Source of the DNA: Thozetella sp. PMI_491
Lineage: Eukaryota; Ascomycota; Sordariomycetes; Chaetosphaeriales; Chaetosphaeriaceae
Direction: 5' to 3'
Length of the DNA: 64,000 bases
Assembly (NCBI GenBank): GCA_021432635.1
Contig: MU270024.1
Coordinates: 806,001 to 870,000 of the forward strand
A model generated the notes under the pieces. It did no database searches and was not told the DNA's origin. It saw only the letters and a list, made by a program, of their open reading frames with translations. The translations under genes were made by a program, and so were the position numbers. Shown here in pieces: positions 1 through 64,000 of the stretch (its first letter is position 1; every line of letters starts with the position of its first letter).

Positions 1-329
1 AGATTGAAAAGATAGATAATATTTGCTGAGATGGAAAAGGATATATCCCCTCTTCCCCATCTCTTTAAAGGTATTTGGACAGTGCGTAGTAGTTTTATGA
101 ATATCTGGTCTTCATTACCTACATCCAAGGCAATGAGAGGTCCGCGCCGCGAGAGGGACGGGTCCGCCCCGTATCACTACGATTGGCCATAGTCGATGAA
201 AACTAGGCCAATTAGAGAAAATGGATGAATCACGACGACTTGGATTACTACAGGTTGGAGAACTCGCGCTAGATCTAGATGGTACGATCATAATGACATT
301 TCCAAGGGAGCCCAACTCTGGTATTTCGC

Positions 330-984
330 ATCACGTGATCACCTGACGCAAATGAGGTATGAAGATCCTGTCGGTATATTCTTGCTGGTTTATACGATGC
401 CCCTGGGGAAGGACCACTAATGGCCCTAGATGGGGCCCTATGAAGCACCCCTAAACACCTACCTTTGTATGGCTACTCTTAAAAGAAGGCTTAAGGCATT
501 TAGGAAGCTATTCCTCCCCTGGGGATCGTGTGACGTAAATATTACAGCTATCTAAGCCTATCTTGAAGTAAGCCTTGTTAGACTAGTATATTAGGGGCTA
601 TGCTGTATGCTTGTGATGGTGCTGGAAGGCTAGGCGCTTCACTATGTTGACAGGGTTTATGTAGGGCTTCTTGTGAGCCTTCCTACGTGCTTTGATGTAT
701 GCCTTGAGGGTTGCTCTCACAGTTGAACGGCATAACTAGTGGCTAATCCTGCTAGGCGTTGAAAGGGCTTTGAGGCTATCCATACGATTTAGTGTAGCAC
801 ATTGTAATAAGTGCCTGATGGCCCTCTCATCTAGTAATGGGGGCCTACTGCTTCTGGCTTTAGATTTAAAGGTGGTTTCGAGCCTATTGGGCTTCTTTTC
901 GTGCGAGGAGACGATCGTATGGTGGATAGTGGTCTTGCTGTATCCCGTCTGGGCTATAATGGCCCTCTCACTTAAGCCAGCCAT
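330..984 (-). mobile_element. Tc1/mariner-type transposase relic
   Basis: The stretch 984 to 736 encodes an 82-residue N-terminal helix-turn-helix segment (LSERAIIAQTGYSKTTIHHT) of the kind that binds the transposon ends in fungal Tc1/mariner elements. Further along the same strand, in other frames, are recognisable pieces of the catalytic part: a VNIVKRLAF block near 625-660 and an EYTDRIFIPHL block near 349-385. The pieces are separated by stops and frame changes and the end of the DDE domain is not found, so the copy is dead. Terminal inverted repeats were not identified, so the limits are approximate. The family assignment rests on motif recognition. Confidence 0.65.
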
Positions 985-1542
985 GTGGAGGCAGAAAATA
1001 TAGCCCCGCTGGGCTGGGGTAGGCTCCTTATTAAAAATCTTGGAAATGCTGACTATTTTTATGCTATAAATCTAGTTGATCAGTTGAAAATAACTCTTGT
1101 GGGGAGGATTTATGAAGGGGGGGTTATGGTGGTGTGTGTAACGGTGGCTTGTATGAGGGCTGAAAGTGGTCCGATACTTTTTAGACCCGATTGTACAAAA
1201 CTAAATATGGAGCAAGTTTACAGGGCACGCAGGGGCACACTATTTATTGTTGACTGCATGCTCGGCCACCGCATAACCAGTCGCAGTGCGTGTCTACAGC
1301 CAAGCTCTTGAGTGGCGTCGTTCAGCTGGGTGCTTTCACGGCAGGGCGCTAAGCTGTTGGCCGAGGCTGAGGCCAATCAATTAGCTGCTTGTCCACAGCG
1401 AACTGGGGCCTAAAGCTCACTGCGCAGTATATAACTAGCCTTCGGCTCGAATAACTAAAGCGGAGCTTACGCGGTCAGGCCGCGGAGGACGATTTATTAC
1501 TTTAACCAGCGTTTTTCCACCCAACGACTGAATGCTGCAAGC
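985..1542. other. Gene-free stretch upstream of the first gene
   Basis: No credible coding sequence. The part nearest the transposase relic may be its outer flank. The last 100 bases should hold the promoter and leader of the gene starting at 1543. Confidence 0.5.
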
Positions 1543-3729
1543 ATGGGCCGGATCTCGGACAACTTCAAGGCCAAAGCCTTCTCATGGCTCTCGGCTTTGT
1601 TCGCTTTTTCTGTCGCGCTTGCATGCTATTTTTATGTCCAAATAGTCCTCATCAATGAAGCGCCGCCTCCCAACTTTCTGCAGCTCAGCCCGGGCCGTAC
1701 CATCCTTGTGGTAAACGTCTTTGCTCATATTGTCGCATTCTTGATCTGGGGCCAGATTAGCGCCTCCCTCGAGGCCTGGCGATGGGCTCTCGCCTCGAGG
1801 CAGAAGGAGGGCCTGTCGCTCGGCTCATTCCTCGCCCTCAGCAGAGCCGTCGGACCGCTAGCGGTCGCTTCGCTGATACTGCTCCCCCGTCCCGGCCCTC
1901 ACTTGTTTTACTGCCTCAAGAGGTTTGTCGCACGCACCACCGTTCAGTCCAGTCCCCTGCCGTTTTAGTTGTCACTGTTTGCCAACTTCACCCCTGGTCA
2001 GGCTGTCCTTCATGGGCTTGGCGTGGGTGCTCGGAATTGTCCTGACGAGTAAGTCGGCTCAGACGGCCGCGTGGATTCCAACCCCGCCCCCGCCCCCCAT
2101 TTCTCCCCAATGCTGACAAAAGAGCTGCACAGGCAGTGTCGAGTTCAAAAACATTTACACCCCGACAGGGCAGCAGGAGGCGGCCGTCTACGCCGGCTTA
2201 TCTCCAGTCTCCGAAGACCTGTTGCACGCCCTGTTCAATTCGACCATCTCCGCCTCGCTCACGTCCTTCTTCTTCATGGGCCTGAGCTACAGTCTCCTGT
2301 CCGACAATCGCTTTTCAGTGCCAATCCAGCCTGTTTCGTGCAGCGGTCCTAGCTGTTCGTCCTTTTTCCTCCCCGGCGGCGCGCCGTGGATCCGGCGGCA
2401 GGATGACGGGAGCATGCTCTTCAACTCCAGTGGCCAGGACTGGGACTACAAGGAGGCCGTTTTGGTTAACAATGCGCCTGGTTACCACCTCGAGTTCTAT
2501 CCGCCTCCCGACGGATGGAGTTTTGACACGGCGGCCGACTGTGCGGCGTATGGACAGACAGAGAAGGAAGGACTGTATGTTTGTTTGGCAAACCATGGCA
2601 CAGACCTCATCGCCGGTGAGTGTGCAGCACTGGGGACTTGAGAAAAGGTGTGAGACGAGCATTGTGCTGACATTTTTGCCTCCCCCCCCCCCTTAAAAAA
2701 GGCTGGAGTGTCTGCCCCTGGGACATTTACTACGGCGTCGGCTGCTTCAATGACACATCGTGGCAAGACCAGATTGACCAGACGACCACCATGACAATCC
2801 AAAGACGCAATGCCACAGTGGCATACAGCGGAGCCAACTTCACCATCTTGTCCATGGAGTCTGTGTCTGAGCCCGAAACGGTTGCCGTGGCAGCCCAACT
2901 CGGCAGGTTCGCCATCTCCGAGATCCTGGCACCAATACCCCAGTCACTCAACGTGTCGAACGCCAACTGGACCAACACGGCGATGATATCTAGCATCCAC
3001 TACGAGATCGGAATGGCACTCCGGTTATACAAGCTTCTCTACCCAGATTTTCAAGCTCCACCGCTGGGGTTCCTGTACAATTACCTGTCGATTCCCTTCC
3101 AGTGTTCAACCGGCATTTACTACGTCACGGGAAACATTCCCCCCAACCTCAAGACCAGCGCCACCATTGTCACGCTCGTCTACCGCGCCATTGCGGCGCC
3201 GTGGGTGCTGACCGTGTACGGGGCCATAGCCCTATTCCTCAGCCTGTGGGCCATGGCGGTCCTGGCCCTGGCCTGCATCTACGGGGCGGAAATACCGAGC
3301 GCGACCAGGTACGCCGAGCTCGATATAATCTCGAGTCAGCCAGCAGAGCCAGGCAAAGGCTTCGAGGTGGCGCCAAGGCCGGACAACATTGATCTCGGTC
3401 GGCTGCCACAGGGAAGGCTCGACCAAGGGGGGGTGTGGAATCGAATTCGAGGCTGGGCTGCGGGAAATCGCGGTGTTCTTGAGCTGATTAGCCATCGGAG
3501 GATCCAGTTTGGCCATGCGAGTGTTGCCGACAAGACGGAATCCGGGTACACCACCCGCACCTTTATCACGACCGAGGAGTACGCCGGCAGCGAGAAGGAG
3601 CCTCTCCAAACGCCCGCTGATCCTGAAGGCCCTGGCAATACCGGGGACGAGGATGCGACCGACGCTAGTACAATGTCGTTGGCATCCGGGACTACTAGAC
3701 ACGCGCCTGTAAGATGGTCGACACGATAG
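1543..3729 (+). CDS. Multi-pass membrane protein of unknown function, four exons
   Basis: Proposed exons 1543-1922, 1969-2048, 2133-2615 and 2702-3729 join in frame to 656 residues. All three introns have GT-AG ends, and the first two are short. The N-terminal third holds about four hydrophobic segments, including one near residues 15-35 and one near 53-72. A large central part is rich in N-glycosylation sequons and cysteines and is probably extracytoplasmic. One strong membrane span (VLTVYGAIALFLSLWAMAVL) follows, then a hydrophilic acidic tail of about 150 residues, probably cytosolic. The layout matches uncharacterised fungal membrane proteins, but I do not recognise a named family. It converges on the esterase relic, with the two stop codons about 36 bases apart. 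The second intron uses the acceptor that keeps the frame. Confidence 0.75.
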
Positions 3730-3765
3730 TATCCCCCTAGTTACTAGTATCACAGGGCTAAAAAA

Positions 3766-4196
3766 CTACAAACCCCCGGTTAGACAAGGAGCTTCTGTAG
3801 ATATCCCCTCTCGCCGTCGGGGAAGCCAAGGGGGGGCCGTTTCGATCATATCCGAGGTCTTCTCCTTTGCCTCGTTCATCAGTGCCTCGTGCAGTCGATC
3901 AATTCGACGTCCAATCCCTCCCCTTTGAGCGTTTGGGCGACACTGCGCACAACGTCTGAGTACGATTTAGTTCTCTCAGCACTGCGTACTATAGTACGAG
4001 CCTTTTCGGCGTCCCATTGAGTCCGGCCGGTCTCGTCCAGCGGCGGAAGCGTTACCAGGAGGACCTTCGGTTTGTGCGCCTGGATGTTGGGATGCTGGAC
4101 AATCTCGGCTAGGTTTTCCTTAAACTGTTCTAAGGGAGTGTGTTGTTTGCTGCCCGGGACGCGGATACATGCGTCGTTCGCGTCCACAAGGACAAT
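3766..4196 (-). pseudogene. Truncated SGNH/GDSL esterase (IAH1-like) remnant
   Basis: The reading from 4196 down to about 3885 matches the second half of isoamyl-acetate-hydrolysing-esterase-like SGNH hydrolases. It contains ANDA (block III region), QHTPLEQFKENL, and VLLVTLPPLDE. A pyrimidine-rich splice acceptor (ctttgcag) lies at 4197-4204, so an upstream exon existed. The first half, with the GDS nucleophile motif, is absent; a MITE begins about 50 bases upstream. Near 3889 the frame shifts by one base: the homologous reading (LHEALMNEAKEK) continues in a neighbouring frame to a stop at 3766-3768. The gene is therefore 5'-truncated and frameshifted, and no active enzyme is expected. Confidence 0.7.
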
Positions 4197-4250
4197 CTGC
4201 AAAGCGGTCAATATCGGACAGTCGTTAACTGGACATCTATATACTATACT

Positions 4251-4878
4251 AGCGTATTCGGACCCACTAAACCGGGTATTCGGACCCCCCACCCACAATG
4301 CTAGACTAGATGCAGTTGGAGTGGCTCCCAGCCATTTTACCAGCCATATCCCCCACAAAATATTTGATCGCATATATCGCTGGTGGCAAGTTTACACTAA
4401 TGGCATAAACAGTATAATTTATGGTGTTTTGAATAGAAACAGCATACTAGAGTGAATTTAGCTGCGAGGGGAGATTTCTGAATGAAGTGATAAAAAAACC
4501 GCCGTTGAGCGCCAGATTGCCAGCTCTAGGGAGAGGATCTACAGTAATAGCTATGTTGAGAGAGCATACAGCTGGTGAACAGTATAATATCAAGGAAAAC
4601 ACCCTATAAGTTTTTTCCTTTACTAAAAACTATCCCATTATAGCTTCGTTTCCACGGCAGCCAGCGTGCTTGGCGCGCCGATGGCCCCGAGCGCAGCTGT
4701 TCATCCGCGTTTTCACCGGCATAAAACGATTACATTATGAGCACAAGCGATATATGTGATTGAATATTTTGTAAAAAAAATGTGGCTGATAACATGGCTG
4801 GGAGCCAGTCCAGCTGCATCTAGTCTAGCATTGTGGGTGGGGGGTCCGAATACCCGATTTAGGGGGTCAGAATACGCT
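4251..4878. mobile_element. MITE with about 130-bp terminal inverted repeats
   Basis: Bases 4251-4385 and 4744-4878 are inverted copies of each other at roughly 85-90% by eye. Both start AGCGTATTC and carry the same block (GGGTATTCGGACCCCCCACC). The element is about 628 bp with no coding capacity inside, which fits a non-autonomous DNA transposon of MITE type. The long TIR and the repeated GTATTCGGACC sub-motif within each end are distinctive. No clear target-site duplication is visible. It sits beside the truncated SGNH esterase and may have taken part in breaking it. Confidence 0.8.
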
Positions 4879-5752
4879 GGTGGGTTTCCATGACATTCTT
4901 CTCCCCTGGCAGTCAGCAAGTGGCGACTGTTTGGTAATTCTTGGCGAGATATCGAAGGGAACCGAGACTTGAATGGGGAGACAGTCTCAGCTATTCATGA
5001 GCCGGAACCCGCTATACTCTCCAGTCTGGGCATCTGGGTACAAGGGGATAGTTTACACGCCAGACCTGCATCACCGCCACTCTCCTCTACTGATTGCGCA
5101 GCCTGAAGAGGCGCTATGGTGTTATCGTTGGAGGGGCTGGAACGCGGTACGAACAATTTTTGGTCAGGAAAGGCGTAGGTAGATTTTGTGCAATGGTGCG
5201 ATAAGTGATTTTTTTTTACCTCGAAGCGTGGTTACGCTTTCTGTTACTTGCTATGTTTTGAACCTAATAGAAAGTGGAATGTATGTCGGTGTTAACCAGA
5301 TGGTGTCTTTCTTATATCTCTTTAAAGTCTTAAGATTACGATCGTCGGATTTTTATAACTTGACAGACTGGTTGTGAGGACATTTTATGAAAGAATGCTT
5401 CAAAGTATAAATTTAGATATACCTTGCTAGTATGAAGTAACATGATCTTGAGAAAACTGTTATGAGGGTTGTCTGAGACATATCAGGGATGATGACGACA
5501 CTATGCTTACACGGGTCAAGGTAAATCGGTGCTTCATTCCATAGGCGTTATAAATCCTGGCCTGATCGTCCCGTTGAAAGAACCTTAAATATGAACCTTC
5601 AGAGAATGCTAGACTAAATGTAAACTAACATCTATCTTATATAAACCTCCACAGTCCCCAGCCGCAAAGCACCTAAGGCCTCTGCCATAACACAGCATAG
5701 CATAGCCCAACATTCTTCTTCTTTACCAACCTTGATCCTCACAGCTGCAATA
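4879..5752. other. Gene-free stretch
   Basis: AT-rich DNA with only short unsupported reading frames. The missing front half of the esterase was searched for here and not found. The last about 100 bases, just before 5753, look like a leader for the small secreted protein. Confidence 0.5.
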
Positions 5753-6178
5753 ATGCATTTCATTGCGGCCGCAACTATAATGACTCTAATTTCTGGCACT
5801 TATGCCAGCGTCTTAGACTCTAATGCCAGAAACGACTATATTGGTAGCTTTGATACATTTACCGATTCCAAATGCAGCGAGGGGAGAACTACAATAAGTG
5901 TCCCTAACGATGACAAAAAAACCTTGCCATTTGATGTGCGATCCATCAAGAGTAATCTTCCTAAGAAATGCTCTGGTGAGTCTCTTTGCACAATTTGTTA
6001 TACTCCCAAGGCACGCCGAGATGAACTAATTGTTAAATTGGTCCTAGTTCTTTTTCAGACTCCGGGCGACAACAGTCGCCGCGGCCGTAAACTGGCTATT
6101 GGTGGCAATACTGTGCCATGCTGGCATCTTGACGCGTCTCAGGGGGTGGAGTACGAAAATCCCAGGTGCAAATCTTAA
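5753..6178 (+). CDS. Small secreted protein, gene model uncertain
   Basis: The ATG at 5753 begins a 141-residue reading frame with a clear signal peptide (MHFIAAATIMTLISGTYA), then a cysteine-containing mature part ending in a cysteine close to the stop. Small size, a signal peptide and a few cysteines are typical of secreted fungal proteins; I recognise no family. There is a good intron candidate starting at GTGAGT near 5972 and ending TTTTTCAG at 6058. Removing it shifts the frame and stops after about ten residues, so either the intron is retained, the true splice differs, or the protein is about 85 residues. An isolated gene with a normal-looking leader. Confidence 0.45.
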   Translation: MHFIAAATIMTLISGTYASVLDSNARNDYIGSFDTFTDSKCSEGRTTISVPNDDKKTLPFDVRSIKSNLPKKCSGESLCTICYTPKARRDELIVKLVLVLFQTPGDNSRRGRKLAIGGNTVPCWHLDASQGVEYENPRCKS

Positions 6179-6698
6179 ACCGCAGCCTTAAGCTAGACGC
6201 AATATCGACCTACGAGTATATGCTGGGTTATTATTGTTATTAGTATTGCTTAATATTTTTTTCGAAGTTGCCGCTCTCCTTCTGACAAGAAGTAAAAAGT
6301 CTTCGGAAGGTTAACCCGGCTGGTTTTTAGGAAATTGGAAGGCCGACAATTGCTACTTACTAGGGTTAATAAGGGATACATAAATAGTATCTTGAAGCTA
6401 ATCTGTTTAAAACTAGCTCAATATATTAGTATAAGAGGAGGTATATTTCTGTTTGGCGAGAGAAAGATTTTGGAAGATGATTTTGCTAGTAACTGTTAAC
6501 GCGGTAGCGCTGCTCACGCTATCCAGGGCGCCTTTGTATTTATTACATATAACTAGTTAATAGAATTATTTAGGTTACTGTTGCAGAGTTACTCTTGACA
6601 TGATAGCGGTACACTATCTTGGTCCTTAGGCTCCCTATCAGTATTACTTGGAGCTACGTCGCCCACTGTAACGTATACTGTGATTATGGTGCTGAATT
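6179..6698. other. Gene-free stretch
   Basis: AT-rich spacer between two gene ends. Nothing recognisable. Confidence 0.6.
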
Positions 6699-8534
6699 TT
6701 AGCCTGCATATTTTGAGGTCATACATATCTGACCAACTCTTTCCCTCTCACTACTGGTACCGGCATGGCGTATTGGTTCTATCTCCGCTCTTGGGTCCGG
6801 ACGGTTCGTCTTATCCCCCCACCACATCTTCCCATCCTTACTAGCGTCCCAGTCATCTATCAGGTCCGCAATGGTTTGGAGATGGTCCCAAGCCACCGGT
6901 TGTGGTCCCTTTGGCTTCCTGAGGGCCAGGAATGTCGTGAAGAGCGCCATAAAAGCCGCGCATACCGCGTAAATAACCAGTCGGGACCCAATCATGGTGA
7001 CACCTATACCAAACTTCTTAGTAGGTACGTCAATCCCTTGGTCCTCCATTACCACCTGTGGCAGCACACTCTGGCCGATGATCCAATGCAAGACCGCCTT
7101 GGCGACAAACAGAATGACATTGGACCAACTCGTAGCGGCTGTATAAAGAGAGACTGATCGGTACGTGGCCCCCTTCTTCTTCGTTGCCTCTCGCCAGGCT
7201 TCCTCATCGCGGGATAGGTTTACAAACAGCTCTGCACAGTGCAGACCAGTGGTCTGTATTGCCTGGACGAGCGTGATGAAAAAGAGAGCCAGGACCATCT
7301 CTGTTTCGTAAGAGAAAACCGTGTCGGAGGTTCGGCTGTCATTCTCGGCCGGGGTCATGGCTAGGCGGACCGAGTTGTACGAAGTTGACTCCCAGCTCCA
7401 CTGTGACTTGTGTCGGTCGACAGACAGGTTCATTCCTTTAGCCAGTTGAGTAACAATGATGGGCCACGCTGCCGCAAGCACAGCCAACGACCAGAGAAGG
7501 ACGACCACGTAGCGCACTGCTTTGTGTGCCTTCCACGCGTTGCGCTGCCACGCAACGGGGTACACACCTTTGGCAGCGTTCTGTCCATCCTTGGCACCTG
7601 ACTGGTGTATGGAACACAAGCAACGGCCGTCCCTGTGGGCGATCAAGCCCCGCTGCATTGCAGCCAATGCTGAATTGAGGGGGTTGCTGCTCCATGTTGG
7701 GATGCTAGTGTGTCCGAACTTGTTCACTCTTCTCCGCGACGCGAGAATCCATGCCGCAATGGCAACCTGAACAGCAATCCCAATGGCTAGTCCAATGAGC
7801 GCGACGGGATTTACCAACGCCACCTGGACCTTTGAAATGGGACCGAAGAAGTGGGTGATGGGGCCGTAGGTTTCCCCTGGCATCAAGAATAGTATGCTTG
7901 TGGAGCCATAGCACAAGATCAGGGATGCCAGAGACAAGGCATTCACCCACCACTGGTTAGGCCGGCTATGCCTCGAGCTGGTGAAGAGCCTGATGTTTGT
8001 GTTGAAGTGCAGACGGCCCTCGTCGAAAAGAGCCCAGCGCAGAGAGACTGCGTGCACGAAAGCAACGCTGTCCGTGACCAATGTGAGTATGACATTGATA
8101 ACAAGGAGGATGACGTCGAGTGCCACGGACGCAGTGGAGACGCCGCCAACCGCCGAGCCAGGTGCGAGCCTGAGAGCCGCGAGATGCGTGTCAGGATTCT
8201 TGGCGATAATGTAAACGGATATGTCGACGCAGAGGACCAAAATGACGGTGCCAGATACGACGGCGATGACGCATGCAGTATGGGTCTTGGGTGAAACATC
8301 AATGGCAGGGAGATGGCTGGTGTCGACCGACTTGCGATCATCCATCGGCTCTTCATTTCTTTCGGGCGAGGGCGTCTCTATGAAGTGACCCGGGCTAAAA
8401 ATATCTTGTAAATGACCGGGTAGGAAAGCTGTAGTAGGGCGATAGCCTGGATTGGTGCTTGGGCTGAGGCTAGATTCCTGGGTTCTTATATAAACCGACC
8501 TCACCGACTTGAAAGACAAAAAATGACCTTCCAT
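6699..8534 (-). CDS. Eight-span membrane protein of unknown function
   Basis: Single exon, 611 residues from an ATG at 8534. An in-frame ATG at 8345 (MDDRKSVDTS) is an alternative start, because the first 63 residues are polar and low in conservation signals. About eight hydrophobic segments are visible, for example CVIAVVSGTVILVLCVD (about residue 88), VALDVILLVINVILTLV (about 136), VALIGLAIGIAVQVAIAAW (about 243), and a C-terminal pair. A long hydrophilic loop lies between spans four and five, with a charged C-terminal tail. The pattern matches large uncharacterised membrane protein families of Pezizomycotina. No transporter signature was seen. The open frame, even coding quality and absence of breaks suggest a functional gene. 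Confidence 0.75.
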   Translation of the reverse strand: MEGHFLSFKSVRSVYIRTQESSLSPSTNPGYRPTTAFLPGHLQDIFSPGHFIETPSPERNEEPMDDRKSVDTSHLPAIDVSPKTHTACVIAVVSGTVILVLCVDISVYIIAKNPDTHLAALRLAPGSAVGGVSTASVALDVILLVINVILTLVTDSVAFVHAVSLRWALFDEGRLHFNTNIRLFTSSRHSRPNQWWVNALSLASLILCYGSTSILFLMPGETYGPITHFFGPISKVQVALVNPVALIGLAIGIAVQVAIAAWILASRRRVNKFGHTSIPTWSSNPLNSALAAMQRGLIAHRDGRCLCSIHQSGAKDGQNAAKGVYPVAWQRNAWKAHKAVRYVVVLLWSLAVLAAAWPIIVTQLAKGMNLSVDRHKSQWSWESTSYNSVRLAMTPAENDSRTSDTVFSYETEMVLALFFITLVQAIQTTGLHCAELFVNLSRDEEAWREATKKKGATYRSVSLYTAATSWSNVILFVAKAVLHWIIGQSVLPQVVMEDQGIDVPTKKFGIGVTMIGSRLVIYAVCAAFMALFTTFLALRKPKGPQPVAWDHLQTIADLIDDWDASKDGKMWWGDKTNRPDPRAEIEPIRHAGTSSERERVGQICMTSKYAG

Positions 8535-9811
8535 TCAGCCACAATCTACTGAACGTCACTTACTCGTACGAATATACATCTTACCACACTGTTTGGCGCA
8601 TTGCGGTCAAAAGATGGGCCTCAGCCTCAGCTCCGTGCTCTGTAAAGATGTGCTGTCAGCTGTCTGCGAGTCACTAATAGCCGTAACCAATGGAAAATTG
8701 ACCAAAGGGTTCGGTTCTGCGTCGGTTGATTAGGTCCCTGCAATATTGTGTAACTCTACCTTCGCAAACTAAAATTTTCATTTGCCTTGTGTCCCCATAC
8801 TCAAAACAACTAGGCACGATGGGACCACGGCGTGGGGGCTTTTACGTGATTATGACCTAATACAGACTTCTTTCGTGCTCGTAACTTAGCCGAACATGAC
8901 AGGTGGTAAGCTCCGAGCCAGCCTTGCGTTTGAACCCGCGATGATACCGGCAGCGCTTTCGAAAAGACTTTCTATGATGTCAGTTTGCCTTTAATCCTCA
9001 GTCTGGCGGCACTTGGGGAGCTGGGAAAAAGCCGACTTCGCTGCACGCCAGAGTTCGAGGGTGTAGATTCAAAAGGTTGGACAGTATGAAAGTGATTTAA
9101 AGCACTTCATGGATCCCAGAGATTTGACTTGGAAGCATCTCGGACGAATACGACCTAATATAGGTGCAAATGTTCACGTGCGCAGGTAGATCTTATACCT
9201 TGGTTCCGCGCTTTGTCGTACGATGGCTATACGACGTTCATGTCATAGTCACTAGCCTAGCGCGCGCTTATACTGGTATTACAGCATCATCCTGCAATAC
9301 CGAACCTGACGGGAAGTTCTGAGTTGTTGCCGGTATATGTCAGTCATTTGGGTGTTGCTACGAAACACATTGTGAAGCCGGTAGACGCGATTTGGATGAG
9401 GCAGATGCTCTTGGCGATACATTATTGACCGGAAAGACTGCCGAAGCGATCGACACTGCCCTAGGTCGATCCGACCTGTAAGTATCGACGGCAGAAAGTG
9501 CGACCTACATGCCACGAGACTCCCCCGGACAGGCCCCCAGTTACAAAGTGAATAGCCAAAAGTGAGACCGAGATACAGCACGTAGTGCAACGCTCCATTT
9601 AACTTATTTCTTCGCTTCTCAGATGACAGTAAAATACTATATTTATGGGCAAGATATGGAAAATAGCTGTTGAAGCGAAACTCTGACTCGTGTTTTATGC
9701 CCGCCCCTCAGCGACCTAAAGGAGAGAAATCTCTCAGTGACATCGACTAGATTTGCAAGCACCATTTGCTTAGTTATCATGTCTTAATATATATATATAT
9801 ATATTAAAGGC
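8535..9811. other. Gene-free stretch
   Basis: About 1.3 kb without a convincing gene. A 103-codon open frame at 9279-9590 (minus) has no domain, signal or family character and is probably chance. Confidence 0.5.
9787..9804. repeat. AT dinucleotide microsatellite
   Basis: Short uninterrupted run of alternating T and A beside the 3' end of a coding relic. Confidence 0.9.
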
Positions 9812-10330
9812 TTAGTTGAGAGCAGCATTGATCGCTCGAGCAACATCCCGAGCCTGTTGAGCGAAAAGCACCGACTTCCAGTAATTCATCAAAATTGACA
9901 CGCGATTTACACCGTCAACAATGTATATGAAAATTGCATACAGGGTCTGTTAGCATACCGCAGAGAATCGAACACGGGCAAAACTTGGTTCTTATCTCAC
10001 GTGAGGTGGGGAGTGCTCATGAGCTTTACATCTGGAAAGTCGACCTGTAGCTGATGGAGCAAGGAGGCTAGCGTCAATTATGGAGCCAACCATTAGAGCC
10101 TGCCGACGTCATTTCACTACGGGTTAAACGGGCGAGTGCATAAAACCAGTTAATTATGATACTTGTGGTCTTACCCGTAGTGTAGAATGTGGAGGGCACG
10201 GTGCCTTGGTAAGCCGCAAAACGGGCTAGTTGGGCTGTAAACACCCCGATGCCATCTACTCCTATAGGTACCTTTGTTGCCAAGCCGGCTGGTAGAATTT
10301 TTATACCTAAGCGTACTGCACAGCCCACTC
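9812..10330 (-). pseudogene. Broken coding remnant, possibly condensation/acyltransferase-like
   Basis: From about 9961 down to a stop at 9812 there is a coherent reading of some 48 codons ending in AQQARDVARAINAALN, resembling the C-terminal helix of fungal condensation/acyltransferase domains. Upstream on the same strand, LASLLHQLQ appears in another frame near 10030-10075, and an 84-codon open frame lies at 10074-10328. The blocks are in different frames and too close together for an intact domain, so this is a deleted and frameshifted remnant. The condensation-domain reading is weak; a different acyltransferase or unrelated protein is possible. Confidence 0.3.
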
Positions 10331-10555
10331 CATACGATGATACCCTGTCCTGCTGTGGATCTTTAGATTACTGGGCGGCTGCTGCCTGACCATGCATTGC
10401 GCCCGAGGCCCCCAACTCAGGCGTGCGAAGTTGAAAATGGAGTGCGTCTTCCCGCGGAGGCCTCAGGACGTATACCGAAAAAGCACAGCTGCATCCGTGG
10501 TTGAGACTTTGTTTTACGAAATCCTCTAATGAAATTTCGCAGACTTCCCTAGAAA

Positions 10556-12850
10556 ATGGACTCGGTCGGATTCACGTGGGGCATTGAGAGCCACGAAAAC
10601 CCGGAAGCCAAACCGACAACGTGGATACGTCGGGCGGATGGATCGCCGGTCGTGCACCGAGAACTCCTCGAAGGTCAGATTCGCCTGCTTCAATTGGTAT
10701 CGAACCCCGAGGACGGCCCAATCCGTCTGTGCACGCTAGTAGGCCCCCTCGAGCATGCCCCACGGTACACGGCTGTGTCCTATGTTTGGGGAGATGCAAC
10801 GGAGACTGAGACAATATACGTCAACACTATCCCTTTCTCTATATCCAAGAGCCTAGCAGGGCTAATACGGCACTTCGGGAGCGACCAACCAGTTACAGCA
10901 ACGTGTGGAGATGCTACGCGCCGCTTCAATCTCATGTGGGCCGACGCACTGTGCATCAACCAGTCTGATGCGCAGGAAAAGACCAAGCAAGTGCGAATGA
11001 TGGCAGCCATCTACCAGAAAGCCCACGCGGTGATGGCATGGCTGGGCGAGGACAACGAAGATCAGTCGCTTGAAACGGCCATCGCCGGAATCGCGGGGAT
11101 CGGGACTCTCTTCTGGAACTCGGACGGGAAAGACCACAGCTGGGCCAAACAGTTGGCGGAAGCCGGCTTCTGGGATTATGAGAACACGGCAAGACTGGGC
11201 GAGCACAGGTCCATGGGAAATCCCGCCTGGGACGATATCAAGCAGTTCCTGACGCTTCCATACTGGTCCAGGAGCTGGATTGTTCAAGAAATGGTATTCG
11301 CCAAGAGCCTTTACTTCCAAGTTGGCTGGATTCGATTGAATCATGCCCAGCTGGTACAATTCACCATGTTTCTGCTCAGCTGCAAGGACCGGGAAATCAG
11401 TTCAGACGACCTCGGCTGTGACATGCAGCTCTGGCTCGAAATCTCGAGGCTGCATTACCTTCAAGAGACCATAGTATTCACTCAGAACGCGAGAATGAAG
11501 CTAGATTATGCTGCGGACCCTACCATCTTGGAGGATATCGATCGTTGGGTCCGAGAAGGCGAGGCAGGAATTGCGGGTTCGGCTTTCAAAATGATTCCTC
11601 CAAATTATCGAAACGCCCCGCCCGACACCCGCGAGGCATTTCGAAACACTCTGATGCCGTTTCGGAAACCAAAAGGCGACCTCCAAAGATCCATGGACCT
11701 ACTAGCAACAGACCCGCGAGACAAACTCTTTGCCTTCTATGGCATCAATGCCTGTCCGATCATTCCGGATTACCGCCAAGATACCAACACAGTATACCGA
11801 CTGGCGGGTCAAGAATGGGCTAGAAAGGGAGAGCTCGGATCTTACCTAAATCTTTGCGGGATTGGATATGGGACGAAGAGTTCCCTCGACCTTCCGACGT
11901 GGGTCCCGGATTGGGACAGCTTTGGCCGGGCACGACGGGCGCGTACGACCGCATTTTTTACCGGCATGGTGCGGTCCTCCCCCGAGAGTTTCTCTTCTGT
12001 CTTCTTCGTGGATTACGAAGGATACAAAGCGGCCAAGGGTTTAGATGACGTGCCGATGCTAGTTAGCGAGGACGGTTCTCGGTTGCAAGCAGCAGGGGTC
12101 ATATGCTCCGAGGCTATCACTGTGTATCAGCCAGACCACTGGAAGTACCTGAGCGACACCATCGACCTTTCAAAATACACGGTCGACAATGAAGTGAAGG
12201 CCATTAACCCACATGGTATGCCCCTCCTACAGTATATGATAAGGACCATCTTGGCCGATACATTCCTTAGGGCCAGTAGGAGATTGGGAATGGAAGCCAA
12301 GATCGCAGCTGGCGAAGCGGAGGAGCTTGCGAGGAGCTTGATAAAAGCTTTCCAAGGGATAGCAGCCACGGAGTACGGTGGAAGGAGAAATTACATTGAC
12401 AATACGTTCCCCTCATATGGGTGGAACAAAGATGAAGAGCCTTTCAACAGCTTCTGCCAGAGACAATTTATGTCGTGGCTGAGTGTGGGGCTCCCTGGCG
12501 CCCCCGAAGAACTCCGCCTTGGCTTCACCATATCATGGCCTACCACAGAGGACTATCTTGGATCCGATCAAGTTTCACAGGCCCTGGCGCACAAGCTAGT
12601 GACGAAGAACGTCGAAAGCTGCAGGATCTTTATGCTCGACGATGGCGGGATTGGGTTAGGGCCGTATTATATGCTGCCGGGTGATAAGGTGGTGGTCATC
12701 AGCGGATGCAACTTCCCGATTCTCCTTCGGCAGGAGGGAGAGTATTATAGACATGTCGGACCGTGCTTTGCACTTCACCTGATGCATGGACAGGCGGCGA
12801 AGCGAAAGTCGGAAAGAGCGGAAGACATGAAAACTTTCACAATCATATAG
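10556..12850 (+). CDS. HET-domain protein (het-6 type)
   Basis: Single exon, 764 residues, starting at ATG 10556. The three conserved HET blocks are present: YTAVSYVWGD (71-80), WADALCINQSDAQEK with the following helix to AWLGE (128-155), and WSRSWIVQEMVFAKS (from about 237). The remaining 500 residues, with DPRDKLFAFYGI and the LPTWVPDW block usual for het-6-type proteins, form the less conserved effector half. HET proteins mediate heterokaryon incompatibility or other non-self-triggered cell death in filamentous ascomycetes. No intron or break is visible. It is the first of three HET genes in the window and lies 0.6 kb from the HET-zinc-finger fusion, whose stop faces its own. Confidence 0.88.
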   Translation: MDSVGFTWGIESHENPEAKPTTWIRRADGSPVVHRELLEGQIRLLQLVSNPEDGPIRLCTLVGPLEHAPRYTAVSYVWGDATETETIYVNTIPFSISKSLAGLIRHFGSDQPVTATCGDATRRFNLMWADALCINQSDAQEKTKQVRMMAAIYQKAHAVMAWLGEDNEDQSLETAIAGIAGIGTLFWNSDGKDHSWAKQLAEAGFWDYENTARLGEHRSMGNPAWDDIKQFLTLPYWSRSWIVQEMVFAKSLYFQVGWIRLNHAQLVQFTMFLLSCKDREISSDDLGCDMQLWLEISRLHYLQETIVFTQNARMKLDYAADPTILEDIDRWVREGEAGIAGSAFKMIPPNYRNAPPDTREAFRNTLMPFRKPKGDLQRSMDLLATDPRDKLFAFYGINACPIIPDYRQDTNTVYRLAGQEWARKGELGSYLNLCGIGYGTKSSLDLPTWVPDWDSFGRARRARTTAFFTGMVRSSPESFSSVFFVDYEGYKAAKGLDDVPMLVSEDGSRLQAAGVICSEAITVYQPDHWKYLSDTIDLSKYTVDNEVKAINPHGMPLLQYMIRTILADTFLRASRRLGMEAKIAAGEAEELARSLIKAFQGIAATEYGGRRNYIDNTFPSYGWNKDEEPFNSFCQRQFMSWLSVGLPGAPEELRLGFTISWPTTEDYLGSDQVSQALAHKLVTKNVESCRIFMLDDGGIGLGPYYMLPGDKVVVISGCNFPILLRQEGEYYRHVGPCFALHLMHGQAAKRKSERAEDMKTFTII

Positions 12851-13466
12851 GAAATCGCCCTACCTCGATGATTAATAAAAGTGTGCATATCCACCTGCCG
12901 CCCTTCAGCTGCGTTGAATTCCTTAAGACGAGCGAATTATACTTTTGCGCTCCGGTGAAGGTTGATAAGGAACTACCACTTATTTACCAAGCAAGCTAAT
13001 AAATACATAATCACAGATATTATTGAAGAGTATATTCTAGAGACTTGGTAGATGACTGGTCAATGTGCCTGACAACAAATGTTAAACTCCGCGAATTTTA
13101 TCTAGAGAAACTTCGCCACGCCAAGAGGTCTCTTCTACAAGGGCTGTTGAACAACATGTCATGATACCCTGTCTTTCCTTGATCTTGCTTCCCGGACGCC
13201 GGGTCACATTTGCAGCACGGCCCTATTCCCATCTTGTTCGATGTGCCTATACTATCTGTACCAAGCTAGTTGACATGAAAGCTGTATTGTGGCAATCTTA
13301 GAAATATGAATTTATTAATTTCACCTTTTAATTATTTATTGGCAACAGGTAGCCATTTACTGTCCCGTTCATGCCCCTTCCATATTTGCAGGAGGGTTTA
13401 ATGCAACTGTACCGAGGATGAAATCATGACGATAAATATGAAATATATAGCTAGGCTAGGCTTGCC
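12851..13466. other. Spacer between convergent HET genes
   Basis: 3' flanks of two convergent genes; AT-rich, no coding or repeat signal noticed. Confidence 0.6.
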
Positions 13467-15866
13467 TCACAAGAATGACTGCGATAGGAAACCGCGTAAC
13501 ATGTCCAAAATTTCCCCAGCTCTCCCACAGGGCGACTGAGATAGGTCGCTCTCATCCAGCGTGAGTCTTGAAACAAGATCGTCAACCATCTGCTCTAATG
13601 TGGTTGTATATAATGCCTCTAGCCCTCGCTCCTCATCTTGAACTTTTTTGTAATCTCTCAGGCCCTTATCCTTTAGGAATCTTGCGACAAGTCGCTGTCC
13701 GTTATTTGCCCAGTAGTCGCGTAGAACGCCAACGGCCAACTCGGTATTTCTCATCAGGTGCGCCCTTGCAGGTCGGTCAACACCTCGAAAGACAATGTCC
13801 CAGACAGCGAACCACTGCTCCTCGGCGGAGAACATCGGGTCTGGTTTCCGCGCAAGCTGTTGCATCTGGTTCTCGGAGATACCATCAGGGGCACGTGACG
13901 GGCGTAAGGGACATGACCTGGCTATAATATGGCGATTGCACACCTCTGAGGTAAGGAAGGTCTCATGGCACATCGGGCAAGATAGAGGGCGCCGATGTGC
14001 AATCCAGAGATGCTTTTTTACGTCGCTAATAGTCTGGAGGTTGGCACGCGTCAGACAAGTCTGGTACATCTGGCAATCGTAAATATAGAACGGACATGCG
14101 AATGCAGGCGATGCAACGAGTCGATGACTATCAACAAGGACGTTTTCTTTGTCCTCTGGATTAACAAGCTGCTTTCGAGTGTCGAATTCAATACCAGAAT
14201 CGTGCTGGGGCTTGCAAGACTCATGCGTGGGGGCAATAGCGCCGTCTTTAGAAGGGTTGCTGGAGATGTAGGAAGCGAAGTTTCTAATGGCGAATTGTGA
14301 GAGTTCATCTTTGACTTTCGCAAAAGGGTGTTCTGAGTCTAAGCTGGGTTTCTCTGGAAGGACAGAGGTAAATAAATCCATGTCATCCTCCGCGTAGTGA
14401 TCATCTGTCGTTGACGAGCATACAGTTGATAGCCGCGCATCTTCATCGTCCGAGTCGCCTGCGTGTAGAGGCTCCTGGAGAATGCCATCACGGTCAGTTT
14501 GGTCGAAATCAGGCGGATAGGTCTGTGTGGTGGAATCATCCAAGTCCCTCATACATTGGATTTCCTCTACGGAGTAATCGTGGCTGATAGCAGAGTCGAG
14601 CCCTCTTCCGCTGTAAACAGATGGGGGCTGTCCGAAAGCAGATATTGTAACAGAAGAAGCTTGAGAACCACACGAAAAGGCAGTTTTACTGTATTTATCT
14701 TCCGGCCTAGGTGAGTTCTGTGTGACTGAAGTGTTCATGGTAAATGGAATGACGCGAGGTTCATCATTGGCACGCCTTATGTTTATAGAATCCCTGGGTT
14801 GTATTTTGCGAGGAACGAGTATCTTTCGCGGGGTTGATACGTTTATTTGGCGGTGATTAAATATATGATCCGATGTATATCGTACGAAACGGTGGGACTG
14901 AGCCTGAAAGGGTACTCCAAGACAAGTGGTTCCGTCCTCGGTCTGAAGTTCCAGTACGAGAGTTTGATATAGGCCCTCTATGACGCCGAAGCTAGCATCG
15001 ATAATGAAACCCCCAGCACTCACGTATATATGGCCTTGAATATGAAGTGGTGCAGTGATAGATGTATCTGCAAAGTGACTGAAATCCGAAGGAGAGGTAG
15101 CGAACAACCCTCGATACTCCGGACTGCCTGATGACTGCCAAGCTAGAATTGTTGCGTCGTCTGTAGCTCTCAAGATTTCGTCTTGCAGTCGGAGGAATGC
15201 TATTGGACCTTCTCCGTAAATGATCGACATGTTCACTCCAAATATTCCCAAGAGTGAATAGGCAACATCTTCAGGTAATGTAGCTTGGCGATGAGCTGCC
15301 CAGGACATCTTTCGCCCGACCGAGAAGTCGGATAGGCATTCGGAACTCTCTAAAGCAGCTACGTCCACCTTGGTAATATCAGACAAGAGGGATAAAAGTA
15401 ACCGCTTATTGCCGATTGGAGTCCACTGGCTGTCGTAAAACTCGACCGATTGAGGCGCAATCAGTTCTTGAAGAGTCCAGCAGCGTTGCAACCAACCGCA
15501 GCCACGAAGCTGACTTTCAAGATCCTCTTGGACATAATTAACATCGTCGAGGTACACAATGCACACTTGGCAGTTTTGAAACCAGCGGAAATTGGAGTTG
15601 ATAGCTTCGGACAGCTCTTCGGTCGAACTTTTGTCTACGCAGGCTGTGTGGGCCCAGAGCCAGCTATATCCGAGGCCTTGTGCCACAGAGCAAGCAGTTT
15701 TGACTTTTTCATCATCTGAGTCTGAAGGATCCGAGGTGTCGCTCATCGAGTCCACCCAGAAGACGTCGCCTTCTTTCCAACAAGAGGACAGCGCCGCATA
15801 GGGAGGAATATGTGTAGCACTGCGGAACGTGTAGAGTTGTAATGTAGCCGTGCATAGGAGTTTCAT
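13467..15866 (-). CDS. HET domain fused to an atypical double zinc finger
   Basis: Single exon, 799 residues, ATG at 15866. Residues 1-240 are a HET domain of the HET-D/HET-E class: IPPYAALSSCW, CVDKSSTEELSEAINSNFRW, GWLQRCWTLQELIAP, and the LPEDVAYSLLGIFGVN and IYGEG blocks. Residues 240-585 are a linker, acidic and Ser/Asp-rich from about 450. At 589-652 lies the array's zinc-finger module: C-x12-C-x14-H-x4-H, then C-x2-C-x12-H-x5-C. The module continues with EEQWFAVWDIVFRG (683-696) and a helical tail with TLEQMVDDL. HET-D/E-class HET domains usually sit in front of NACHT-WD40 receptors; here the zinc-finger module takes that place. The open frame across the junction argues against an artefact. 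Cell-death signalling is expected of the HET part; the role of the zinc finger is unknown. Confidence 0.88.
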   Translation of the reverse strand: MKLLCTATLQLYTFRSATHIPPYAALSSCWKEGDVFWVDSMSDTSDPSDSDDEKVKTACSVAQGLGYSWLWAHTACVDKSSTEELSEAINSNFRWFQNCQVCIVYLDDVNYVQEDLESQLRGCGWLQRCWTLQELIAPQSVEFYDSQWTPIGNKRLLLSLLSDITKVDVAALESSECLSDFSVGRKMSWAAHRQATLPEDVAYSLLGIFGVNMSIIYGEGPIAFLRLQDEILRATDDATILAWQSSGSPEYRGLFATSPSDFSHFADTSITAPLHIQGHIYVSAGGFIIDASFGVIEGLYQTLVLELQTEDGTTCLGVPFQAQSHRFVRYTSDHIFNHRQINVSTPRKILVPRKIQPRDSINIRRANDEPRVIPFTMNTSVTQNSPRPEDKYSKTAFSCGSQASSVTISAFGQPPSVYSGRGLDSAISHDYSVEEIQCMRDLDDSTTQTYPPDFDQTDRDGILQEPLHAGDSDDEDARLSTVCSSTTDDHYAEDDMDLFTSVLPEKPSLDSEHPFAKVKDELSQFAIRNFASYISSNPSKDGAIAPTHESCKPQHDSGIEFDTRKQLVNPEDKENVLVDSHRLVASPAFACPFYIYDCQMYQTCLTRANLQTISDVKKHLWIAHRRPLSCPMCHETFLTSEVCNRHIIARSCPLRPSRAPDGISENQMQQLARKPDPMFSAEEQWFAVWDIVFRGVDRPARAHLMRNTELAVGVLRDYWANNGQRLVARFLKDKGLRDYKKVQDEERGLEALYTTTLEQMVDDLVSRLTLDESDLSQSPCGRAGEILDMLRGFLSQSFL

Positions 15867-17322
15867 GTTTCATGTCGACGAGGTGTTAAAATTGAATAAA
15901 GACGGAATATATGATTTTCTTTCTTTTTTTTTAAAGAAAAGGGTTGATGAGATATAACCTTGCGAAGAATTCCAAATTTAAGGGGGGTTATATAGGCTTA
16001 CATATCCTTCCCCCTCCAACCAGCCACATCGCATCGGCACAAGTGGTGCCCGGGTATAAACACCACATCAAGAAGGTTGTTTGCCCCTCACCTGCACGTG
16101 ACAGTAAAGTTTTTAATGTGAATGACAAACAAATCTCGATTCAAGAGGCGATTTCCAAATACCTTTAGCATCCCGATCCTAGCACTCGGGTGCATGGAGG
16201 AAGATCGGCACGCCGTACTGGGGGGCAGCGTAACAACCCCAAATTCACAACATCCTTCATCCATAGGTCAATGGTAGCTTTGTTATGAAAGATAAGTGGC
16301 CACAAGGCTGCGCACAAGGCTGCGCACAAAGTGGACACATTTAACTACCTACCGAACATGTCAAACTCACCGAGCAGCCTACCTGCGCCTTGCTCAAGGC
16401 AAATGCGATTGATAGGGCAAAAATCTCCAGATATCACTTTTTCGGAGCATAATGGTAGGGCTGGAGTGCATTTATCTGTTAAGGGCTATATCTTGCTCAA
16501 ATCATTTCTCACAGCCGACACACAAAAAACTGCTGAGCCTCGGCGACCGTGCTTTGTCTGTGTGCATGGATTCACTCAACAAACGAGGCGGCATCCAACT
16601 GTGTTTATACAGCAAAGCAGGAACTAATGGCGTTATGGAATAACATGGGATGCAGGATAGAGAGCCTAGCCCTATTTAGATAGTATACCTCTTTTTCTAG
16701 TCTTTCTACTAGTTATTCCTATCATCCTTTCGAAACGTGTCATGTTACTTAGCCAGCCCGCCATTTACCTTCGTACATGAAAATCATTACCTACCTGGTC
16801 AAGGAAATCAACAGCGTGTTCTATGTAAATAGAATCCTTAGATCCATTCTCGTAGCCTCCCTGTAGTGACATGAACATATATCCATAACATGCCTCTGTA
16901 GAAGGTCGCAAAGCCAGTACGTGTGACATCTAGATGAGACAGCAAAATAGAAAGGCCACCCAAGCTCTCATTTATAACAGCACAAGAAGCGATGGAAATA
17001 CGGATGAAATAAACCCGACAAATAAAAAGTTACGAGGTCAAAGGAATACCAGAGTCGTGTCCCACAGTTCGAATTGACCGCTACAAGCCAACGAACCCAA
17101 TCCACTACAGAAAGCAGCTCGAAAACCTCGTGACGCTGTATTTCAAACATAATATCAGCAAGGATTTCTGTGAGAGAATAAATAGAGGCTTATGGAGAGT
17201 TTAGAAAGTCAGAAAGGGGGTTGCCGGGGTGCCTACGGTGAAGGTTTGAGGTATAGTACCAAGATATGGAGATGATCCCGTTGATATATCGCAGCGATTG
17301 AAGTGATGCCCATTGCTCAGTT
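15867..17322. other. Gene-free stretch in the zinc-finger array
   Basis: About 1.45 kb of upstream DNA of the HET-zinc-finger gene and 3' flank of the next. Includes a poly-T/A run near 15920-15940. No coding relic recognised. Confidence 0.5.
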
Positions 17323-19035
17323 CTAGTTAGGTAGGCTTCCCGAAGAACCTGACGTGTCCGTGCCGTTGTATCCGTTCGGATCGCGTAGTTCCTCGGAAGG
17401 TTCGTTACGGTACCACGCTCCTTCTGAGTGTTCATCGAGCAGAAGGAAAGTAGAAGTATCACTGGCGCTATTTGAAAGAATAATACTGGGAGTCGCGGGC
17501 AGGTCTGCCCAAGCGTTTTCTGGGGGCGCTGCCGACAAGTTGGATGGGAATCCTGCTCGTGCCGAAAGGTCGGACGTGTCGAAGTCGGCAGACACTTGAC
17601 TCGATTCACCAAGGCTCAGCCATGGTGGCTGTGCTGAGAGACTTTGGTTGTTGATATAGGGATTTGCTATGCTTTGGAGATCGTCGAAATGTGGCTGGGC
17701 TCCTGAAGTCTGTGGCGGGATGCGTTCGAGTTCCACCAGTGCTGCAAAGTCGCCCGTGTTTAGGTTGGAACCATAAGTCGCCAGGCTCGGCCGATCTAGG
17801 ACTATCCTTGACAGCCGTCCCAGGGCGTTATGGATGTTATTGTCGCGATATAATGTATCCTGGGAATTGCTGGAGTCCGGCTGGACAGCTATGTGCTGGT
17901 GTAATACGGTGATGATGGGAACGACAACCTCGTGCAAGGCGGGGATCAAAGGATCGCCTTGCGGTAGACGAGTCATTTGCTGAATTTGTTGCATGAAATC
18001 GCCACTAGCTATATGGAGCGTGGTTTCGGCTTCCACGAACTCCACGGCCTCGGTTCGACGATAAGTAACGTATGGCGACATCGGGTGGGGTACGCCTGGG
18101 AACAGGATGTCCCAGATCTCGAACCATCGCTCGACTTCTTGCCGTGGAGTGCGATCTTCACCGCGGGCTCTAATCTCAGATACCTGTTCACGGGTCGCTC
18201 CTGGAATATTGAAGTCTCTCTGCTGGCAGTTGGGTTGCCGGACATGTTGATCACGAAGCTCATCATTTTCGAAAATGTCGCCACAGGTAGGGCAGTGAGG
18301 TGGCTGAAGATGCTTTCGATAGAGATGCTGTCGTACGTCACTAACGTGTCTAAACTTGTGTCTCGCACATTCATGATATTCTTCTCTGTCGAACTTGTAA
18401 AAGTGACAGGCGAGAAACTGCCCCTCGGAGCGGTTCCTACTGCTAGAGGGAGATGTCTTACACCGCCGCCTGCTCCTTCCCTCAGATGCGCGACCCAGTC
18501 GCTTCTGTACTTTGTCGCTGGGCCTCTGAGGGTTGTTGAGCAGGGATAGACAAGAGGTCAAGTCTTGGGTATGACTGTACCCCTGGCAGACGCCCGTCTC
18601 ATCTTGATCTTCGGGGCTGCGGGGAAAAGAAATAAAGAAAGCTCGATATATTTCAGCAGTCAGAGGCTCTTGTGGGCGACCACGTGTCCAGTCTGCTCGG
18701 TAGAGACCCAAGCATGTTACGATCAAACGATGCTTGATAGGATTCGTGGTATCAGGCGGTCCGGCTATTTGATCGTTGCCGATAGCTCTATCTGGCTTCT
18801 CGCCAATTGCTTCGTCCGGTCGGTCCTCGTTTGTGCTAACCTTGTCGCCGGCGAAAGTTGTGGCCGTTTCGTGCACGGTGGCTACATCGGTTCGTCGGAG
18901 ACGATGCTTGGAAAAAGGGTTGCTTCGAAAGCTGGAAGTGATGCGCGAGATGGTGGAAGCCTATCGTCCGATTAAACAGGTCAACCAGTCAGTGCTAGGG
19001 GAGCCGTCAAGAAGTATAGTAACCTCCTCGGGCAT
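17323..19035 (-). CDS. Zinc-finger array protein (paralogue B)
   Basis: The long open frame 17323-18960 has no ATG at its front. It opens right after a good acceptor (gatag) at 18961-18962. A short first exon, ATG at 19035 to 19024 (MPEE), with a 63-base intron 18961-19023 and a branch-like ctgac, restores a start and gives about 549 residues. The polar basic N-terminal half is followed by the finger module from about residue 186: C-x12-C-x13-H-x4-H, then C-x2-C-x12-H-x5-C. Next come ERWFEIWDILFPG and MSPYV, then a long Ser/Asn/Gln-rich tail. An additional intron ending at tttccccgcag in the N-terminal region is possible but could not be fixed in frame. Same strand as the HET fusion. Nuclear or regulatory role is only inferred. 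Confidence 0.72.
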
Positions 19036-21591
19036 GTACTGACTAGTATTCCCCGCGGTCCTTTGGTAGGGCTATTATTCTGGGAGTAAAAAAGGCGCTC
19101 GCCTCTTGGAGGATTTTCGGCTACGACTCCCATTGTCGCTCGAAGACTGATAAGGACAGTGTGGCGGGCGGAGGGAGAGCTGATAAGACAGGAAAGGTGG
19201 TATCGACGAGCGCTGGTGGTAGGTTAATGGGTTGCCGCCTCACACAAACACCCTCACACCCACCCACACAAACACACACAGAGCAGAAGATGACGATCAG
19301 ATTGTGGAGAGATTAAGGGGATGATCACGAAATAGAAATATATTTAACGGCAACAACCTGACTCCAACATATTACATCTGACGGATTCTTTCCGCCGTAA
19401 ATAATAAGCCTCTATTGGAGGGACGGTACACATTTGGGTACGGTCAATCTTCTCCCCCAGAAATGATGAGGGGCTACTTGCCTATACACTGAGCACGGCT
19501 TCCCTCAAGGCTTTCGCATGCTTCCACGGAAGCCGGGCAAAGCCCCGAGGCATTCAAGCCTCCTACCGCTTGGCCTCGGTATGCAATGTAGTCTATAACA
19601 AAACAGTCCGACTAGATTGGCCGGCGCGGCGCCTGAACGTAGCGAAACCCTCGCTTGTCTTCACGAATATAGACCAAATTATCCCAACTCCGAGAATTCT
19701 TTTCCCTTTTTCGTTCTTCGTCAAGCTCTTTTATTGCGATCCAACCTTGAACCATGAAGAAGGGTTTAGTGTTAAGATTGTGGTCCCTTTTCAGACCCCA
19801 GGGCCTCAAGGGACAAGATGTAAGCACCCAGGAAATCGTGTCGAGACGGAAGCACCTTCCAATCTTAGCGATTCGGCTACGCTGTTGTGCACAGAAAGCC
19901 GAAGGCGCTGACGTAGTCGAGCGAAGGCGGTGTAGCCCTCAGAGCTGGTCCCGTAGAGTGGTTCAACGCATTTGCTCTGACGGAACTTGTGCGATACTGT
20001 TGTCTGGATAAAGTGTGCCTTACCTTGATGACGACTGGTTTTGGGCACTGCAGGTGCAGAGAAGTAGGAGGGAACGGCCTGCAGGTGGGTGCATGACGAC
20101 TATTTATCACTGGTGGAGGAGGCAGGGCAAACAAACCCCTCAATGCACTCCGTCCCACGCCCGCAGGTCCATACCCTTTCCCTTTTTCGAGCCTTGGTCT
20201 TAATAACTGTTGAGAATCACCAGAGCCACATCAAACTTGGCAATTTTTCTTGGCCCTGAGGGATCGAAGTTGGGCTTAGTTTCCTTGTCGGCATATCCTC
20301 TGTTCCGACCACCCGGAGCCCAACCATGGAGGCTCTATTCTACTGGATCAGCCCGCAGGTACCCAAACTCCTGTTTGTACGAGCAGAGTTTTCCAACGCC
20401 CGTCAGCAGCTACGCCCTTCAATCCCACCCCGAAAGGCTGGCTTCTATCTGAGGGAGCATGTACTCCTCGTGGAAGAGCTTGAAGGATCAAATGTTGATT
20501 CCCATCGATTTTTCTTATTCATAATAACAATAGAAATAGAGGCCGGTCTAACTGTCTTTCAACATGACATTAAGTTGAAGTGCAGTGTGAATCTCGAAAT
20601 GACTTGTAAAGCAATTCGCTAAAGATGTATCAAACCACGTTCGCTTGTATTTAGGGATACTTATGCCGTACATGAATGTAGCGAAATGGATGCTGCATAG
20701 GTTCCAAGCCACCGCTGGTATAATTGCTGCGGCCAGTATGTAATTCAGATATACGCTATATGTTCCCACCAACTGTTGTCTAGCCTTACAGCTGGGCTAC
20801 ACAATTTATGGTGGTGGCTATGCGGCAACTGTACACGTCAGACAGCCTTTCGTCTCTCGTCGCCTGCCCCGTCGGAACTTTACGAGGGCCTCGGATATTT
20901 CCGGCTCCAGGGATAGTTTAGTATCGAAATAACAAATGTACATCACCATCAGGAGATTGATTTTAGGCACAGCCCTCAGGCGCAGCCTTCACGGGAGACA
21001 CGTCTACACAACCGTGGAGTGACCCACGTCACTTCTATCCTCGATTGGTCACGCAGAAGGAACATTTCTTTCGCCCAGCAAGCCCTGGCGGCGCCATTCT
21101 TGAATTCGCCTACACAAATGTGTAAGGCTGTCTTACCGTTGACCAATCAACTCGAGGGCGCACATCCTTCTGCTCAAGGAAAAAGCCAATTTCTGTTAAG
21201 CCATGCGTGGTATTACCAACGTTAGGCAGGCGTGTTTCTTCTAGTAGGTAGTATCCAGCGAACCTAATTGATCCAACACTTTCAATTATGCATTATCATC
21301 ATTTAGGAATCCATCAGGTGAAAATTCGGCGGGTCCCCCACGTACGAACCGCCGAGATGTAGGCCGCGAGACACAGGTACCAAGACCCTAACTAGTAAGG
21401 ATTCGGATGAGTATTCCGAACATTTCATATTTAAATTAAAGGCCGGACCTAAATATAGCCTTTGGAAACTTTGAAAGGCTATCTCATTAACTCTTTATGC
21501 CCACGATATGGTTGTTCATTGTTTTTGACTCTACTCCCCCATCATTTAGGTATCACGGGAAACGCTCACCTATCCCTTCAAATTGACAGCT
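19036..21591. other. Long divergent spacer
   Basis: 2.5 kb between divergently transcribed paralogues B and C. Several open frames of 60-110 codons occur but show no domain or family character. No transposase pieces recognised. Confidence 0.5.
19241..19281. repeat. CA-rich low-complexity tract
   Basis: Imperfect CACACA/CCCACA tract about 0.2 kb upstream of paralogue B, in its likely promoter. Confidence 0.75.
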
Positions 21592-23211
21592 ATGAGTCCT
21601 ACAACTATTTCGCAATCTCCGTTTCCTGAAAGTGACACGGATGATTCGAAGCCATCCGATGGTAATTGTGCTGAAGCAACCTTTAGTATGTGGCCGTTTG
21701 GGCTACCACAGCTTTCTACAGACGCTAGTTCAAGCTTCGCCGGCGCCTTGAACAATGCGTACTCGCTTCCCAATATCGTTGAATCGCCATTTACCCTAGA
21801 GTCTTTGACTGACGAAACCGAGAACCCTTGGACAGCCGCCGTTGGAAGCCAAGATCAATGTGTTCCTTGGATTTTGGGTTCAGACTTCCCGAAAGCGACA
21901 GGTATGTCACCTCTATCACTATGCTCTAGCAGTTTAGTTTATACTAAAGGACGCCCGGAAGAGTATACAGATTGTATCTCTGCTTCGAACTTGACAGGAA
22001 AACCTGTGGGCTCCGAAACACTAGACTGTGAGCCTCGCGACCCTCGCGGCGATCCATTCTCAACGGACGTGGAAGAGATGCCAAATCCAAACCAAGAATA
22101 TTACCGTTCTTTGAAAGCTAATCCAGGAGCTGTTGTCAAGGTGCTCCAGCCACAAAGCGGTAGCTCCGTTGAGGGCCATGATGCACTAAGTACGGCCAAA
22201 GAAAGAAAGAACAAGTCGAGGCAGCCAACAAGATTTGATCGTGCAATGGATACGGTCAAGCTGAACAAGAGATCACATCAAGCAGCATTTTCTGATGCTG
22301 ACAAGTCGAATTTTGATGACAGCCGCCCTATGAATGCGCGTCGGCGGCGAACTAATGACAGCGACCACTGCCCAACCGAATTTCTCGCTTGCCCTTTCTA
22401 CAAGAAAAATCCTCTACGCCACTATGCCTGTCTAGGATACCAGCTGAAACGCATCAAGGACGTCAAACAACATATCTACCGCAAACACAGCAAGACTAGC
22501 CAAGATTACTCCTGCGCCTGCCTACAGTTAAACAGAGCAGAGCGCCGGAAGGAACACACTAGTACAACGAGCTGCAAGGAGCAAGAGCCTCTAGAGAGCG
22601 ACTGTAGCCCCGTCGTACGAAAGACGTTATCAACTCAATACGCCTGCCGAGGCCAATCTCAAAATGAGCAATGGTTCGGGATTTGGAATACTACTTTTCC
22701 GGGAGCAACACGGCCACACTCCATACATGTCGAGAGTCACCTAAAGGAGATGATGGCGCTATTGCGAATATTCTGGAACAAGCAGCAACATGTAACCGTC
22801 TCGACTTTGTTTGGAAGCCCCGAGGTCCACGGAATAAGTTACGAGACTCTCGATTGGGTCATTGGAGCTTCTTTCAAAGAATTCGAGGAAATGCTGCCAC
22901 GTGCAGTTACTGAGCTCGAGAGTGGAGTCGATATAGAGGACGACACGGGGTTTGCGACATTGTCGGCCGTTGACGTTGTGACCACACATCAACAAACGAC
23001 TTCAGAACCATCAGGTACACATTTCTTTACAAAGGCTAGCATTCTAAATATGCTGACACCCGTAGGTGCACGCTTTTCTATTGACGGAGACTCTTGTATC
23101 GAGCGCAAAGACAAGTTCCCCGCTATAGATTTCGAGGAAACCCAGTCTGTAGTTGACTACAATGTCTTAACGGACTTTTTCAACCTGTCGGAGTATACCA
23201 TTTTACCGTAG
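21592..23211 (+). CDS. Zinc-finger array protein (paralogue C), second finger degenerate
   Basis: ATG at 21592 gives 539 residues without a forced intron; a small intron near 21900-21940 is possible (a GTATGT donor is present). The N-terminal half is acidic and Ser/Thr-rich with no domain seen. The finger module starts at about residue 264: C-x12-C-x13-H-x4-H is intact (ACPFYKKN, DVKQHIYRKH). The second finger has C-x1-C in place of C-x2-C and a spacing of 11 before the histidine. It is followed by NEQWFGIWNTTFPGATRPHS and a helical region. Compared with A, B, D and F, the altered second finger suggests weakened zinc binding. Divergent from B; the gene looks open and probably expressed. Confidence 0.75.
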   Translation: MSPTTISQSPFPESDTDDSKPSDGNCAEATFSMWPFGLPQLSTDASSSFAGALNNAYSLPNIVESPFTLESLTDETENPWTAAVGSQDQCVPWILGSDFPKATGMSPLSLCSSSLVYTKGRPEEYTDCISASNLTGKPVGSETLDCEPRDPRGDPFSTDVEEMPNPNQEYYRSLKANPGAVVKVLQPQSGSSVEGHDALSTAKERKNKSRQPTRFDRAMDTVKLNKRSHQAAFSDADKSNFDDSRPMNARRRRTNDSDHCPTEFLACPFYKKNPLRHYACLGYQLKRIKDVKQHIYRKHSKTSQDYSCACLQLNRAERRKEHTSTTSCKEQEPLESDCSPVVRKTLSTQYACRGQSQNEQWFGIWNTTFPGATRPHSIHVESHLKEMMALLRIFWNKQQHVTVSTLFGSPEVHGISYETLDWVIGASFKEFEEMLPRAVTELESGVDIEDDTGFATLSAVDVVTTHQQTTSEPSGTHFFTKASILNMLTPVGARFSIDGDSCIERKDKFPAIDFEETQSVVDYNVLTDFFNLSEYTILP

Positions 23212-23967
23212 ATTAGGATGAGTTTTGCGTTGATTTGCAGAGTTATCGTAGCTGTGAGGATCATTTTTTAAAACGGAATATTCACCTAGGGGCTATTGGA
23301 ACAAGCAGCACATGCAAGGCGACCGAGACTTCTATAGTTCATGTACATAGGCAACCTGATTCCTACAACCTCCAGGTCTAAACCATTGCCATATTTCTAC
23401 TTCATGTTAAGAACATCCTAGACGCGCAAAACTTCCACTCGCAACCGTATATATAAGTATCCAGATTACTTATAGATCCATACGACTGCGTTCCGTAGCC
23501 TACCACAACCGCCAACGTGCTCGGCGCTAGTGCACTCGGGTCGGCCTGAATGTATCAGATAAACTTCGCGATAAGTATTGTCCATTAACATTTAAAATTG
23601 GAGGCACCTGTTACAGTTCGAATTATCAACTTCTTGGACAGAAGGGTCGCGAGAACAAGGATCATCAGTAAACTAGAAGAGAGAATCGATATAGCTAACG
23701 ATCCTGGGCTTGGACTAAGGGGCAATACACCAGGCTGCATGCTAAACATCGAGGCCGAGAGAGCAACTGGAGAGAACACCTGGAATTTGACATTGCTTCT
23801 TAGTGGCAGTCTATATAAATACCGAACTTTAACTTACAACTATCAATACGGTCAACGCCTTCGTATACTCGGTTGACTTTTGCTGAGATGCCGCAGCCTC
23901 ATTGCTCGCAAGTAGTAAATGAAGCTCTAGCTGTAGGACCACAGTTTAGAGCATAGCCTTGAGGCCT
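23212..23967. other. Gene-free stretch
   Basis: Spacer between paralogue C and the next relic. A 92-codon frame at 23598-23876 has no recognisable character. Confidence 0.5.
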
Positions 23968-24733
23968 TTAAGCCGTCTTGCGACTTACGTCCTTTGCAAA
24001 ATTCTCACACTGAATTGTGAGATACTCCAAAGTCTTTTGGAGAGACAGCAAGCTCTTGAATGCCGCATTAATCGCCAGGCAGGACCGAGAAGCTCCCGGG
24101 CATAGGTCAGAGAAATAAGCCGCGTCCTGTTCGCTAAAGCTGTTCCAGCAAGTAAGAGTGATGGAAAGCCTTTCATTAAGCTGTGCTAGAAGCCTTCGGG
24201 TATTGATGATCCAGTCTCGCGCCAAAACCTTACTTCCCGGTAGCCAATTCTCACTTGCAGGGTCCGGAAGTCGATAATTGATCGTCTGCCATCGATTAGC
24301 CAAACCATACTTCAACGCCAAGGAATTATCAGACACGTGCGTATTCGGTAATTTTAGATTCTAATTTGTCGACAATACAAACCCATTCTTCCCTTACTTG
24401 GGTTATTCTAACCTCAAAAACTCTTACAAAGTAGTCTCGAGGCGCCGTGATCGGTTTATCGGCATCGCTTTTGCCCAGAACAAGTGGATCGGGCCGCATA
24501 CCATCCAAGGCGTCGCTATGATACGATTCCACACTGTCTTGAGTCGCTTGCCCGTCAAAATATGTATCGACAAAGCAATATGCAACCCACTTCCAGTGGT
24601 CCGTGCCAGTGATAACGCAACTGACCTGGGCTTCGTGGAGATAGTCTATCTCCTCCTGTCGAGTATCTTCTTCGTATTGCAGACTAAGGAACTGCAGAGA
24701 TTTAGAATGCCTTAGCCTTCTGTTATCCGTCAT
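23968..24733 (-). pseudogene. Frameshifted member of a fungal-specific family (W-x2-YCFVD type)
   Basis: Starting at ATG 24733, the frame reads SLQFLSLQYEEDTRQEEIDYL, then HEAQVSCVITGTDHWKW and AYCFVDTYF, then PRDYFVRVFEVRITQVREEW. I recognise this order from a common, uncharacterised Pezizomycotina family often met near HET and NLR genes. At about 24330-24336 the frame breaks by one base and the homologous C-terminal half (ANRWQTINY, WIINTRRLLAQLNERL, TLEYL) continues in the neighbouring frame to the stop at 23968. No splice signals fit the junction, so a single-base frameshift is the simplest reading; a sequencing error would restore a normal gene. Confidence 0.6.
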
Positions 24734-25214
24734 TGAGCAGACATGATTTCGTGTCGGCGATCTCCTCCATACGTAATACGACAGATGAAGTTCTAGCTGA
24801 AATGTGGCCACGTTATTGGACTGCGACAATCAGCCGAGGAGGTCCCAACCGCGGAAATGCGATACTACTACATACAGGTATAGCCACACACATGGCTGTT
24901 TTAAACGAGATATATCGGTATATCGCAGAGCGTAGAGCTGATACTTGGAGACATGACGCGGTGGCTATGAGTACAAGAATACTCCAGCCATCAGGATCTA
25001 CAATAAACCTAGGAGTGATTTAGCAGCCCGGATGTCTAAGAACTATTCCAAGTACCTCCTATGCTTACACTAGTCGTCTATCCGCATCTGGTTCTTCAGA
25101 GCCTGTCGCCTCGCTCCTATTGGAGAGTTGTAATTCAGCTTCAGACCGACTAGGACTTGAGTGTTGGGATTTTTTCTTCAGGCATATGTTGAACCGCTGT
25201 TGGATATCTTTCGG

Positions 25215-25685
25215 TTAGTTATCCGATATATATGGACATGTTGCCACGCGACTAACAGGCTTCTTCAGTTGCTTGTACAACCCGGACACTGTGAGTGGAC
25301 CGAGATATGCTCTGGAATTTGTAACCCCGTCTTCACTGCTTCTGTCATCCAGCAAAGCACATGGTGTTTCGAATGTAGAACGGTGGTAGCCCCCCGGTGC
25401 TGCTAAGGCTTCTAGGTTGAGGCCGGCACAAAAAGCTTCAATGGTTCGAAGCTGGCAGTTGTAGCTCTCAGAGCCCTCTGAGTCCATCATAAAAGAGCGA
25501 ATCATAGTTTCTATAGCGTTTAATTCACTCCTTAGTTCTACGTACGGCTTGTTTTCCATTTCGTAAGCGAGAGTGCGCGGGCTCGCGAACATGGGATCCC
25601 AATAAGCAGAAAAAGAGCTTTGACGAGCGCAGGCTGGCATTTCGGAGAATTTCACGGGATAAAGAGACCCTGGAATAAGAAACAT
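25215..25685 (-). CDS. Unrecognised protein or gene fragment
   Basis: A 156-codon frame from ATG 25685 with a coding-like composition (for example WDPMFASPRTLAYEMENKPY and an amphipathic stretch after it). Beyond its stop the same frame continues with plausible coding sequence (DIQQRFNICLKKK), so an intron or a nonsense change near 25215 is possible. A second coding-like frame on the same strand, 26180 to 25956 (LTEEKEQILLDVCKSRPM), may be an upstream exon of the same gene. I recognise no family. It may be a live gene with introns I cannot place, or a relic. Confidence 0.3.
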   Translation of the reverse strand: MFLIPGSLYPVKFSEMPACARQSSFSAYWDPMFASPRTLAYEMENKPYVELRSELNAIETMIRSFMMDSEGSESYNCQLRTIEAFCAGLNLEALAAPGGYHRSTFETPCALLDDRSSEDGVTNSRAYLGPLTVSGLYKQLKKPVSRVATCPYISDN

Positions 25686-26180
25686 TCAAAGGTGACAACT
25701 ATACGGATCTGAATTTCTTATTTGGTAGGGAGATTTTTGCTGGCTTTCGACGTTTCCAAGAGAAGAGAGACAAGATGGGGATGGGACCTGCAGCAGCAAA
25801 TAGAGGTAGGCGCAGCGTAATATACCCTGATTTTGGCAAACTCTGAAAGGCTCTGTCGCTCCGCCCATGATTTTCCTACTAGAAGCCAATCGAGTCTTCC
25901 GGTCTGGAGCCTTATTGTACTCGCACCTTCTTTACTGGACAATATTCGCAACGTGCTATAGTGCAATTTGGGCACAGCGCTGTTGTGATAGGTATGCGCG
26001 CATAGCCACATTGGCACTGCCTCTTAGGCATAAGCACAAGACGATAGAGGATGCCATTGGTCTAGACTTACACACATCCAAAAGAATCTGCTCTTTTTCT
26101 TCGGTGAGCTCTAGGCATTCAATGTGTTGGTGCTCAGCGAATAGAGTAGCGAGAGCTGAGCAAGGGGGTAATATTACCAT

Positions 26181-28627
26181 AGTGGAGGTAATGCTTCACC
26201 CCGATTGTGCAAGGACAGTCCTAGGTGCGCCGCCCCGGCGTCAGGATCCAATATCGAACCCGGAGAACGGAGCGAAATAGCAGGGAGGTGCTGTTCTTAG
26301 AGCACGGCTGCTTGAACTTTAAAAGACTGGGACGGGCCCCGTATGCTTCAGATGGCGTTGGTTCCCGAAGTCACTCTCGAGCAGCCGGCCTATTTTTGTA
26401 CGAGCCGAGGAGCACAGAGCGTCGCTACTGTCTCCTTCCTTTTCGAGGACCAGCACACAATTCTTGTAGAGTCTTGCTGACGTAGGAGAGCTTGTCCGGA
26501 AAGTTGCAAAACAAAACAGACAGGTAATCGGCTATATCCCTTTTACTTCGAAGTGGTTCAGCTGGCAACCGCAGAGAGCTTTATCTATGGAGGAGAGAGG
26601 AATAGTATCCCTGATCAAGAATCTCTCGGAATATAAAGTATTTTAAAGTTTGCAGGAGCAAACCCTTTGGCGCTGTGGTGTTGCACCGGCGTAACGACGG
26701 AAGATTTATCTATCATTGTGATTTCTACTCATGAGCTCGAGAGGGCAGGCCGACCTCGCAACTGGATATCACCGCAGTGGTGGAACAGCGAAAAAAAGGA
26801 AAGATCGACCGTAACAGCTGTGGAAAAAACCATACTGTCATCTAAATGAGTCAGAATTAGCGCCCGTAGCTCACCTGATTCTATGTTTCCACCACTGTCC
26901 ATTCATAATCCCGTGATCTTGGGTTCCCGCTTGAGGTCCTAGCGAGCGACACCCGACACAAATGGGCGACACCATTGCTTTAGCTACAATTGTCCATCCA
27001 CTTGATGTGAGGGAAGCTCGTTGTCGGACCAGTCCTGTAGCCTCCACGCGATTCTTGCTGCTATGCAGGCGTCATCAAGTAACTAGACTTACTACAGCCC
27101 TAGGCGACTCTCATAGCTCCATGGAGATCGCAAGCCCAACTAACAAGAAAAGGGTGTTGCGCGGAAGACGCCCTGGAATTGGAACTTAGCAAACTCGACA
27201 GGGTTCACTCCACCACCGAAAGTTATGTCAAATACCTCTCTAGTGACTCTATATTAATTAGCACTTAGCATTAAGTCGTGTGAAAGCTTGCTACGGGTGT
27301 CTATTAGTGTTAATACCTCTAATAGTTTATTATACGTGGGTAGACTTGAGCTGTATAAGAGTTCGTGCAATATCTATGAGTGCTACTAGAACGGACACCT
27401 CCCCATTTTGGGCACTATGAGCGCGGTTAGCACTGATTTAATATATCCTTACAAACTTAGCGAAGATAAGAAAGTCAATCTTGTCATAAATGAGACTCTT
27501 GCCCCTGGACACAGTCCTGGTTAGGGCGCACAAGGTGGAAAGCGAGGGAGAGGTAAGTTAATCGAGACCAATCCAATGCGCTGGCGAGCGAATTACGGAC
27601 AGGACTTACAAGGCCATGTTCTGAATTAGTTGCCTTGTTGTTATAGAATTATATGAAAAGCTAGCCGACAGAAAAGATTCAGTTTCTACATTAACTGGGA
27701 TCTAGCCATAGTTCATATCGAGTAAATTCGTGCTAGTTCGGCTTCACTTCACCTATGGCACATGGACTGGCGAACTAAATCCTCCGGCGGTATCGACACT
27801 ATGTTTCGATGTCGAGGATGGCTTGGCTTGGCTTTTCTAGGCTTGACTGTGCATAGAATATATGTATATTAGCGTATGGCGGTACGCCACGGATCGCAAT
27901 CATATAGATACATGCACTCTGCAAATGTTTGTGAACCTATTAACACGCATTGGATTGCTATAGCGGTAATTTGAAAGACATATTTGGAATGAGACACGAT
28001 AACTTACAGGTAACTAACACTACAAGGCTTGCTCACAATCTGACGCCCCCTAGCTGCACTGCTCGGCGCTGGAAGACGCAATGAAATTGTTTACGCAGTA
28101 GCCTGCCGCAGCCTCCTTTCATTCGATTCAGCAATAAGAAAGTGAAGCTAAGGTTGATTTTAACATTCTGCCTAAGACCGACCATGAGATCATTTGAAGA
28201 AATAGCCTCATATGGAACGAGGGTTGTATAATCGTGCCAACGGTACAAAGCCGCAAGAGCTCCGCCCTTTTCGGGCACAAGGCTTACTGATAACCTATTG
28301 GTGCACCAATTTTCGAAGCCTCGCAGTTCTTGATATATAAATTTTATGGCTTGCAGCCGTTTGCCTCATAGATTTCCTCCCGTCCTCAGCCTTCTCTCCT
28401 TGCTACTATCTCATTCCTACTGTCCTCTCCCCTTGTTCAATTGTTCCACTCCTGTCTCTGCAATATTGCTTTATCACGTACGGAATATCATCTAGATTTT
28501 GTCTCACGACGTCGGAATATCGGATTAGTTAAAAATTCAGTCAACACAGCACGATCCTTGTCAAGTCATTCACCTCAACTTTAGACGTTTCTTTCCAAGC
28601 CCACTATTTCCAATCAACCCAGCTAAA
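26181..28627. other. Long gene-free stretch upstream of paralogue D
   Basis: About 2.4 kb with scattered short frames and no recognisable domain, transposase or RNA gene. A tRNA-like string around 26860-26940 does not fold (see rejected items). Confidence 0.5.
28370..28470 (+). promoter_or_regulatory. Pyrimidine-rich upstream tract of paralogue D
   Basis: A CT-rich tract (repeated cctcc, cttctctcc, tcctctcccc) lies 160-260 bases before the ATG at 28628. Such CT boxes just upstream of transcription starts are common in expressed filamentous-fungal genes. It supports paralogue D being an active gene. Confidence 0.5.
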
Positions 28628-29866
28628 ATGACTAACCTGTTTGGTACCAAAGTCTTGCCTATCAGGGCGAATAATTTTAATACGAATGACACTATTGATG
28701 AAGTCAACCTGCATGTCCTAGGAGATAAACCCGGCCCCATAGAAACCCTCCAAGGAGCTCTGGGTGAAGGCACCAGGCAACTTCTGGAGACAGACCACGT
28801 GCCGGACGGCTCTGAGGAGCCAGAACTGTCCCAAACATATTTCTCTGAAAACGAAGAGTCCGAGTCGCTGTCAGAAGACGACGATTATCACAGCGTTTTT
28901 GGCGTGCCGCTACATGACAACCGGGCTCTTGATGTGGACCATCCTCTGTTTGGTTTCACTCCGGAACTAACGAGAAGTGTTCTTGAGCACTTATCGAACC
29001 CAAATCAGCCTCCCATTATAACCGACAATCCGCCCACTGTCTTCGATACTCACGATGGCAAGGGAGTCTGCGATAGTTCTTCCACTTCTGTACCGGCTAA
29101 GCGATCCGTGTCGCCTGCCCAAGGAAAGCGCTGGGATAGTCAGGAGCTGGAACAAGAGACAGACAGCGAAGATGAAAATACCGTTTTTGTCAACAAACGC
29201 TCCCAGCTGCCCCATTCGAGAGGTATCAACTTTGCCTGTCCGTTTGCCGTGCGATTCCCCGACAAGCACCACGCGTGTTTCGTGCACATCTCGCTGCCCG
29301 ACATGTCTTCTGTCTCCCATCACGTCTGTGGCGCCCACCGTCGGCCATACTACTGCCCCGTATGCTATCGGTTGTTTGACACGGGCGCCGAGCGGGACAA
29401 CCACGCGCGCTGCCGGATCTGCAGTTTGCAGGCGTCCACATCGATTGAGGGTGCCACAGAGCAGCAGATGAGGACCATAGCGCTGGGGGAACGAGAGCTA
29501 GCGGCTGGGAGAAGTGGCAACCAGGAGGGCCTATGGTTCTCGGCCTACGAAACGTTGTTTCCCGAGGATCCGCGACCGCCCACAGCTTACTTGCACCCGT
29601 ACATCGACGTGGTGGTGAGCGCATTCCGCAAATACTGGCTCAGGTGCGGCACGAAGGTTGTGTCGGACTTTCTAGCAGTGAGGGCCCCAGGCTGCTGGGA
29701 AGGGCCGGCCCACGAGAAGGCGCGGGAGTCGCTACAGGCGACAGTCCTGGAGCAGATGGTGGATGAGGTTCTCGGTCCTAACTGGTGGTCGGCTGATAAG
29801 GCGGGCGACGCAGGAGAGTTCCTGGCCCACTGGAAAGCCTCCCACTCTCGCTTGCATGTATCGTAA
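28628..29866 (+). CDS. Zinc-finger array protein (paralogue D), closest to the HET-fused member
   Basis: Single exon, 412 residues. Residues 1-200 are acidic (FSENEESESLSEDDD) and carry an ALDVDHPLFGF motif that matches SLDSEHPFAKV in the linker of the HET fusion. The finger module begins at residue 202: C-x12-C-x14-H-x4-H, then C-x2-C-x12-H-x5-C, all ligands present. The W block is altered (LWFSAYETLFPEDPRPP). The C-terminal helix has VLEQMVDEV, again matching TLEQMVDDL of the HET fusion. D therefore looks like a stand-alone sister of the HET-fused protein. GC content in the second half is higher than in the surrounding DNA. Acidic N-terminus plus zinc finger would suit a nuclear protein, but this is inference. 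Confidence 0.8.
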   Translation: MTNLFGTKVLPIRANNFNTNDTIDEVNLHVLGDKPGPIETLQGALGEGTRQLLETDHVPDGSEEPELSQTYFSENEESESLSEDDDYHSVFGVPLHDNRALDVDHPLFGFTPELTRSVLEHLSNPNQPPIITDNPPTVFDTHDGKGVCDSSSTSVPAKRSVSPAQGKRWDSQELEQETDSEDENTVFVNKRSQLPHSRGINFACPFAVRFPDKHHACFVHISLPDMSSVSHHVCGAHRRPYYCPVCYRLFDTGAERDNHARCRICSLQASTSIEGATEQQMRTIALGERELAAGRSGNQEGLWFSAYETLFPEDPRPPTAYLHPYIDVVVSAFRKYWLRCGTKVVSDFLAVRAPGCWEGPAHEKARESLQATVLEQMVDEVLGPNWWSADKAGDAGEFLAHWKASHSRLHVS

Positions 29867-30535
29867 GGTGGTACTTGATTCTGTTGATCTATTTCTCCCA
29901 TAGCAGATCTGATCGAAACATCGGCTATGTTCCTCTTGGCCATACTTATATACCTCGTTTCCCTAAGAGTATATTCCTATCTGGCCAGTAAGCATCTGAC
30001 TATTGGATATGAGGGGATTGGCGTTCGATAAATTGCTGAAGTTTGGAGCGTCCTGTAGACCTTTATTGATCCCTTCTTCCTTTTCAGCGACTTCCACAGG
30101 ATGTCCAACACCTACTTTTACGAGCGGAGTGAGTGGAGGCCTTGGGAGTAATTAAGCACGGCATTCCTAATATTATGAAATAAGTACAGCTAGAAAATCT
30201 GAAACGTAAACAACACACAATAGGAAACGTAAAAAGATATTTACACGCAGCGACAAGCAATTCACAGTGGCCGCGCCCTCCTAGCCCAACACTTCGTACA
30301 CTGCGACGCCTTATTTTCAGTAGCGCAAAATTTGCGCAACTAACTATCGCCCTTGTGGAAATTGAACAGATAGATGCCGGTGGTTATTAACTCTGGGCTG
30401 GCAGGTTGAAATCCAACACCTCTCAGAGAACACGATACATGCTCTCCTAAACACAGTCAGTTTTGTACTTGCTGTGTATACTATTAGAATATATGCCCTT
30501 ATTGGCATTGTTCGCGACTAGATATCAGTGTATTC
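29867..30535. other. Spacer between convergent paralogues D and E
   Basis: 3' flanks only; no coding or repeat signal recognised. Confidence 0.6.
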
Positions 30536-32115
30536 CTATCTCGATGCCACGATATGCGGAGCAGGAAAGCCCACGGCGTCGCTTGTATTTGCCTCCTGTG
30601 AGGTTGAGATTGGTGGGTTCCTTTGCCCTGATAATAATGTTGGGGCGGAACAAGGGGTACATCCTACCGTATTTGGAGACTTATCCATGCCCTTCGTTGT
30701 ATCAATCTCGAACTCGTGGAGAAAGCTAGCTACGATTCGGTCGATCCAGCGACGGTCCGCATCCGTTACAGTGCGGCCAATTTCCTCCTGTGTTGTCTTG
30801 TCTATGATGCTGGAAGCCTGTGCCGCCCAGCAGCAGCGTATGCGCTCGATCGGCTGCTCGAAGTATCCTCCTACGTATGCGGAGCGAGGTTGATTTTCGC
30901 CTGGGAAGAGGATATCCCATATGTCGTACCACTGATCCTCTGGCGACTTGACGCCACTGATATATTGCTTAAGTTTTAAAATCTGACAGTCCGAGACTTT
31001 CGGGGCACGAAGTGTTTCAACGGACTCGTTGTGGTAGTCGTCCAGGTTAATATATGTATACGAGTTCTTGCCGGAGTCCCATGTGTTGTCGAGCCTCGGG
31101 GTACATCGCAGGCAACGAAGCCGGAGTTGAGAATGTTTACGGTATATGTGCTGTCGGACATCCTTGGGTCGACGTAGTTCGTAACGCAGACACTTGGCAT
31201 GCATCTGACAGTCTGATTTGTAGAATGGACATGCTAGCAGGCGTGTGCTTAAACCGTTATGGCCTTTCAACGCTGTTGTCTTTGTCATGTGCCGGGAGAT
31301 TCTCTTACCACCGAAATCCTGCTTTCTCTTGCCTAAATGTCGGTCGCTGTTCTTTGTATATACCCTTTTGCGTTGAGCAATGTCCACTCTGCGTCTTGTT
31401 TCAATGCTCTTCTCTACATTATCGGGCGAGCCGGCGAGAGAGGTGCAACAGGAATAGGCGTGATCAGTGGGTCCCAATGGTAACTATGAGGCTTTAAGAT
31501 TAGCTTCGCCATGCTATATAATTCCCTGACTTACCATCTGAGTCCGCATGTCTGCTGGAACCGCCGGAGTAGCAAGTGCTGGTTTGGTATGAGTACTCTT
31601 TCTCGCGAAACCTCCGTCCGAGTCCGAAACTTCGCTTGAGCCCACATGATGCTGATCCTGGGCATTGCTGTTTGCGGACCTGCATCCTGGAAACGCACCG
31701 CCCTCTTGGCAGTCGGTTCTCGGCGGTATGCTTCTTGTACTAGCTTCGACTGACTCGCTACAGTTGTCTGGGTACAGCGACCAATCGGTTTCTTCAGCCC
31801 AATGCCAGTTCACGTCCGATTGCCAATCACAGCTCCAATTCGTGCTTTGGCTAACCGCCTGAACGTCGCTCTGGGACTGTCCCGGAGCCAGATCAAAAGG
31901 CTCTTCGGACTTGGGGAGGGTTATGGGACACCAGTCCATGAAGCTGTCTGATTCCGAGTCCAAATTGTCCTGAATAATTTGGCTGATTTCGTTTTCTCCA
32001 TTCTGGATGGTCTATAATCGTCAGAGCAGGAGCAGGAGTGACTGGAACAAGGGACTAGTACCCTATCGACGATTACCTCCTTAGGTACCGCCAAGCTGCT
32101 GTATTCGCTACCCAT
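30536..32115 (-). CDS. Zinc-finger array protein (paralogue E), three exons, second finger lost
   Basis: Exons 32115-32062, 32011-31535 and 31483-30536 join in frame to 492 residues; both introns (50 and 51 bases) have GT-AG ends. The N-terminal 180 residues are acidic and Trp-rich (DWQSDVNWHWAEETDW). The finger module starts at about residue 259: C-x12-C-x13-H-x4-H is intact (ACPFYKSD, DVRQHIYRKH). The second finger keeps only a C-x2-C pair (CLRC) and then diverges, so its His/Cys half is missing. The downstream block EDQWYDIWDILFPGENQPRSAYV is well conserved. It is convergent with D. The intact splice sites and conserved C-terminal block suggest that the loss of the second finger is tolerated. 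Confidence 0.78.
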
Positions 32116-33870
32116 AGCTTGAGCTGTCGTTGGTTCTCGTGGGTAAGTGGAGATTGTGTAACAACCCTAGCTTGCTTCTCTCCGTCTCGTTACTGGTCGT
32201 GTCAACGAAGCCGCACTAATCAACAGTTGCTGCAGTGCACTGGCCAGCAATAACGTATGGTATAGAATTGACTCTGGTCGCTGGGTGTAATCGAGTAACT
32301 ACCAAAAGCTGGAGACCTATGCCTACAATTTGCAAGTCCGTCCTGTATATCTTCGCTGCCATCCGGCCGAAGCAATGGATTTCCGACCCATTAAAGGCTT
32401 ATGCGACAGACCATGCTAGGTGGGACGCCGCCGAGGCTCAATTATTCACATCGGAAGACTTCGTACCCTCCCACCCGCGGGGTGGCTCGGTAAGTCGGCC
32501 GTTCGGAACTCCGTCTGATGAGCCGGGGTCTCTGCGATAGGCTTTCAGATGTCTTCTGATCGGCGGTGGTGCATAGGCACCGGCGCCCAAAACACGAGGG
32601 TGAAAAACGCTAGCTTCGCCTAGCTTAATCAGGTGCTGCACACCAGCGCAGCGTCGCATTTCACAGTTGTGTTTAGGCACAGCTGTGGCTGATATCACCC
32701 TCGCCGAGGCTGTGCCGTTCCTAGATACCATAGTAGGGTGAAAGTACTCCGTACCGGGTGCGGCTTATCTACGGAAGAGGTTCAACCGCTCGTCGTCCGT
32801 TGGCCGTAGCCGCGAGCTGTCAGCCCGACGGCGGACGGACCCCGTAACGGCAAATGTAGGCCGCAGTGCCCGGGTAAGCAGGGCTTCCACGCGGATGGAA
32901 GGACATGAAGTTACGTTCCTGGGCATTCTGTGACCGCACCTAGGCCAATCTTGAATGATTGGTTAGGCTCTACAGGCCACCAACCCCCAACCCCCGACAG
33001 TCCAAATACTTAGGGGGCTGTGGTGGCCAACAATTGCAAAAAGAAGTATGTTCCGCCCAAAGATCGACTTCGGCCAATAGGTATCGACAGCCATTCTGCC
33101 TAGCATGCACTGCCGTTCATATCAGAGCAGGCGGAGTCTACACCGATGCGCGACAAGCAAGAACGCCACAAAGTTTAGACTTGATGCCGACTCGCAGATA
33201 ATGCGGTCTCGGTGCACTCGCACCGTTGTGTTCGCTCATGCGGTTTGTTAGCACAACGTCTTTCGCTCATACCGAAACCTGGCGCGAGATTTGCAACTGT
33301 GTTAATAATATTTACCCCTATCACACTTGTTCTGCCGCTTTCGGGGACATCTAAATTTTGAAGCGACCCCGGGGAGCCCCCGGGGAGCCCTCGGGGGGCC
33401 GACTGAAGCCACAGATGCTGCGAAGAAGCCGACCTACGCAGTTGTGGATGCCGGGCTCCTCGTCATTGGCGACCGCTTATGGCAAGAAAACAATTGATTG
33501 AGGCTTGGGCCTTTGAGCCTGGATTATACCCAGCCTGATTCGTCGAGAGCGCCAGCGGAGAAATCGTGAGGTTCATAATGTTGATCAACAAATGCGACGG
33601 TGCACTACGCAATTGTGGTGAGAGACGATGGTGAAAAAGACCCCGTGGCCTTCATTACACTCCTTCGTACGCAGTGGTGGACATACTATCTTTTATATCG
33701 TGTGTTTGAGGGTTCCAAGTGTGGTCTCGCTTTGCTGTATAATAATGTATAAGAACCTGGCCAAGGCTTCGGCCCTTGAGCTTCATTGCCCTGGCATCAA
33801 AGTCAAAAGCACCAGAGTAAACATTTACACCATTACCTCTCAGTCTGAACCATCGGAACCATTCGAGACA
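32116..33870. other. Gene-free stretch, GC-variable
   Basis: Spacer between divergent paralogues E and F. Contains a GC-rich run (cggggagccc repeated) at about 33365-33405 and several open frames without family character. The in-frame upstream extension of paralogue F (33628-33870) is hydrophobic and unlike its relatives, so I leave it out of the gene. Confidence 0.45.
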
Positions 33871-35205
33871 ATGAATCTCAATTCTCCTTTCAGCGTCTCC
33901 TCGCCGTTAGCCCTGGCCCACCTGAGAGTCGCCGCGTGCTACCACACCGACAGGCAGAGGAAGCAGCCGCTCTGCATCTCCCGCGCTAGGTCGCTTGAGG
34001 TCTCCTGCGGCGACAAGACTCGAGATAGGGGCCGGGATTCCAATTACGACTTCGATCGCCGGGCTCTCGTGAGCATCATCTTGTCGGTGCAGACCTACAC
34101 CTTATCTATGCAGCGGGCTGGGCACACATGGGTGCAGCTCGGTGAAATTGTCACATTCCTGGTCGATACGCGCAAGACTGTTAATGGAGACAGCCCAGAT
34201 GCGGCAGCTGGAGCTCCCAGACACTACCATGGCTTCAGTACAAGTGGCAATCGAGATACCAGGAATAAAGAGAAAGCTCAAAGTGTCCCGGGAAACAACG
34301 GCCCAGGCCGTTCTGGAGACAACTCAGGGCGCGGCGATGACACACCCTCTTCTGCCAGCGGCGACGATCCGGGCCCGCAGTTTGCTTGCCACTTTTACAA
34401 AAAAAATCCTTCCCAATATCGCATGTGTTTGCGGTACAATCTGACAACTGTTTCAAGAGTGCAGCAGCACCTGAAGCGGTGCCACACACCAATCCTCCAG
34501 TGTCCCACTTGCCGCTGTACATTTGGAGAGAATCAGTGCGATTTTGACGAACACTTGCGAGCGCGAAGCTGCCAATCGCGGCTGCTACCGCTCATGCCGG
34601 AGAGGGCACTAAGCGAGGAGACATGGCGCAGTATCACGGCAAGGAGGCGTACTCCACACCAGAGTGCTAGGGATCGTTGGTATGTCATCTGGACTATCAT
34701 ATTCCCTGGAGAGCCTTTACCACCCTCTCCGTACTACACGGTCAATGAAACCACCCAGCAGCTAGTCGCACTCAACAACCACTTCATCGAGAATGGCTAC
34801 GGCCGAAGCCTTGTCGACGATATCATGCAGCTCCTGTCTCCCGAACTGCAGGTCATAGGGTATGATTTGATCCGCCGCTTACTTCGAGCTGCTGCTGAGC
34901 ATGCTGAAGATCAGGGCAATAACCAGCACCTCCTCTTATCGTCTACTGCACCCGCCCCTTCCCAGGCACCCATGCCAGGGAGTGGACAGGTTCAACCGCA
35001 CCCGGAATCGCTTGAGCCATACGTTGGTATAACCGGGCAATTAACAGCCACCACCGACGCAGGCACCATGGACCGGGTCAGCCTCAATACGCTCGGCCAT
35101 CTAGTCGAGGACAATGTCTCGTTGATAGAGTCGGAACTTTATGATTATTTTTCAGGTTTATGCGACGTTAATCCATGGCCATCATTTTCTGAAGAGGAGC
35201 AATAG
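33871..35205 (+). CDS. Zinc-finger array protein (paralogue F)
   Basis: The frame is open from 33628, but the ATG at 33871 (MNLNSPFSVSS) is preferred, giving 444 residues. The N-terminal 170 residues are polar with a Gly/Asn/Arg-rich stretch just before the finger; a small N-terminal intron ending near 34193 cannot be excluded. The finger module begins at about residue 171: C-x12-C-x13-H-x4-H, then C-x2-C-x13-H-x5-C, all ligands present. RDRWYVIWTIIFPGEPLPPSPYY follows, then a helical region (LLSPELQVIGYDLIRRLLRAA) and a Pro/Gln-rich tail ending in an acidic segment. It is the last member of the array in the window. Confidence 0.75.
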   Translation: MNLNSPFSVSSPLALAHLRVAACYHTDRQRKQPLCISRARSLEVSCGDKTRDRGRDSNYDFDRRALVSIILSVQTYTLSMQRAGHTWVQLGEIVTFLVDTRKTVNGDSPDAAAGAPRHYHGFSTSGNRDTRNKEKAQSVPGNNGPGRSGDNSGRGDDTPSSASGDDPGPQFACHFYKKNPSQYRMCLRYNLTTVSRVQQHLKRCHTPILQCPTCRCTFGENQCDFDEHLRARSCQSRLLPLMPERALSEETWRSITARRRTPHQSARDRWYVIWTIIFPGEPLPPSPYYTVNETTQQLVALNNHFIENGYGRSLVDDIMQLLSPELQVIGYDLIRRLLRAAAEHAEDQGNNQHLLLSSTAPAPSQAPMPGSGQVQPHPESLEPYVGITGQLTATTDAGTMDRVSLNTLGHLVEDNVSLIESELYDYFSGLCDVNPWPSFSEEEQ

Positions 35206-35592
35206 AGACATGATTACTAGCTAGCGAGGTTTCATTCCTTTCCATAACGGTCTCCTCTACTTATCAGCATATATATATTCTCCTATCGGGTTACTTACTT
35301 GCTCTTCTTTTCTTTCATCTTATGTCTTTAACCGGGGAAAGGGGATATAAGTAATGTTTGCAGGTAGAAGTAAGGCTATGATACGTGATAACCATGAGTT
35401 CGGTCAGTCCTTTGGTGTATTTTAACCCGCTTCCTGTAGGGGCGACGAGGCTGCCTGATTCTTAGTTCGTTTAGATAACAGGAATCTACCCAAGAAGCGC
35501 GTCTACCTCCCAATAAATCTAATTTGTCTACTTTTACTAACCAAGTCCCCCCAGTGAGTGAATTAAACATGGGAACTGTCGTCACGCCCGCT

Positions 35593-35787
35593 CTATTGAG
35601 CATTTGGAACATCCTCTACATCCCTCCTTCCGTGATATTCGCGAGCCTCATCGTCGCCCCACTCCCGGATTCCGTGGTATAAAAGCGGTAGCGGCGATGA
35701 CTTCCACACTGCAACATGGAAACTTTTGATTATCAGCATTGTAACGATTAGCAGAATGGCGCTGAGCAGAACTAGTGTTGGCGGCAT
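35593..35787 (-). pseudogene. C-terminal remnant of a fungal membrane protein family
   Basis: A 64-codon frame starts with a membrane span (LVLLSAILLIVTMLIIKSF) and continues KSSPLPLLYHGI, resembling the conserved last span and WKSSxLALLFHG motif at the C-terminus of a large uncharacterised Pezizomycotina membrane family. The remaining several hundred residues of that family are absent upstream, so this is the tail of a deleted copy. A short genuine one-span protein is the alternative. Confidence 0.4.
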
Positions 35788-36271
35788 TGCTAACCATTGA
35801 AATTGAATATGGATGACAGATTGTTATTGCCATACACATGCGCTATATAGTTCTTGGAGCACAGACGCTAAATATAAACTAGGCGCACCTCGCAGGACGT
35901 CCCGATTTTGCCGCTAAGCCAGCCTAGGCAGTGAGCCGTTTATATCCGGCTTCTCAGTGGTCTAGACTATAAGCGAGGCCAATAGCACCATGCTCACTTG
36001 CGGTGAGCAACTACCTCTAACTGAAAGTAGTCATTCAGCTTGGCCCCATAACACCGAGGTGCGCTGTAGCGTGTCTGTTGGTCCAAAGTTACAATTAGCA
36101 TGCAGCGACACGCAGCAACTAGCCCTGTATATAGCCAACGAGTCTGCTCAGCGCGGGCGTCCAGACCTTCCAGAACCTTTCCAAAACTCGACTTCCTCTT
36201 TTCCTCATCAGTCGCCTGTTATCGTCATATTTGCTTCTCAAGGGGTTTCTTGTACACCCCTTGCTGACATC

Positions 36272-36793
36272 ATGGCTGTGACAGAACCGCGAGACCAATA
36301 CATATTTGAGAATCAAGATAGCATCCCAACCGGCATCTACAACGTCATTAATGAACTTCTCCGCAATTGGGATAACGTTGTGGAGGACGAGGACACGACA
36401 TATCTGGACAATGTGTTTCTCCCTGATGCTACACTCTTTCTGGGACCGACCAAGACGGTCGGGTTGGATAACATCAAGCTCATGCGCCGAAGCATGATAC
36501 ACCCTACCCAGGGCCCAATTGTCGGAGTCCGACACGTGTTTGACCGACTGTATGTGTTGAAGAAACAGGGAAAGCCGACCATGAGCAAGGATGTCTTGTT
36601 TACCGGCACAGTGGCCTACACGATCAAGGGGGGTGAGGTGGTAAAGGAGGACTTTGCGACAAGATCTGATCTAATCGAAGTCGCTGCTGGGAAATACAAA
36701 ATTCAGTACAACCGAATTTTCGTCGATTCGGAAAATCTCAACAAGGCTATCACCAAACTAATGATCCCGAGCACACGCTCTTCTCGATTATAA
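36272..36793 (+). CDS. NTF2-like/SnoaL-type protein
   Basis: ATG at 36272 is in the usual fungal context (gacatcATGGCT) and gives 173 residues. The frame is open back to 35990, but the extension is low-quality and not used. The sequence has the alpha+beta layout of an NTF2-like cone: an N-terminal helix (IYNVINELLRNWDNVVEDEDTT), then the VFLPDATLFLGP strand, RRSMIHPTQGP helix, and strands VRHVFDRLYVLKK, DVLFTGTVAYTIKGG and YKIQYNRIFVD. Such folds serve as cyclases, isomerases or small ligand binders. No catalytic residues can be assigned and no biosynthetic neighbours are present. Stand-alone gene 1.1 kb from the array. Confidence 0.65.
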   Translation: MAVTEPRDQYIFENQDSIPTGIYNVINELLRNWDNVVEDEDTTYLDNVFLPDATLFLGPTKTVGLDNIKLMRRSMIHPTQGPIVGVRHVFDRLYVLKKQGKPTMSKDVLFTGTVAYTIKGGEVVKEDFATRSDLIEVAAGKYKIQYNRIFVDSENLNKAITKLMIPSTRSSRL

Positions 36794-37244
36794 TACCCTA
36801 CGACTCGTTAAAATACTCGTATGACCTGAGCTGTCATTCATTCGCGTAAAGGATCAACAGGCCTACGGCCAGGGGAGATTTCCGCCTATATTTCGGGTTC
36901 GATTGTGTCGGCTAAAAAAGGCTTAATACAGCACACATCCTCAGGTTGAAATCATGAGTTCGCGAGCTATAAATTAAACTGTCATCTCGCCTCCTACGAT
37001 CGCTAGTTCCATGTTTTAAGAGTTCAAACAATCAAGCATCTACGCCGGTTATATCATAAATTGTTACTTTAGCTTGCTGCAGAGTCTAGACTCAATTGCA
37101 TCAAGAGCTTAGCGATTGAAAATTATTGCTACCTAAGTCGTAGACCAATATCGCTTAGTAACTAGGCTAGCTTTCTTTACGGGACCTAGCACCGCCTCGA
37201 ACTAATACGGGGCCGCCGGTTGCAGCTAATGAAGGTCACGAGAC
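36794..37244. other. Spacer between convergent genes
   Basis: AT-rich 3' flank of the NTF2-like gene and of the pectinase; nothing recognised. Confidence 0.6.
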
Positions 37245-38612
37245 TTAAGAGCAGCTTCCAACAACGCTGGGAACATTGGTGCAAGAGCCATATTTCTTCC
37301 CGCCGGTCACAACGACGCCGGACCACGTCCAACTCGAGCAGGCACCGCTTCCGCAGGTTATGACCACGTCGTAGCCACTGCTCGAAACCGCGCCAGACCC
37401 GGAGATATTTTTGACCGTCAGGCCAGTAATAGGGATGCCGCTGGTGGCGGTGCCACCGTCCAGATCGCCTCCGTCGTAGTTCTGCTCGATGAGGATGCCA
37501 TATCTATGCATGCTATTAGCCTATATTCCTTTCACGAATCGAGTCTCAAAACATACTTGGAAATAGAAGCCAGGGTAATCGAGCTGTACGTCACACCGGA
37601 GATGGTTCCGGTGTCTCCCTCAGTAGCCTTGATTCTGATTCCTAGCCAGAGGTCAGCTTTTTTTAGGCATGTTGCAGAACTTGGGGCTTTTACCATTTAC
37701 GGAGTTCTTCACCTCGCTGTTAGTGAAAGTAACTCCGCTGACAGTGTTATCGCTGCGGCCGCCAACCGAACCGATGGAGAGGCCATGACCTCCGGAGCAC
37801 ACGCCGTTCTCGAAAGTAATATCCTACTAGTCATTAGTAATCCTCCTCGCGAGTCAAATTAAATCAATTACATACCGTCCCTGAGTTGATTGCTACGCAG
37901 TCGTCCTGGTTATACACATTTGCGCCTGTAATGATGACGTTGTTGCTGGATCCAATGTCGAACCCGTCGGTGTTGTGGCCACCCTCGCTATCGCCGGCCG
38001 AGTTGTCAATTGTCATACCAGTGATAGTCAAGCCGTCGCATCCATTGATGCTGACCGCTTGCACTGGCGTGTTTTGGATGTGGAGGTTGGTAATCGTTGA
38101 GTCGGTCAGATCATGGGCGTAAAAGAACTTGGGCTTGGTGACTCCGCCGTTGCTGCCGCTGCCGTCCCACCAGCGAGCTCCGTCCGGGTTCAGATATGCC
38201 CCGGAGGCGCCCTCAATGGTGATCTTGTTACCTTTAATCTGAAGCAATGGGCCGGCCCACTCGGAATAACCCCACGTGGTCTGGCCCTCAAAGATTACCT
38301 GAACACGTGTTAGACGCAGTACCCTAGATAAGCATTGTATTTTACTAGTTCACTTGCCGTGGTATCATCGGGTAAGTTGGAGAGATCCAGGGTCGTTCCC
38401 GACGGAACTGCGACGCTGGACAAAACGATGGTGGAACATGACTGCTGCGACTTGCTGGCCAGCGATGCACCGCTAGACCCAGAAAAGGTACAGCTGGTTG
38501 CACGCTTGACCAGGGCTGGCTCGGGCGCGGGAGTGATCTCGGGCCCAGCCACAGGGGAAGCAACCACAGAGGCCGCCAAGGCGACTAGCAAAGCAACGGT
38601 GGTAGAGAGCAT
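37245..38612 (-). CDS. Endopolygalacturonase, GH28, five exons
   Basis: Exons 38612-38358, 38298-37876, 37823-37694, 37641-37557 and 37503-37245 join to 383 residues, the usual length of fungal endo-PGs. A signal peptide (to about residue 19) and a short propeptide ending in KR (36-37) precede the right-handed beta-helix. The GH28 signature residues are all present: NTD at 194-196, QDD at 216-218 with the catalytic aspartates, GGHG around His239, and RIK at 272-274. It hydrolyses alpha-1,4 galacturonosyl links in plant pectin outside the cell. Intron 1 begins with GC (GCAAGT), so it is a GC-AG intron; introns 2-4 are GT-AG. The in-frame ATG 63 bases upstream is ignored because the signal peptide starts at 38612. 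Confidence 0.95.
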
Positions 38613-40492
38613 CGCGTCGGGGTTCTGTGTCTTACCAAGATTTCGATAATACTGGTTGTAAAGGAAGCTTGGCACCTTGGCAGCGAATGTAGTTGCTATT
38701 TATGCATACCTATTATCCATCGAACGTCCTCTATAGTGGACCTCCTACAAGCTTTCGCACCTTACTCTACGAGCTCGATGTTGCGCGTCCTAACTTCAGA
38801 GTCCTCCAATAACTGGCGTTCATGGGGAGAAGGTATTGACAGAATGTCACACGGTCGCATCGCGGACGCGAATAAGTTAACCCTCCAATTGGAAAAAAAA
38901 ATTTACTGTTTTATTTCGGACTTAAGATAGTAGTAGCTTAGTCCTTGCTTGTTCTCCGCGCGCTGGTGGACATGTCAATGGTCTAGCCCGGGGAAATATA
39001 CTAGCTGGGGCCATACAAATCGCACGGAGCGACGAGGGGACGATTTACCACCAATCACAGTTTCAGCGATGCCCCGCAAGCTAGTGCCACAGCAGACATC
39101 CACCAACGGGGAGCTTCTGTATCGACTCGACTCATTCAGGGTTATTGCTATTACGATATACTCGAAACATCAATAGCCCCGCCTACTGAAAAGCTTCCCT
39201 GAGCATAGGTACTTGAGGAAAACAGTTTTATTTGAGCGGCCAAATACGCCTCATGCTACACGGGAATGGACAAAGAGTAATAAATAGCGAGACTAAAGTA
39301 CCTTATGCTGCCATGTAAGCCATAGTATGTGAGGATGCGGTTTGTGCTTATCCTTTGATGCGATAACTTAGGACAAGGCATGGCAGGGCGTGGCTAGATG
39401 TGGCTGGGTGTGACTGGTAGCCCATTGAGGGGGAGTAAATTGTCTAAAATTGTCTACTGGCTGTTCGTGGCCGAAGCGTGCGAGATGTGCAGGGGTATCA
39501 GCCGCTTGAGCGATTAATTGACATCCAGGGGTTAGTTGGCACAGTGGTCAACATGCTACAGGAAAGTGGTTATCTACTCGGCGTAGCTGGCTCGGTGCTT
39601 GGGTGCATCAGCTAGTAGTGCGATGGTTGGTGCGTCTTCAAACAGAGGCAAGATCGGAAGAACTGCTCCGAGCATGATAACTGAGGTGCGTCAGACCAAA
39701 AATATCCAAACTGTTCCCCGACTGAGATACCTATGTACTCGGGTATCTAGACAGATTCTTCTCGTGACTTCTACCTCCGACATGTTAAGGTATTGAATTC
39801 CGCCCTGCTAGTGAAGCACTAGCCGAGTAAGATAACGTGGGCCACTACAGGATCCCTGATTACAATGCACCTAGGGAAATGCTTGGAGAGAAAGAAAACT
39901 GACCGGAAGATTCCTACTCGGCGTGTGGACGGGAGGGAGTACAGGAAGAAATGATAGGAAGACGTTGACCGGGAGAAGGATGTGATCGAGGGTTATGGAA
40001 AACACTTGCAGACACCAGAGAAGTTTCTCGTTCGAGGGCGCAAGTGACGCTTTAACCATTTTAGCGAAGCCCTGTGTGAGTTTGTCTGTGCGGCGGCATG
40101 AGTTTTCGCGCACAATGCAGAGAAAGCTGCTAGCGTGAGGGCCATGTATCGATCAGATTAGTGGTTGTGGTAAAGTTGGATATCGTGATTACACTAATCA
40201 AGTAAACCGCACTACTAACTCATGATTAGGAGCGAGAACTGGTTTCCAGCGTGAAGCTCCCCAAGTCTACACACGATAGTATAGCCTTCCTCGCCCGTAG
40301 ACTTGTTGGAAACTATTGACAAATCACAGTTTAGGCCATCCCCCGGTTGACTCTAAGCCCAAAAGAGATGTATCTGCGGAATACTGTTTGAATAACGTGG
40401 CCAATCACCCCTTGAGACAGATCACCTACGGCCAGTGAATAGGAAAGTTCAAGCATCTCGATATTATAGTACTCGATATTTTTTCTTCCCGC
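38613..40492. other. Gene-free stretch
   Basis: 1.9 kb. The pectinase promoter should lie in the first few hundred bases. Near 39375-39420 there is a TGGC/GTGG-rich low-complexity patch. Open frames of 60-80 codons show no family character. Confidence 0.5.
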
Positions 40493-41296
40493 TTAACGTG
40501 GGCGGCGAAATAGAGAAACTGGCTTTGCATCTCCGTCGGACAGCACAAATTTGTCCGCAAAATCAGTGTCCCACTCGCCCCCTGAACACTGAACCGTGCA
40601 GCAGAGTTTCATGACTATGTCGGCTCGAGAAGCCACTTCTCTTAGCTCCTGCCTCATTTCCTTGCTAGCGCCGCGACCGAAGTCATCCGCACTCTCTTCC
40701 GCACGTGTAGGATCCCAAAAGATGGAAAAGGAGCCGACCACCTCCCCCGCAAGGAACGCGACGGTTATATCGTAAATATCGCGCATTTGGAGCGGAGGCG
40801 ATGGCTTGTCGGGGCCATCCTCTCCTGCTGGTGCCGAATCATGGAACCCTGGTGGTCGTGACCTGGGCTCCAGACCGAGGGAGAAAGTGTGGGAATCGCC
40901 ACCCATTGCGTGAAACTGCCTCCAGATGGCTGGAACTGATACCGGCGGCTGGCGCGGGAGCATATATCTCCAGCTCGCTTCAGGCCGCAGGAACCGGGAG
41001 CTCTCTCGTCCTAGAGTCGACTTGTTTAAATGACCGTGGTCGGTAACGGCTCCGGATTTTAACCAGAATGGGAACACTTCTTGCAGGAGAGGGTTCAATC
41101 GAGGCTCTGAGACCTCTGAAGCGTCGCATGGTTGGAAGAAGAGTGCTTTCTGGACAGTAGGAGATGCAGAAATCAAATTCTCCCAGTGGCGATTGACTCG
41201 CTTCGCAGCAGTGAGAAGCGTGCGGAGGTCGAGATGAAGGAGGATCTGCTCCAGAAGCTCAGTCGTTTGCATAACTTCATCTCTCCGGAGACTCAT
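40493..41296 (-). CDS. F-box protein
   Basis: Single exon, 267 residues from ATG 41296. Residues 10-52 form an F-box-like domain: ELLEQILLHLDLRTLLTAAK, then VNRHWENLISASPTVQKALF, which matches the fungal F-box pattern of a leucine-rich helix, a VxRxW block and a substrate-linker LFF. F-box proteins bind Skp1 and bring substrates to SCF ubiquitin ligases. The rest (54-267) has no repeat such as WD40 or LRR and carries a conserved-looking YDITVAFLAGEVVGSFSIFWDP region; its substrate is unknown. Such F-box proteins form large, rapidly evolving families in filamentous fungi. No introns or breaks. Confidence 0.8.
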   Translation of the reverse strand: MSLRRDEVMQTTELLEQILLHLDLRTLLTAAKRVNRHWENLISASPTVQKALFFQPCDASEVSEPRLNPLLQEVFPFWLKSGAVTDHGHLNKSTLGRESSRFLRPEASWRYMLPRQPPVSVPAIWRQFHAMGGDSHTFSLGLEPRSRPPGFHDSAPAGEDGPDKPSPPLQMRDIYDITVAFLAGEVVGSFSIFWDPTRAEESADDFGRGASKEMRQELREVASRADIVMKLCCTVQCSGGEWDTDFADKFVLSDGDAKPVSLFRRPR

Positions 41297-43313
41297 CTTG
41301 TCTTGACGTCCTGGGGATATAACGGGCTATATTAAGGCGGCTTCAGTGTGTTTTCGAAGATTGTTAATAATGTTATGACTTTGGCTACCTTTAGTGTCAG
41401 CCAAGTTGTTTCGTCATGCGCATTTCCTGGCGGATGCCTGGTCCAGATGCCTAAAGTGGGGCTACTATGAATCATTAATATCAACTGTCCAGAGTGTGGT
41501 CAGGGCGTATATTAGGCCGAATACACACAACAGATGACATCAACACATCACCAAAGCATTTATTCCCGATTACAGGGTAACTTGACGTCAATATCAAGCT
41601 ATATTTTGACGATATAGAGCAATTACGTGGACCTGGAGGCGTAGAATATACAAGGGATCTGCTGATAGTTTCGCCCCACCAAGGCACAATGTTGGATTGC
41701 GGAAAGGTCTAACCTTCAAACTAGCCCAAGTCAATAAAAAATCGCATTATGAGGCTGAGAGATACTGTTGGCCCTGAAGCTCTGGTTAAACCGGAAACGA
41801 CGGTGGTCAACTTCTGGAGTCAGAGATCATTTCCAAACCAGAAAACAAAAACACACTCCTACTTAGATCTACAAGTACCAGGATCACATGTCCTATTGCC
41901 TTGGCAGGTGGTCCAGGTCAGGTGTGTGGAGTTGGAACTGCTAGTTATACTCTAGTCTTGAGGTTTGGCGAAGTCAGTCCCGTGAATCCCCAGCTAATTA
42001 TTCAAGTTCTTATCTACCGACCCCGGCAGCGCCTTATCAGTAGTGAGTTGTATAGAATCCAATCAATTCGAGAGTAACTACTCTTTCATGATCCTAGCCT
42101 ATCAATTTCCTCACTGGGAGACATTATGGCCAACCTAGGCGGCTGAGTTTGCTCCTTTATTACCTACATTAGCTCACTTTGGTGACAACTTAGAGGCAGC
42201 TGTGACTACTTTTGGGGCGGTTGCGGGGTGAGCCCGACGGGATTCTCCGAATGGGGTAATTACTGCATGAGGCTAGGGCTAGAGGATAGAACGTTACTCA
42301 AACCCACAAGCACTTGGCCTATCAGTTTTGCCTATCGTCTCTTTGATAAGGTGCCTACCTTAGCTTTGGCATCCTAACCAGGTTCTACGCAGCATAGGGT
42401 ACATATCTATCTGCCCACCTCGGGTAAGCACGCCCAAATCGTTCAGAGGTTCTCCAAGTGTCTGTGGCCGAAGTGGATACACGCGAAAACTGTGCAAGGT
42501 GACTCGCCCCCCCGCCCGGGGCATGGGTTCTCGACCCCTCACTTAGCCAAGACATGTCCCGGCGGCAAGTTGAAGCGATGGCAACGAGCCGATATCAGCC
42601 CCCCTGCTCGAATGGCGGGCAGCAACCGTGCGTCGGAGAGAGCCGTTGATCTACCCAACTACTAATACCAGGACCCCGCTGAGCGTGTGGTGCCTCTTCT
42701 TACTTCCTATGCGAGAATTCGACGTCGTCGCGGTCTACAGGGAATATCAGCAAGATGAAGTTTGGCGAGCTAGCATTTGCGAAACGTCACAAGCGGTCCC
42801 CAGAGGAGTCGAATCTTGTAAGAAGATTAGACATATTTTTGGTATGTGTAGTTATCCTCTGCCGCCCGGTATCCCCTTTCGGCCTGCCTCGGGCGGTATT
42901 GGTATCACAAGGCGCTTTAATCATGAGTTCTCCTCCTCACACATGATTTCCACCCCCCTGGAATTGTAAATGCGACCAATTAGCTAAAGAGAACCTAGAT
43001 GACATTCGGCTGTATATCTCAAGGTGCGACGCAAATCTCTAGAGCCAGGATAGTCGAGGTAAATGACCACTAACGCGATGTACTTGCCATAGTGATCAAA
43101 TGTAAGGATACCCCGCCTCACCCAACCACGAAGCGATAATCTGAACCACGAAGATTTGGTACGAATGCCCTCGTTCCCACCTCTCGCCGGGCCGACTCCA
43201 GCGATTGTTTATTCCCTATGAGATCCGAGGCTCTTGCTTCAAACTTTCATCTCATACAGGACTTGCGGGCCCCGTCTGCGCACGCCTCCGGAACCTAACA
43301 ATATTCGTGGTAG
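41297..43313. other. Gene-free stretch
   Basis: 2 kb with no convincing gene. The missing first exon(s) of the following transporter were looked for here without success. A short Cys-rich reading on the minus strand near 41880-41950 (TTCQGNRTCDPGTC) is coding-like but isolated. Confidence 0.5.
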
Positions 43314-45157
43314 GACCAAACAAATATCAATAATGCATATGTCTCTGGCATGAAGGAGGACCTGAATCTCATCGGGAACGAACTAAACTTGCAAGTGAGA
43401 AATCTAGGCAATTCAACGTTCGCCTGCTAATCTCCGGTCAATTCAGCTTCCAGACATGGTTCAACGTCGCTTACTGTCTCATGCTGATTCCTTCGCAAAT
43501 TATCCTGACATATGTGAGACCCAGCTTTTGGCTGTCAGGTCTAGAGATCTGCTGGGGAGTCATAACCGGCCTGATTGCCACTACAACCAACGCAAACCAG
43601 GTTTATGTCCTCAGAGCTTTCCTTGGTCTATGCGAGAGCAGCGCATGGCCAGGAATGATGACCCTTTTGAGTAAGTGCTTTCACAGCACGTCTGAATGCA
43701 AGCCACGACGATGAGAAACCTAATTGGGCTAGTGCACTGGTATACGCCGACCGAGCTTGCGAAGCGCATGGGATTCTACCACTCCTGTCAGGCCATTGGC
43801 TCGATGATGTCTGGCGCGATCCAGGTTGGCATCATGTCAACATTGAACGGCTCCCATGGTATCGCCGGCTGGCGGTGGCTGTTCATCATCAATGCGATCC
43901 TAACCGTCATAGTCGGATTGTGCGGGGTCTTCTTGTTGCCCGATGTGCCCAACAACGTAAACCCCCGTGCGTTTTGGTTCAAAAAGGAACATGCACGCCT
44001 AGCGATGGAACGGCTTGAGAGACACGGGCGGGCCGAGCCGAAGAAGATATCTTGGGCTGGGGCCAAGTATGTGCTATCCAACACCGCCAGTTTCATCCCA
44101 AAATTAACCAAAGACAGGCGATCATTCTCCAGCTGGATACTTTACTACATTGCCGCCTTATATGTTGCTACAGTGGTCGCATCCTGGGGGTATTCGTACT
44201 TCAGCCTTTTTCTGAAATCTTTGAAGAACCCGGACGGAAGCTCGGTCTGGACAGTCACCCAAATCAACGGCATTCCGATTGGAGGTAGTGCGATCAATGT
44301 GGTGTTTGGTAAGTTGGCCTACGATGTGCATAGTCGCCGTCTAATTTTGTCACAGTCTGGATATGGGCCATCTCATCAGACCTTCTCGGTACTCGATGGA
44401 TCTTAATTGTAGCCCAAGGTACAAAGCCTTTTGGAAAAAAACATTTTGATGATTGGTTGTAACTGACTGCATAACAGCTGCAATAGGGGTTATGGTCTGC
44501 ATAATGATGACTGTTTGGACTTCCCACCCTAAAAGTGTGCCTCTCGCGACTGCATATGCCGGGTATTTTCTTGCATACGTTTGTCTAGGAACGGCCCCCC
44601 TTATATTTGCCTGGCTCTCGGACCTGTACGTTTCTTTTCAACCCCTCGACAATTTCCACCCTAGCTAACAGCCCCGCTTTAGTCTTCCTCAGGATCCCGA
44701 AGCGAGAACTCTCACAACTGGAGTGGCCGTCGCCATGTACTATGCAGTGTCTGCTTGGTCTCAAGTCCTAGTGTGGCCGGCAGTCGAGGCGCCCTACTGT
44801 AAGTAATCAGGAGACCGAAGAGAAGTTGCCTAGCACAATGACTAATTTCTCACAGACCGATACGGTTGGCAGTCATCAATGGCGCTGTGGATCCTCGTCA
44901 TTATTCTGACCTGCGTTCTTCGATACGTCGACCTGAAATTCCTCCTGTGAGCATTAACTATTGTCATGATACTGGGGAAGTACCAGTTGTGCTTACTTTC
45001 TTGCTCCAGACCGAAACGCAACGCTTTCATGGCGACGGTTATCGAAGGATCAGACATAGACAAGCCTGACTCCCAAGACCGGCTGGACCGAGATTCTGCA
45101 CCCGATACGAAAGCCCCAGGACCGATAGGTGCAGTGTCTGGATCTAGGGAGATTTGA
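43314..45157 (+). CDS. DAL5-type MFS anion:cation symporter lacking its N-terminus
   Basis: Nine exons can be joined in frame: 43314-43390, 43447-43670, 43733-44066, 44118-44308, 44356-44418, 44478-44625, 44683-44798, 44856-44946 and 45010-45157, giving 463 residues. The first intron is GC-AG (GCAAGT donor), the other seven GT-AG. The sequence follows the allantoate/pantothenate permease family closely: DQTNINNAYVSGMKEDLNL, ELNFFQTWFNVAY, AFLGLCESSAWPGMMTLL, WYTPTELAKRMGFYHSCQA, YFSLFLKSLKNPDGS, and INGIPIGG. The acceptor at 43312-43313 implies an upstream exon coding for the first span, but none was found in the preceding 400 bases. Either a far 5' exon exists or the gene is 5'-truncated. 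Confidence 0.75.
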
Positions 45158-45539
45158 GGCGCCCGGTATTGACGTGCCTCAATGGCGTTCCTACCGGACC
45201 CAGTGGGTGACATGAACTACTTAATCCGTATGCCTCACCTGCTGTTCCGCAAGAAATACAAATGTTGTTGGGCACGGAAAGCTTTTCGAGTCACAACTAC
45301 CAGCCCTACGACAGCCCGCCATAGTTATCTTGAATTATCATTGGCGAGCAAAGCATTCTAGTCCACATCGTAAAACCATTGTTCGTCCCGAGTGATATCG
45401 GTGGGCGCTCCTCCCTCTTGACGGGGTCTACTAGGGTACGTGTTTGGAAATGCTGGGATGGCGTCGGGGCCCAGACCGGTCGGGGTCGTTCACCATGACT
45501 GTCGGCGGCGAGGCGGGCATGGGCCAATTTTCGCTGATG

Positions 45540-45781
45540 CGTGACTGGCGCCTGTGACGCGACCCCCTCCGCTTCTCGCCCGAACGGTGGCTCCCCGGCA
45601 CGCTATCCGACGACGAGCTCAGCCGGCCCGCAGCGCCTTCACACCATTCCTGGCGGGGCCACGGAACTGCCCCGGCGGCCACGTCGCCATCCGCGTCGCT
45701 ATTATCGCGTACGCCTACATTGTCATCAACTACAAAATCCGCTGGGGGCCGGTCGAGGCCGAGCTAGAGGCCCATCTCTAG
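45540..45781 (+). pseudogene. Cytochrome P450 heme-region relic
   Basis: Two neighbouring frames carry the end of a P450: RDPLRFSPERWLPG (45558-45600), the FxPERW meander, then after a frame change FTPFLAGPRNCPGG (from about 45641), matching the heme-binding FxxGxRxCxG motif with its cysteine ligand, and a C-terminal tail to the stop at 45781. The region between the two motifs is shorter than usual and the N-terminal 400 residues are absent. Local GC content is much higher than in the flanks, as expected of a recent coding copy. This is a truncated, frameshifted fragment. Confidence 0.7.
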
Positions 45782-46770
45782 TCCAACGAGGTCGCCGACG
45801 AGCCCGGCGCCGACTCGGAACTCTTGTTTGTGACGCACTTGACGGTGCTCTTTTAGGCAAGTGGGCCATCCATCCACACTAGATAGGAATAGTGGCTTTT
45901 CGGCTAGTGGGGCGTGGTGGAAGCCAGGCTAAAACAGGAGGCGGAAAGCCAACAAATTCATTGTCTAGGATCTGGGCATACAACGTATCGCTAAGAACAC
46001 TTGAGTAGTCCCCGACGGAATAAGGCCCAACATGCCTCTATGTATGACGCCGCGCAGGATACTCCGTCAAAGTTTGGTAGATTTCCTGGCGGGAGATTTG
46101 GGCTGCGACTCGTTAATCCATATATTATACTCAATACACGCTATTGATGTGCCAGGCAGGCTAGGGATGCTCTGCACCGGCATACTTTGCTCCGCTGGAA
46201 CAGGAACATCTTTTGCTGAGGTTTTCCTATCGCTCTTTGCTGTTTGACTTGATAGAAGAAAATCAACTAGTCGGTGGGACTCGCCGCCTGGAAGCGTCGA
46301 GGAAAAAGGTATGGGAACCGAGCGAGATGACCCGAGGGACTTCAACATTTCTCTTGGTATCTTATCCACGGGTCATCCCAGTAAAGATTCTCGGCGAATC
46401 ACACGACTCCAACTCGGCTTAATCTGGCTATAATGGGTTCATAGAGCCACTTACCTTGGATACCCTGCTTATGCCGAGAGTACAGAGCACCTTAGCTCGT
46501 TTTCTTGCATGGCCGTGGGGATTATTTCCAGCGAGCTTCTTGGGCTTGGCGCCAAGTAAAAACAACTATCGTGTGCCCTAATTGGCAGTGTTAGTGGGAC
46601 CGCAGGTTACCCCTCTTTAGCTGAACAGCCAGCACGACACTCACACAGCCGCATCCATCTAAAATTTAAAAGCCAATGTGGTTTCCGCAGTATTTGCCTA
46701 GATATTGCGAAGCTGTATTTCCTTCCGGTCAACGGCACTTCTCATAACACTGCAGGGTTGATCGCACAAT
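45782..46770. other. Gene-free stretch before the ankyrin-HET gene
   Basis: About 1 kb. A short reading near 46160-46250 faintly resembles a NACHT P-loop but lacks the key lysine (see rejected items). The last 200 bases are the likely promoter of the gene at 46771. Confidence 0.5.
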
Positions 46771-49700
46771 ATGGCGCAAGCCGGCGGATCGCTGAGACTA
46801 CCTTTGCGACCGCAACCAAACCAGCTGGCGGATGCCTTATGCAAGTCCTGCTCCGAGGGCAATGTCCAGACGGTTCGATCTCTCCTGGACGCAGGTGCCC
46901 CACCAAACTCGAGGGATGGGGCAGGATGGACAGCACTCATGCGTGCCGTACAACAAGGCCACCAGGACGTCGTGCGCCTCCTCTTGTCCCGCGGCGCCGA
47001 CGCCCTCGCACGTGGTACCCGCAATTTACAAGCCCTCAGTTTGGCATTAACGTGCATCGATGTGGAAATAGCTCGTATCCTCCTCGACCACGATGCATCC
47101 AATATCGAATTCGCACCCACCGGGGCAACGCCATTGCATGTAGCCGTCTCTAAGGGATCGGAAGACATGTTCCGCCTGCTCGTCGAGAAGGGGGCAAATC
47201 CAAAGGCAGCTGTTCAGCCTTTTCCCGAGTTCGGATCTCCCGGCCTTGGTGAGACTGCATTACACATGGCTGTAGCATCATGGCATGACGAAATGATCCC
47301 GATACTCCTGGCTCACGGCTTGGATGTAAATGCACAGGGCAAGAAACCGGCAGGCCAGACACCGCTGCACATTGCAGCGTGGTATGGGTATAAGGATGCA
47401 GCCAAGTTGTTGCTCGATAAGTAGGTGTCATAGCCACCGATCGTATTCGAGTTTTTGGGAACAGCTGCTAATGACTCGGGGTAACAGTGGAGCTGATATC
47501 AATCTTCAGTACGCTGATGGCCAAACAGCATTGCACAAGGCCGCGGAGCATGGGCACTTCGAAATGGTCAGCTTCCTCCTCGATAGAGGGGCAGATATCA
47601 ACGCCAGCACGCCGCAGGGCTATACTCCTTTGTGTGCAGCAGCTATAGGCTTAGCTTCAGTCTCCCCAAGTACGAAGAAGATCACGGTCGAGCTTATTCT
47701 AGAAAGATCCGGTCACATGAGTGATTCTGACAAAGCTCGAGTGCTCTGGTCGACTGCGACCGAGGGAACAGTTGAGGGAACCGCAATGCTGGTAGAAAAA
47801 GGATTCCCCGTCGACGCCAAACATAAAGGCTTCACGGGACTGGACTTGGCCGCCTACAATGGGAAGGAGGAAGTTGTCGTCTACTTTCTAAAGAAATGGC
47901 CAGTTGCGCCTCGACCAGAACTCTTTGCGCAGGCGATCGAAATGGCTACAGTTAGTGGGCATAGCCGTATCGTGGGCCTTCTACAAGGCACCCTACCGTT
48001 GCCAGTTCCAAAGAGCAACGGCTCCGGGTCTTTTTCAGACACCAAGATCGACGCAGCCTCGCTCGTCTGGGCCTTTGCCTCGGATACGATGATCTCAACC
48101 CGTCGTCGTGTGTTGGCGAACCCTAACAGCACAGCCCTTCCTCCAATAAGGTGCAGTATTTGTTACGATCTCAATTTCAGAAGAGGCACGGCCAAAGATG
48201 CGGAGGTTCAACATTACACCGGTACCAAGTCTGTAGCGGCCGGTGCAGCAAGCGGTTGTTCTGGGTGCTCCATGCTGAGAGACTGCTTGCAGAAGCTTGG
48301 GTCTGTATATGGAGAGAGTCTGTCGAGTTGGGAAACGGCCAATCAACCATGCCTCTTAACGTCGCCGGTTCATGGCGGTCCTTTGCTTGTGTCATACGGG
48401 CGGAATTCGTCTGTTCGGGCAGAAATATTCTCAGCCCCCGGTAAGCTTTCTCTTCTCGCAAATCTTGGACCTGATGTCAATTCCAAGCTTGCTAAATGAT
48501 GGATTAAAATAGGTCATTTGCATGAGTGGCCGGTCGTTGGAGCAGCCCGTGACGTTTCCTCGGTTTCGAGATCTGACACGCGAAAGGCTGCATTCCGCGG
48601 CTTTCTCGATGACTGCCTCACAAATCATGCCGCATGCTCCCTTAAAAGAAACACCAGGCTTCCATCCCGCGTCATAGATGTAGGAGTAGACCGCAACGAA
48701 GAGCCGCACCTCCACATCGCAAAAGAGGGGGAGACAGGGATGTACGTGACGCTGAGTCACTGCTGGGGCGGTCATAGTCCCATGACAACAACTACAGATA
48801 CCTTGCCGGCGAGAATCCAGGGAATCCCTCTGCAGAGCTTGCCGAGAACCTTCCAGGATGCTGTCATCATCGCCCGCGACCTAGGCGTGCAATACCTCTG
48901 GATCGACTCCCTCTGCATTTTGCAAGACAGTGCCGATGATTGGGAAAGAGAAGCAGCACGGATGAGCACCATTTACGCAAATTGCTATGTGATGATTGCT
49001 GCCGATGCCTCATCAAATTGCGACGGAGGTTGTTTTCCCCCAGCAGAAGGACCTCCTGTTCAGGCGAGCCATGCTACCCCCATCCAGGGGCTTTCAGGAC
49101 GACGTTCCAAGGTCCTATGTAGGATTACAAACATGATCAATGACGACCGAGGTGAGGTTTGCCATCGACTATACGATTGCAACAACGACTGGGGGCCATA
49201 TCCACTCGATAAACGTGGCTGGACGCTGCAGGAGCGGATCTGTAAGTACAACATACTGCTTAGCCTCTATGCCAATACAGGCCAAACCAAAATTCCGTGT
49301 CCCACTAACGAATCTACGTCGAAGTGGCTCCCAGGACCCTCCATTTCGGCCAATCTGAGGTGGGCTGGGAATGTGCATCCCGGAGAGCGTGCGAATGTCA
49401 AAGCGTGCCAACGCAGCTAGATACCGACTCGCGATGGAAGGCTCATCTGTTGAATCTCCCTGCAGCGAGCGGTCAAGACCCAGAGCCAAGGTCCGGAGTC
49501 CCAGACCCCCAGAAGCAGTGGATATGGAGCAACATTGTCGAGGAATTCACCACCAACCGAAGTTTAACATACGAGTCTGATATCCTCCCCGCCCTCGCCG
49601 GTTTGGCTAGAACAATGTCCCCTGCTGCAGGCGATGATTACATGTGCGGCTTGTGGAGGGATAAGCTGTCCGGCTTCTTGACGTGGACACCAGCTTCAAG

Positions 49701-50358
49701 CAATGGAAAGCGCCACAAGCAGCACTACGCGCCTTCCTGGTCGTGGGCATCAGTGATAGGCCCGATCAAGTTTCCCGCCTTCCAAAGATCGCCGTTTTTG
49801 AACTTCGGAAAGAAGCTCGGGAATAGAGAGCCTTATCCTATCAGCAAAGGCGAGCTGGAGCAATCCAGCGAGGACAAAGCGGAGCTGCTGGAGGTTATTG
49901 ACTTCCAGGCCATACCCCAATCGGCATCTTTAGGTATGTTCGGGCCCCTCCGCGGCGCAGAACTGATCGTTCAGGGGCCTGTCGCCGAGGCCAACTACGA
50001 GACAAGAGTTGATAAAAACAACAATCCACGGGGAACTCTTGTGGGTCGGCATATGGTGGAATCAACGTGTGCTTGGGACATTCCCGCCGAGATGGACACG
50101 GACGAAAGTGGCTTTTTAATGCTGTTTGTCAGCGAATCACGATCTGGAGTAGAGGAGGAGGATGCCAATAACATGATGGTCTTGAACAAGAGGCCGCGAC
50201 CGGGAGGTGGGGGACTTGTTCTGAGGCTTAACAGGGATGGAACTAATAGTAGTGACGCCCCCTCTTATAGTCGCGTGGGCACGTTTACGTACGAAGGCGC
50301 AGGTAACTGGAAGGGTTGGAAGGAGGCTAGGGTTGAGCAGATCTTGAGGCTTGTCTAG
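46771..50358 (+). CDS. Ankyrin-repeat protein with C-terminal HET domain
   Basis: Exons 46771-47420, 47488-48440, 48513-49241 and 49325-50358 join in frame to 1,121 residues, with GT-AG introns of 67, 72 and 83 bases. Residues 15-400 contain about eight ankyrin repeats (GWTALMRAVQQGHQDVVRLL, GQTALHKAAEHGHFEMVSFL). A Cys-rich linker region (residues 440-500, CSICYDLNF and CSGCSML) precedes the HET domain: MYVTLSHCWGG (611-621), YLWIDSLCILQDSADDW (about 655), ANCYVMIAADAS, and RGWTLQERI (about 770). The PSWSWASV block follows. The usual arrangement has HET in front; here ankyrins come first. Ankyrins probably act as the recognition or scaffold part and HET as the death-inducing part. All frames are open. 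Confidence 0.88.
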
Positions 50359-51369
50359 GGCCGGTCGCTCATCGCCCTCAGGTTAATGCAGTCGCTAACT
50401 TTTCTATATGGATTTCGGCAAGCTCGACCCATGTCTTGATGAAATCAATCTCCTGACTATCGGGTGTTGAATACGGATGACTCAACGATTCAAGCGTCGT
50501 TATTTTGAGGTGACAAGATGTGTGGAAACGCAGCACAGCCCGCGAAACAAAACACGCTCCGAAATGTAGCGAGACCTGACCAAGCGGCCGCGCCTCCACG
50601 GATGGAGGAGGCCGCAGAAGGGAACTGGAGCAGGTATTGGCTAGGAGCTCCTTGCCAACAACATCTGAGTTCCAGCTAGTGCTACCCTGCTTCCCACTGC
50701 GCACTATCGACCTAGCGAGAATTGGGCGCTGCGATGGGTCTCAATGCCTGCACCTCCACATCTCACAAGGACTTTGACGGTGCAGCAGCTTGTGCATAAA
50801 ACAACTGAATTGTTCCCCATACCTAAGGCGCGCGGTTACCAACTTCTGTTCAATTCCTCCGCTGGGGATTAGTCGTAGATATACCCCAGTCTCCAGTGAC
50901 CTTACGGAGAAATATATCAACTCGTCGATCTATATTAGCCAGTAGGACCATGGATACCTAGGTGTCGGCGTAGCTACGGTCATTTACGAAGAGGCGGAAT
51001 ACTTAGTGTTACATGATTCGTGGGGATGGTAAGATGACGCTGTAGTCCCGTGAACGACGGCTACATTGACGGAAGAGGATGTGCTTTAGTTTAGGATGAG
51101 GGGACACCGGTTTTATTTCTAAGTAATCTGATATCGAAGTCTTTTCACCAAGATATACCTACAGCATTCTAGTTCGTCATTGCTATTCGTAGAGTGTGTC
51201 TAGCGCGGTCAATATAGCCTTAGAGTGTAATGGTTAATAAAGAGTGAAGGAAGAAAACGGCCAAAACTATCAACTGCCTTTTGTTCCTCAAGAGCCTCCA
51301 GAGTCCGTGGCCAACAAATTCAGTTCCCGGGGCTTCTTATACGTGAGTTATCCTTGAGTAGGAAGGTGA
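50359..51369. other. Gene-free stretch
   Basis: 3' flank of the ankyrin-HET gene and spacer. A 108-codon minus frame (50378-50704) has no family character. Confidence 0.55.
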
Positions 51370-52106
51370 CTAGCAAGAATCACCTCGAACAATGACATTC
51401 CAGAGGTCGTCATGGAACCTTTGTCCGGAGACCTGAGAGGCAGCAGGAGCGCAGTCATTGATAATATTTTGTGCGCCATCCGCGATCGGGTTCCATCCGT
51501 CAAGAGTCTTGGGGGTGGTGTTCTGTGTGGCAGAACCCGTTAGCAAAATTTGTGAGGCGCTCAGGCTCAGGGCAGAAAACCACCTAGGTAAACTAGTTGC
51601 AGGTACACGTACATCGTTGCACCACCAAATAGCAGCGTTGTAGGAGCAGCTAACTCGGCCACAGTTTGCCGGGCCAGGCCCGTTGCGGGGAGCGCCGTTC
51701 AGCCCACGCAAGTAGGTAATGCCCTCCTGGATTCTTCCTTTATCCGCTAAACCAAAATTTCCGCAAAGGGTAGAGTCTCGCTTAGACACTACTGGGCGGG
51801 TTTCTTCGATATCTCGTGCCCGAACACGGTCATACTGGATCTGATACTCAGGGTTGATCTGCAAAATCTGTGCATACACCTCCTAAACAGTACCGTTCAG
51901 GACCACAATAGGACCTCCGGGGGACGTCTCAACGGCCCATGAGAGTTCAACGGTCGTGTACCCGGGGATGGGATCAACAGCACTGGCCTAATTGGACGTT
52001 TCGTGATGATTAACAAGTTTCCGCGTGATATAGGCTCGTCCGGAAGAGCCCTTACAGCTGCAAGAAGGCTGCTCGCCAGAACGGGGATTAGAGCAAGAAG
52101 CTTCAT
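51370..52106 (-). pseudogene. Disrupted small secreted cysteine-containing protein gene
   Basis: A signal peptide (MKLLALIPVLASSLLAAVRA) starts at 52106. The coding reading then passes into another frame near 51990 (PGYTTVELSWAVE, GGPIVVLNGTV) and meets a TAG stop before EVYAQILQINPEYQ. From there it continues to a stop at 51370 through a conserved-looking cysteine domain (CGNFGLADKGRIQEG, CSYNAAIWWCND, DGWNPIADGAQNIINDC). A 90-base GT-AG intron at 51523-51612 fits between WWCND and NTTPKTLDG. The domain resembles a common fungal secreted protein of unknown function with about 190 residues. The N-terminal part appears to carry one frameshift and one stop, though an unrecognised intron could explain part of this. 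Confidence 0.55.
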
Positions 52107-53571
52107 ATTCGAGAACTGTAGATAGAATATGGATATCTTGTTAGAGTTAAGAGGGTAGCAATTGCAAATCCGAGGCGCGACTTAAGAAGTGAAGAAGAAA
52201 TCCTTCCTTTTCGGCGGGGGAGATCGACTTATTTATAGGCAGACGGCCGAGACGGGCCCATTCCGTATTACCAAGTAGATTTCGACTCGGAAGTTACCAT
52301 ACTAGGATAGAACCAGTTGCATGACTGATCTTCATGTGTTGCGTGGAAAGGCGTAATCATGGAGGAACCGTGCTGACGATGTTCAATCGGCATCCAGAGG
52401 TCTAGACCGCGTACATTCACTCCTTCTTTTCCTTTAACCTGTTGATCTTTACTTAATTTCGCAATATTGAGGCCATAGTAGTACTTGAAAGTGTGGTTTT
52501 TTAATTAATGAGAAGCCCGCGTATGAGCCTGCATAAGAGCCTGCTTGAGAGGCTGGTTAAATTCCATAGGCTATATCATTGGTGGTGATAGTTGTACAGG
52601 TGAGAATCCTGCACTTAGGGCCAATGAGAGTCAACGAGAGCCTACCTTGAGTTTCATCTAATATCCTTGAGAGGCTTGGCATGTAGCAACACTGTCTAAA
52701 AGCAGCTGTACCACGACCGGCTTCAAAATCCCTACGATGTGAGAGCACACAAAACTCTGCGACAGGGATGTTAACGAAAATCCCTATTTACCAAGCGTTA
52801 TGTCACGGTACTTGCGGGCACGTTGTCAACATGTAAAAGGCGGCAAATGTCATCTGGTTTTAGTTGTAATTGTACCTTAATGCTCTTTAAGTATAGTTGG
52901 TGTGTGCTTAAATTATTTTTAAAAAGACTGTATAGCGGACGACGGGTTTGCTCCCAACTATACTACAGAAGGCTTTTAACTATTTCGGTGAAGCGATTGT
53001 GCTGCAGTCGAGTGTGGCGACGAACCGGTCAGGGGTAGCTATAGTCGGTGACGCTTTACCCTGGTAAAGATATCTAGTCTAAAGGGATAATAATACGCCA
53101 GTGTGTGATATGAGAAGTTTAATTAGTTAATAGCTAGGTTTAAGGGAAGCTCTGGCTATATTTTGGTTAACCATGGCTCATGAGTAGCCACGTGTGTAGG
53201 CACGTGTGTAAAGAGCCGCATAAGGCTGCACATAGCCTTACAGGCGTATGGAGTGGTCAGTATAGCGTAGCGTGGCCACGGCGAGCCAAATTTTAAAACC
53301 AAACTATAACATGATACTTAATTAATAAAGTTAATGCTTGATTAAAGTCCCCCTTTTTAGGTCCCTTTTATAATATACCTTTTAGTATGCAAGGTATTTA
53401 TTAACTAAAGGAAATATAGATATACGTCCTATCGTTGGCTGTGATTTGAGTAAATTCCTTTTGGAAGTTGCTAAGTGATACTCATTTGGTGTTTTACTAT
53501 AGTCGGCTCTACGTCCATGGCAACTTCCCATTTCCAGGCGTGTTTCTGCCCTTCCAACCACTAAACTCTGA
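52107..53571. other. Gene-free AT-rich stretch
   Basis: About 1.5 kb, strongly AT-rich between 52440 and 53400, with repeated short strings (cacgtgtgta twice near 53191-53210). The look is that of old repeat DNA altered by RIP (C-to-T repeat mutation), but no element could be named. Confidence 0.45.
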
Positions 53572-53778
53572 AGTATCCCGCGTGAGATAAGTATGCGGAG
53601 CAAAGAAATATGCCGGGACCTTGCCAAATTTCCATGCCCAGAGATCCAGCCACTCTTGGCCAAGCTTCCCTTACAGCATATCCACCAGATACTTCCCAGG
53701 GACGGGCAAGAATTTAAAGCCGCGGTTGGACCCAATGGCGCTCATGTATAGGTTCTTCGTATTGGATATGGGCAGATC
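53572..53778 (-). pseudogene. C-terminal relic of a FAD amine/amino-acid oxidase
   Basis: Reading down from 53778: ISNTKNLYMSAIGSNRGFKF, then LPVPGKYLVDML, a TAA stop, and then GKLGQEWLDLWAWK in the same frame. This is the conserved ending of DAO-fold oxidases of the fructosyl-amine/sarcosine oxidase group (NLY-x5-GS-x2-GFKFLP-x2-GKY-x-VD), where the Gly-rich block contacts FAD. Nothing of the first 350 residues was found. A stop inside the most conserved segment and the missing front make it a dead fragment, lying just past the stop of the prolyl-hydroxylase-like gene. Confidence 0.65.
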
Positions 53779-53937
53779 CGGAAGTTTCAATCAACTGCCA
53801 ATATGTCCTGCATCTCGCATTCTTGCTAGAGTTGAGCTGTTCTCAATAATTCGAGCGACTAATTTGTTGTGCACCTGGCCCGTGAATGAGATTGATCTAA
53901 GTGCGATCAGAACAACATTTGGCGTCGAGCTATGTAG

Positions 53938-54800
53938 CTATACGGTAGAGCGTGAATCTGCTGGTCTCGAAACATCGACCTCCGTCCAGATGTTCAGGCC
54001 TATTTTGAACCCGCCTTTGGCGGGAAGCCCTGAATGCATTGTGTCCAGGCGGCCGCGCAGGTCGTCGTCGAGATTTCGCCAGAATAAGGCAGACCCGTTG
54101 ATGTTCTTGGTGGTCAAGACATTCTGCGAGCAGTCAAGATACTCGCACCACTCCTTGTCGCGTTTAGTCCAGTCGACATCGATCTCCGGAAATTGCGTGC
54201 CGCAGTCGTCGCAGCTAGCTTCCAGAATGGCGAAAATAGTAGAAAAGCGGTTAAAATCAACCTCACCTTCGGGAATCCAGTCAAAATGAGGGCGGTATTC
54301 CTGGCCTTCCTGGTAACTAGTCACTTGGATATCGACCCGACGGTGCTCCATATATCCTTGGAACTCAATGGCTCGCTTCGCGATCCTTTGTATGACAGCA
54401 TCCTCACGAGGTAAGAATGCCGTCGAGCTCGTGCGTCTACTGCGCTCGATTTTCTCGCCGTCTAGTACGACAGTCGATTTTTGTAGGCGTGGCAGGCTAA
54501 ATCAGAGAATTAGAGTCTTGGACATGGTATGAACCTCGGTGGGAAGTCGTACGCCAGCTGTTTGAGATATTCACGCTCGCTAGGCGAGATTAGGTTTGTG
54601 ATGTGGATAATGAGAGGATCGTATGAGAATATTCTAGCATTTGGACTTGCAAGCTCGATCGTATCATTGTTCAAGGACTTTGGATGATACTCGCGGTCGT
54701 GGTACTGCTCCCAAACAGATCCAATAGAAGTAAAAAAGTTCGTACCCAAGGCTGCTAAAACAACCAAGACTGCGAACCCGAAGGCAATGTGTTGCGCCAT
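53938..54800 (-). CDS. Prolyl 4-hydroxylase-like 2OG-Fe(II) dioxygenase
   Basis: Exons 54800-54553 and 54496-53938, separated by a 56-base intron (GTACGA...ATTTAG), give 268 residues. An N-terminal membrane anchor (FGFAVLVVLAALGTNFF, residues 7-23) precedes the luminal catalytic domain. The domain shows SPSEREYLKQLA, RRTSSTAFLP, the HxD iron-binding pair in YRPHFDW, and the distal His of the triad with the 2-oxoglutarate-binding Lys in HSGLPAKGGFKIGLNIW. Family members hydroxylate proline or act on small molecules; the substrate cannot be told. The C-terminus after NIWT (EVDVSRPADSRSTV) is unlike typical WxW endings, so a last exon may have been lost. Confidence 0.8.
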
Positions 54801-54925
54801 TATTCGCGTGAGATCTAGTGGGTGGCAGGGCAGGATCGGGCGTCATTCCTTATCGTGCGGAGCAGATGCCGCTACTGAGGCCGCCTCGGATCTTCTTGTA
54901 ACTGGGAAACTTTTATCACGTGCCT

Positions 54926-55267
54926 ATGGCTGATGGGATATGCCATGAAGTAGGATGTGGCAAGACGCCAGGGCGATTCAAAAGGGGGGGTACAAAGATC
55001 CCCTGCATAATATGCGTCCTACACGCCGAAGCTCTCCATTTAGCTACCCATGGCACGGCACTGGCCACACGCGAGCATAAAGCGAAACGCTGTGAGGAGG
55101 CGGGGCTTCCGCCTTCTCAGCAGACTCGTCCGTCTGTTAATCCCAACCAGCTCCGGATTCGCAGGGCAAGCTCCACTGGTCGCGATGCCCAATTCGTAGC
55201 CGCTGCGTGGGATTCAACGCCGCCGTGCACGGCCCCCAGCGGCAACGGGAATGGGTATGGCAATTAG
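54926..55267 (+). CDS. Hypothetical Cys-rich protein
   Basis: 113 codons from ATG 54926. The N-terminal half has CHEVGCG and, 19 residues later, a CIIC pair followed by H, suggestive of a small zinc ribbon; the rest is polar with a Gly/Asn-rich end. It is divergent from the prolyl-hydroxylase-like gene with 125 bases between the two starts. Open frame and start context are acceptable, but length and family evidence are poor; chance ORF is a real alternative. Confidence 0.3.
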   Translation: MADGICHEVGCGKTPGRFKRGGTKIPCIICVLHAEALHLATHGTALATREHKAKRCEEAGLPPSQQTRPSVNPNQLRIRRASSTGRDAQFVAAAWDSTPPCTAPSGNGNGYGN

Positions 55268-55557
55268 CCTTTCTCGGGGAGAGAGGGGTTTCACAAAGAA
55301 CTCTCGAAAATTCTCCGAATGTCAGAAGAGTAGAGGCAATGCGATGCAACAGTTGCCCCCTTCTGGTAGCTTAACTCGATGATCTAGTTGATAGCAATAT
55401 AGCCATTTTTTCTGAGCCGGAGCAGCAGTGAACCGCGATGCACAGGCGGATAATCTTGTCGAACGACAGGGAATCAAGAGCAAGACGAATAAGGCAGGTT
55501 CACTTCCCTTTTCCTTAGCCCTCGCCTCTCCGGTTCCCGGCACCTAGGCGCCAGAAA

Positions 55558-57918
55558 TTATGGCCTACTCCCAAAAGTAGGAAAGAGGTCCAGAGCCGAG
55601 CTTTCATCCACCAAGTTCCCAAAAAACAGGTCCGGCTCGACAACATACTCCCAATTGAAGAAGGCGGCCTTTTCCCTGCCGGCGATAGCGGTGCTGGCGT
55701 TGCTATCAAAGCCAGGCGTGCTGCTGCTGGGAGCGTTCTCCTCCCGCGCAAAACCGGCATCTTGCCCCGCATAATCAAACCCGTCTTCATGCGGAACGCG
55801 GATGCACTTGGACGATAGCGAGCCGACGATCTCGGTGAAGTCACTGGATATCTGGACGAGGCGTTTCATGGTCTTGTTGCCGGGCCCGGTCTTAAGGATT
55901 TGCTGCATCTGCTGGACCATCTTCTGCAGCCTCTGGTGCTGCTGGCTATCCGCCGTCCTCGTTTGGTCTAGCAGGTATAGAGACAGCACCAAGTTGCATT
56001 GATAGGTAAAGACGCCGTCGAGCCAGAGACACGCGTCGTACTGATCCTTGTTCCACAGGCAGAGGATGAGTGTCCAAGCTTCGGTAGCGGCTGTGAAACA
56101 GACGTCCTTGAATTTCAAGACTCTGTCGCTGATAGCAGACGACCCCGTAGCATGTGACACATACAAAGCTTTCAGAAGGAATGGCCGAGAGAGCAAGATT
56201 CGGGTGTACTGGTATCGTACGTGCAGCATGACGAGCTGGCGGAAGTGGCTCGGATAGATCTGGTCCTGCTGCATACTGTCGAACGCGAGGAAAGGCGGGA
56301 GATCCTGTTTCCAGCTGTCGAGATCTCGTAGCAGCCCGCTACAAGCGTCTAAATCGGGAAGGCCGTCATAATCATTGGATGGGCTTAGGCTCTGGTCGAC
56401 TTGAGTCTCGCAGATCTTGCCAATGATGCGTGCCAGAGAGATGTCATGCGCTAGCAACCCCAGTGGCCGGTAAAAGCCTTGATCGAGAATCGATTCGTTC
56501 GGCACCTCTACCAGAATCTCGATGCCTCCCACTGCGCTCGCGCGCCCAAAGAGCGAACTGGTATACTGCTCAAAAACGAATAAAGAACACCACACCTGCT
56601 TCCGAAGCTCCCTGTCGGTCGTCGATAGGTGGATGTTGGATCGCCGTAACGCGTTCTCGCCCCGGTGAAGGCCTATTCCTATACCCATGCGAACGGCAGC
56701 ACCGCTTAGGATCCATGCCGCATTCCTCTCGTTAGCGAAGCTGAAATATACGGCGAGCAGCGTCATGGCAGCCACGCTCTGAAGAGTAGCTGACAGCATG
56801 AGCTGGGACATTTCAGACAGCGCGTCGCTCACAAGCCGCTCAGTCATGGATGCCAGCCGATCGGTTTCATCCTGGGCTTTCGGTCCTGGTGAAGAGATAC
56901 GCCACTCGCAGCCAAGAGCTACCACGAGCCGGAAACAAACCGCCCAGCCGGCATCCACTTCCCTGGTCTCGTTCATGCGCAACCGGTCGAGCATGGCCTG
57001 AAATGAGGGCCGGTGGAAGAGCATAATATTGGGGTGTACATGGGCGAAGAATAAGTCCACGAGTTGCTCCGTCTCGTCTTCCGTAGGTAAGACTTCGAGT
57101 AGCCTGGCTAGGCGAGCAGAACCTTTCCTCGTCGGTTGCTGTGCATCAAAAGACACCCCAGGTCGCTGTGGATAGCTGGAGAGACAAAATTGTGGCTCCT
57201 CGCCGTGCCCCTCTACCATGGTACGGGCGTAAGGGTCCTGGATAAAGTGATCCCGGAGTCGCTGCTGTTTGTCCGGCAGCCTCTCTGTGTTATACCCGGG
57301 GCCCAGTGCAAGCAACTCTCGCATCTTGCGCACGTATGCCATTGAACTCGAGGGTCCAAAGTACGACAGCGTACCGGACGAGTTTGTCAGCATGCGCTCA
57401 TACGAGCTGCCCGCGGCTTCTGACGCCGGAGGCTCTTGTGGGAGTGACGAAGCAGCGCCCGGGACTGGCAGAGAAGCGCCGAACTGGGGAACAGATCCGC
57501 CTCCATTAAATTCGATTTCGGTCCCGGGGGTCGTGGATTCTAGCGGTAAGTGGTCATGCGGATCAGGCGAGCTGCCGACGTCCACGGCCCGGGATAGCCT
57601 CAGGAGTTCATCGGTGTCGTCGATAGAGATATTCGGGAGCAGCTTTCCGAGCAGGTCCTCGATGACACGATACCGCGCGTGGTGATCGTCCGCCGGAGCC
57701 TGGCCGCGAGGCTTTCGAGGGATGGTCGAGATGCACTCGACATTGTTCTCCCGGCACAGCTTGCACTCGCCCGCTGAAGAGTCCCGCACACATTTCCGGC
57801 GGCGGACCTTGCAGAAATCGCAGCTGAGGGCCGCACGCTTCCTCAGCTGGTCAGGAACGCGCCGTTGCCGCCTCCTGAACGACGGCAGAGCTGGGATAGA
57901 CACGCAGTCATCTTCCAT
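55558..57918 (-). CDS. Zn2Cys6 transcription factor with fungal middle homology region
   Basis: Single exon, 786 residues. The binuclear zinc cluster is complete at C33, C36, C43, C52, C55 and C62 (C-x2-C-x6-C-x8-C-x2-C-x6-C), with the basic RRRK loop, followed by a linker with PRKPRG. The fungal-specific transcription factor domain spans roughly 270-560: VDLFFAHVHPNIMLFHRPSF, then RLVVALGCEWR, then ISLARIIGKICETQ further on. It ends in an acidic/aromatic tail suitable for activation. It sits at the edge of, and on the same strand as, the lactonase-like gene of a catabolic cluster, which suggests that it is the pathway activator. No nonsense codons or introns. Its own promoter (57919-58344) lacks the TGCGAwTCGCA motif. 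Confidence 0.88.
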   Translation of the reverse strand: MEDDCVSIPALPSFRRRQRRVPDQLRKRAALSCDFCKVRRRKCVRDSSAGECKLCRENNVECISTIPRKPRGQAPADDHHARYRVIEDLLGKLLPNISIDDTDELLRLSRAVDVGSSPDPHDHLPLESTTPGTEIEFNGGGSVPQFGASLPVPGAASSLPQEPPASEAAGSSYERMLTNSSGTLSYFGPSSSMAYVRKMRELLALGPGYNTERLPDKQQRLRDHFIQDPYARTMVEGHGEEPQFCLSSYPQRPGVSFDAQQPTRKGSARLARLLEVLPTEDETEQLVDLFFAHVHPNIMLFHRPSFQAMLDRLRMNETREVDAGWAVCFRLVVALGCEWRISSPGPKAQDETDRLASMTERLVSDALSEMSQLMLSATLQSVAAMTLLAVYFSFANERNAAWILSGAAVRMGIGIGLHRGENALRRSNIHLSTTDRELRKQVWCSLFVFEQYTSSLFGRASAVGGIEILVEVPNESILDQGFYRPLGLLAHDISLARIIGKICETQVDQSLSPSNDYDGLPDLDACSGLLRDLDSWKQDLPPFLAFDSMQQDQIYPSHFRQLVMLHVRYQYTRILLSRPFLLKALYVSHATGSSAISDRVLKFKDVCFTAATEAWTLILCLWNKDQYDACLWLDGVFTYQCNLVLSLYLLDQTRTADSQQHQRLQKMVQQMQQILKTGPGNKTMKRLVQISSDFTEIVGSLSSKCIRVPHEDGFDYAGQDAGFAREENAPSSSTPGFDSNASTAIAGREKAAFFNWEYVVEPDLFFGNLVDESSALDLFPTFGSRP

Positions 57919-58344
57919 TACGCTCTGTTGGTAGGATTGACATCTGCTAGGTGGAGTTGGTTCGGAGATGGGTAAGACCTGTCAGGATTTGGAGGTCGCG
58001 AAGCTGGGGTAGAAGCTGTCGACGGCGGGGGCGACGGCTCTCGTCCGGGCAATCTCCGTCCTCTCCAACTCCGACGTGCTTCAGATCTAAAAGTACGCCA
58101 AATTTGTAGCGCGTTGTGCTGGCTTTAGCTCCGCACTAAGCCGCCACCTCTCGACTAGCAGTCGTCACGGGTCAGGCGGCACCGAGCCGCCTGCACAAAA
58201 CAAGGGTTGCGATCAACCCTTGAGCATCAGTAGGTCATCGTGGGTGTCGGATATTTCCAGAGTTTGTCTCAGAAGTCTTTTGTGCCCTTTAGAGATGGCC
58301 CGTACTGCCTCTTAGCTATATAGGGGAAAGGCGGAGCTACAGCT
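57919..58344. other. Promoter region of the Zn2Cys6 gene and 3' end of the hydrolase
   Basis: About 425 bases, no coding signal; GC-rich near the regulator with several isolated CGG/CCG triplets. Confidence 0.5.
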
Positions 58345-59163
58345 TCACGATTGGAAAAACTCTAGCATAATCTTGTTGAAGCCCCTAGGATCGTGGAAAG
58401 GCGGCAGGTGGCCGACGTCCTTCATGAGGATGTATTTGGAGCCGGGAATCTTCTTGGCCACGTGGGCGAGTATTTCTACCGGCCCGATCGCGCTATCGTT
58501 TTCTCCAGCAAATACCATAACCTCCTCTTGCTGAATCTCCTCCAGACCTGGCTCGTAATCATAGCTCATTATGCCATTGGCGCACGCGTTGTAGCCCGTC
58601 AGCTTACAAGTTCGAACCTGCTCGAGCATCTGCTGACGAGTCGCCGCGGGACAAGGTTCGGGGAACCACCTGGCAACAGTCGCTTGAGCGAGGCTCTCTA
58701 CGCCATCTGACTCAAACTGGGCCATCCTCGACTTCCAGAGGGGCTTTGCGAAGTCAAGGCTCTTCATTCCCGGCGCATCGCAAGACATGACCTTGGTCAG
58801 GACCCCAGGGTACATCTGCGCATAACGTAGCGCCAGGACGCCGCCCATGCTGCACCCTATGATTCCGAAGGGCCTCCGGCCCGGCGTAACTTTCTCGACG
58901 AGCGTATGGATATGCCGGGTGAAGTCGTCAAAGTGGTAGAGCTTTTCGGCCGCATCGCGGGTCTCAAAATCGGTCTTGTTGTGCCCGACATGGTCGTATC
59001 GCAGGGTGCTGAAACCGGCAGCATGCAGCACCGGCACTGTGTCATCCCACATGTGGTGATTAGCCATGAGGGCATGGCTAAGGACGACCAGTGGCTTGGT
59101 TTTATCGCCCTCATGCTTGACAAAAAAGCTTATGGAGTCGAACGAGATAGACTGGCCTTCCAT
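58345..59163 (-). CDS. Alpha/beta hydrolase, 3-oxoadipate enol-lactonase-like
   Basis: The only suitable ATG is at 59163 (MEGQSISFDSISFF), giving 272 residues, the size of PcaD-type enol-lactonases. Visible landmarks: LVVLSHALMANHHMWDD with the oxyanion region, the YDHVGHNKT turn, the nucleophile elbow GCSMGG (Ser105), acid Asp about 223 (FAGENDS), and His about 252 (DVGHLPPFHD). In the beta-ketoadipate pathway this fold opens 3-oxoadipate enol-lactone. The neighbouring decarboxylase-like gene, divergent across a 441-bp promoter, is the other lower-pathway type. Substrate is inferred from context; a carbon-carbon hydrolase of an aromatic meta-pathway is an alternative. Confidence 0.82.
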   Translation of the reverse strand: MEGQSISFDSISFFVKHEGDKTKPLVVLSHALMANHHMWDDTVPVLHAAGFSTLRYDHVGHNKTDFETRDAAEKLYHFDDFTRHIHTLVEKVTPGRRPFGIIGCSMGGVLALRYAQMYPGVLTKVMSCDAPGMKSLDFAKPLWKSRMAQFESDGVESLAQATVARWFPEPCPAATRQQMLEQVRTCKLTGYNACANGIMSYDYEPGLEEIQQEEVMVFAGENDSAIGPVEILAHVAKKIPGSKYILMKDVGHLPPFHDPRGFNKIMLEFFQS

Positions 59164-59259
59164 GACTGCAATGGCCAAGAATGGCTTCTGTAAACTGTGT
59201 GCTGATGAGCCAGCATCTCGTTTTTGACCCGATCTCCTCGCTGCTCAAGTACCATAGCG

Positions 59260-59270
59260 TGCGAATCGCA
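59260..59270. promoter_or_regulatory. Palindromic TGCGAATCGCA site, divergent promoter
   Basis: An 11-bp near-perfect palindrome, 97 bases upstream of the hydrolase ATG and 335 bases upstream of the decarboxylase-like ATG. The same site recurs (reverse complement) in the promoter of the monooxygenase. A shared cis-element of the cluster is inferred; the binding protein is unknown. Confidence 0.5.
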
Positions 59271-59362
59271 GCGTCACACCCTTCTCTGAGGGGTACCCAT
59301 TCCCCTGTCTGAGTATGCTGACCGACCCAGAACACGGTGGAGTAGAGGCGGTTGGTTGACAT

Positions 59363-59374
59363 CCGCCCTAGCGG
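59363..59374. promoter_or_regulatory. CCG-N6-CGG everted repeat
   Basis: Everted CCG/CGG triplets six bases apart in the shared promoter; Zn2Cys6 dimers bind such paired triplets. Candidate site for the regulator encoded at 55558-57918, by type only; triplets of this kind occur often by chance. Confidence 0.3.
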
Positions 59375-59604
59375 AAGACTGCATGTCAATTACCCGCACC
59401 CCGCCCTTCCCCCACGGCGGCGTCCCTGGCTGCGTCGAAGCCAAGTTCCCCGCATAAGGGCTGTCGTGAGGAGAATGAGGGGGAGGGGTAATATTTGGAG
59501 TAGATCATAATGCCTCTCTCCATCGCTACCGCACTCTGTTTACAACGCCTTCCACCCGCCAACCACTCTGCCTCCTTTCCCATTGTCTCCCAGCCGACGC
59601 CAAC

Positions 59605-60051
59605 ATGAGTACCGATCCTAACCTCGACGCACTTCACAAACAGCTCTTCGATGCCGGCCTCGCCATGCGCCGCAGCGTCGTTGGCGACGTGTACGTGGAC
59701 CGCGCCCTCGCTAACGGGTCTACTGAGTTTTCCAAGCCGGGCCAGGAGCTCGTGACAGAGTGGTGCTGGGGCTATGCCTGGACGCGACCCGGCCTCGAGA
59801 AAAAGCAGCGTAGCCTTCTGAACATCGGCATGCTTATGGCCCTCAACCGCGCACCCGAGCTGGCCGTTCACGTCCGGGGCGCAAGGAACAACGGCTTAAC
59901 TGAGGTGGAGATCCGGGAGGCCATCCTGCACTGCACCATCTACTGCGGTGTGCCTGCTGGCGTAGAGGCCATGAAGACGGCCGAGAAGGTTCTTGACGAG
60001 ATGGCGGAGAAAGGCGAGATGGCCAGGGAACTGGGGCAGAAGTCGTCATAA
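59605..60051 (+). CDS. Carboxymuconolactone decarboxylase-like protein
   Basis: Single exon, 148 residues, ATG 59605 in good context (caacATGAGT). The all-helical CMD/AhpD fold is clear: FDAGLAMRRSVVGDVYVDRA at the front, KKQRSLLNIGMLMALNR, LTEVEIREAILHCTIYCGVPA, with the HCTIYCG proton-relay region, and EAMKTAEKVLDEM. Length and order match bacterial PcaC (4-carboxymuconolactone decarboxylase) rather than the larger fungal ring-opening enzymes. It would convert a carboxymuconolactone to the enol-lactone, the substrate of the hydrolase encoded next door. Other CMD proteins act as dehydratases or peroxidases, so the reaction is inferred. Confidence 0.85.
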   Translation: MSTDPNLDALHKQLFDAGLAMRRSVVGDVYVDRALANGSTEFSKPGQELVTEWCWGYAWTRPGLEKKQRSLLNIGMLMALNRAPELAVHVRGARNNGLTEVEIREAILHCTIYCGVPAGVEAMKTAEKVLDEMAEKGEMARELGQKSS

Positions 60052-60277
60052 AGTGGGCTTTCACGTGGTTCCAGTCATACTCCCAAGCCGATGGTCAGAA
60101 CCGAACTCGGCGAGGTCGTAGAGAGCTCTACCTGATGGGGTCCTTATTCCGCAATCTACTTCTCCATCATAGACAATTAAATGGCTCTAAACTTTAAGAC
60201 GCCAATATTCCTAGGCAACATGCTTTGCTAGTATTTTCGCTGACTGTGACCCAAGTGGAAGTGAAGCTACCGTAGAG

Positions 60278-60357
60278 GCGAATCGTAGACAAATCTAAGG
60301 CATATGATACTGCGATTCGCAGCGCTACAACATGACATACTTTGTCCCCGATTCGCA
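60278..60357. promoter_or_regulatory. Three TGCGAwTCGCA-type sites upstream of the monooxygenase
   Basis: Within 80 bases: a half-matching GCGAATCG at 60278-60285, a full TGCGATTCGCA at 60311-60321, and CGATTCGCA at 60349-60357. They lie 225-305 bases before the ATG at 60582. The full copy is the reverse complement of the site in the hydrolase/decarboxylase promoter, and both extend to GCG on one side. Confidence 0.5.
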
Positions 60358-60581
60358 GTGGAGAACTGCGCCCTTCCGGGAGGAGGGAATTGATTGGATG
60401 GAAGCCAACACCCGCCGTTGCTGGCCCTCGACACGCGAACAACGCAGCAGCAACATAAAAGTCTTGGTTAGAGACTGATCAAAGTGGCTTCATGTCGCAG
60501 AGCTATGAGACTAGCGCCTGAGATTCACAGGATATTTTGTCGTATATTGTTGCATGCATCTTGACGCACTAAGCTACTACT

Positions 60582-62017
60582 ATGAAGAGCCTGCGAGTTA
60601 TTATTGTAGGAGGGGGGATTGGGGGCCTCCAAACCGCACTTGCCTTGGGAGCAGACGGCCATACGGTGACTGTATTCGAGGGCGCGAAGGAATTTCTCGA
60701 AGTAAGATGCAAACTACGCAGAATTTTGTATTCTCGCTTCCTCGTCTAAATGCTAAAACTTGTCAGGTTGGCGCCGGCATTCGTGTGCCGCCAAACTCGT
60801 CTCGCCTAAGCCTTAGCTGGGGCGTCGACTTTAGTTCGATCAAAAAAGAAATCTCTTTGGGCAACCGGTTTGTGGAATGGAAGGGCAACATCCTTGCCGA
60901 CTGCCCCTTCGGCGATGTGCAGGAGAAATACGGTTCGCCTTATTATTTCCTGCACAGAGCGGATCTCATCAAGGTGTTGGTAGACGCCGTCGCGAAGAAC
61001 GACAATGTGACCCTGTGGATGAATAGTTGGGTGAGCGACTACGACTTTGACGCCCCGGCGGTGATACTATCTTCGGGGGAGCGGTTCGATGCCGACCTCG
61101 TCATCGGTGCAGACGGTATCAAGTCGGCGGTCCGTAATACGATCAACGGGGCGCCGCTCGAGCCCCAAGATACGGGGGACGTGGCATACCGCATTCTCGT
61201 TCCCGCTGGGCCCCTGCTGGCTGACCCCGCAACTCGCCACCTCGTAGAGCAGCCCTGGGCGGTGCACTGGATGGGCCCCGAGGCGCATGCTGTGGGGTAC
61301 CCCTTGCGCGGCGGGGAGCTGTACAACGTCATCATCGACATCACGCACGACACGGATGTGGGCAAGCCCGTCGGAGAGGACGAGTGGCGCACACAGGGCG
61401 ACAACGCGGAGCTGGTGAAGCGCTTCGCGGGATGGTGCGAGCCCGTGCGCAAGCTCTGCGGGCTGACAGGCACGTACCTTAAGTGGAAGCTGGCCGACTT
61501 CGACCAGATGCGACGGTGGGTGCATCCCGGCGGCAAGGTAGCCGTGCTGGGCGACGCCTGCCACCCGATGATGCCATACATGGCCCAAGGCGCCGCACAG
61601 GCGACCGAGGACGCGGCCACGCTACAGGCAGCGCTGCGCTCCCACGATAACCTCGGAGAGGCCCTCCGCGCCTACGAGAAACAGCGGCTTCCGCGCGCGG
61701 CGTATGTGGCTCGCAACACTCGCATCCTGCAGGAGTGGCTGCACCTCTATGACGGCCCGGAGCAGGAGCGCCGGGACGAGCTGATGAAGCACGACGCCAA
61801 GGAGAATCCTGTTTACTGGGCATACTCAAAGCGAAGAGATTGGCTGTTCGGGTACAACGCACAGGAGCTCGAAGCCAGCGAGGAGTTCAAGGCTCCCGAG
61901 CTGGCAGGGCTACCGGCCGACAACGCTAGGATCTACAATGGCCGGATCGGTGATACCCTTCTGCGTAAGGAGTTTAGAGCCCTGCGAACCTACGATGCCG
62001 ATATTATAGCACGATAG
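60582..62017 (+). CDS. FAD-dependent aromatic monooxygenase (salicylate/6-hydroxynicotinate hydroxylase type)
   Basis: Exons 60582-60701 and 60767-62017 (65-base GT-AG intron) give 456 residues. The earlier in-frame ATGs are rejected because the Rossmann motif starts at 60582. Landmarks in order: VIIVGGGIGG (residues 7-15) for ADP binding, VGAGIRVPPNSSRL after the intron, the DG motif in DLVIGADGIKSAVR, and the second FAD motif GDACHPMMPYMAQGAAQATEDA. These are class A flavoprotein hydroxylases that hydroxylate or oxidatively decarboxylate aromatic acids with NAD(P)H and oxygen. High GC and clean coding. Convergent with the JEN permease, 3' ends 482 bases apart. Substrate not fixed by sequence; a hydroxybenzoate or salicylate-like acid is likely from context. 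Confidence 0.9.
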
Positions 62018-62499
62018 TACAGTATATTAGTATTTTAGAAATGAGATTTTATCATCCGCCATATTAAGCAATCCCGAAATATGGTTGTCGATTGAAAGAT
62101 TAACCATTGGCATATAGTACTAGTCTCTTGCATGGTGAACACATGCTACTAAAACGGGTGAGCTTGGCTAAACTCATTGACCAGTGGTGTACGTGATGCT
62201 TGCTTTTCTCTAGGCTATTTATAGAAATCAGTCGTAGAACTAATCATCATCAACGTAGAATGGTTCGTTAATAGGTCTACCCAGGCAAACCGGCACTTTA
62301 CCGATAATACATTGTAGCTGAAGATCACGTTTACCATACTGCGAAACGATCTTGTAGCATTCCAATGGTGGTTGGAGAACGAAAATAAGATGGAAAGATA
62401 CACTACGGAAAATTACAATTTCTGTCACTCTTCTCTCTACTCCTGCTGCTCGACGACGGTTCTCTGACCAACAGTCAGCAAGCGATGGCGAGCCCCAAC
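62018..62499. other. Spacer between convergent monooxygenase and permease
   Basis: AT-rich 3' flanks, no gene. Two 62-codon minus frames overlap here without family character. Confidence 0.6.
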
Positions 62500-64000
62500 T
62501 TAGACCGTCTCCTCGGCCCTCACAACTGCCTTCTCGTCCTCGCCATCGCTTTCGCCGGCATGCCTTTCCATGTTGTGCAGGTGGCCGTGCGTCGCCTCGA
62601 CCACGTCCGCGTCATGGTCCACGTCGAGATCACGACCGCGGTGCTCGGGCCCAAGTAGGGTCAGGAGGATAAGGAACGCGTACACGGCACCCAGGAAGAT
62701 GCAAATGACTTTGCCGTAGTTGTAGCGCTTGACCACAGCGCTGCCCTCTTGAATCGAGGGCAGCGGGTACCGCTCACCGAGTTTGGCCTCGATGGTGGAC
62801 GAGGCCGACGAGGCTAGGTTACCGAGCTGGTAAGCCGTGCCGACAACGAAGGTGCGCAGGGAGCCAGGCGCCAGCTCCATCAGGTGCACGGGGACCACAC
62901 CAAAAGCGCCCTGTACGCAGAACTGCTCGAAGAAGGCGGCGGCGATGACGGCCTGCGATGAGACGAAGGTGTACGGGTACAGCAGGGCGGCGCCCAGCAA
63001 GCACACGACGATGATGCTGAGGCGCCGGCCAAAGATCTGCGAGCAGTACCCAACCGACGTGCCGCCGGCCATGGCCCCCAGGTTCGCCACAACCTGCGTC
63101 ACGGTCACCATGTTGGGGGTGAATTGGAACTGGTTGGTGAGCATGGTGGGATAGAGGTCCTGAGACCCGTGGGCCATGAAGTTGAAACCAGCCAGCAGGA
63201 AGATTAGGTATATGAGCAGCAGCCAGTGCCGCTTAATGACAACTTTGCACTCTGACAGGAACGAGGCTGTGATGCTGGACTGGTGGTGGCGTAGCTCCTG
63301 GCGCGCCCGGAAGGCCTGCGTTTCCGGAAGACAGAGGCGAAATATGATGAAGAGGACTGGCGGGCAGGCACCGAACCAGAAGAGTGGCCGCCAGCCATGC
63401 GAGGTGGTGTTAACAAGGGCCCGAGCGAACGCGGTGGTAAGAAGATATCCGAAGGTGTAGCCTTGCTGTAAGATTCCGGACATTATACCTCGCGCGTTAG
63501 GAGGACAGTCCTCGAGGGCGGTAGCGGTGGCATTGCCGTACAGGCCGCCCATAGCGATGCCAAAAAGGGCGCGAACGGCGAGGAATTGCTCATACGTCTG
63601 ACAGAACCCGGTGCCAAGCTCCAAGACGGTAAACAAAATGTTGTTGACGATGAAAGGCCTAGATGCGGGCAAGGTAAGCGAAGGCTAGTAAAAGGCATGA
63701 CGCGGGTGCGTCGATGGGTGCTTAACATACCACTTGCGCCCGTATCGGTCAGCTGCGATGCCGAAGACGACTGAGCCAAATGAGCGAAACATCAAGACAA
63801 GGGTGATGCCCCAGGTGATGTCGGTGATGCTCTTGCCAAAATCTGCGGCCAGGTCGCTCACGGTCAGAGAGACAGTGAAAAAGTCAAAGGCGTCCCAGGT
63901 CCAGGCGAAGAAGGCGACCATGAAAAACAACCACTGCTGCGTATTTAGGGTGGCCATTAGCTTCAGAGGATTAGCTGTCTTGGCCATTGGAGGTTTCAGC
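62500..64000 (-). CDS. JEN-type carboxylate:proton symporter (MFS), 5' end beyond the window
   Basis: Exons from the window edge to 63731, and 63658-62500, with a 72-base GT-AG intron. The family signature is very clear: AFFAWTWDAFDFFTVSLTV in span 1, FGKSITDITWGITLVLMFRS, then ADRYGRKW joined across the intron to PFIVNNILFTVLELGTGFCQ, GLYGNATATALEDCP, ILQQGYTFGYLLTTAFARAL and FWFGACPPVL. JEN1/JEN2 permeases import mono- or dicarboxylic acids (lactate, pyruvate, succinate) with protons. The ATG at 63987 is preceded in frame by LKPP, which in relatives precedes this methionine, so the true start lies past 64000. Here it may supply a ring-cleavage or organic acid to the adjacent pathway; its promoter is not in view. 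Confidence 0.92.

Follow-up and report, generated by a model that had tools for sequence, protein, structure and literature searches.

What joins six neighboring genes of the fungus Thozetella sp. PMI_491 whose products carry atypical zinc-finger motifs, and what could such proteins do when one of them is fused to a HET cell-death domain? The window analyzed here is a stretch of 64,000 nucleotides (contig MU270024.1, positions 806,001 to 870,000), and the gene array lies within it on both strands (Table 1). The six genes stand where a preliminary description had placed them, with the addition that gene 2 requires one predicted intron and gene 5 two, the other four (genes 1, 3, 4, and 6) being single open frames.

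Table 1. Positions in the window of the array genes, their motifs, and the neighboring HET frames
Feature	Position	Strand	Remarks
Gene 1	13467..15866	-	799 aa; single ORF; N-terminal HET, acidic linker, C-terminal zinc module (profile)
Gene 1, HET domain match	15537..15800	-	Residues 23-110; PF06985 profile 1-90 of 146; place computed from residue numbers
Gene 1, finger 1	13995..14096	-	
Gene 1, finger 2	13911..13979	-	
Gene 1, W block WFAVWDIVFRG	13782..13814	-	Residue index 684 (zero-based); place computed
Gene 2	17323..19035	-	549 aa; predicted intron 18961-19023; no Pfam domain above cut-off in frame 17323-18960
Gene 2, finger 1	18310..18408	-	
Gene 2, finger 2	18226..18294	-	
Gene 2, W block WFEIWDILFPG	18094..18126	-	
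Gene 3	21592..23211	+	539 aa; finger 1 and W block; broken finger 2
Gene 3, finger 1	22390..22488	+	
Gene 3, W block WFGIWNTTFPG	22672..22704	+	
Gene 4	28628..29866	+	412 aa; gene 1 relative without HET
Gene 4, finger 1	29237..29338	+	
Gene 4, finger 2	29354..29422	+	
Gene 4, W block WFSAYETLFPE	29534..29566	+	Degenerate
Gene 5	30536..32115	-	487 aa; predicted introns 32012-32076, 31484-31534; broken finger 2
Gene 5, finger 1	31133..31231	-	
Gene 5, W block WYDIWDILFPG	30899..30931	-	
Gene 6	33871..35205	+	444 aa; frame open from ATG at 33628
Gene 6, finger 1	34387..34485	+	
Gene 6, finger 2	34501..34572	+	
Gene 6, W block WYVIWTIIFPG	34678..34710	+	
HET gene near gene 1	10556..12850	+	764 aa; ~0.6 kb from gene 1; PF06985 E 2.2e-25
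Ankyrin frames 46762-47424 and 47330-48499, then HET frame 48500-49420	46762..49420	+	Ank_2 E 2.5e-39 and 1.5e-18; PF06985 E 2.9e-29; probably one spliced gene

A Shared Module in Six Genes

The products of all six genes within 13467-35205 share a homologous module some 120 residues long. In leave-one-out searches, where a profile of five modules (the first 140 residues of each) was compared with the sixth and E-values were scaled to 177,635 sequences, genes 1 to 6 were recovered at E = 6.8e-30, 4.1e-29, 1e-24, 2.9e-17, 1.5e-26, and 2.6e-28, respectively. True members score 66-107 bits, whereas 3,000 shuffled modules reach at best 10.1-12.1 bits, depending on the profile; this confirms the previously asserted mutual similarity as homology far above chance. 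Finger 1 alone recovers five of the six genes, as does the W block alone; gene 4 fails in both cases (E = 2.2 for finger 1; E = 2.5 for the W block, with 10.8 bits, below the 13.4 bits of the best shuffle), and its membership thus comes only through the whole module. In pairwise BLAST, 14 of the 15 pairs align at E of at most 5.5e-5, the exception being genes 4 and 5 (E = 2.9). When the full profile was run against 1,655 reading-frame fragments of the window, the best score beyond the six members, which match by construction, was E = 2.6, and hence no seventh copy was found in the window.

Every Pfam model stays below its cut-off on the module. The best C2H2-type row, zf-C2H2_4 in the gene 1 module, has 12 bits against a cut-off of 27, and the weak rows Phage_zn_bind_3 and E6, with scores far under cut-off, were taken as chance. 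Among PDB sequences only two match the module profile below E = 0.001, both of them designed C2H2 fingers aligned mainly via finger 2: Aart (E = 6.8e-6) and a consensus finger (E = 6.6e-5), these being whole-sequence values summed over repeated fingers, with single stretches at E of at least 1.4. The preliminary description had allowed that the module might belong to an already characterized zinc-finger family; Pfam and PDB yield no characterized family over the module length, and the only part with a likeness to ordinary C2H2 fingers is finger 2. Among the open-license PMC papers listed in literature searches none was seen to describe the module, and six of its motif strings were found in no paper. 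The motif set is presumably borne by many unnamed proteins of Pezizomycotina, and the profile would allow the family, which has no Pfam model, to be counted across fungi.

Relatives were sought in viruses, bacteria, archaea, phages, and plasmids. Screens with short peptide patterns returned 62 and 45 stretches of viral contigs and 67 and 72 stretches of bacterial and archaeal GTDB contigs, among which no module relative was confirmed, and tblastn with the gene 2 module found no relative in phages and plasmids.

Fingers, W Block, and Predicted Structure

The motif patterns proposed earlier are borne out for both fingers. Finger 1 (C-x12-C-x13/14-H-x4-H) occurs in all six modules and finger 2 (C-x2-C-x12/13-H-x5-C) in four, those of genes 1, 2, 4, and 6; its broken forms are C-x1-C in gene 3 and, in gene 5, C-x2-C without the aligned histidine or the last cysteine. 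The W block following the fingers is likewise present in all six proteins, but the blocks of gene 1 (FRG) and gene 4 (YETLFPE) deviate from the pattern. The six-module alignment is invariant at the four finger-1 ligands, at one finger-2 cysteine, and at A4, F7, V29, W99, F107, and P113, as expected if a metal site and a structural core were kept while the surface varied. An extension C-terminal of the module was rejected as a family-wide part of it, since past module residue 120 only genes 1 and 4 are alike among the 15 pairs.

AlphaFold gave a moderately confident model for the gene 1 module (mean pLDDT 69, pTM 0.56, with block means of 70-90 over residues 21-120) and a weak one for that of gene 2 (mean pLDDT 62, pTM 0.25). 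Finger 1 is modeled as a pair of helices, without any strand between its ligands. The structure prediction produced no significant fold match: Foldseek returned no PDB match at E of at most 0.001 for the gene 2 and gene 1 models (99 and 94 matches, respectively, at E up to 10) and none in BFVD for the gene 1 model (102 at E up to 10). Among the matches listed, 50 per search, is the single-finger chain 1mey_G (rmsd 1.3-1.4 over 23-25 columns, E = 4.4 and 4.9); no fold was assigned to the module on this basis.

Kinship among the Six Genes

The copies are only 23-39% identical in BLAST and sit on tree end branches of 0.85-2.31 changes per site. With such divergence they appear to be either old or very fast-evolving, and the lineage-specific expansion proposed at first finds no support in these data.

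The front halves had been called unrelated and mostly acidic. In 15 pairwise comparisons, with gene 1 represented by its linker (residues after 290), no pair stands out except the gene 1 linker and gene 4 (z = 3.5), for which two of 300 shuffles scored equally well, a modest result given 15 tests. Genes 1, 3, 4, and 5 have net acidic fronts, those of genes 2 and 6 being slightly basic. The C-terminal parts of genes 1 and 4 are alike as well (z = 15.7), the BLAST match of the two genes runs over 316 columns at 26.6% identity (residues 498-787 of gene 1 versus 90-399 of gene 4), and the pair is supported by 77/81 and 96/92 in two trees. The two genes lie about 13 kb apart. Thus the HET fusion, rather than being one of several variable fronts as suggested before, looks like the gain or loss of HET on a gene resembling gene 4, which is similar to gene 1 minus HET.

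The kin pairs 1-4, 2-6, and 3-5 could be arranged as an inverted, rotated duplicated block (order A- B- C+ / A+ C- B+). We do not claim this, since 5% of random arrangements are at least as good, the idea is post hoc, and the pairing of genes 2 and 6 has no tree support (49/8 and 57/29 in two trees).

The HET Domain of Gene 1 and Its Surroundings

The HET domain of gene 1 passes the PF06985 cut-off with 24.4 bits against 22.5 (E = 4e-5) in a partial match, whereas two other HET domains of the window score 90 and 103 bits. It retains the S-x2-W, W..C, and R-x-W-x2-Q-E motifs common to those two, but differs from them in having histidine for the aspartate of W-x-D and lysine for a glycine. With these substitutions and a score barely over the cut-off, the domain may be inactive. 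No NACHT or NB-ARC row and no WD40, ANK, TPR, or HEAT repeats were found in gene 1 by Pfam up to E = 1.

The module, which has no Pfam name, is fused to HET in one copy, as described earlier, and other HET genes are near. Three HET frames fall within roughly 40 kb surrounding the array, among the 37 frames scanned with Pfam out of 68 long frames of the window (stop-to-stop, at least 130 aa; gene 5 exon 2 left out). The nearest HET gene outside the array is 0.6 kb from it, and the ankyrin and HET frames are 11.6 kb beyond it. No RNA families or tRNAs were found in the window. A call of repeat-induced point mutation (RIP) needs both index thresholds to be passed. Over 32 blocks, TpA/ApT is 0.55-1.06 and the second RIP index 1.03-1.42, and no block clearly passes both thresholds.

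Discussion

We tentatively suggest that the six genes form one fungal protein family around a compact, probably zinc-stabilized binding module, with finger 1 and the W block as its fixed core and finger 2 as an optional part, broken in two of the six proteins in which the core stays. The module may bind a protein or nucleic-acid partner. In gene 1, HET would have been placed N-terminal of a protein like that of gene 4, so that the module would take the position of the NACHT and repeat parts in HET-E-type receptors; partner binding would then be coupled to HET-driven cell death, and gene 1 would be a guard bearing a relative of the stand-alone gene 4 function, near other HET genes. By analogy with known receptors a role of the array in non-self recognition is plausible; the fuller proposal, with the module as a binding or sensor domain and gene 1 as a guard, is possible rather than probable. 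Its interest is that one array holds the module in stand-alone form as well as joined to HET, together with what looks like a counterpart lacking HET; this offers concrete gene pairs for the idea of sensing and guarding.

The family might instead consist of nuclear C2H2-type regulators, the acidic front activating transcription, the module binding DNA, and the HET fusion of gene 1 being incidental. The profile matches to Aart and the consensus finger, both DNA-binding designs, point this way, and so do the net acidic fronts of four proteins, the basic clusters that precede the module by at most 70 residues in genes 2, 3, and 5, and 1mey_G, which aligns closely, though at insignificant E-values and to an unstated part of the models. 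Yet each module has at most one classical-looking finger, and that is the one broken in two proteins that retain finger 1 and the W block; the models of finger 1 lack a strand between its ligands; two fronts are not acidic; and a basic cluster is absent from three proteins under the pattern used. We rate this reading as only slightly less likely than the guard proposal. It is unlikely that the array simply groups members of a big, undescribed fungal zinc-finger family whose functions are variously housekeeping or regulatory. The motif set in many unnamed proteins of Pezizomycotina would suit such a family. HET genes are numerous, with 125 loci described for P. anserina in excerpts of PMC10197012, so their nearness can be chance, but one array member has HET fused in frame, and three HET frames lie in the surrounding 40 kb or so.

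In another reading the stand-alone genes would be polymorphic and would act as partners or as antagonists to gene 1, whose HET domain would be triggered after fusion by unlike alleles, as in a multi-gene incompatibility locus. Precedent exists in het-B of Podospora, which according to passages of PMC10890737 is a two-gene locus composed of a HET protein and an unrelated neighbor, and genes 1 and 4 are related and close together; most HET genes, however, are not known incompatibility genes (five of the 125 in P. anserina, in the same excerpts of PMC10197012), and we regard this reading as quite unlikely. Equally long odds attach to the most specific form of the guard proposal, an undescribed fungal immune locus in which stand-alone module proteins are acted on by parasites or incompatible partners and a HET-joined relative of the gene 4 type serves as a NACHT-free integrated-decoy guard beside its guardees. 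In an integrated decoy the sensor domain would be copied from a separate host protein; the homology of gene 1 to gene 4 is compatible with copying in either direction. Finally, a module derived from a mobile element or virus, domesticated or decaying, is most improbable. Very divergent copies on both strands and the broken finger 2 of genes 3 and 5 are what such an origin could leave; against it, there are no direct repeats of at least 20 nt in 9-37 kb or of at least 40 nt in the window, the array has only two inverted pairs, short and imperfect (29 nt at 76%, 21 nt at 86%), the pattern screens of viral and GTDB contigs and the gene 2 search of phages and plasmids confirmed no relative, no clear RIP signature is seen, the frames are open, and the finger-1 ligands are conserved.

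Comparison with Known Systems

The occurrence of C2H2 fingers in fungal NLRs is already published (PMC12258605, PMC5658179). In the Sordariales, as given in passages of PMC12258605, 34 of 4,613 NLRs bear C2H2 fingers; among those with any zinc finger (n = 57) the finger is C-terminal in 52, the 16 zinc fingers found beside canonical repeats are all of the treble clef type, and a sensor role is proposed by the authors. An NLR of P. anserina that ends in a zinc finger is noted as a possible decoy (excerpt of PMC5658179). Zinc fingers or C2H2 are not mentioned in the excerpted parts of an older NLR survey (PMC4986451) or of two reviews (PMC10197012, PMC12881547), the former of which counts the functions of HET-protein regions that lack annotation among the gaps in the field of fungal immunity. 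In Neurospora, HET genes cluster with lineage-specific genes (passages of PMC10684091).

Classical fingers of the zf-C2H2 clan have a usual cysteine spacing of C-x2/4-C. Finger 2 resembles them in its C-x2-C-x12/13-H spacing and in the C-P-x-C...F of genes 1, 2, 4, and 6, whereas its last ligand is cysteine, finger 1 begins with C-x12-C, and the W block has no counterpart there. At the level of domain order, gene 1 parallels the HET-E/HNWD-type receptors (HET-NACHT-WD40), with HET at the N-terminus and a presumed specificity part at the C-terminus, but it has neither NACHT nor repeats by Pfam and carries the zinc module in this C-terminal place; the NLR precedent is therefore an analogy. It shares with the Sordariales C2H2 NLRs the mostly C-terminal position of the fingers, for which a sensor role is suggested there; those proteins are NLRs and gene 1 is not, and the passages of PMC12258605 do not state the kinds of C2H2 involved. 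Finally, BH of het-B, as portrayed in excerpts of PMC10890737, also combines HET with a C-terminal domain of a binding type, and an adjoining second gene determines the reaction. The C-terminal fold differs, being a lectin fold in BH, and the neighbors of gene 1, unlike that of BH, are related to its own C-terminal part.

A module shared by six genes

The preliminary description had located a zinc finger and W-block pattern in six genes, and we found it in all six at the positions listed below. Genes 2 and 5 were modelled with introns predicted from the sequence, the GT..AG borders being picked by eye and the exons then joined.

Features of the window
Feature	Position	Strand	Remarks
Inverted repeat, 102 nt	4248-4349 / 4780-4881		91% complementary, 430 nt apart
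Frame, 611 aa	6699-8534	-	rich in hydrophobic stretches on visual inspection; nothing in Pfam at E 0.01
HET gene, 764 aa	10556-12850	+	PF06985, E 2.2e-25; convergent with gene 1, 0.6 kb away
Gene 1	13467-15866	-	single open frame
Gene 2	17323-19035	-	one predicted intron, 63 nt
Gene 3	21592-23211	+	single open frame
Four frames, 130-166 aa	23300-28600 (~5 kb)		no Pfam match over cut-off
Gene 4	28628-29866	+	single open frame
Gene 5	30536-32115	-	two predicted introns, 65 and 51 nt
Gene 6	33871-35205	+	single open frame
Frame, 277 aa	40493-41326	-	F-box-like match under threshold, E 0.00089, 19.4 bits vs 24.3
Ankyrin frames, then HET frame	46762-49420	+	Pfam
Zn2Cys6 transcription factor, alpha/beta hydrolase, FAD-binding protein, sugar-type MFS transporter, side by side	55558-63684		Pfam

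The module, about 120 residues, comprises finger 1 (C-x12-C-x13/14-H-x4-H), finger 2 and the W block. Its likeness among the six genes, also claimed earlier, exceeds chance: leave-one-out profiles of five modules (first 140 residues each) score the sixth at 66 to 107 bits (E 2.9e-17 to 6.8e-30, scaled to 177,635 sequences), against at most 12.1 bits for 3,000 shuffled modules. Pairwise BLAST gives E 5.5e-5 or better in 14 of the 15 pairs, gene 4 versus gene 5 being the sole pair to fall short. As sole queries, finger 1 recovers five modules (E 6.7e-14 to 5.7e-9; gene 4 is missed, E 2.2) and so does the W block (E 2.2e-9 to 2.8e-4, 24-40 bits against 12.6-16.5 for the best shuffles; gene 4 is missed, E 2.5), while a profile of finger 2 plus linker weakly recovers four (E 1.8e-5 to 0.019), missing genes 3 and 5. 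Among 1,655 reading-frame fragments of at least 25 residues from the window, the full profile returns genes 1-6, its members by construction, at E 1.2e-74 or better, and the best other fragment has E 2.6.

Numbered on the gene 2 module, the invariant columns are A4, C5, F7, C18, V29, H32 and H37 in the finger 1 region, and C46 (finger 2), W99, F107 and P113 elsewhere. By this distribution finger 1 and the W block form the fixed core, and finger 2 is dispensable. Past residue 120, likeness is confined to the pair of genes 1 and 4 (z 15.7; 1.8 or less in the remaining 14 pairs). Their BLAST alignment (316 columns, 26.6%, E 3.5e-24) takes in the acidic linker 5' of the module; 2 of 300 shuffles equal the linker by itself, a modest result given 15 pairs tested. 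Gene 1 minus HET is a gene 4-like protein, and HET would have been gained in one or lost in the other. Both trees group genes 1 and 4 (77/81 and 96/92) and genes 3 and 5 (92/92 and 95/94), and a grouping of genes 2 and 6 is without support (49/8, 57/29). The terminal branches are long (0.85-2.31 changes per site), which makes the family old or fast-evolving; the six are not fresh copies.

Predicted structure and database comparisons

The AlphaFold model of the gene 1 module, from six alignment rows (mean pLDDT 69, pTM 0.56; block means 70-90 in residues 21-120), shows finger 1 as two helices, finger 2 as beta-beta-alpha and the W block as spanned by a helix; the weak gene 2 model has its main elements in the same order. 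Neither matched a PDB fold at E 0.001 or better. Chance-level rows for the gene 1 model in BFVD include a C2H2-type protein (E 3.4, not significant) of Hadaka virus 1, a fungal virus, recorded because parasite zinc-finger proteins would be natural candidate partners.

No Pfam model reached its cut-off in the modules. Of 48 PDB sequences under E 10 against the module profile, only two, both designed C2H2 proteins, pass E 0.001; their best stretches (profile positions 27-64 and 38-64) correspond to finger 2, one also taking in the last part of finger 1. The remaining 46 (E 0.092 or worse) are mostly C2H2 fingers, with five p300 TAZ2 rows and one carbohydrate enzyme. Unnamed Pezizomycotina proteins carrying the motif set are common, and the family is therefore probably already in databases without a name. 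Six motif strings gave no hit in the open-licence PMC papers searched.

Genomic neighborhood

The window looks filamentous-fungal from its HET, Zn2Cys6/Fungal_trans, GH28 and MFS genes. Of the 68 long frames, 37 were scanned, and these include three with HET (gene 1 being one) in a stretch of about 40 kb. The HET gene beside gene 1 has no Pfam row besides PF06985 up to E 1. Ankyrin repeats, a Cys-containing stretch and HET in consecutive frames at 46762-50358 (+) are probably one spliced ANK-HET gene. The gene 1 HET could be inactive, as its match is weak and partial and an Asp and a Gly present in the window's two other HETs are replaced in it. Elsewhere, the inverted repeat could represent a small mobile element or a remnant of one, the 611-aa frame likely encodes a membrane protein, and the genes at 55558-63684 are possibly a small metabolic cluster.

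Possible role of the module

In the best-supported reading, which we infer tentatively, the module would act as the binding domain of a sensor, and gene 1 would join this binding to HET; the order in gene 1, HET first and module last, matches that of HET receptors. The family could instead comprise nuclear regulators, which we consider only slightly less likely: finger 2, the front halves (N-terminal of the module), acidic in four of the six, and the basic clusters of three proteins fit that role about as well. Against the sensor reading, zinc fingers go unmentioned in the available portions of an earlier NLR survey (PMC4986451) and two reviews (PMC10197012, PMC12881547), and gene 1, unlike the NLRs that provide its precedents, is itself no NLR by Pfam; its possibly inactive HET counts against that reading too.

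Those precedents argue for a sensor. According to PMC12258605, 34 Sordariales NLRs among 4,613 have C2H2 fingers; when every type of zinc finger is counted, the position is C-terminal in 52 of 57, and those beside canonical repeats are treble clef types only. PMC5658179 reports an NLR of P. anserina whose zinc finger is C-terminal. NLRs with C-terminal fingers are already in print, and so is the joining of HET to a binding domain at the C terminus (PMC10890737). The array setting fits the pattern described in the available sections of two papers, in which 61% of Neurospora HET genes are clustered with lineage-specific genes (PMC10684091) and the idea of fungal defence islands is put forward (PMC10197012).
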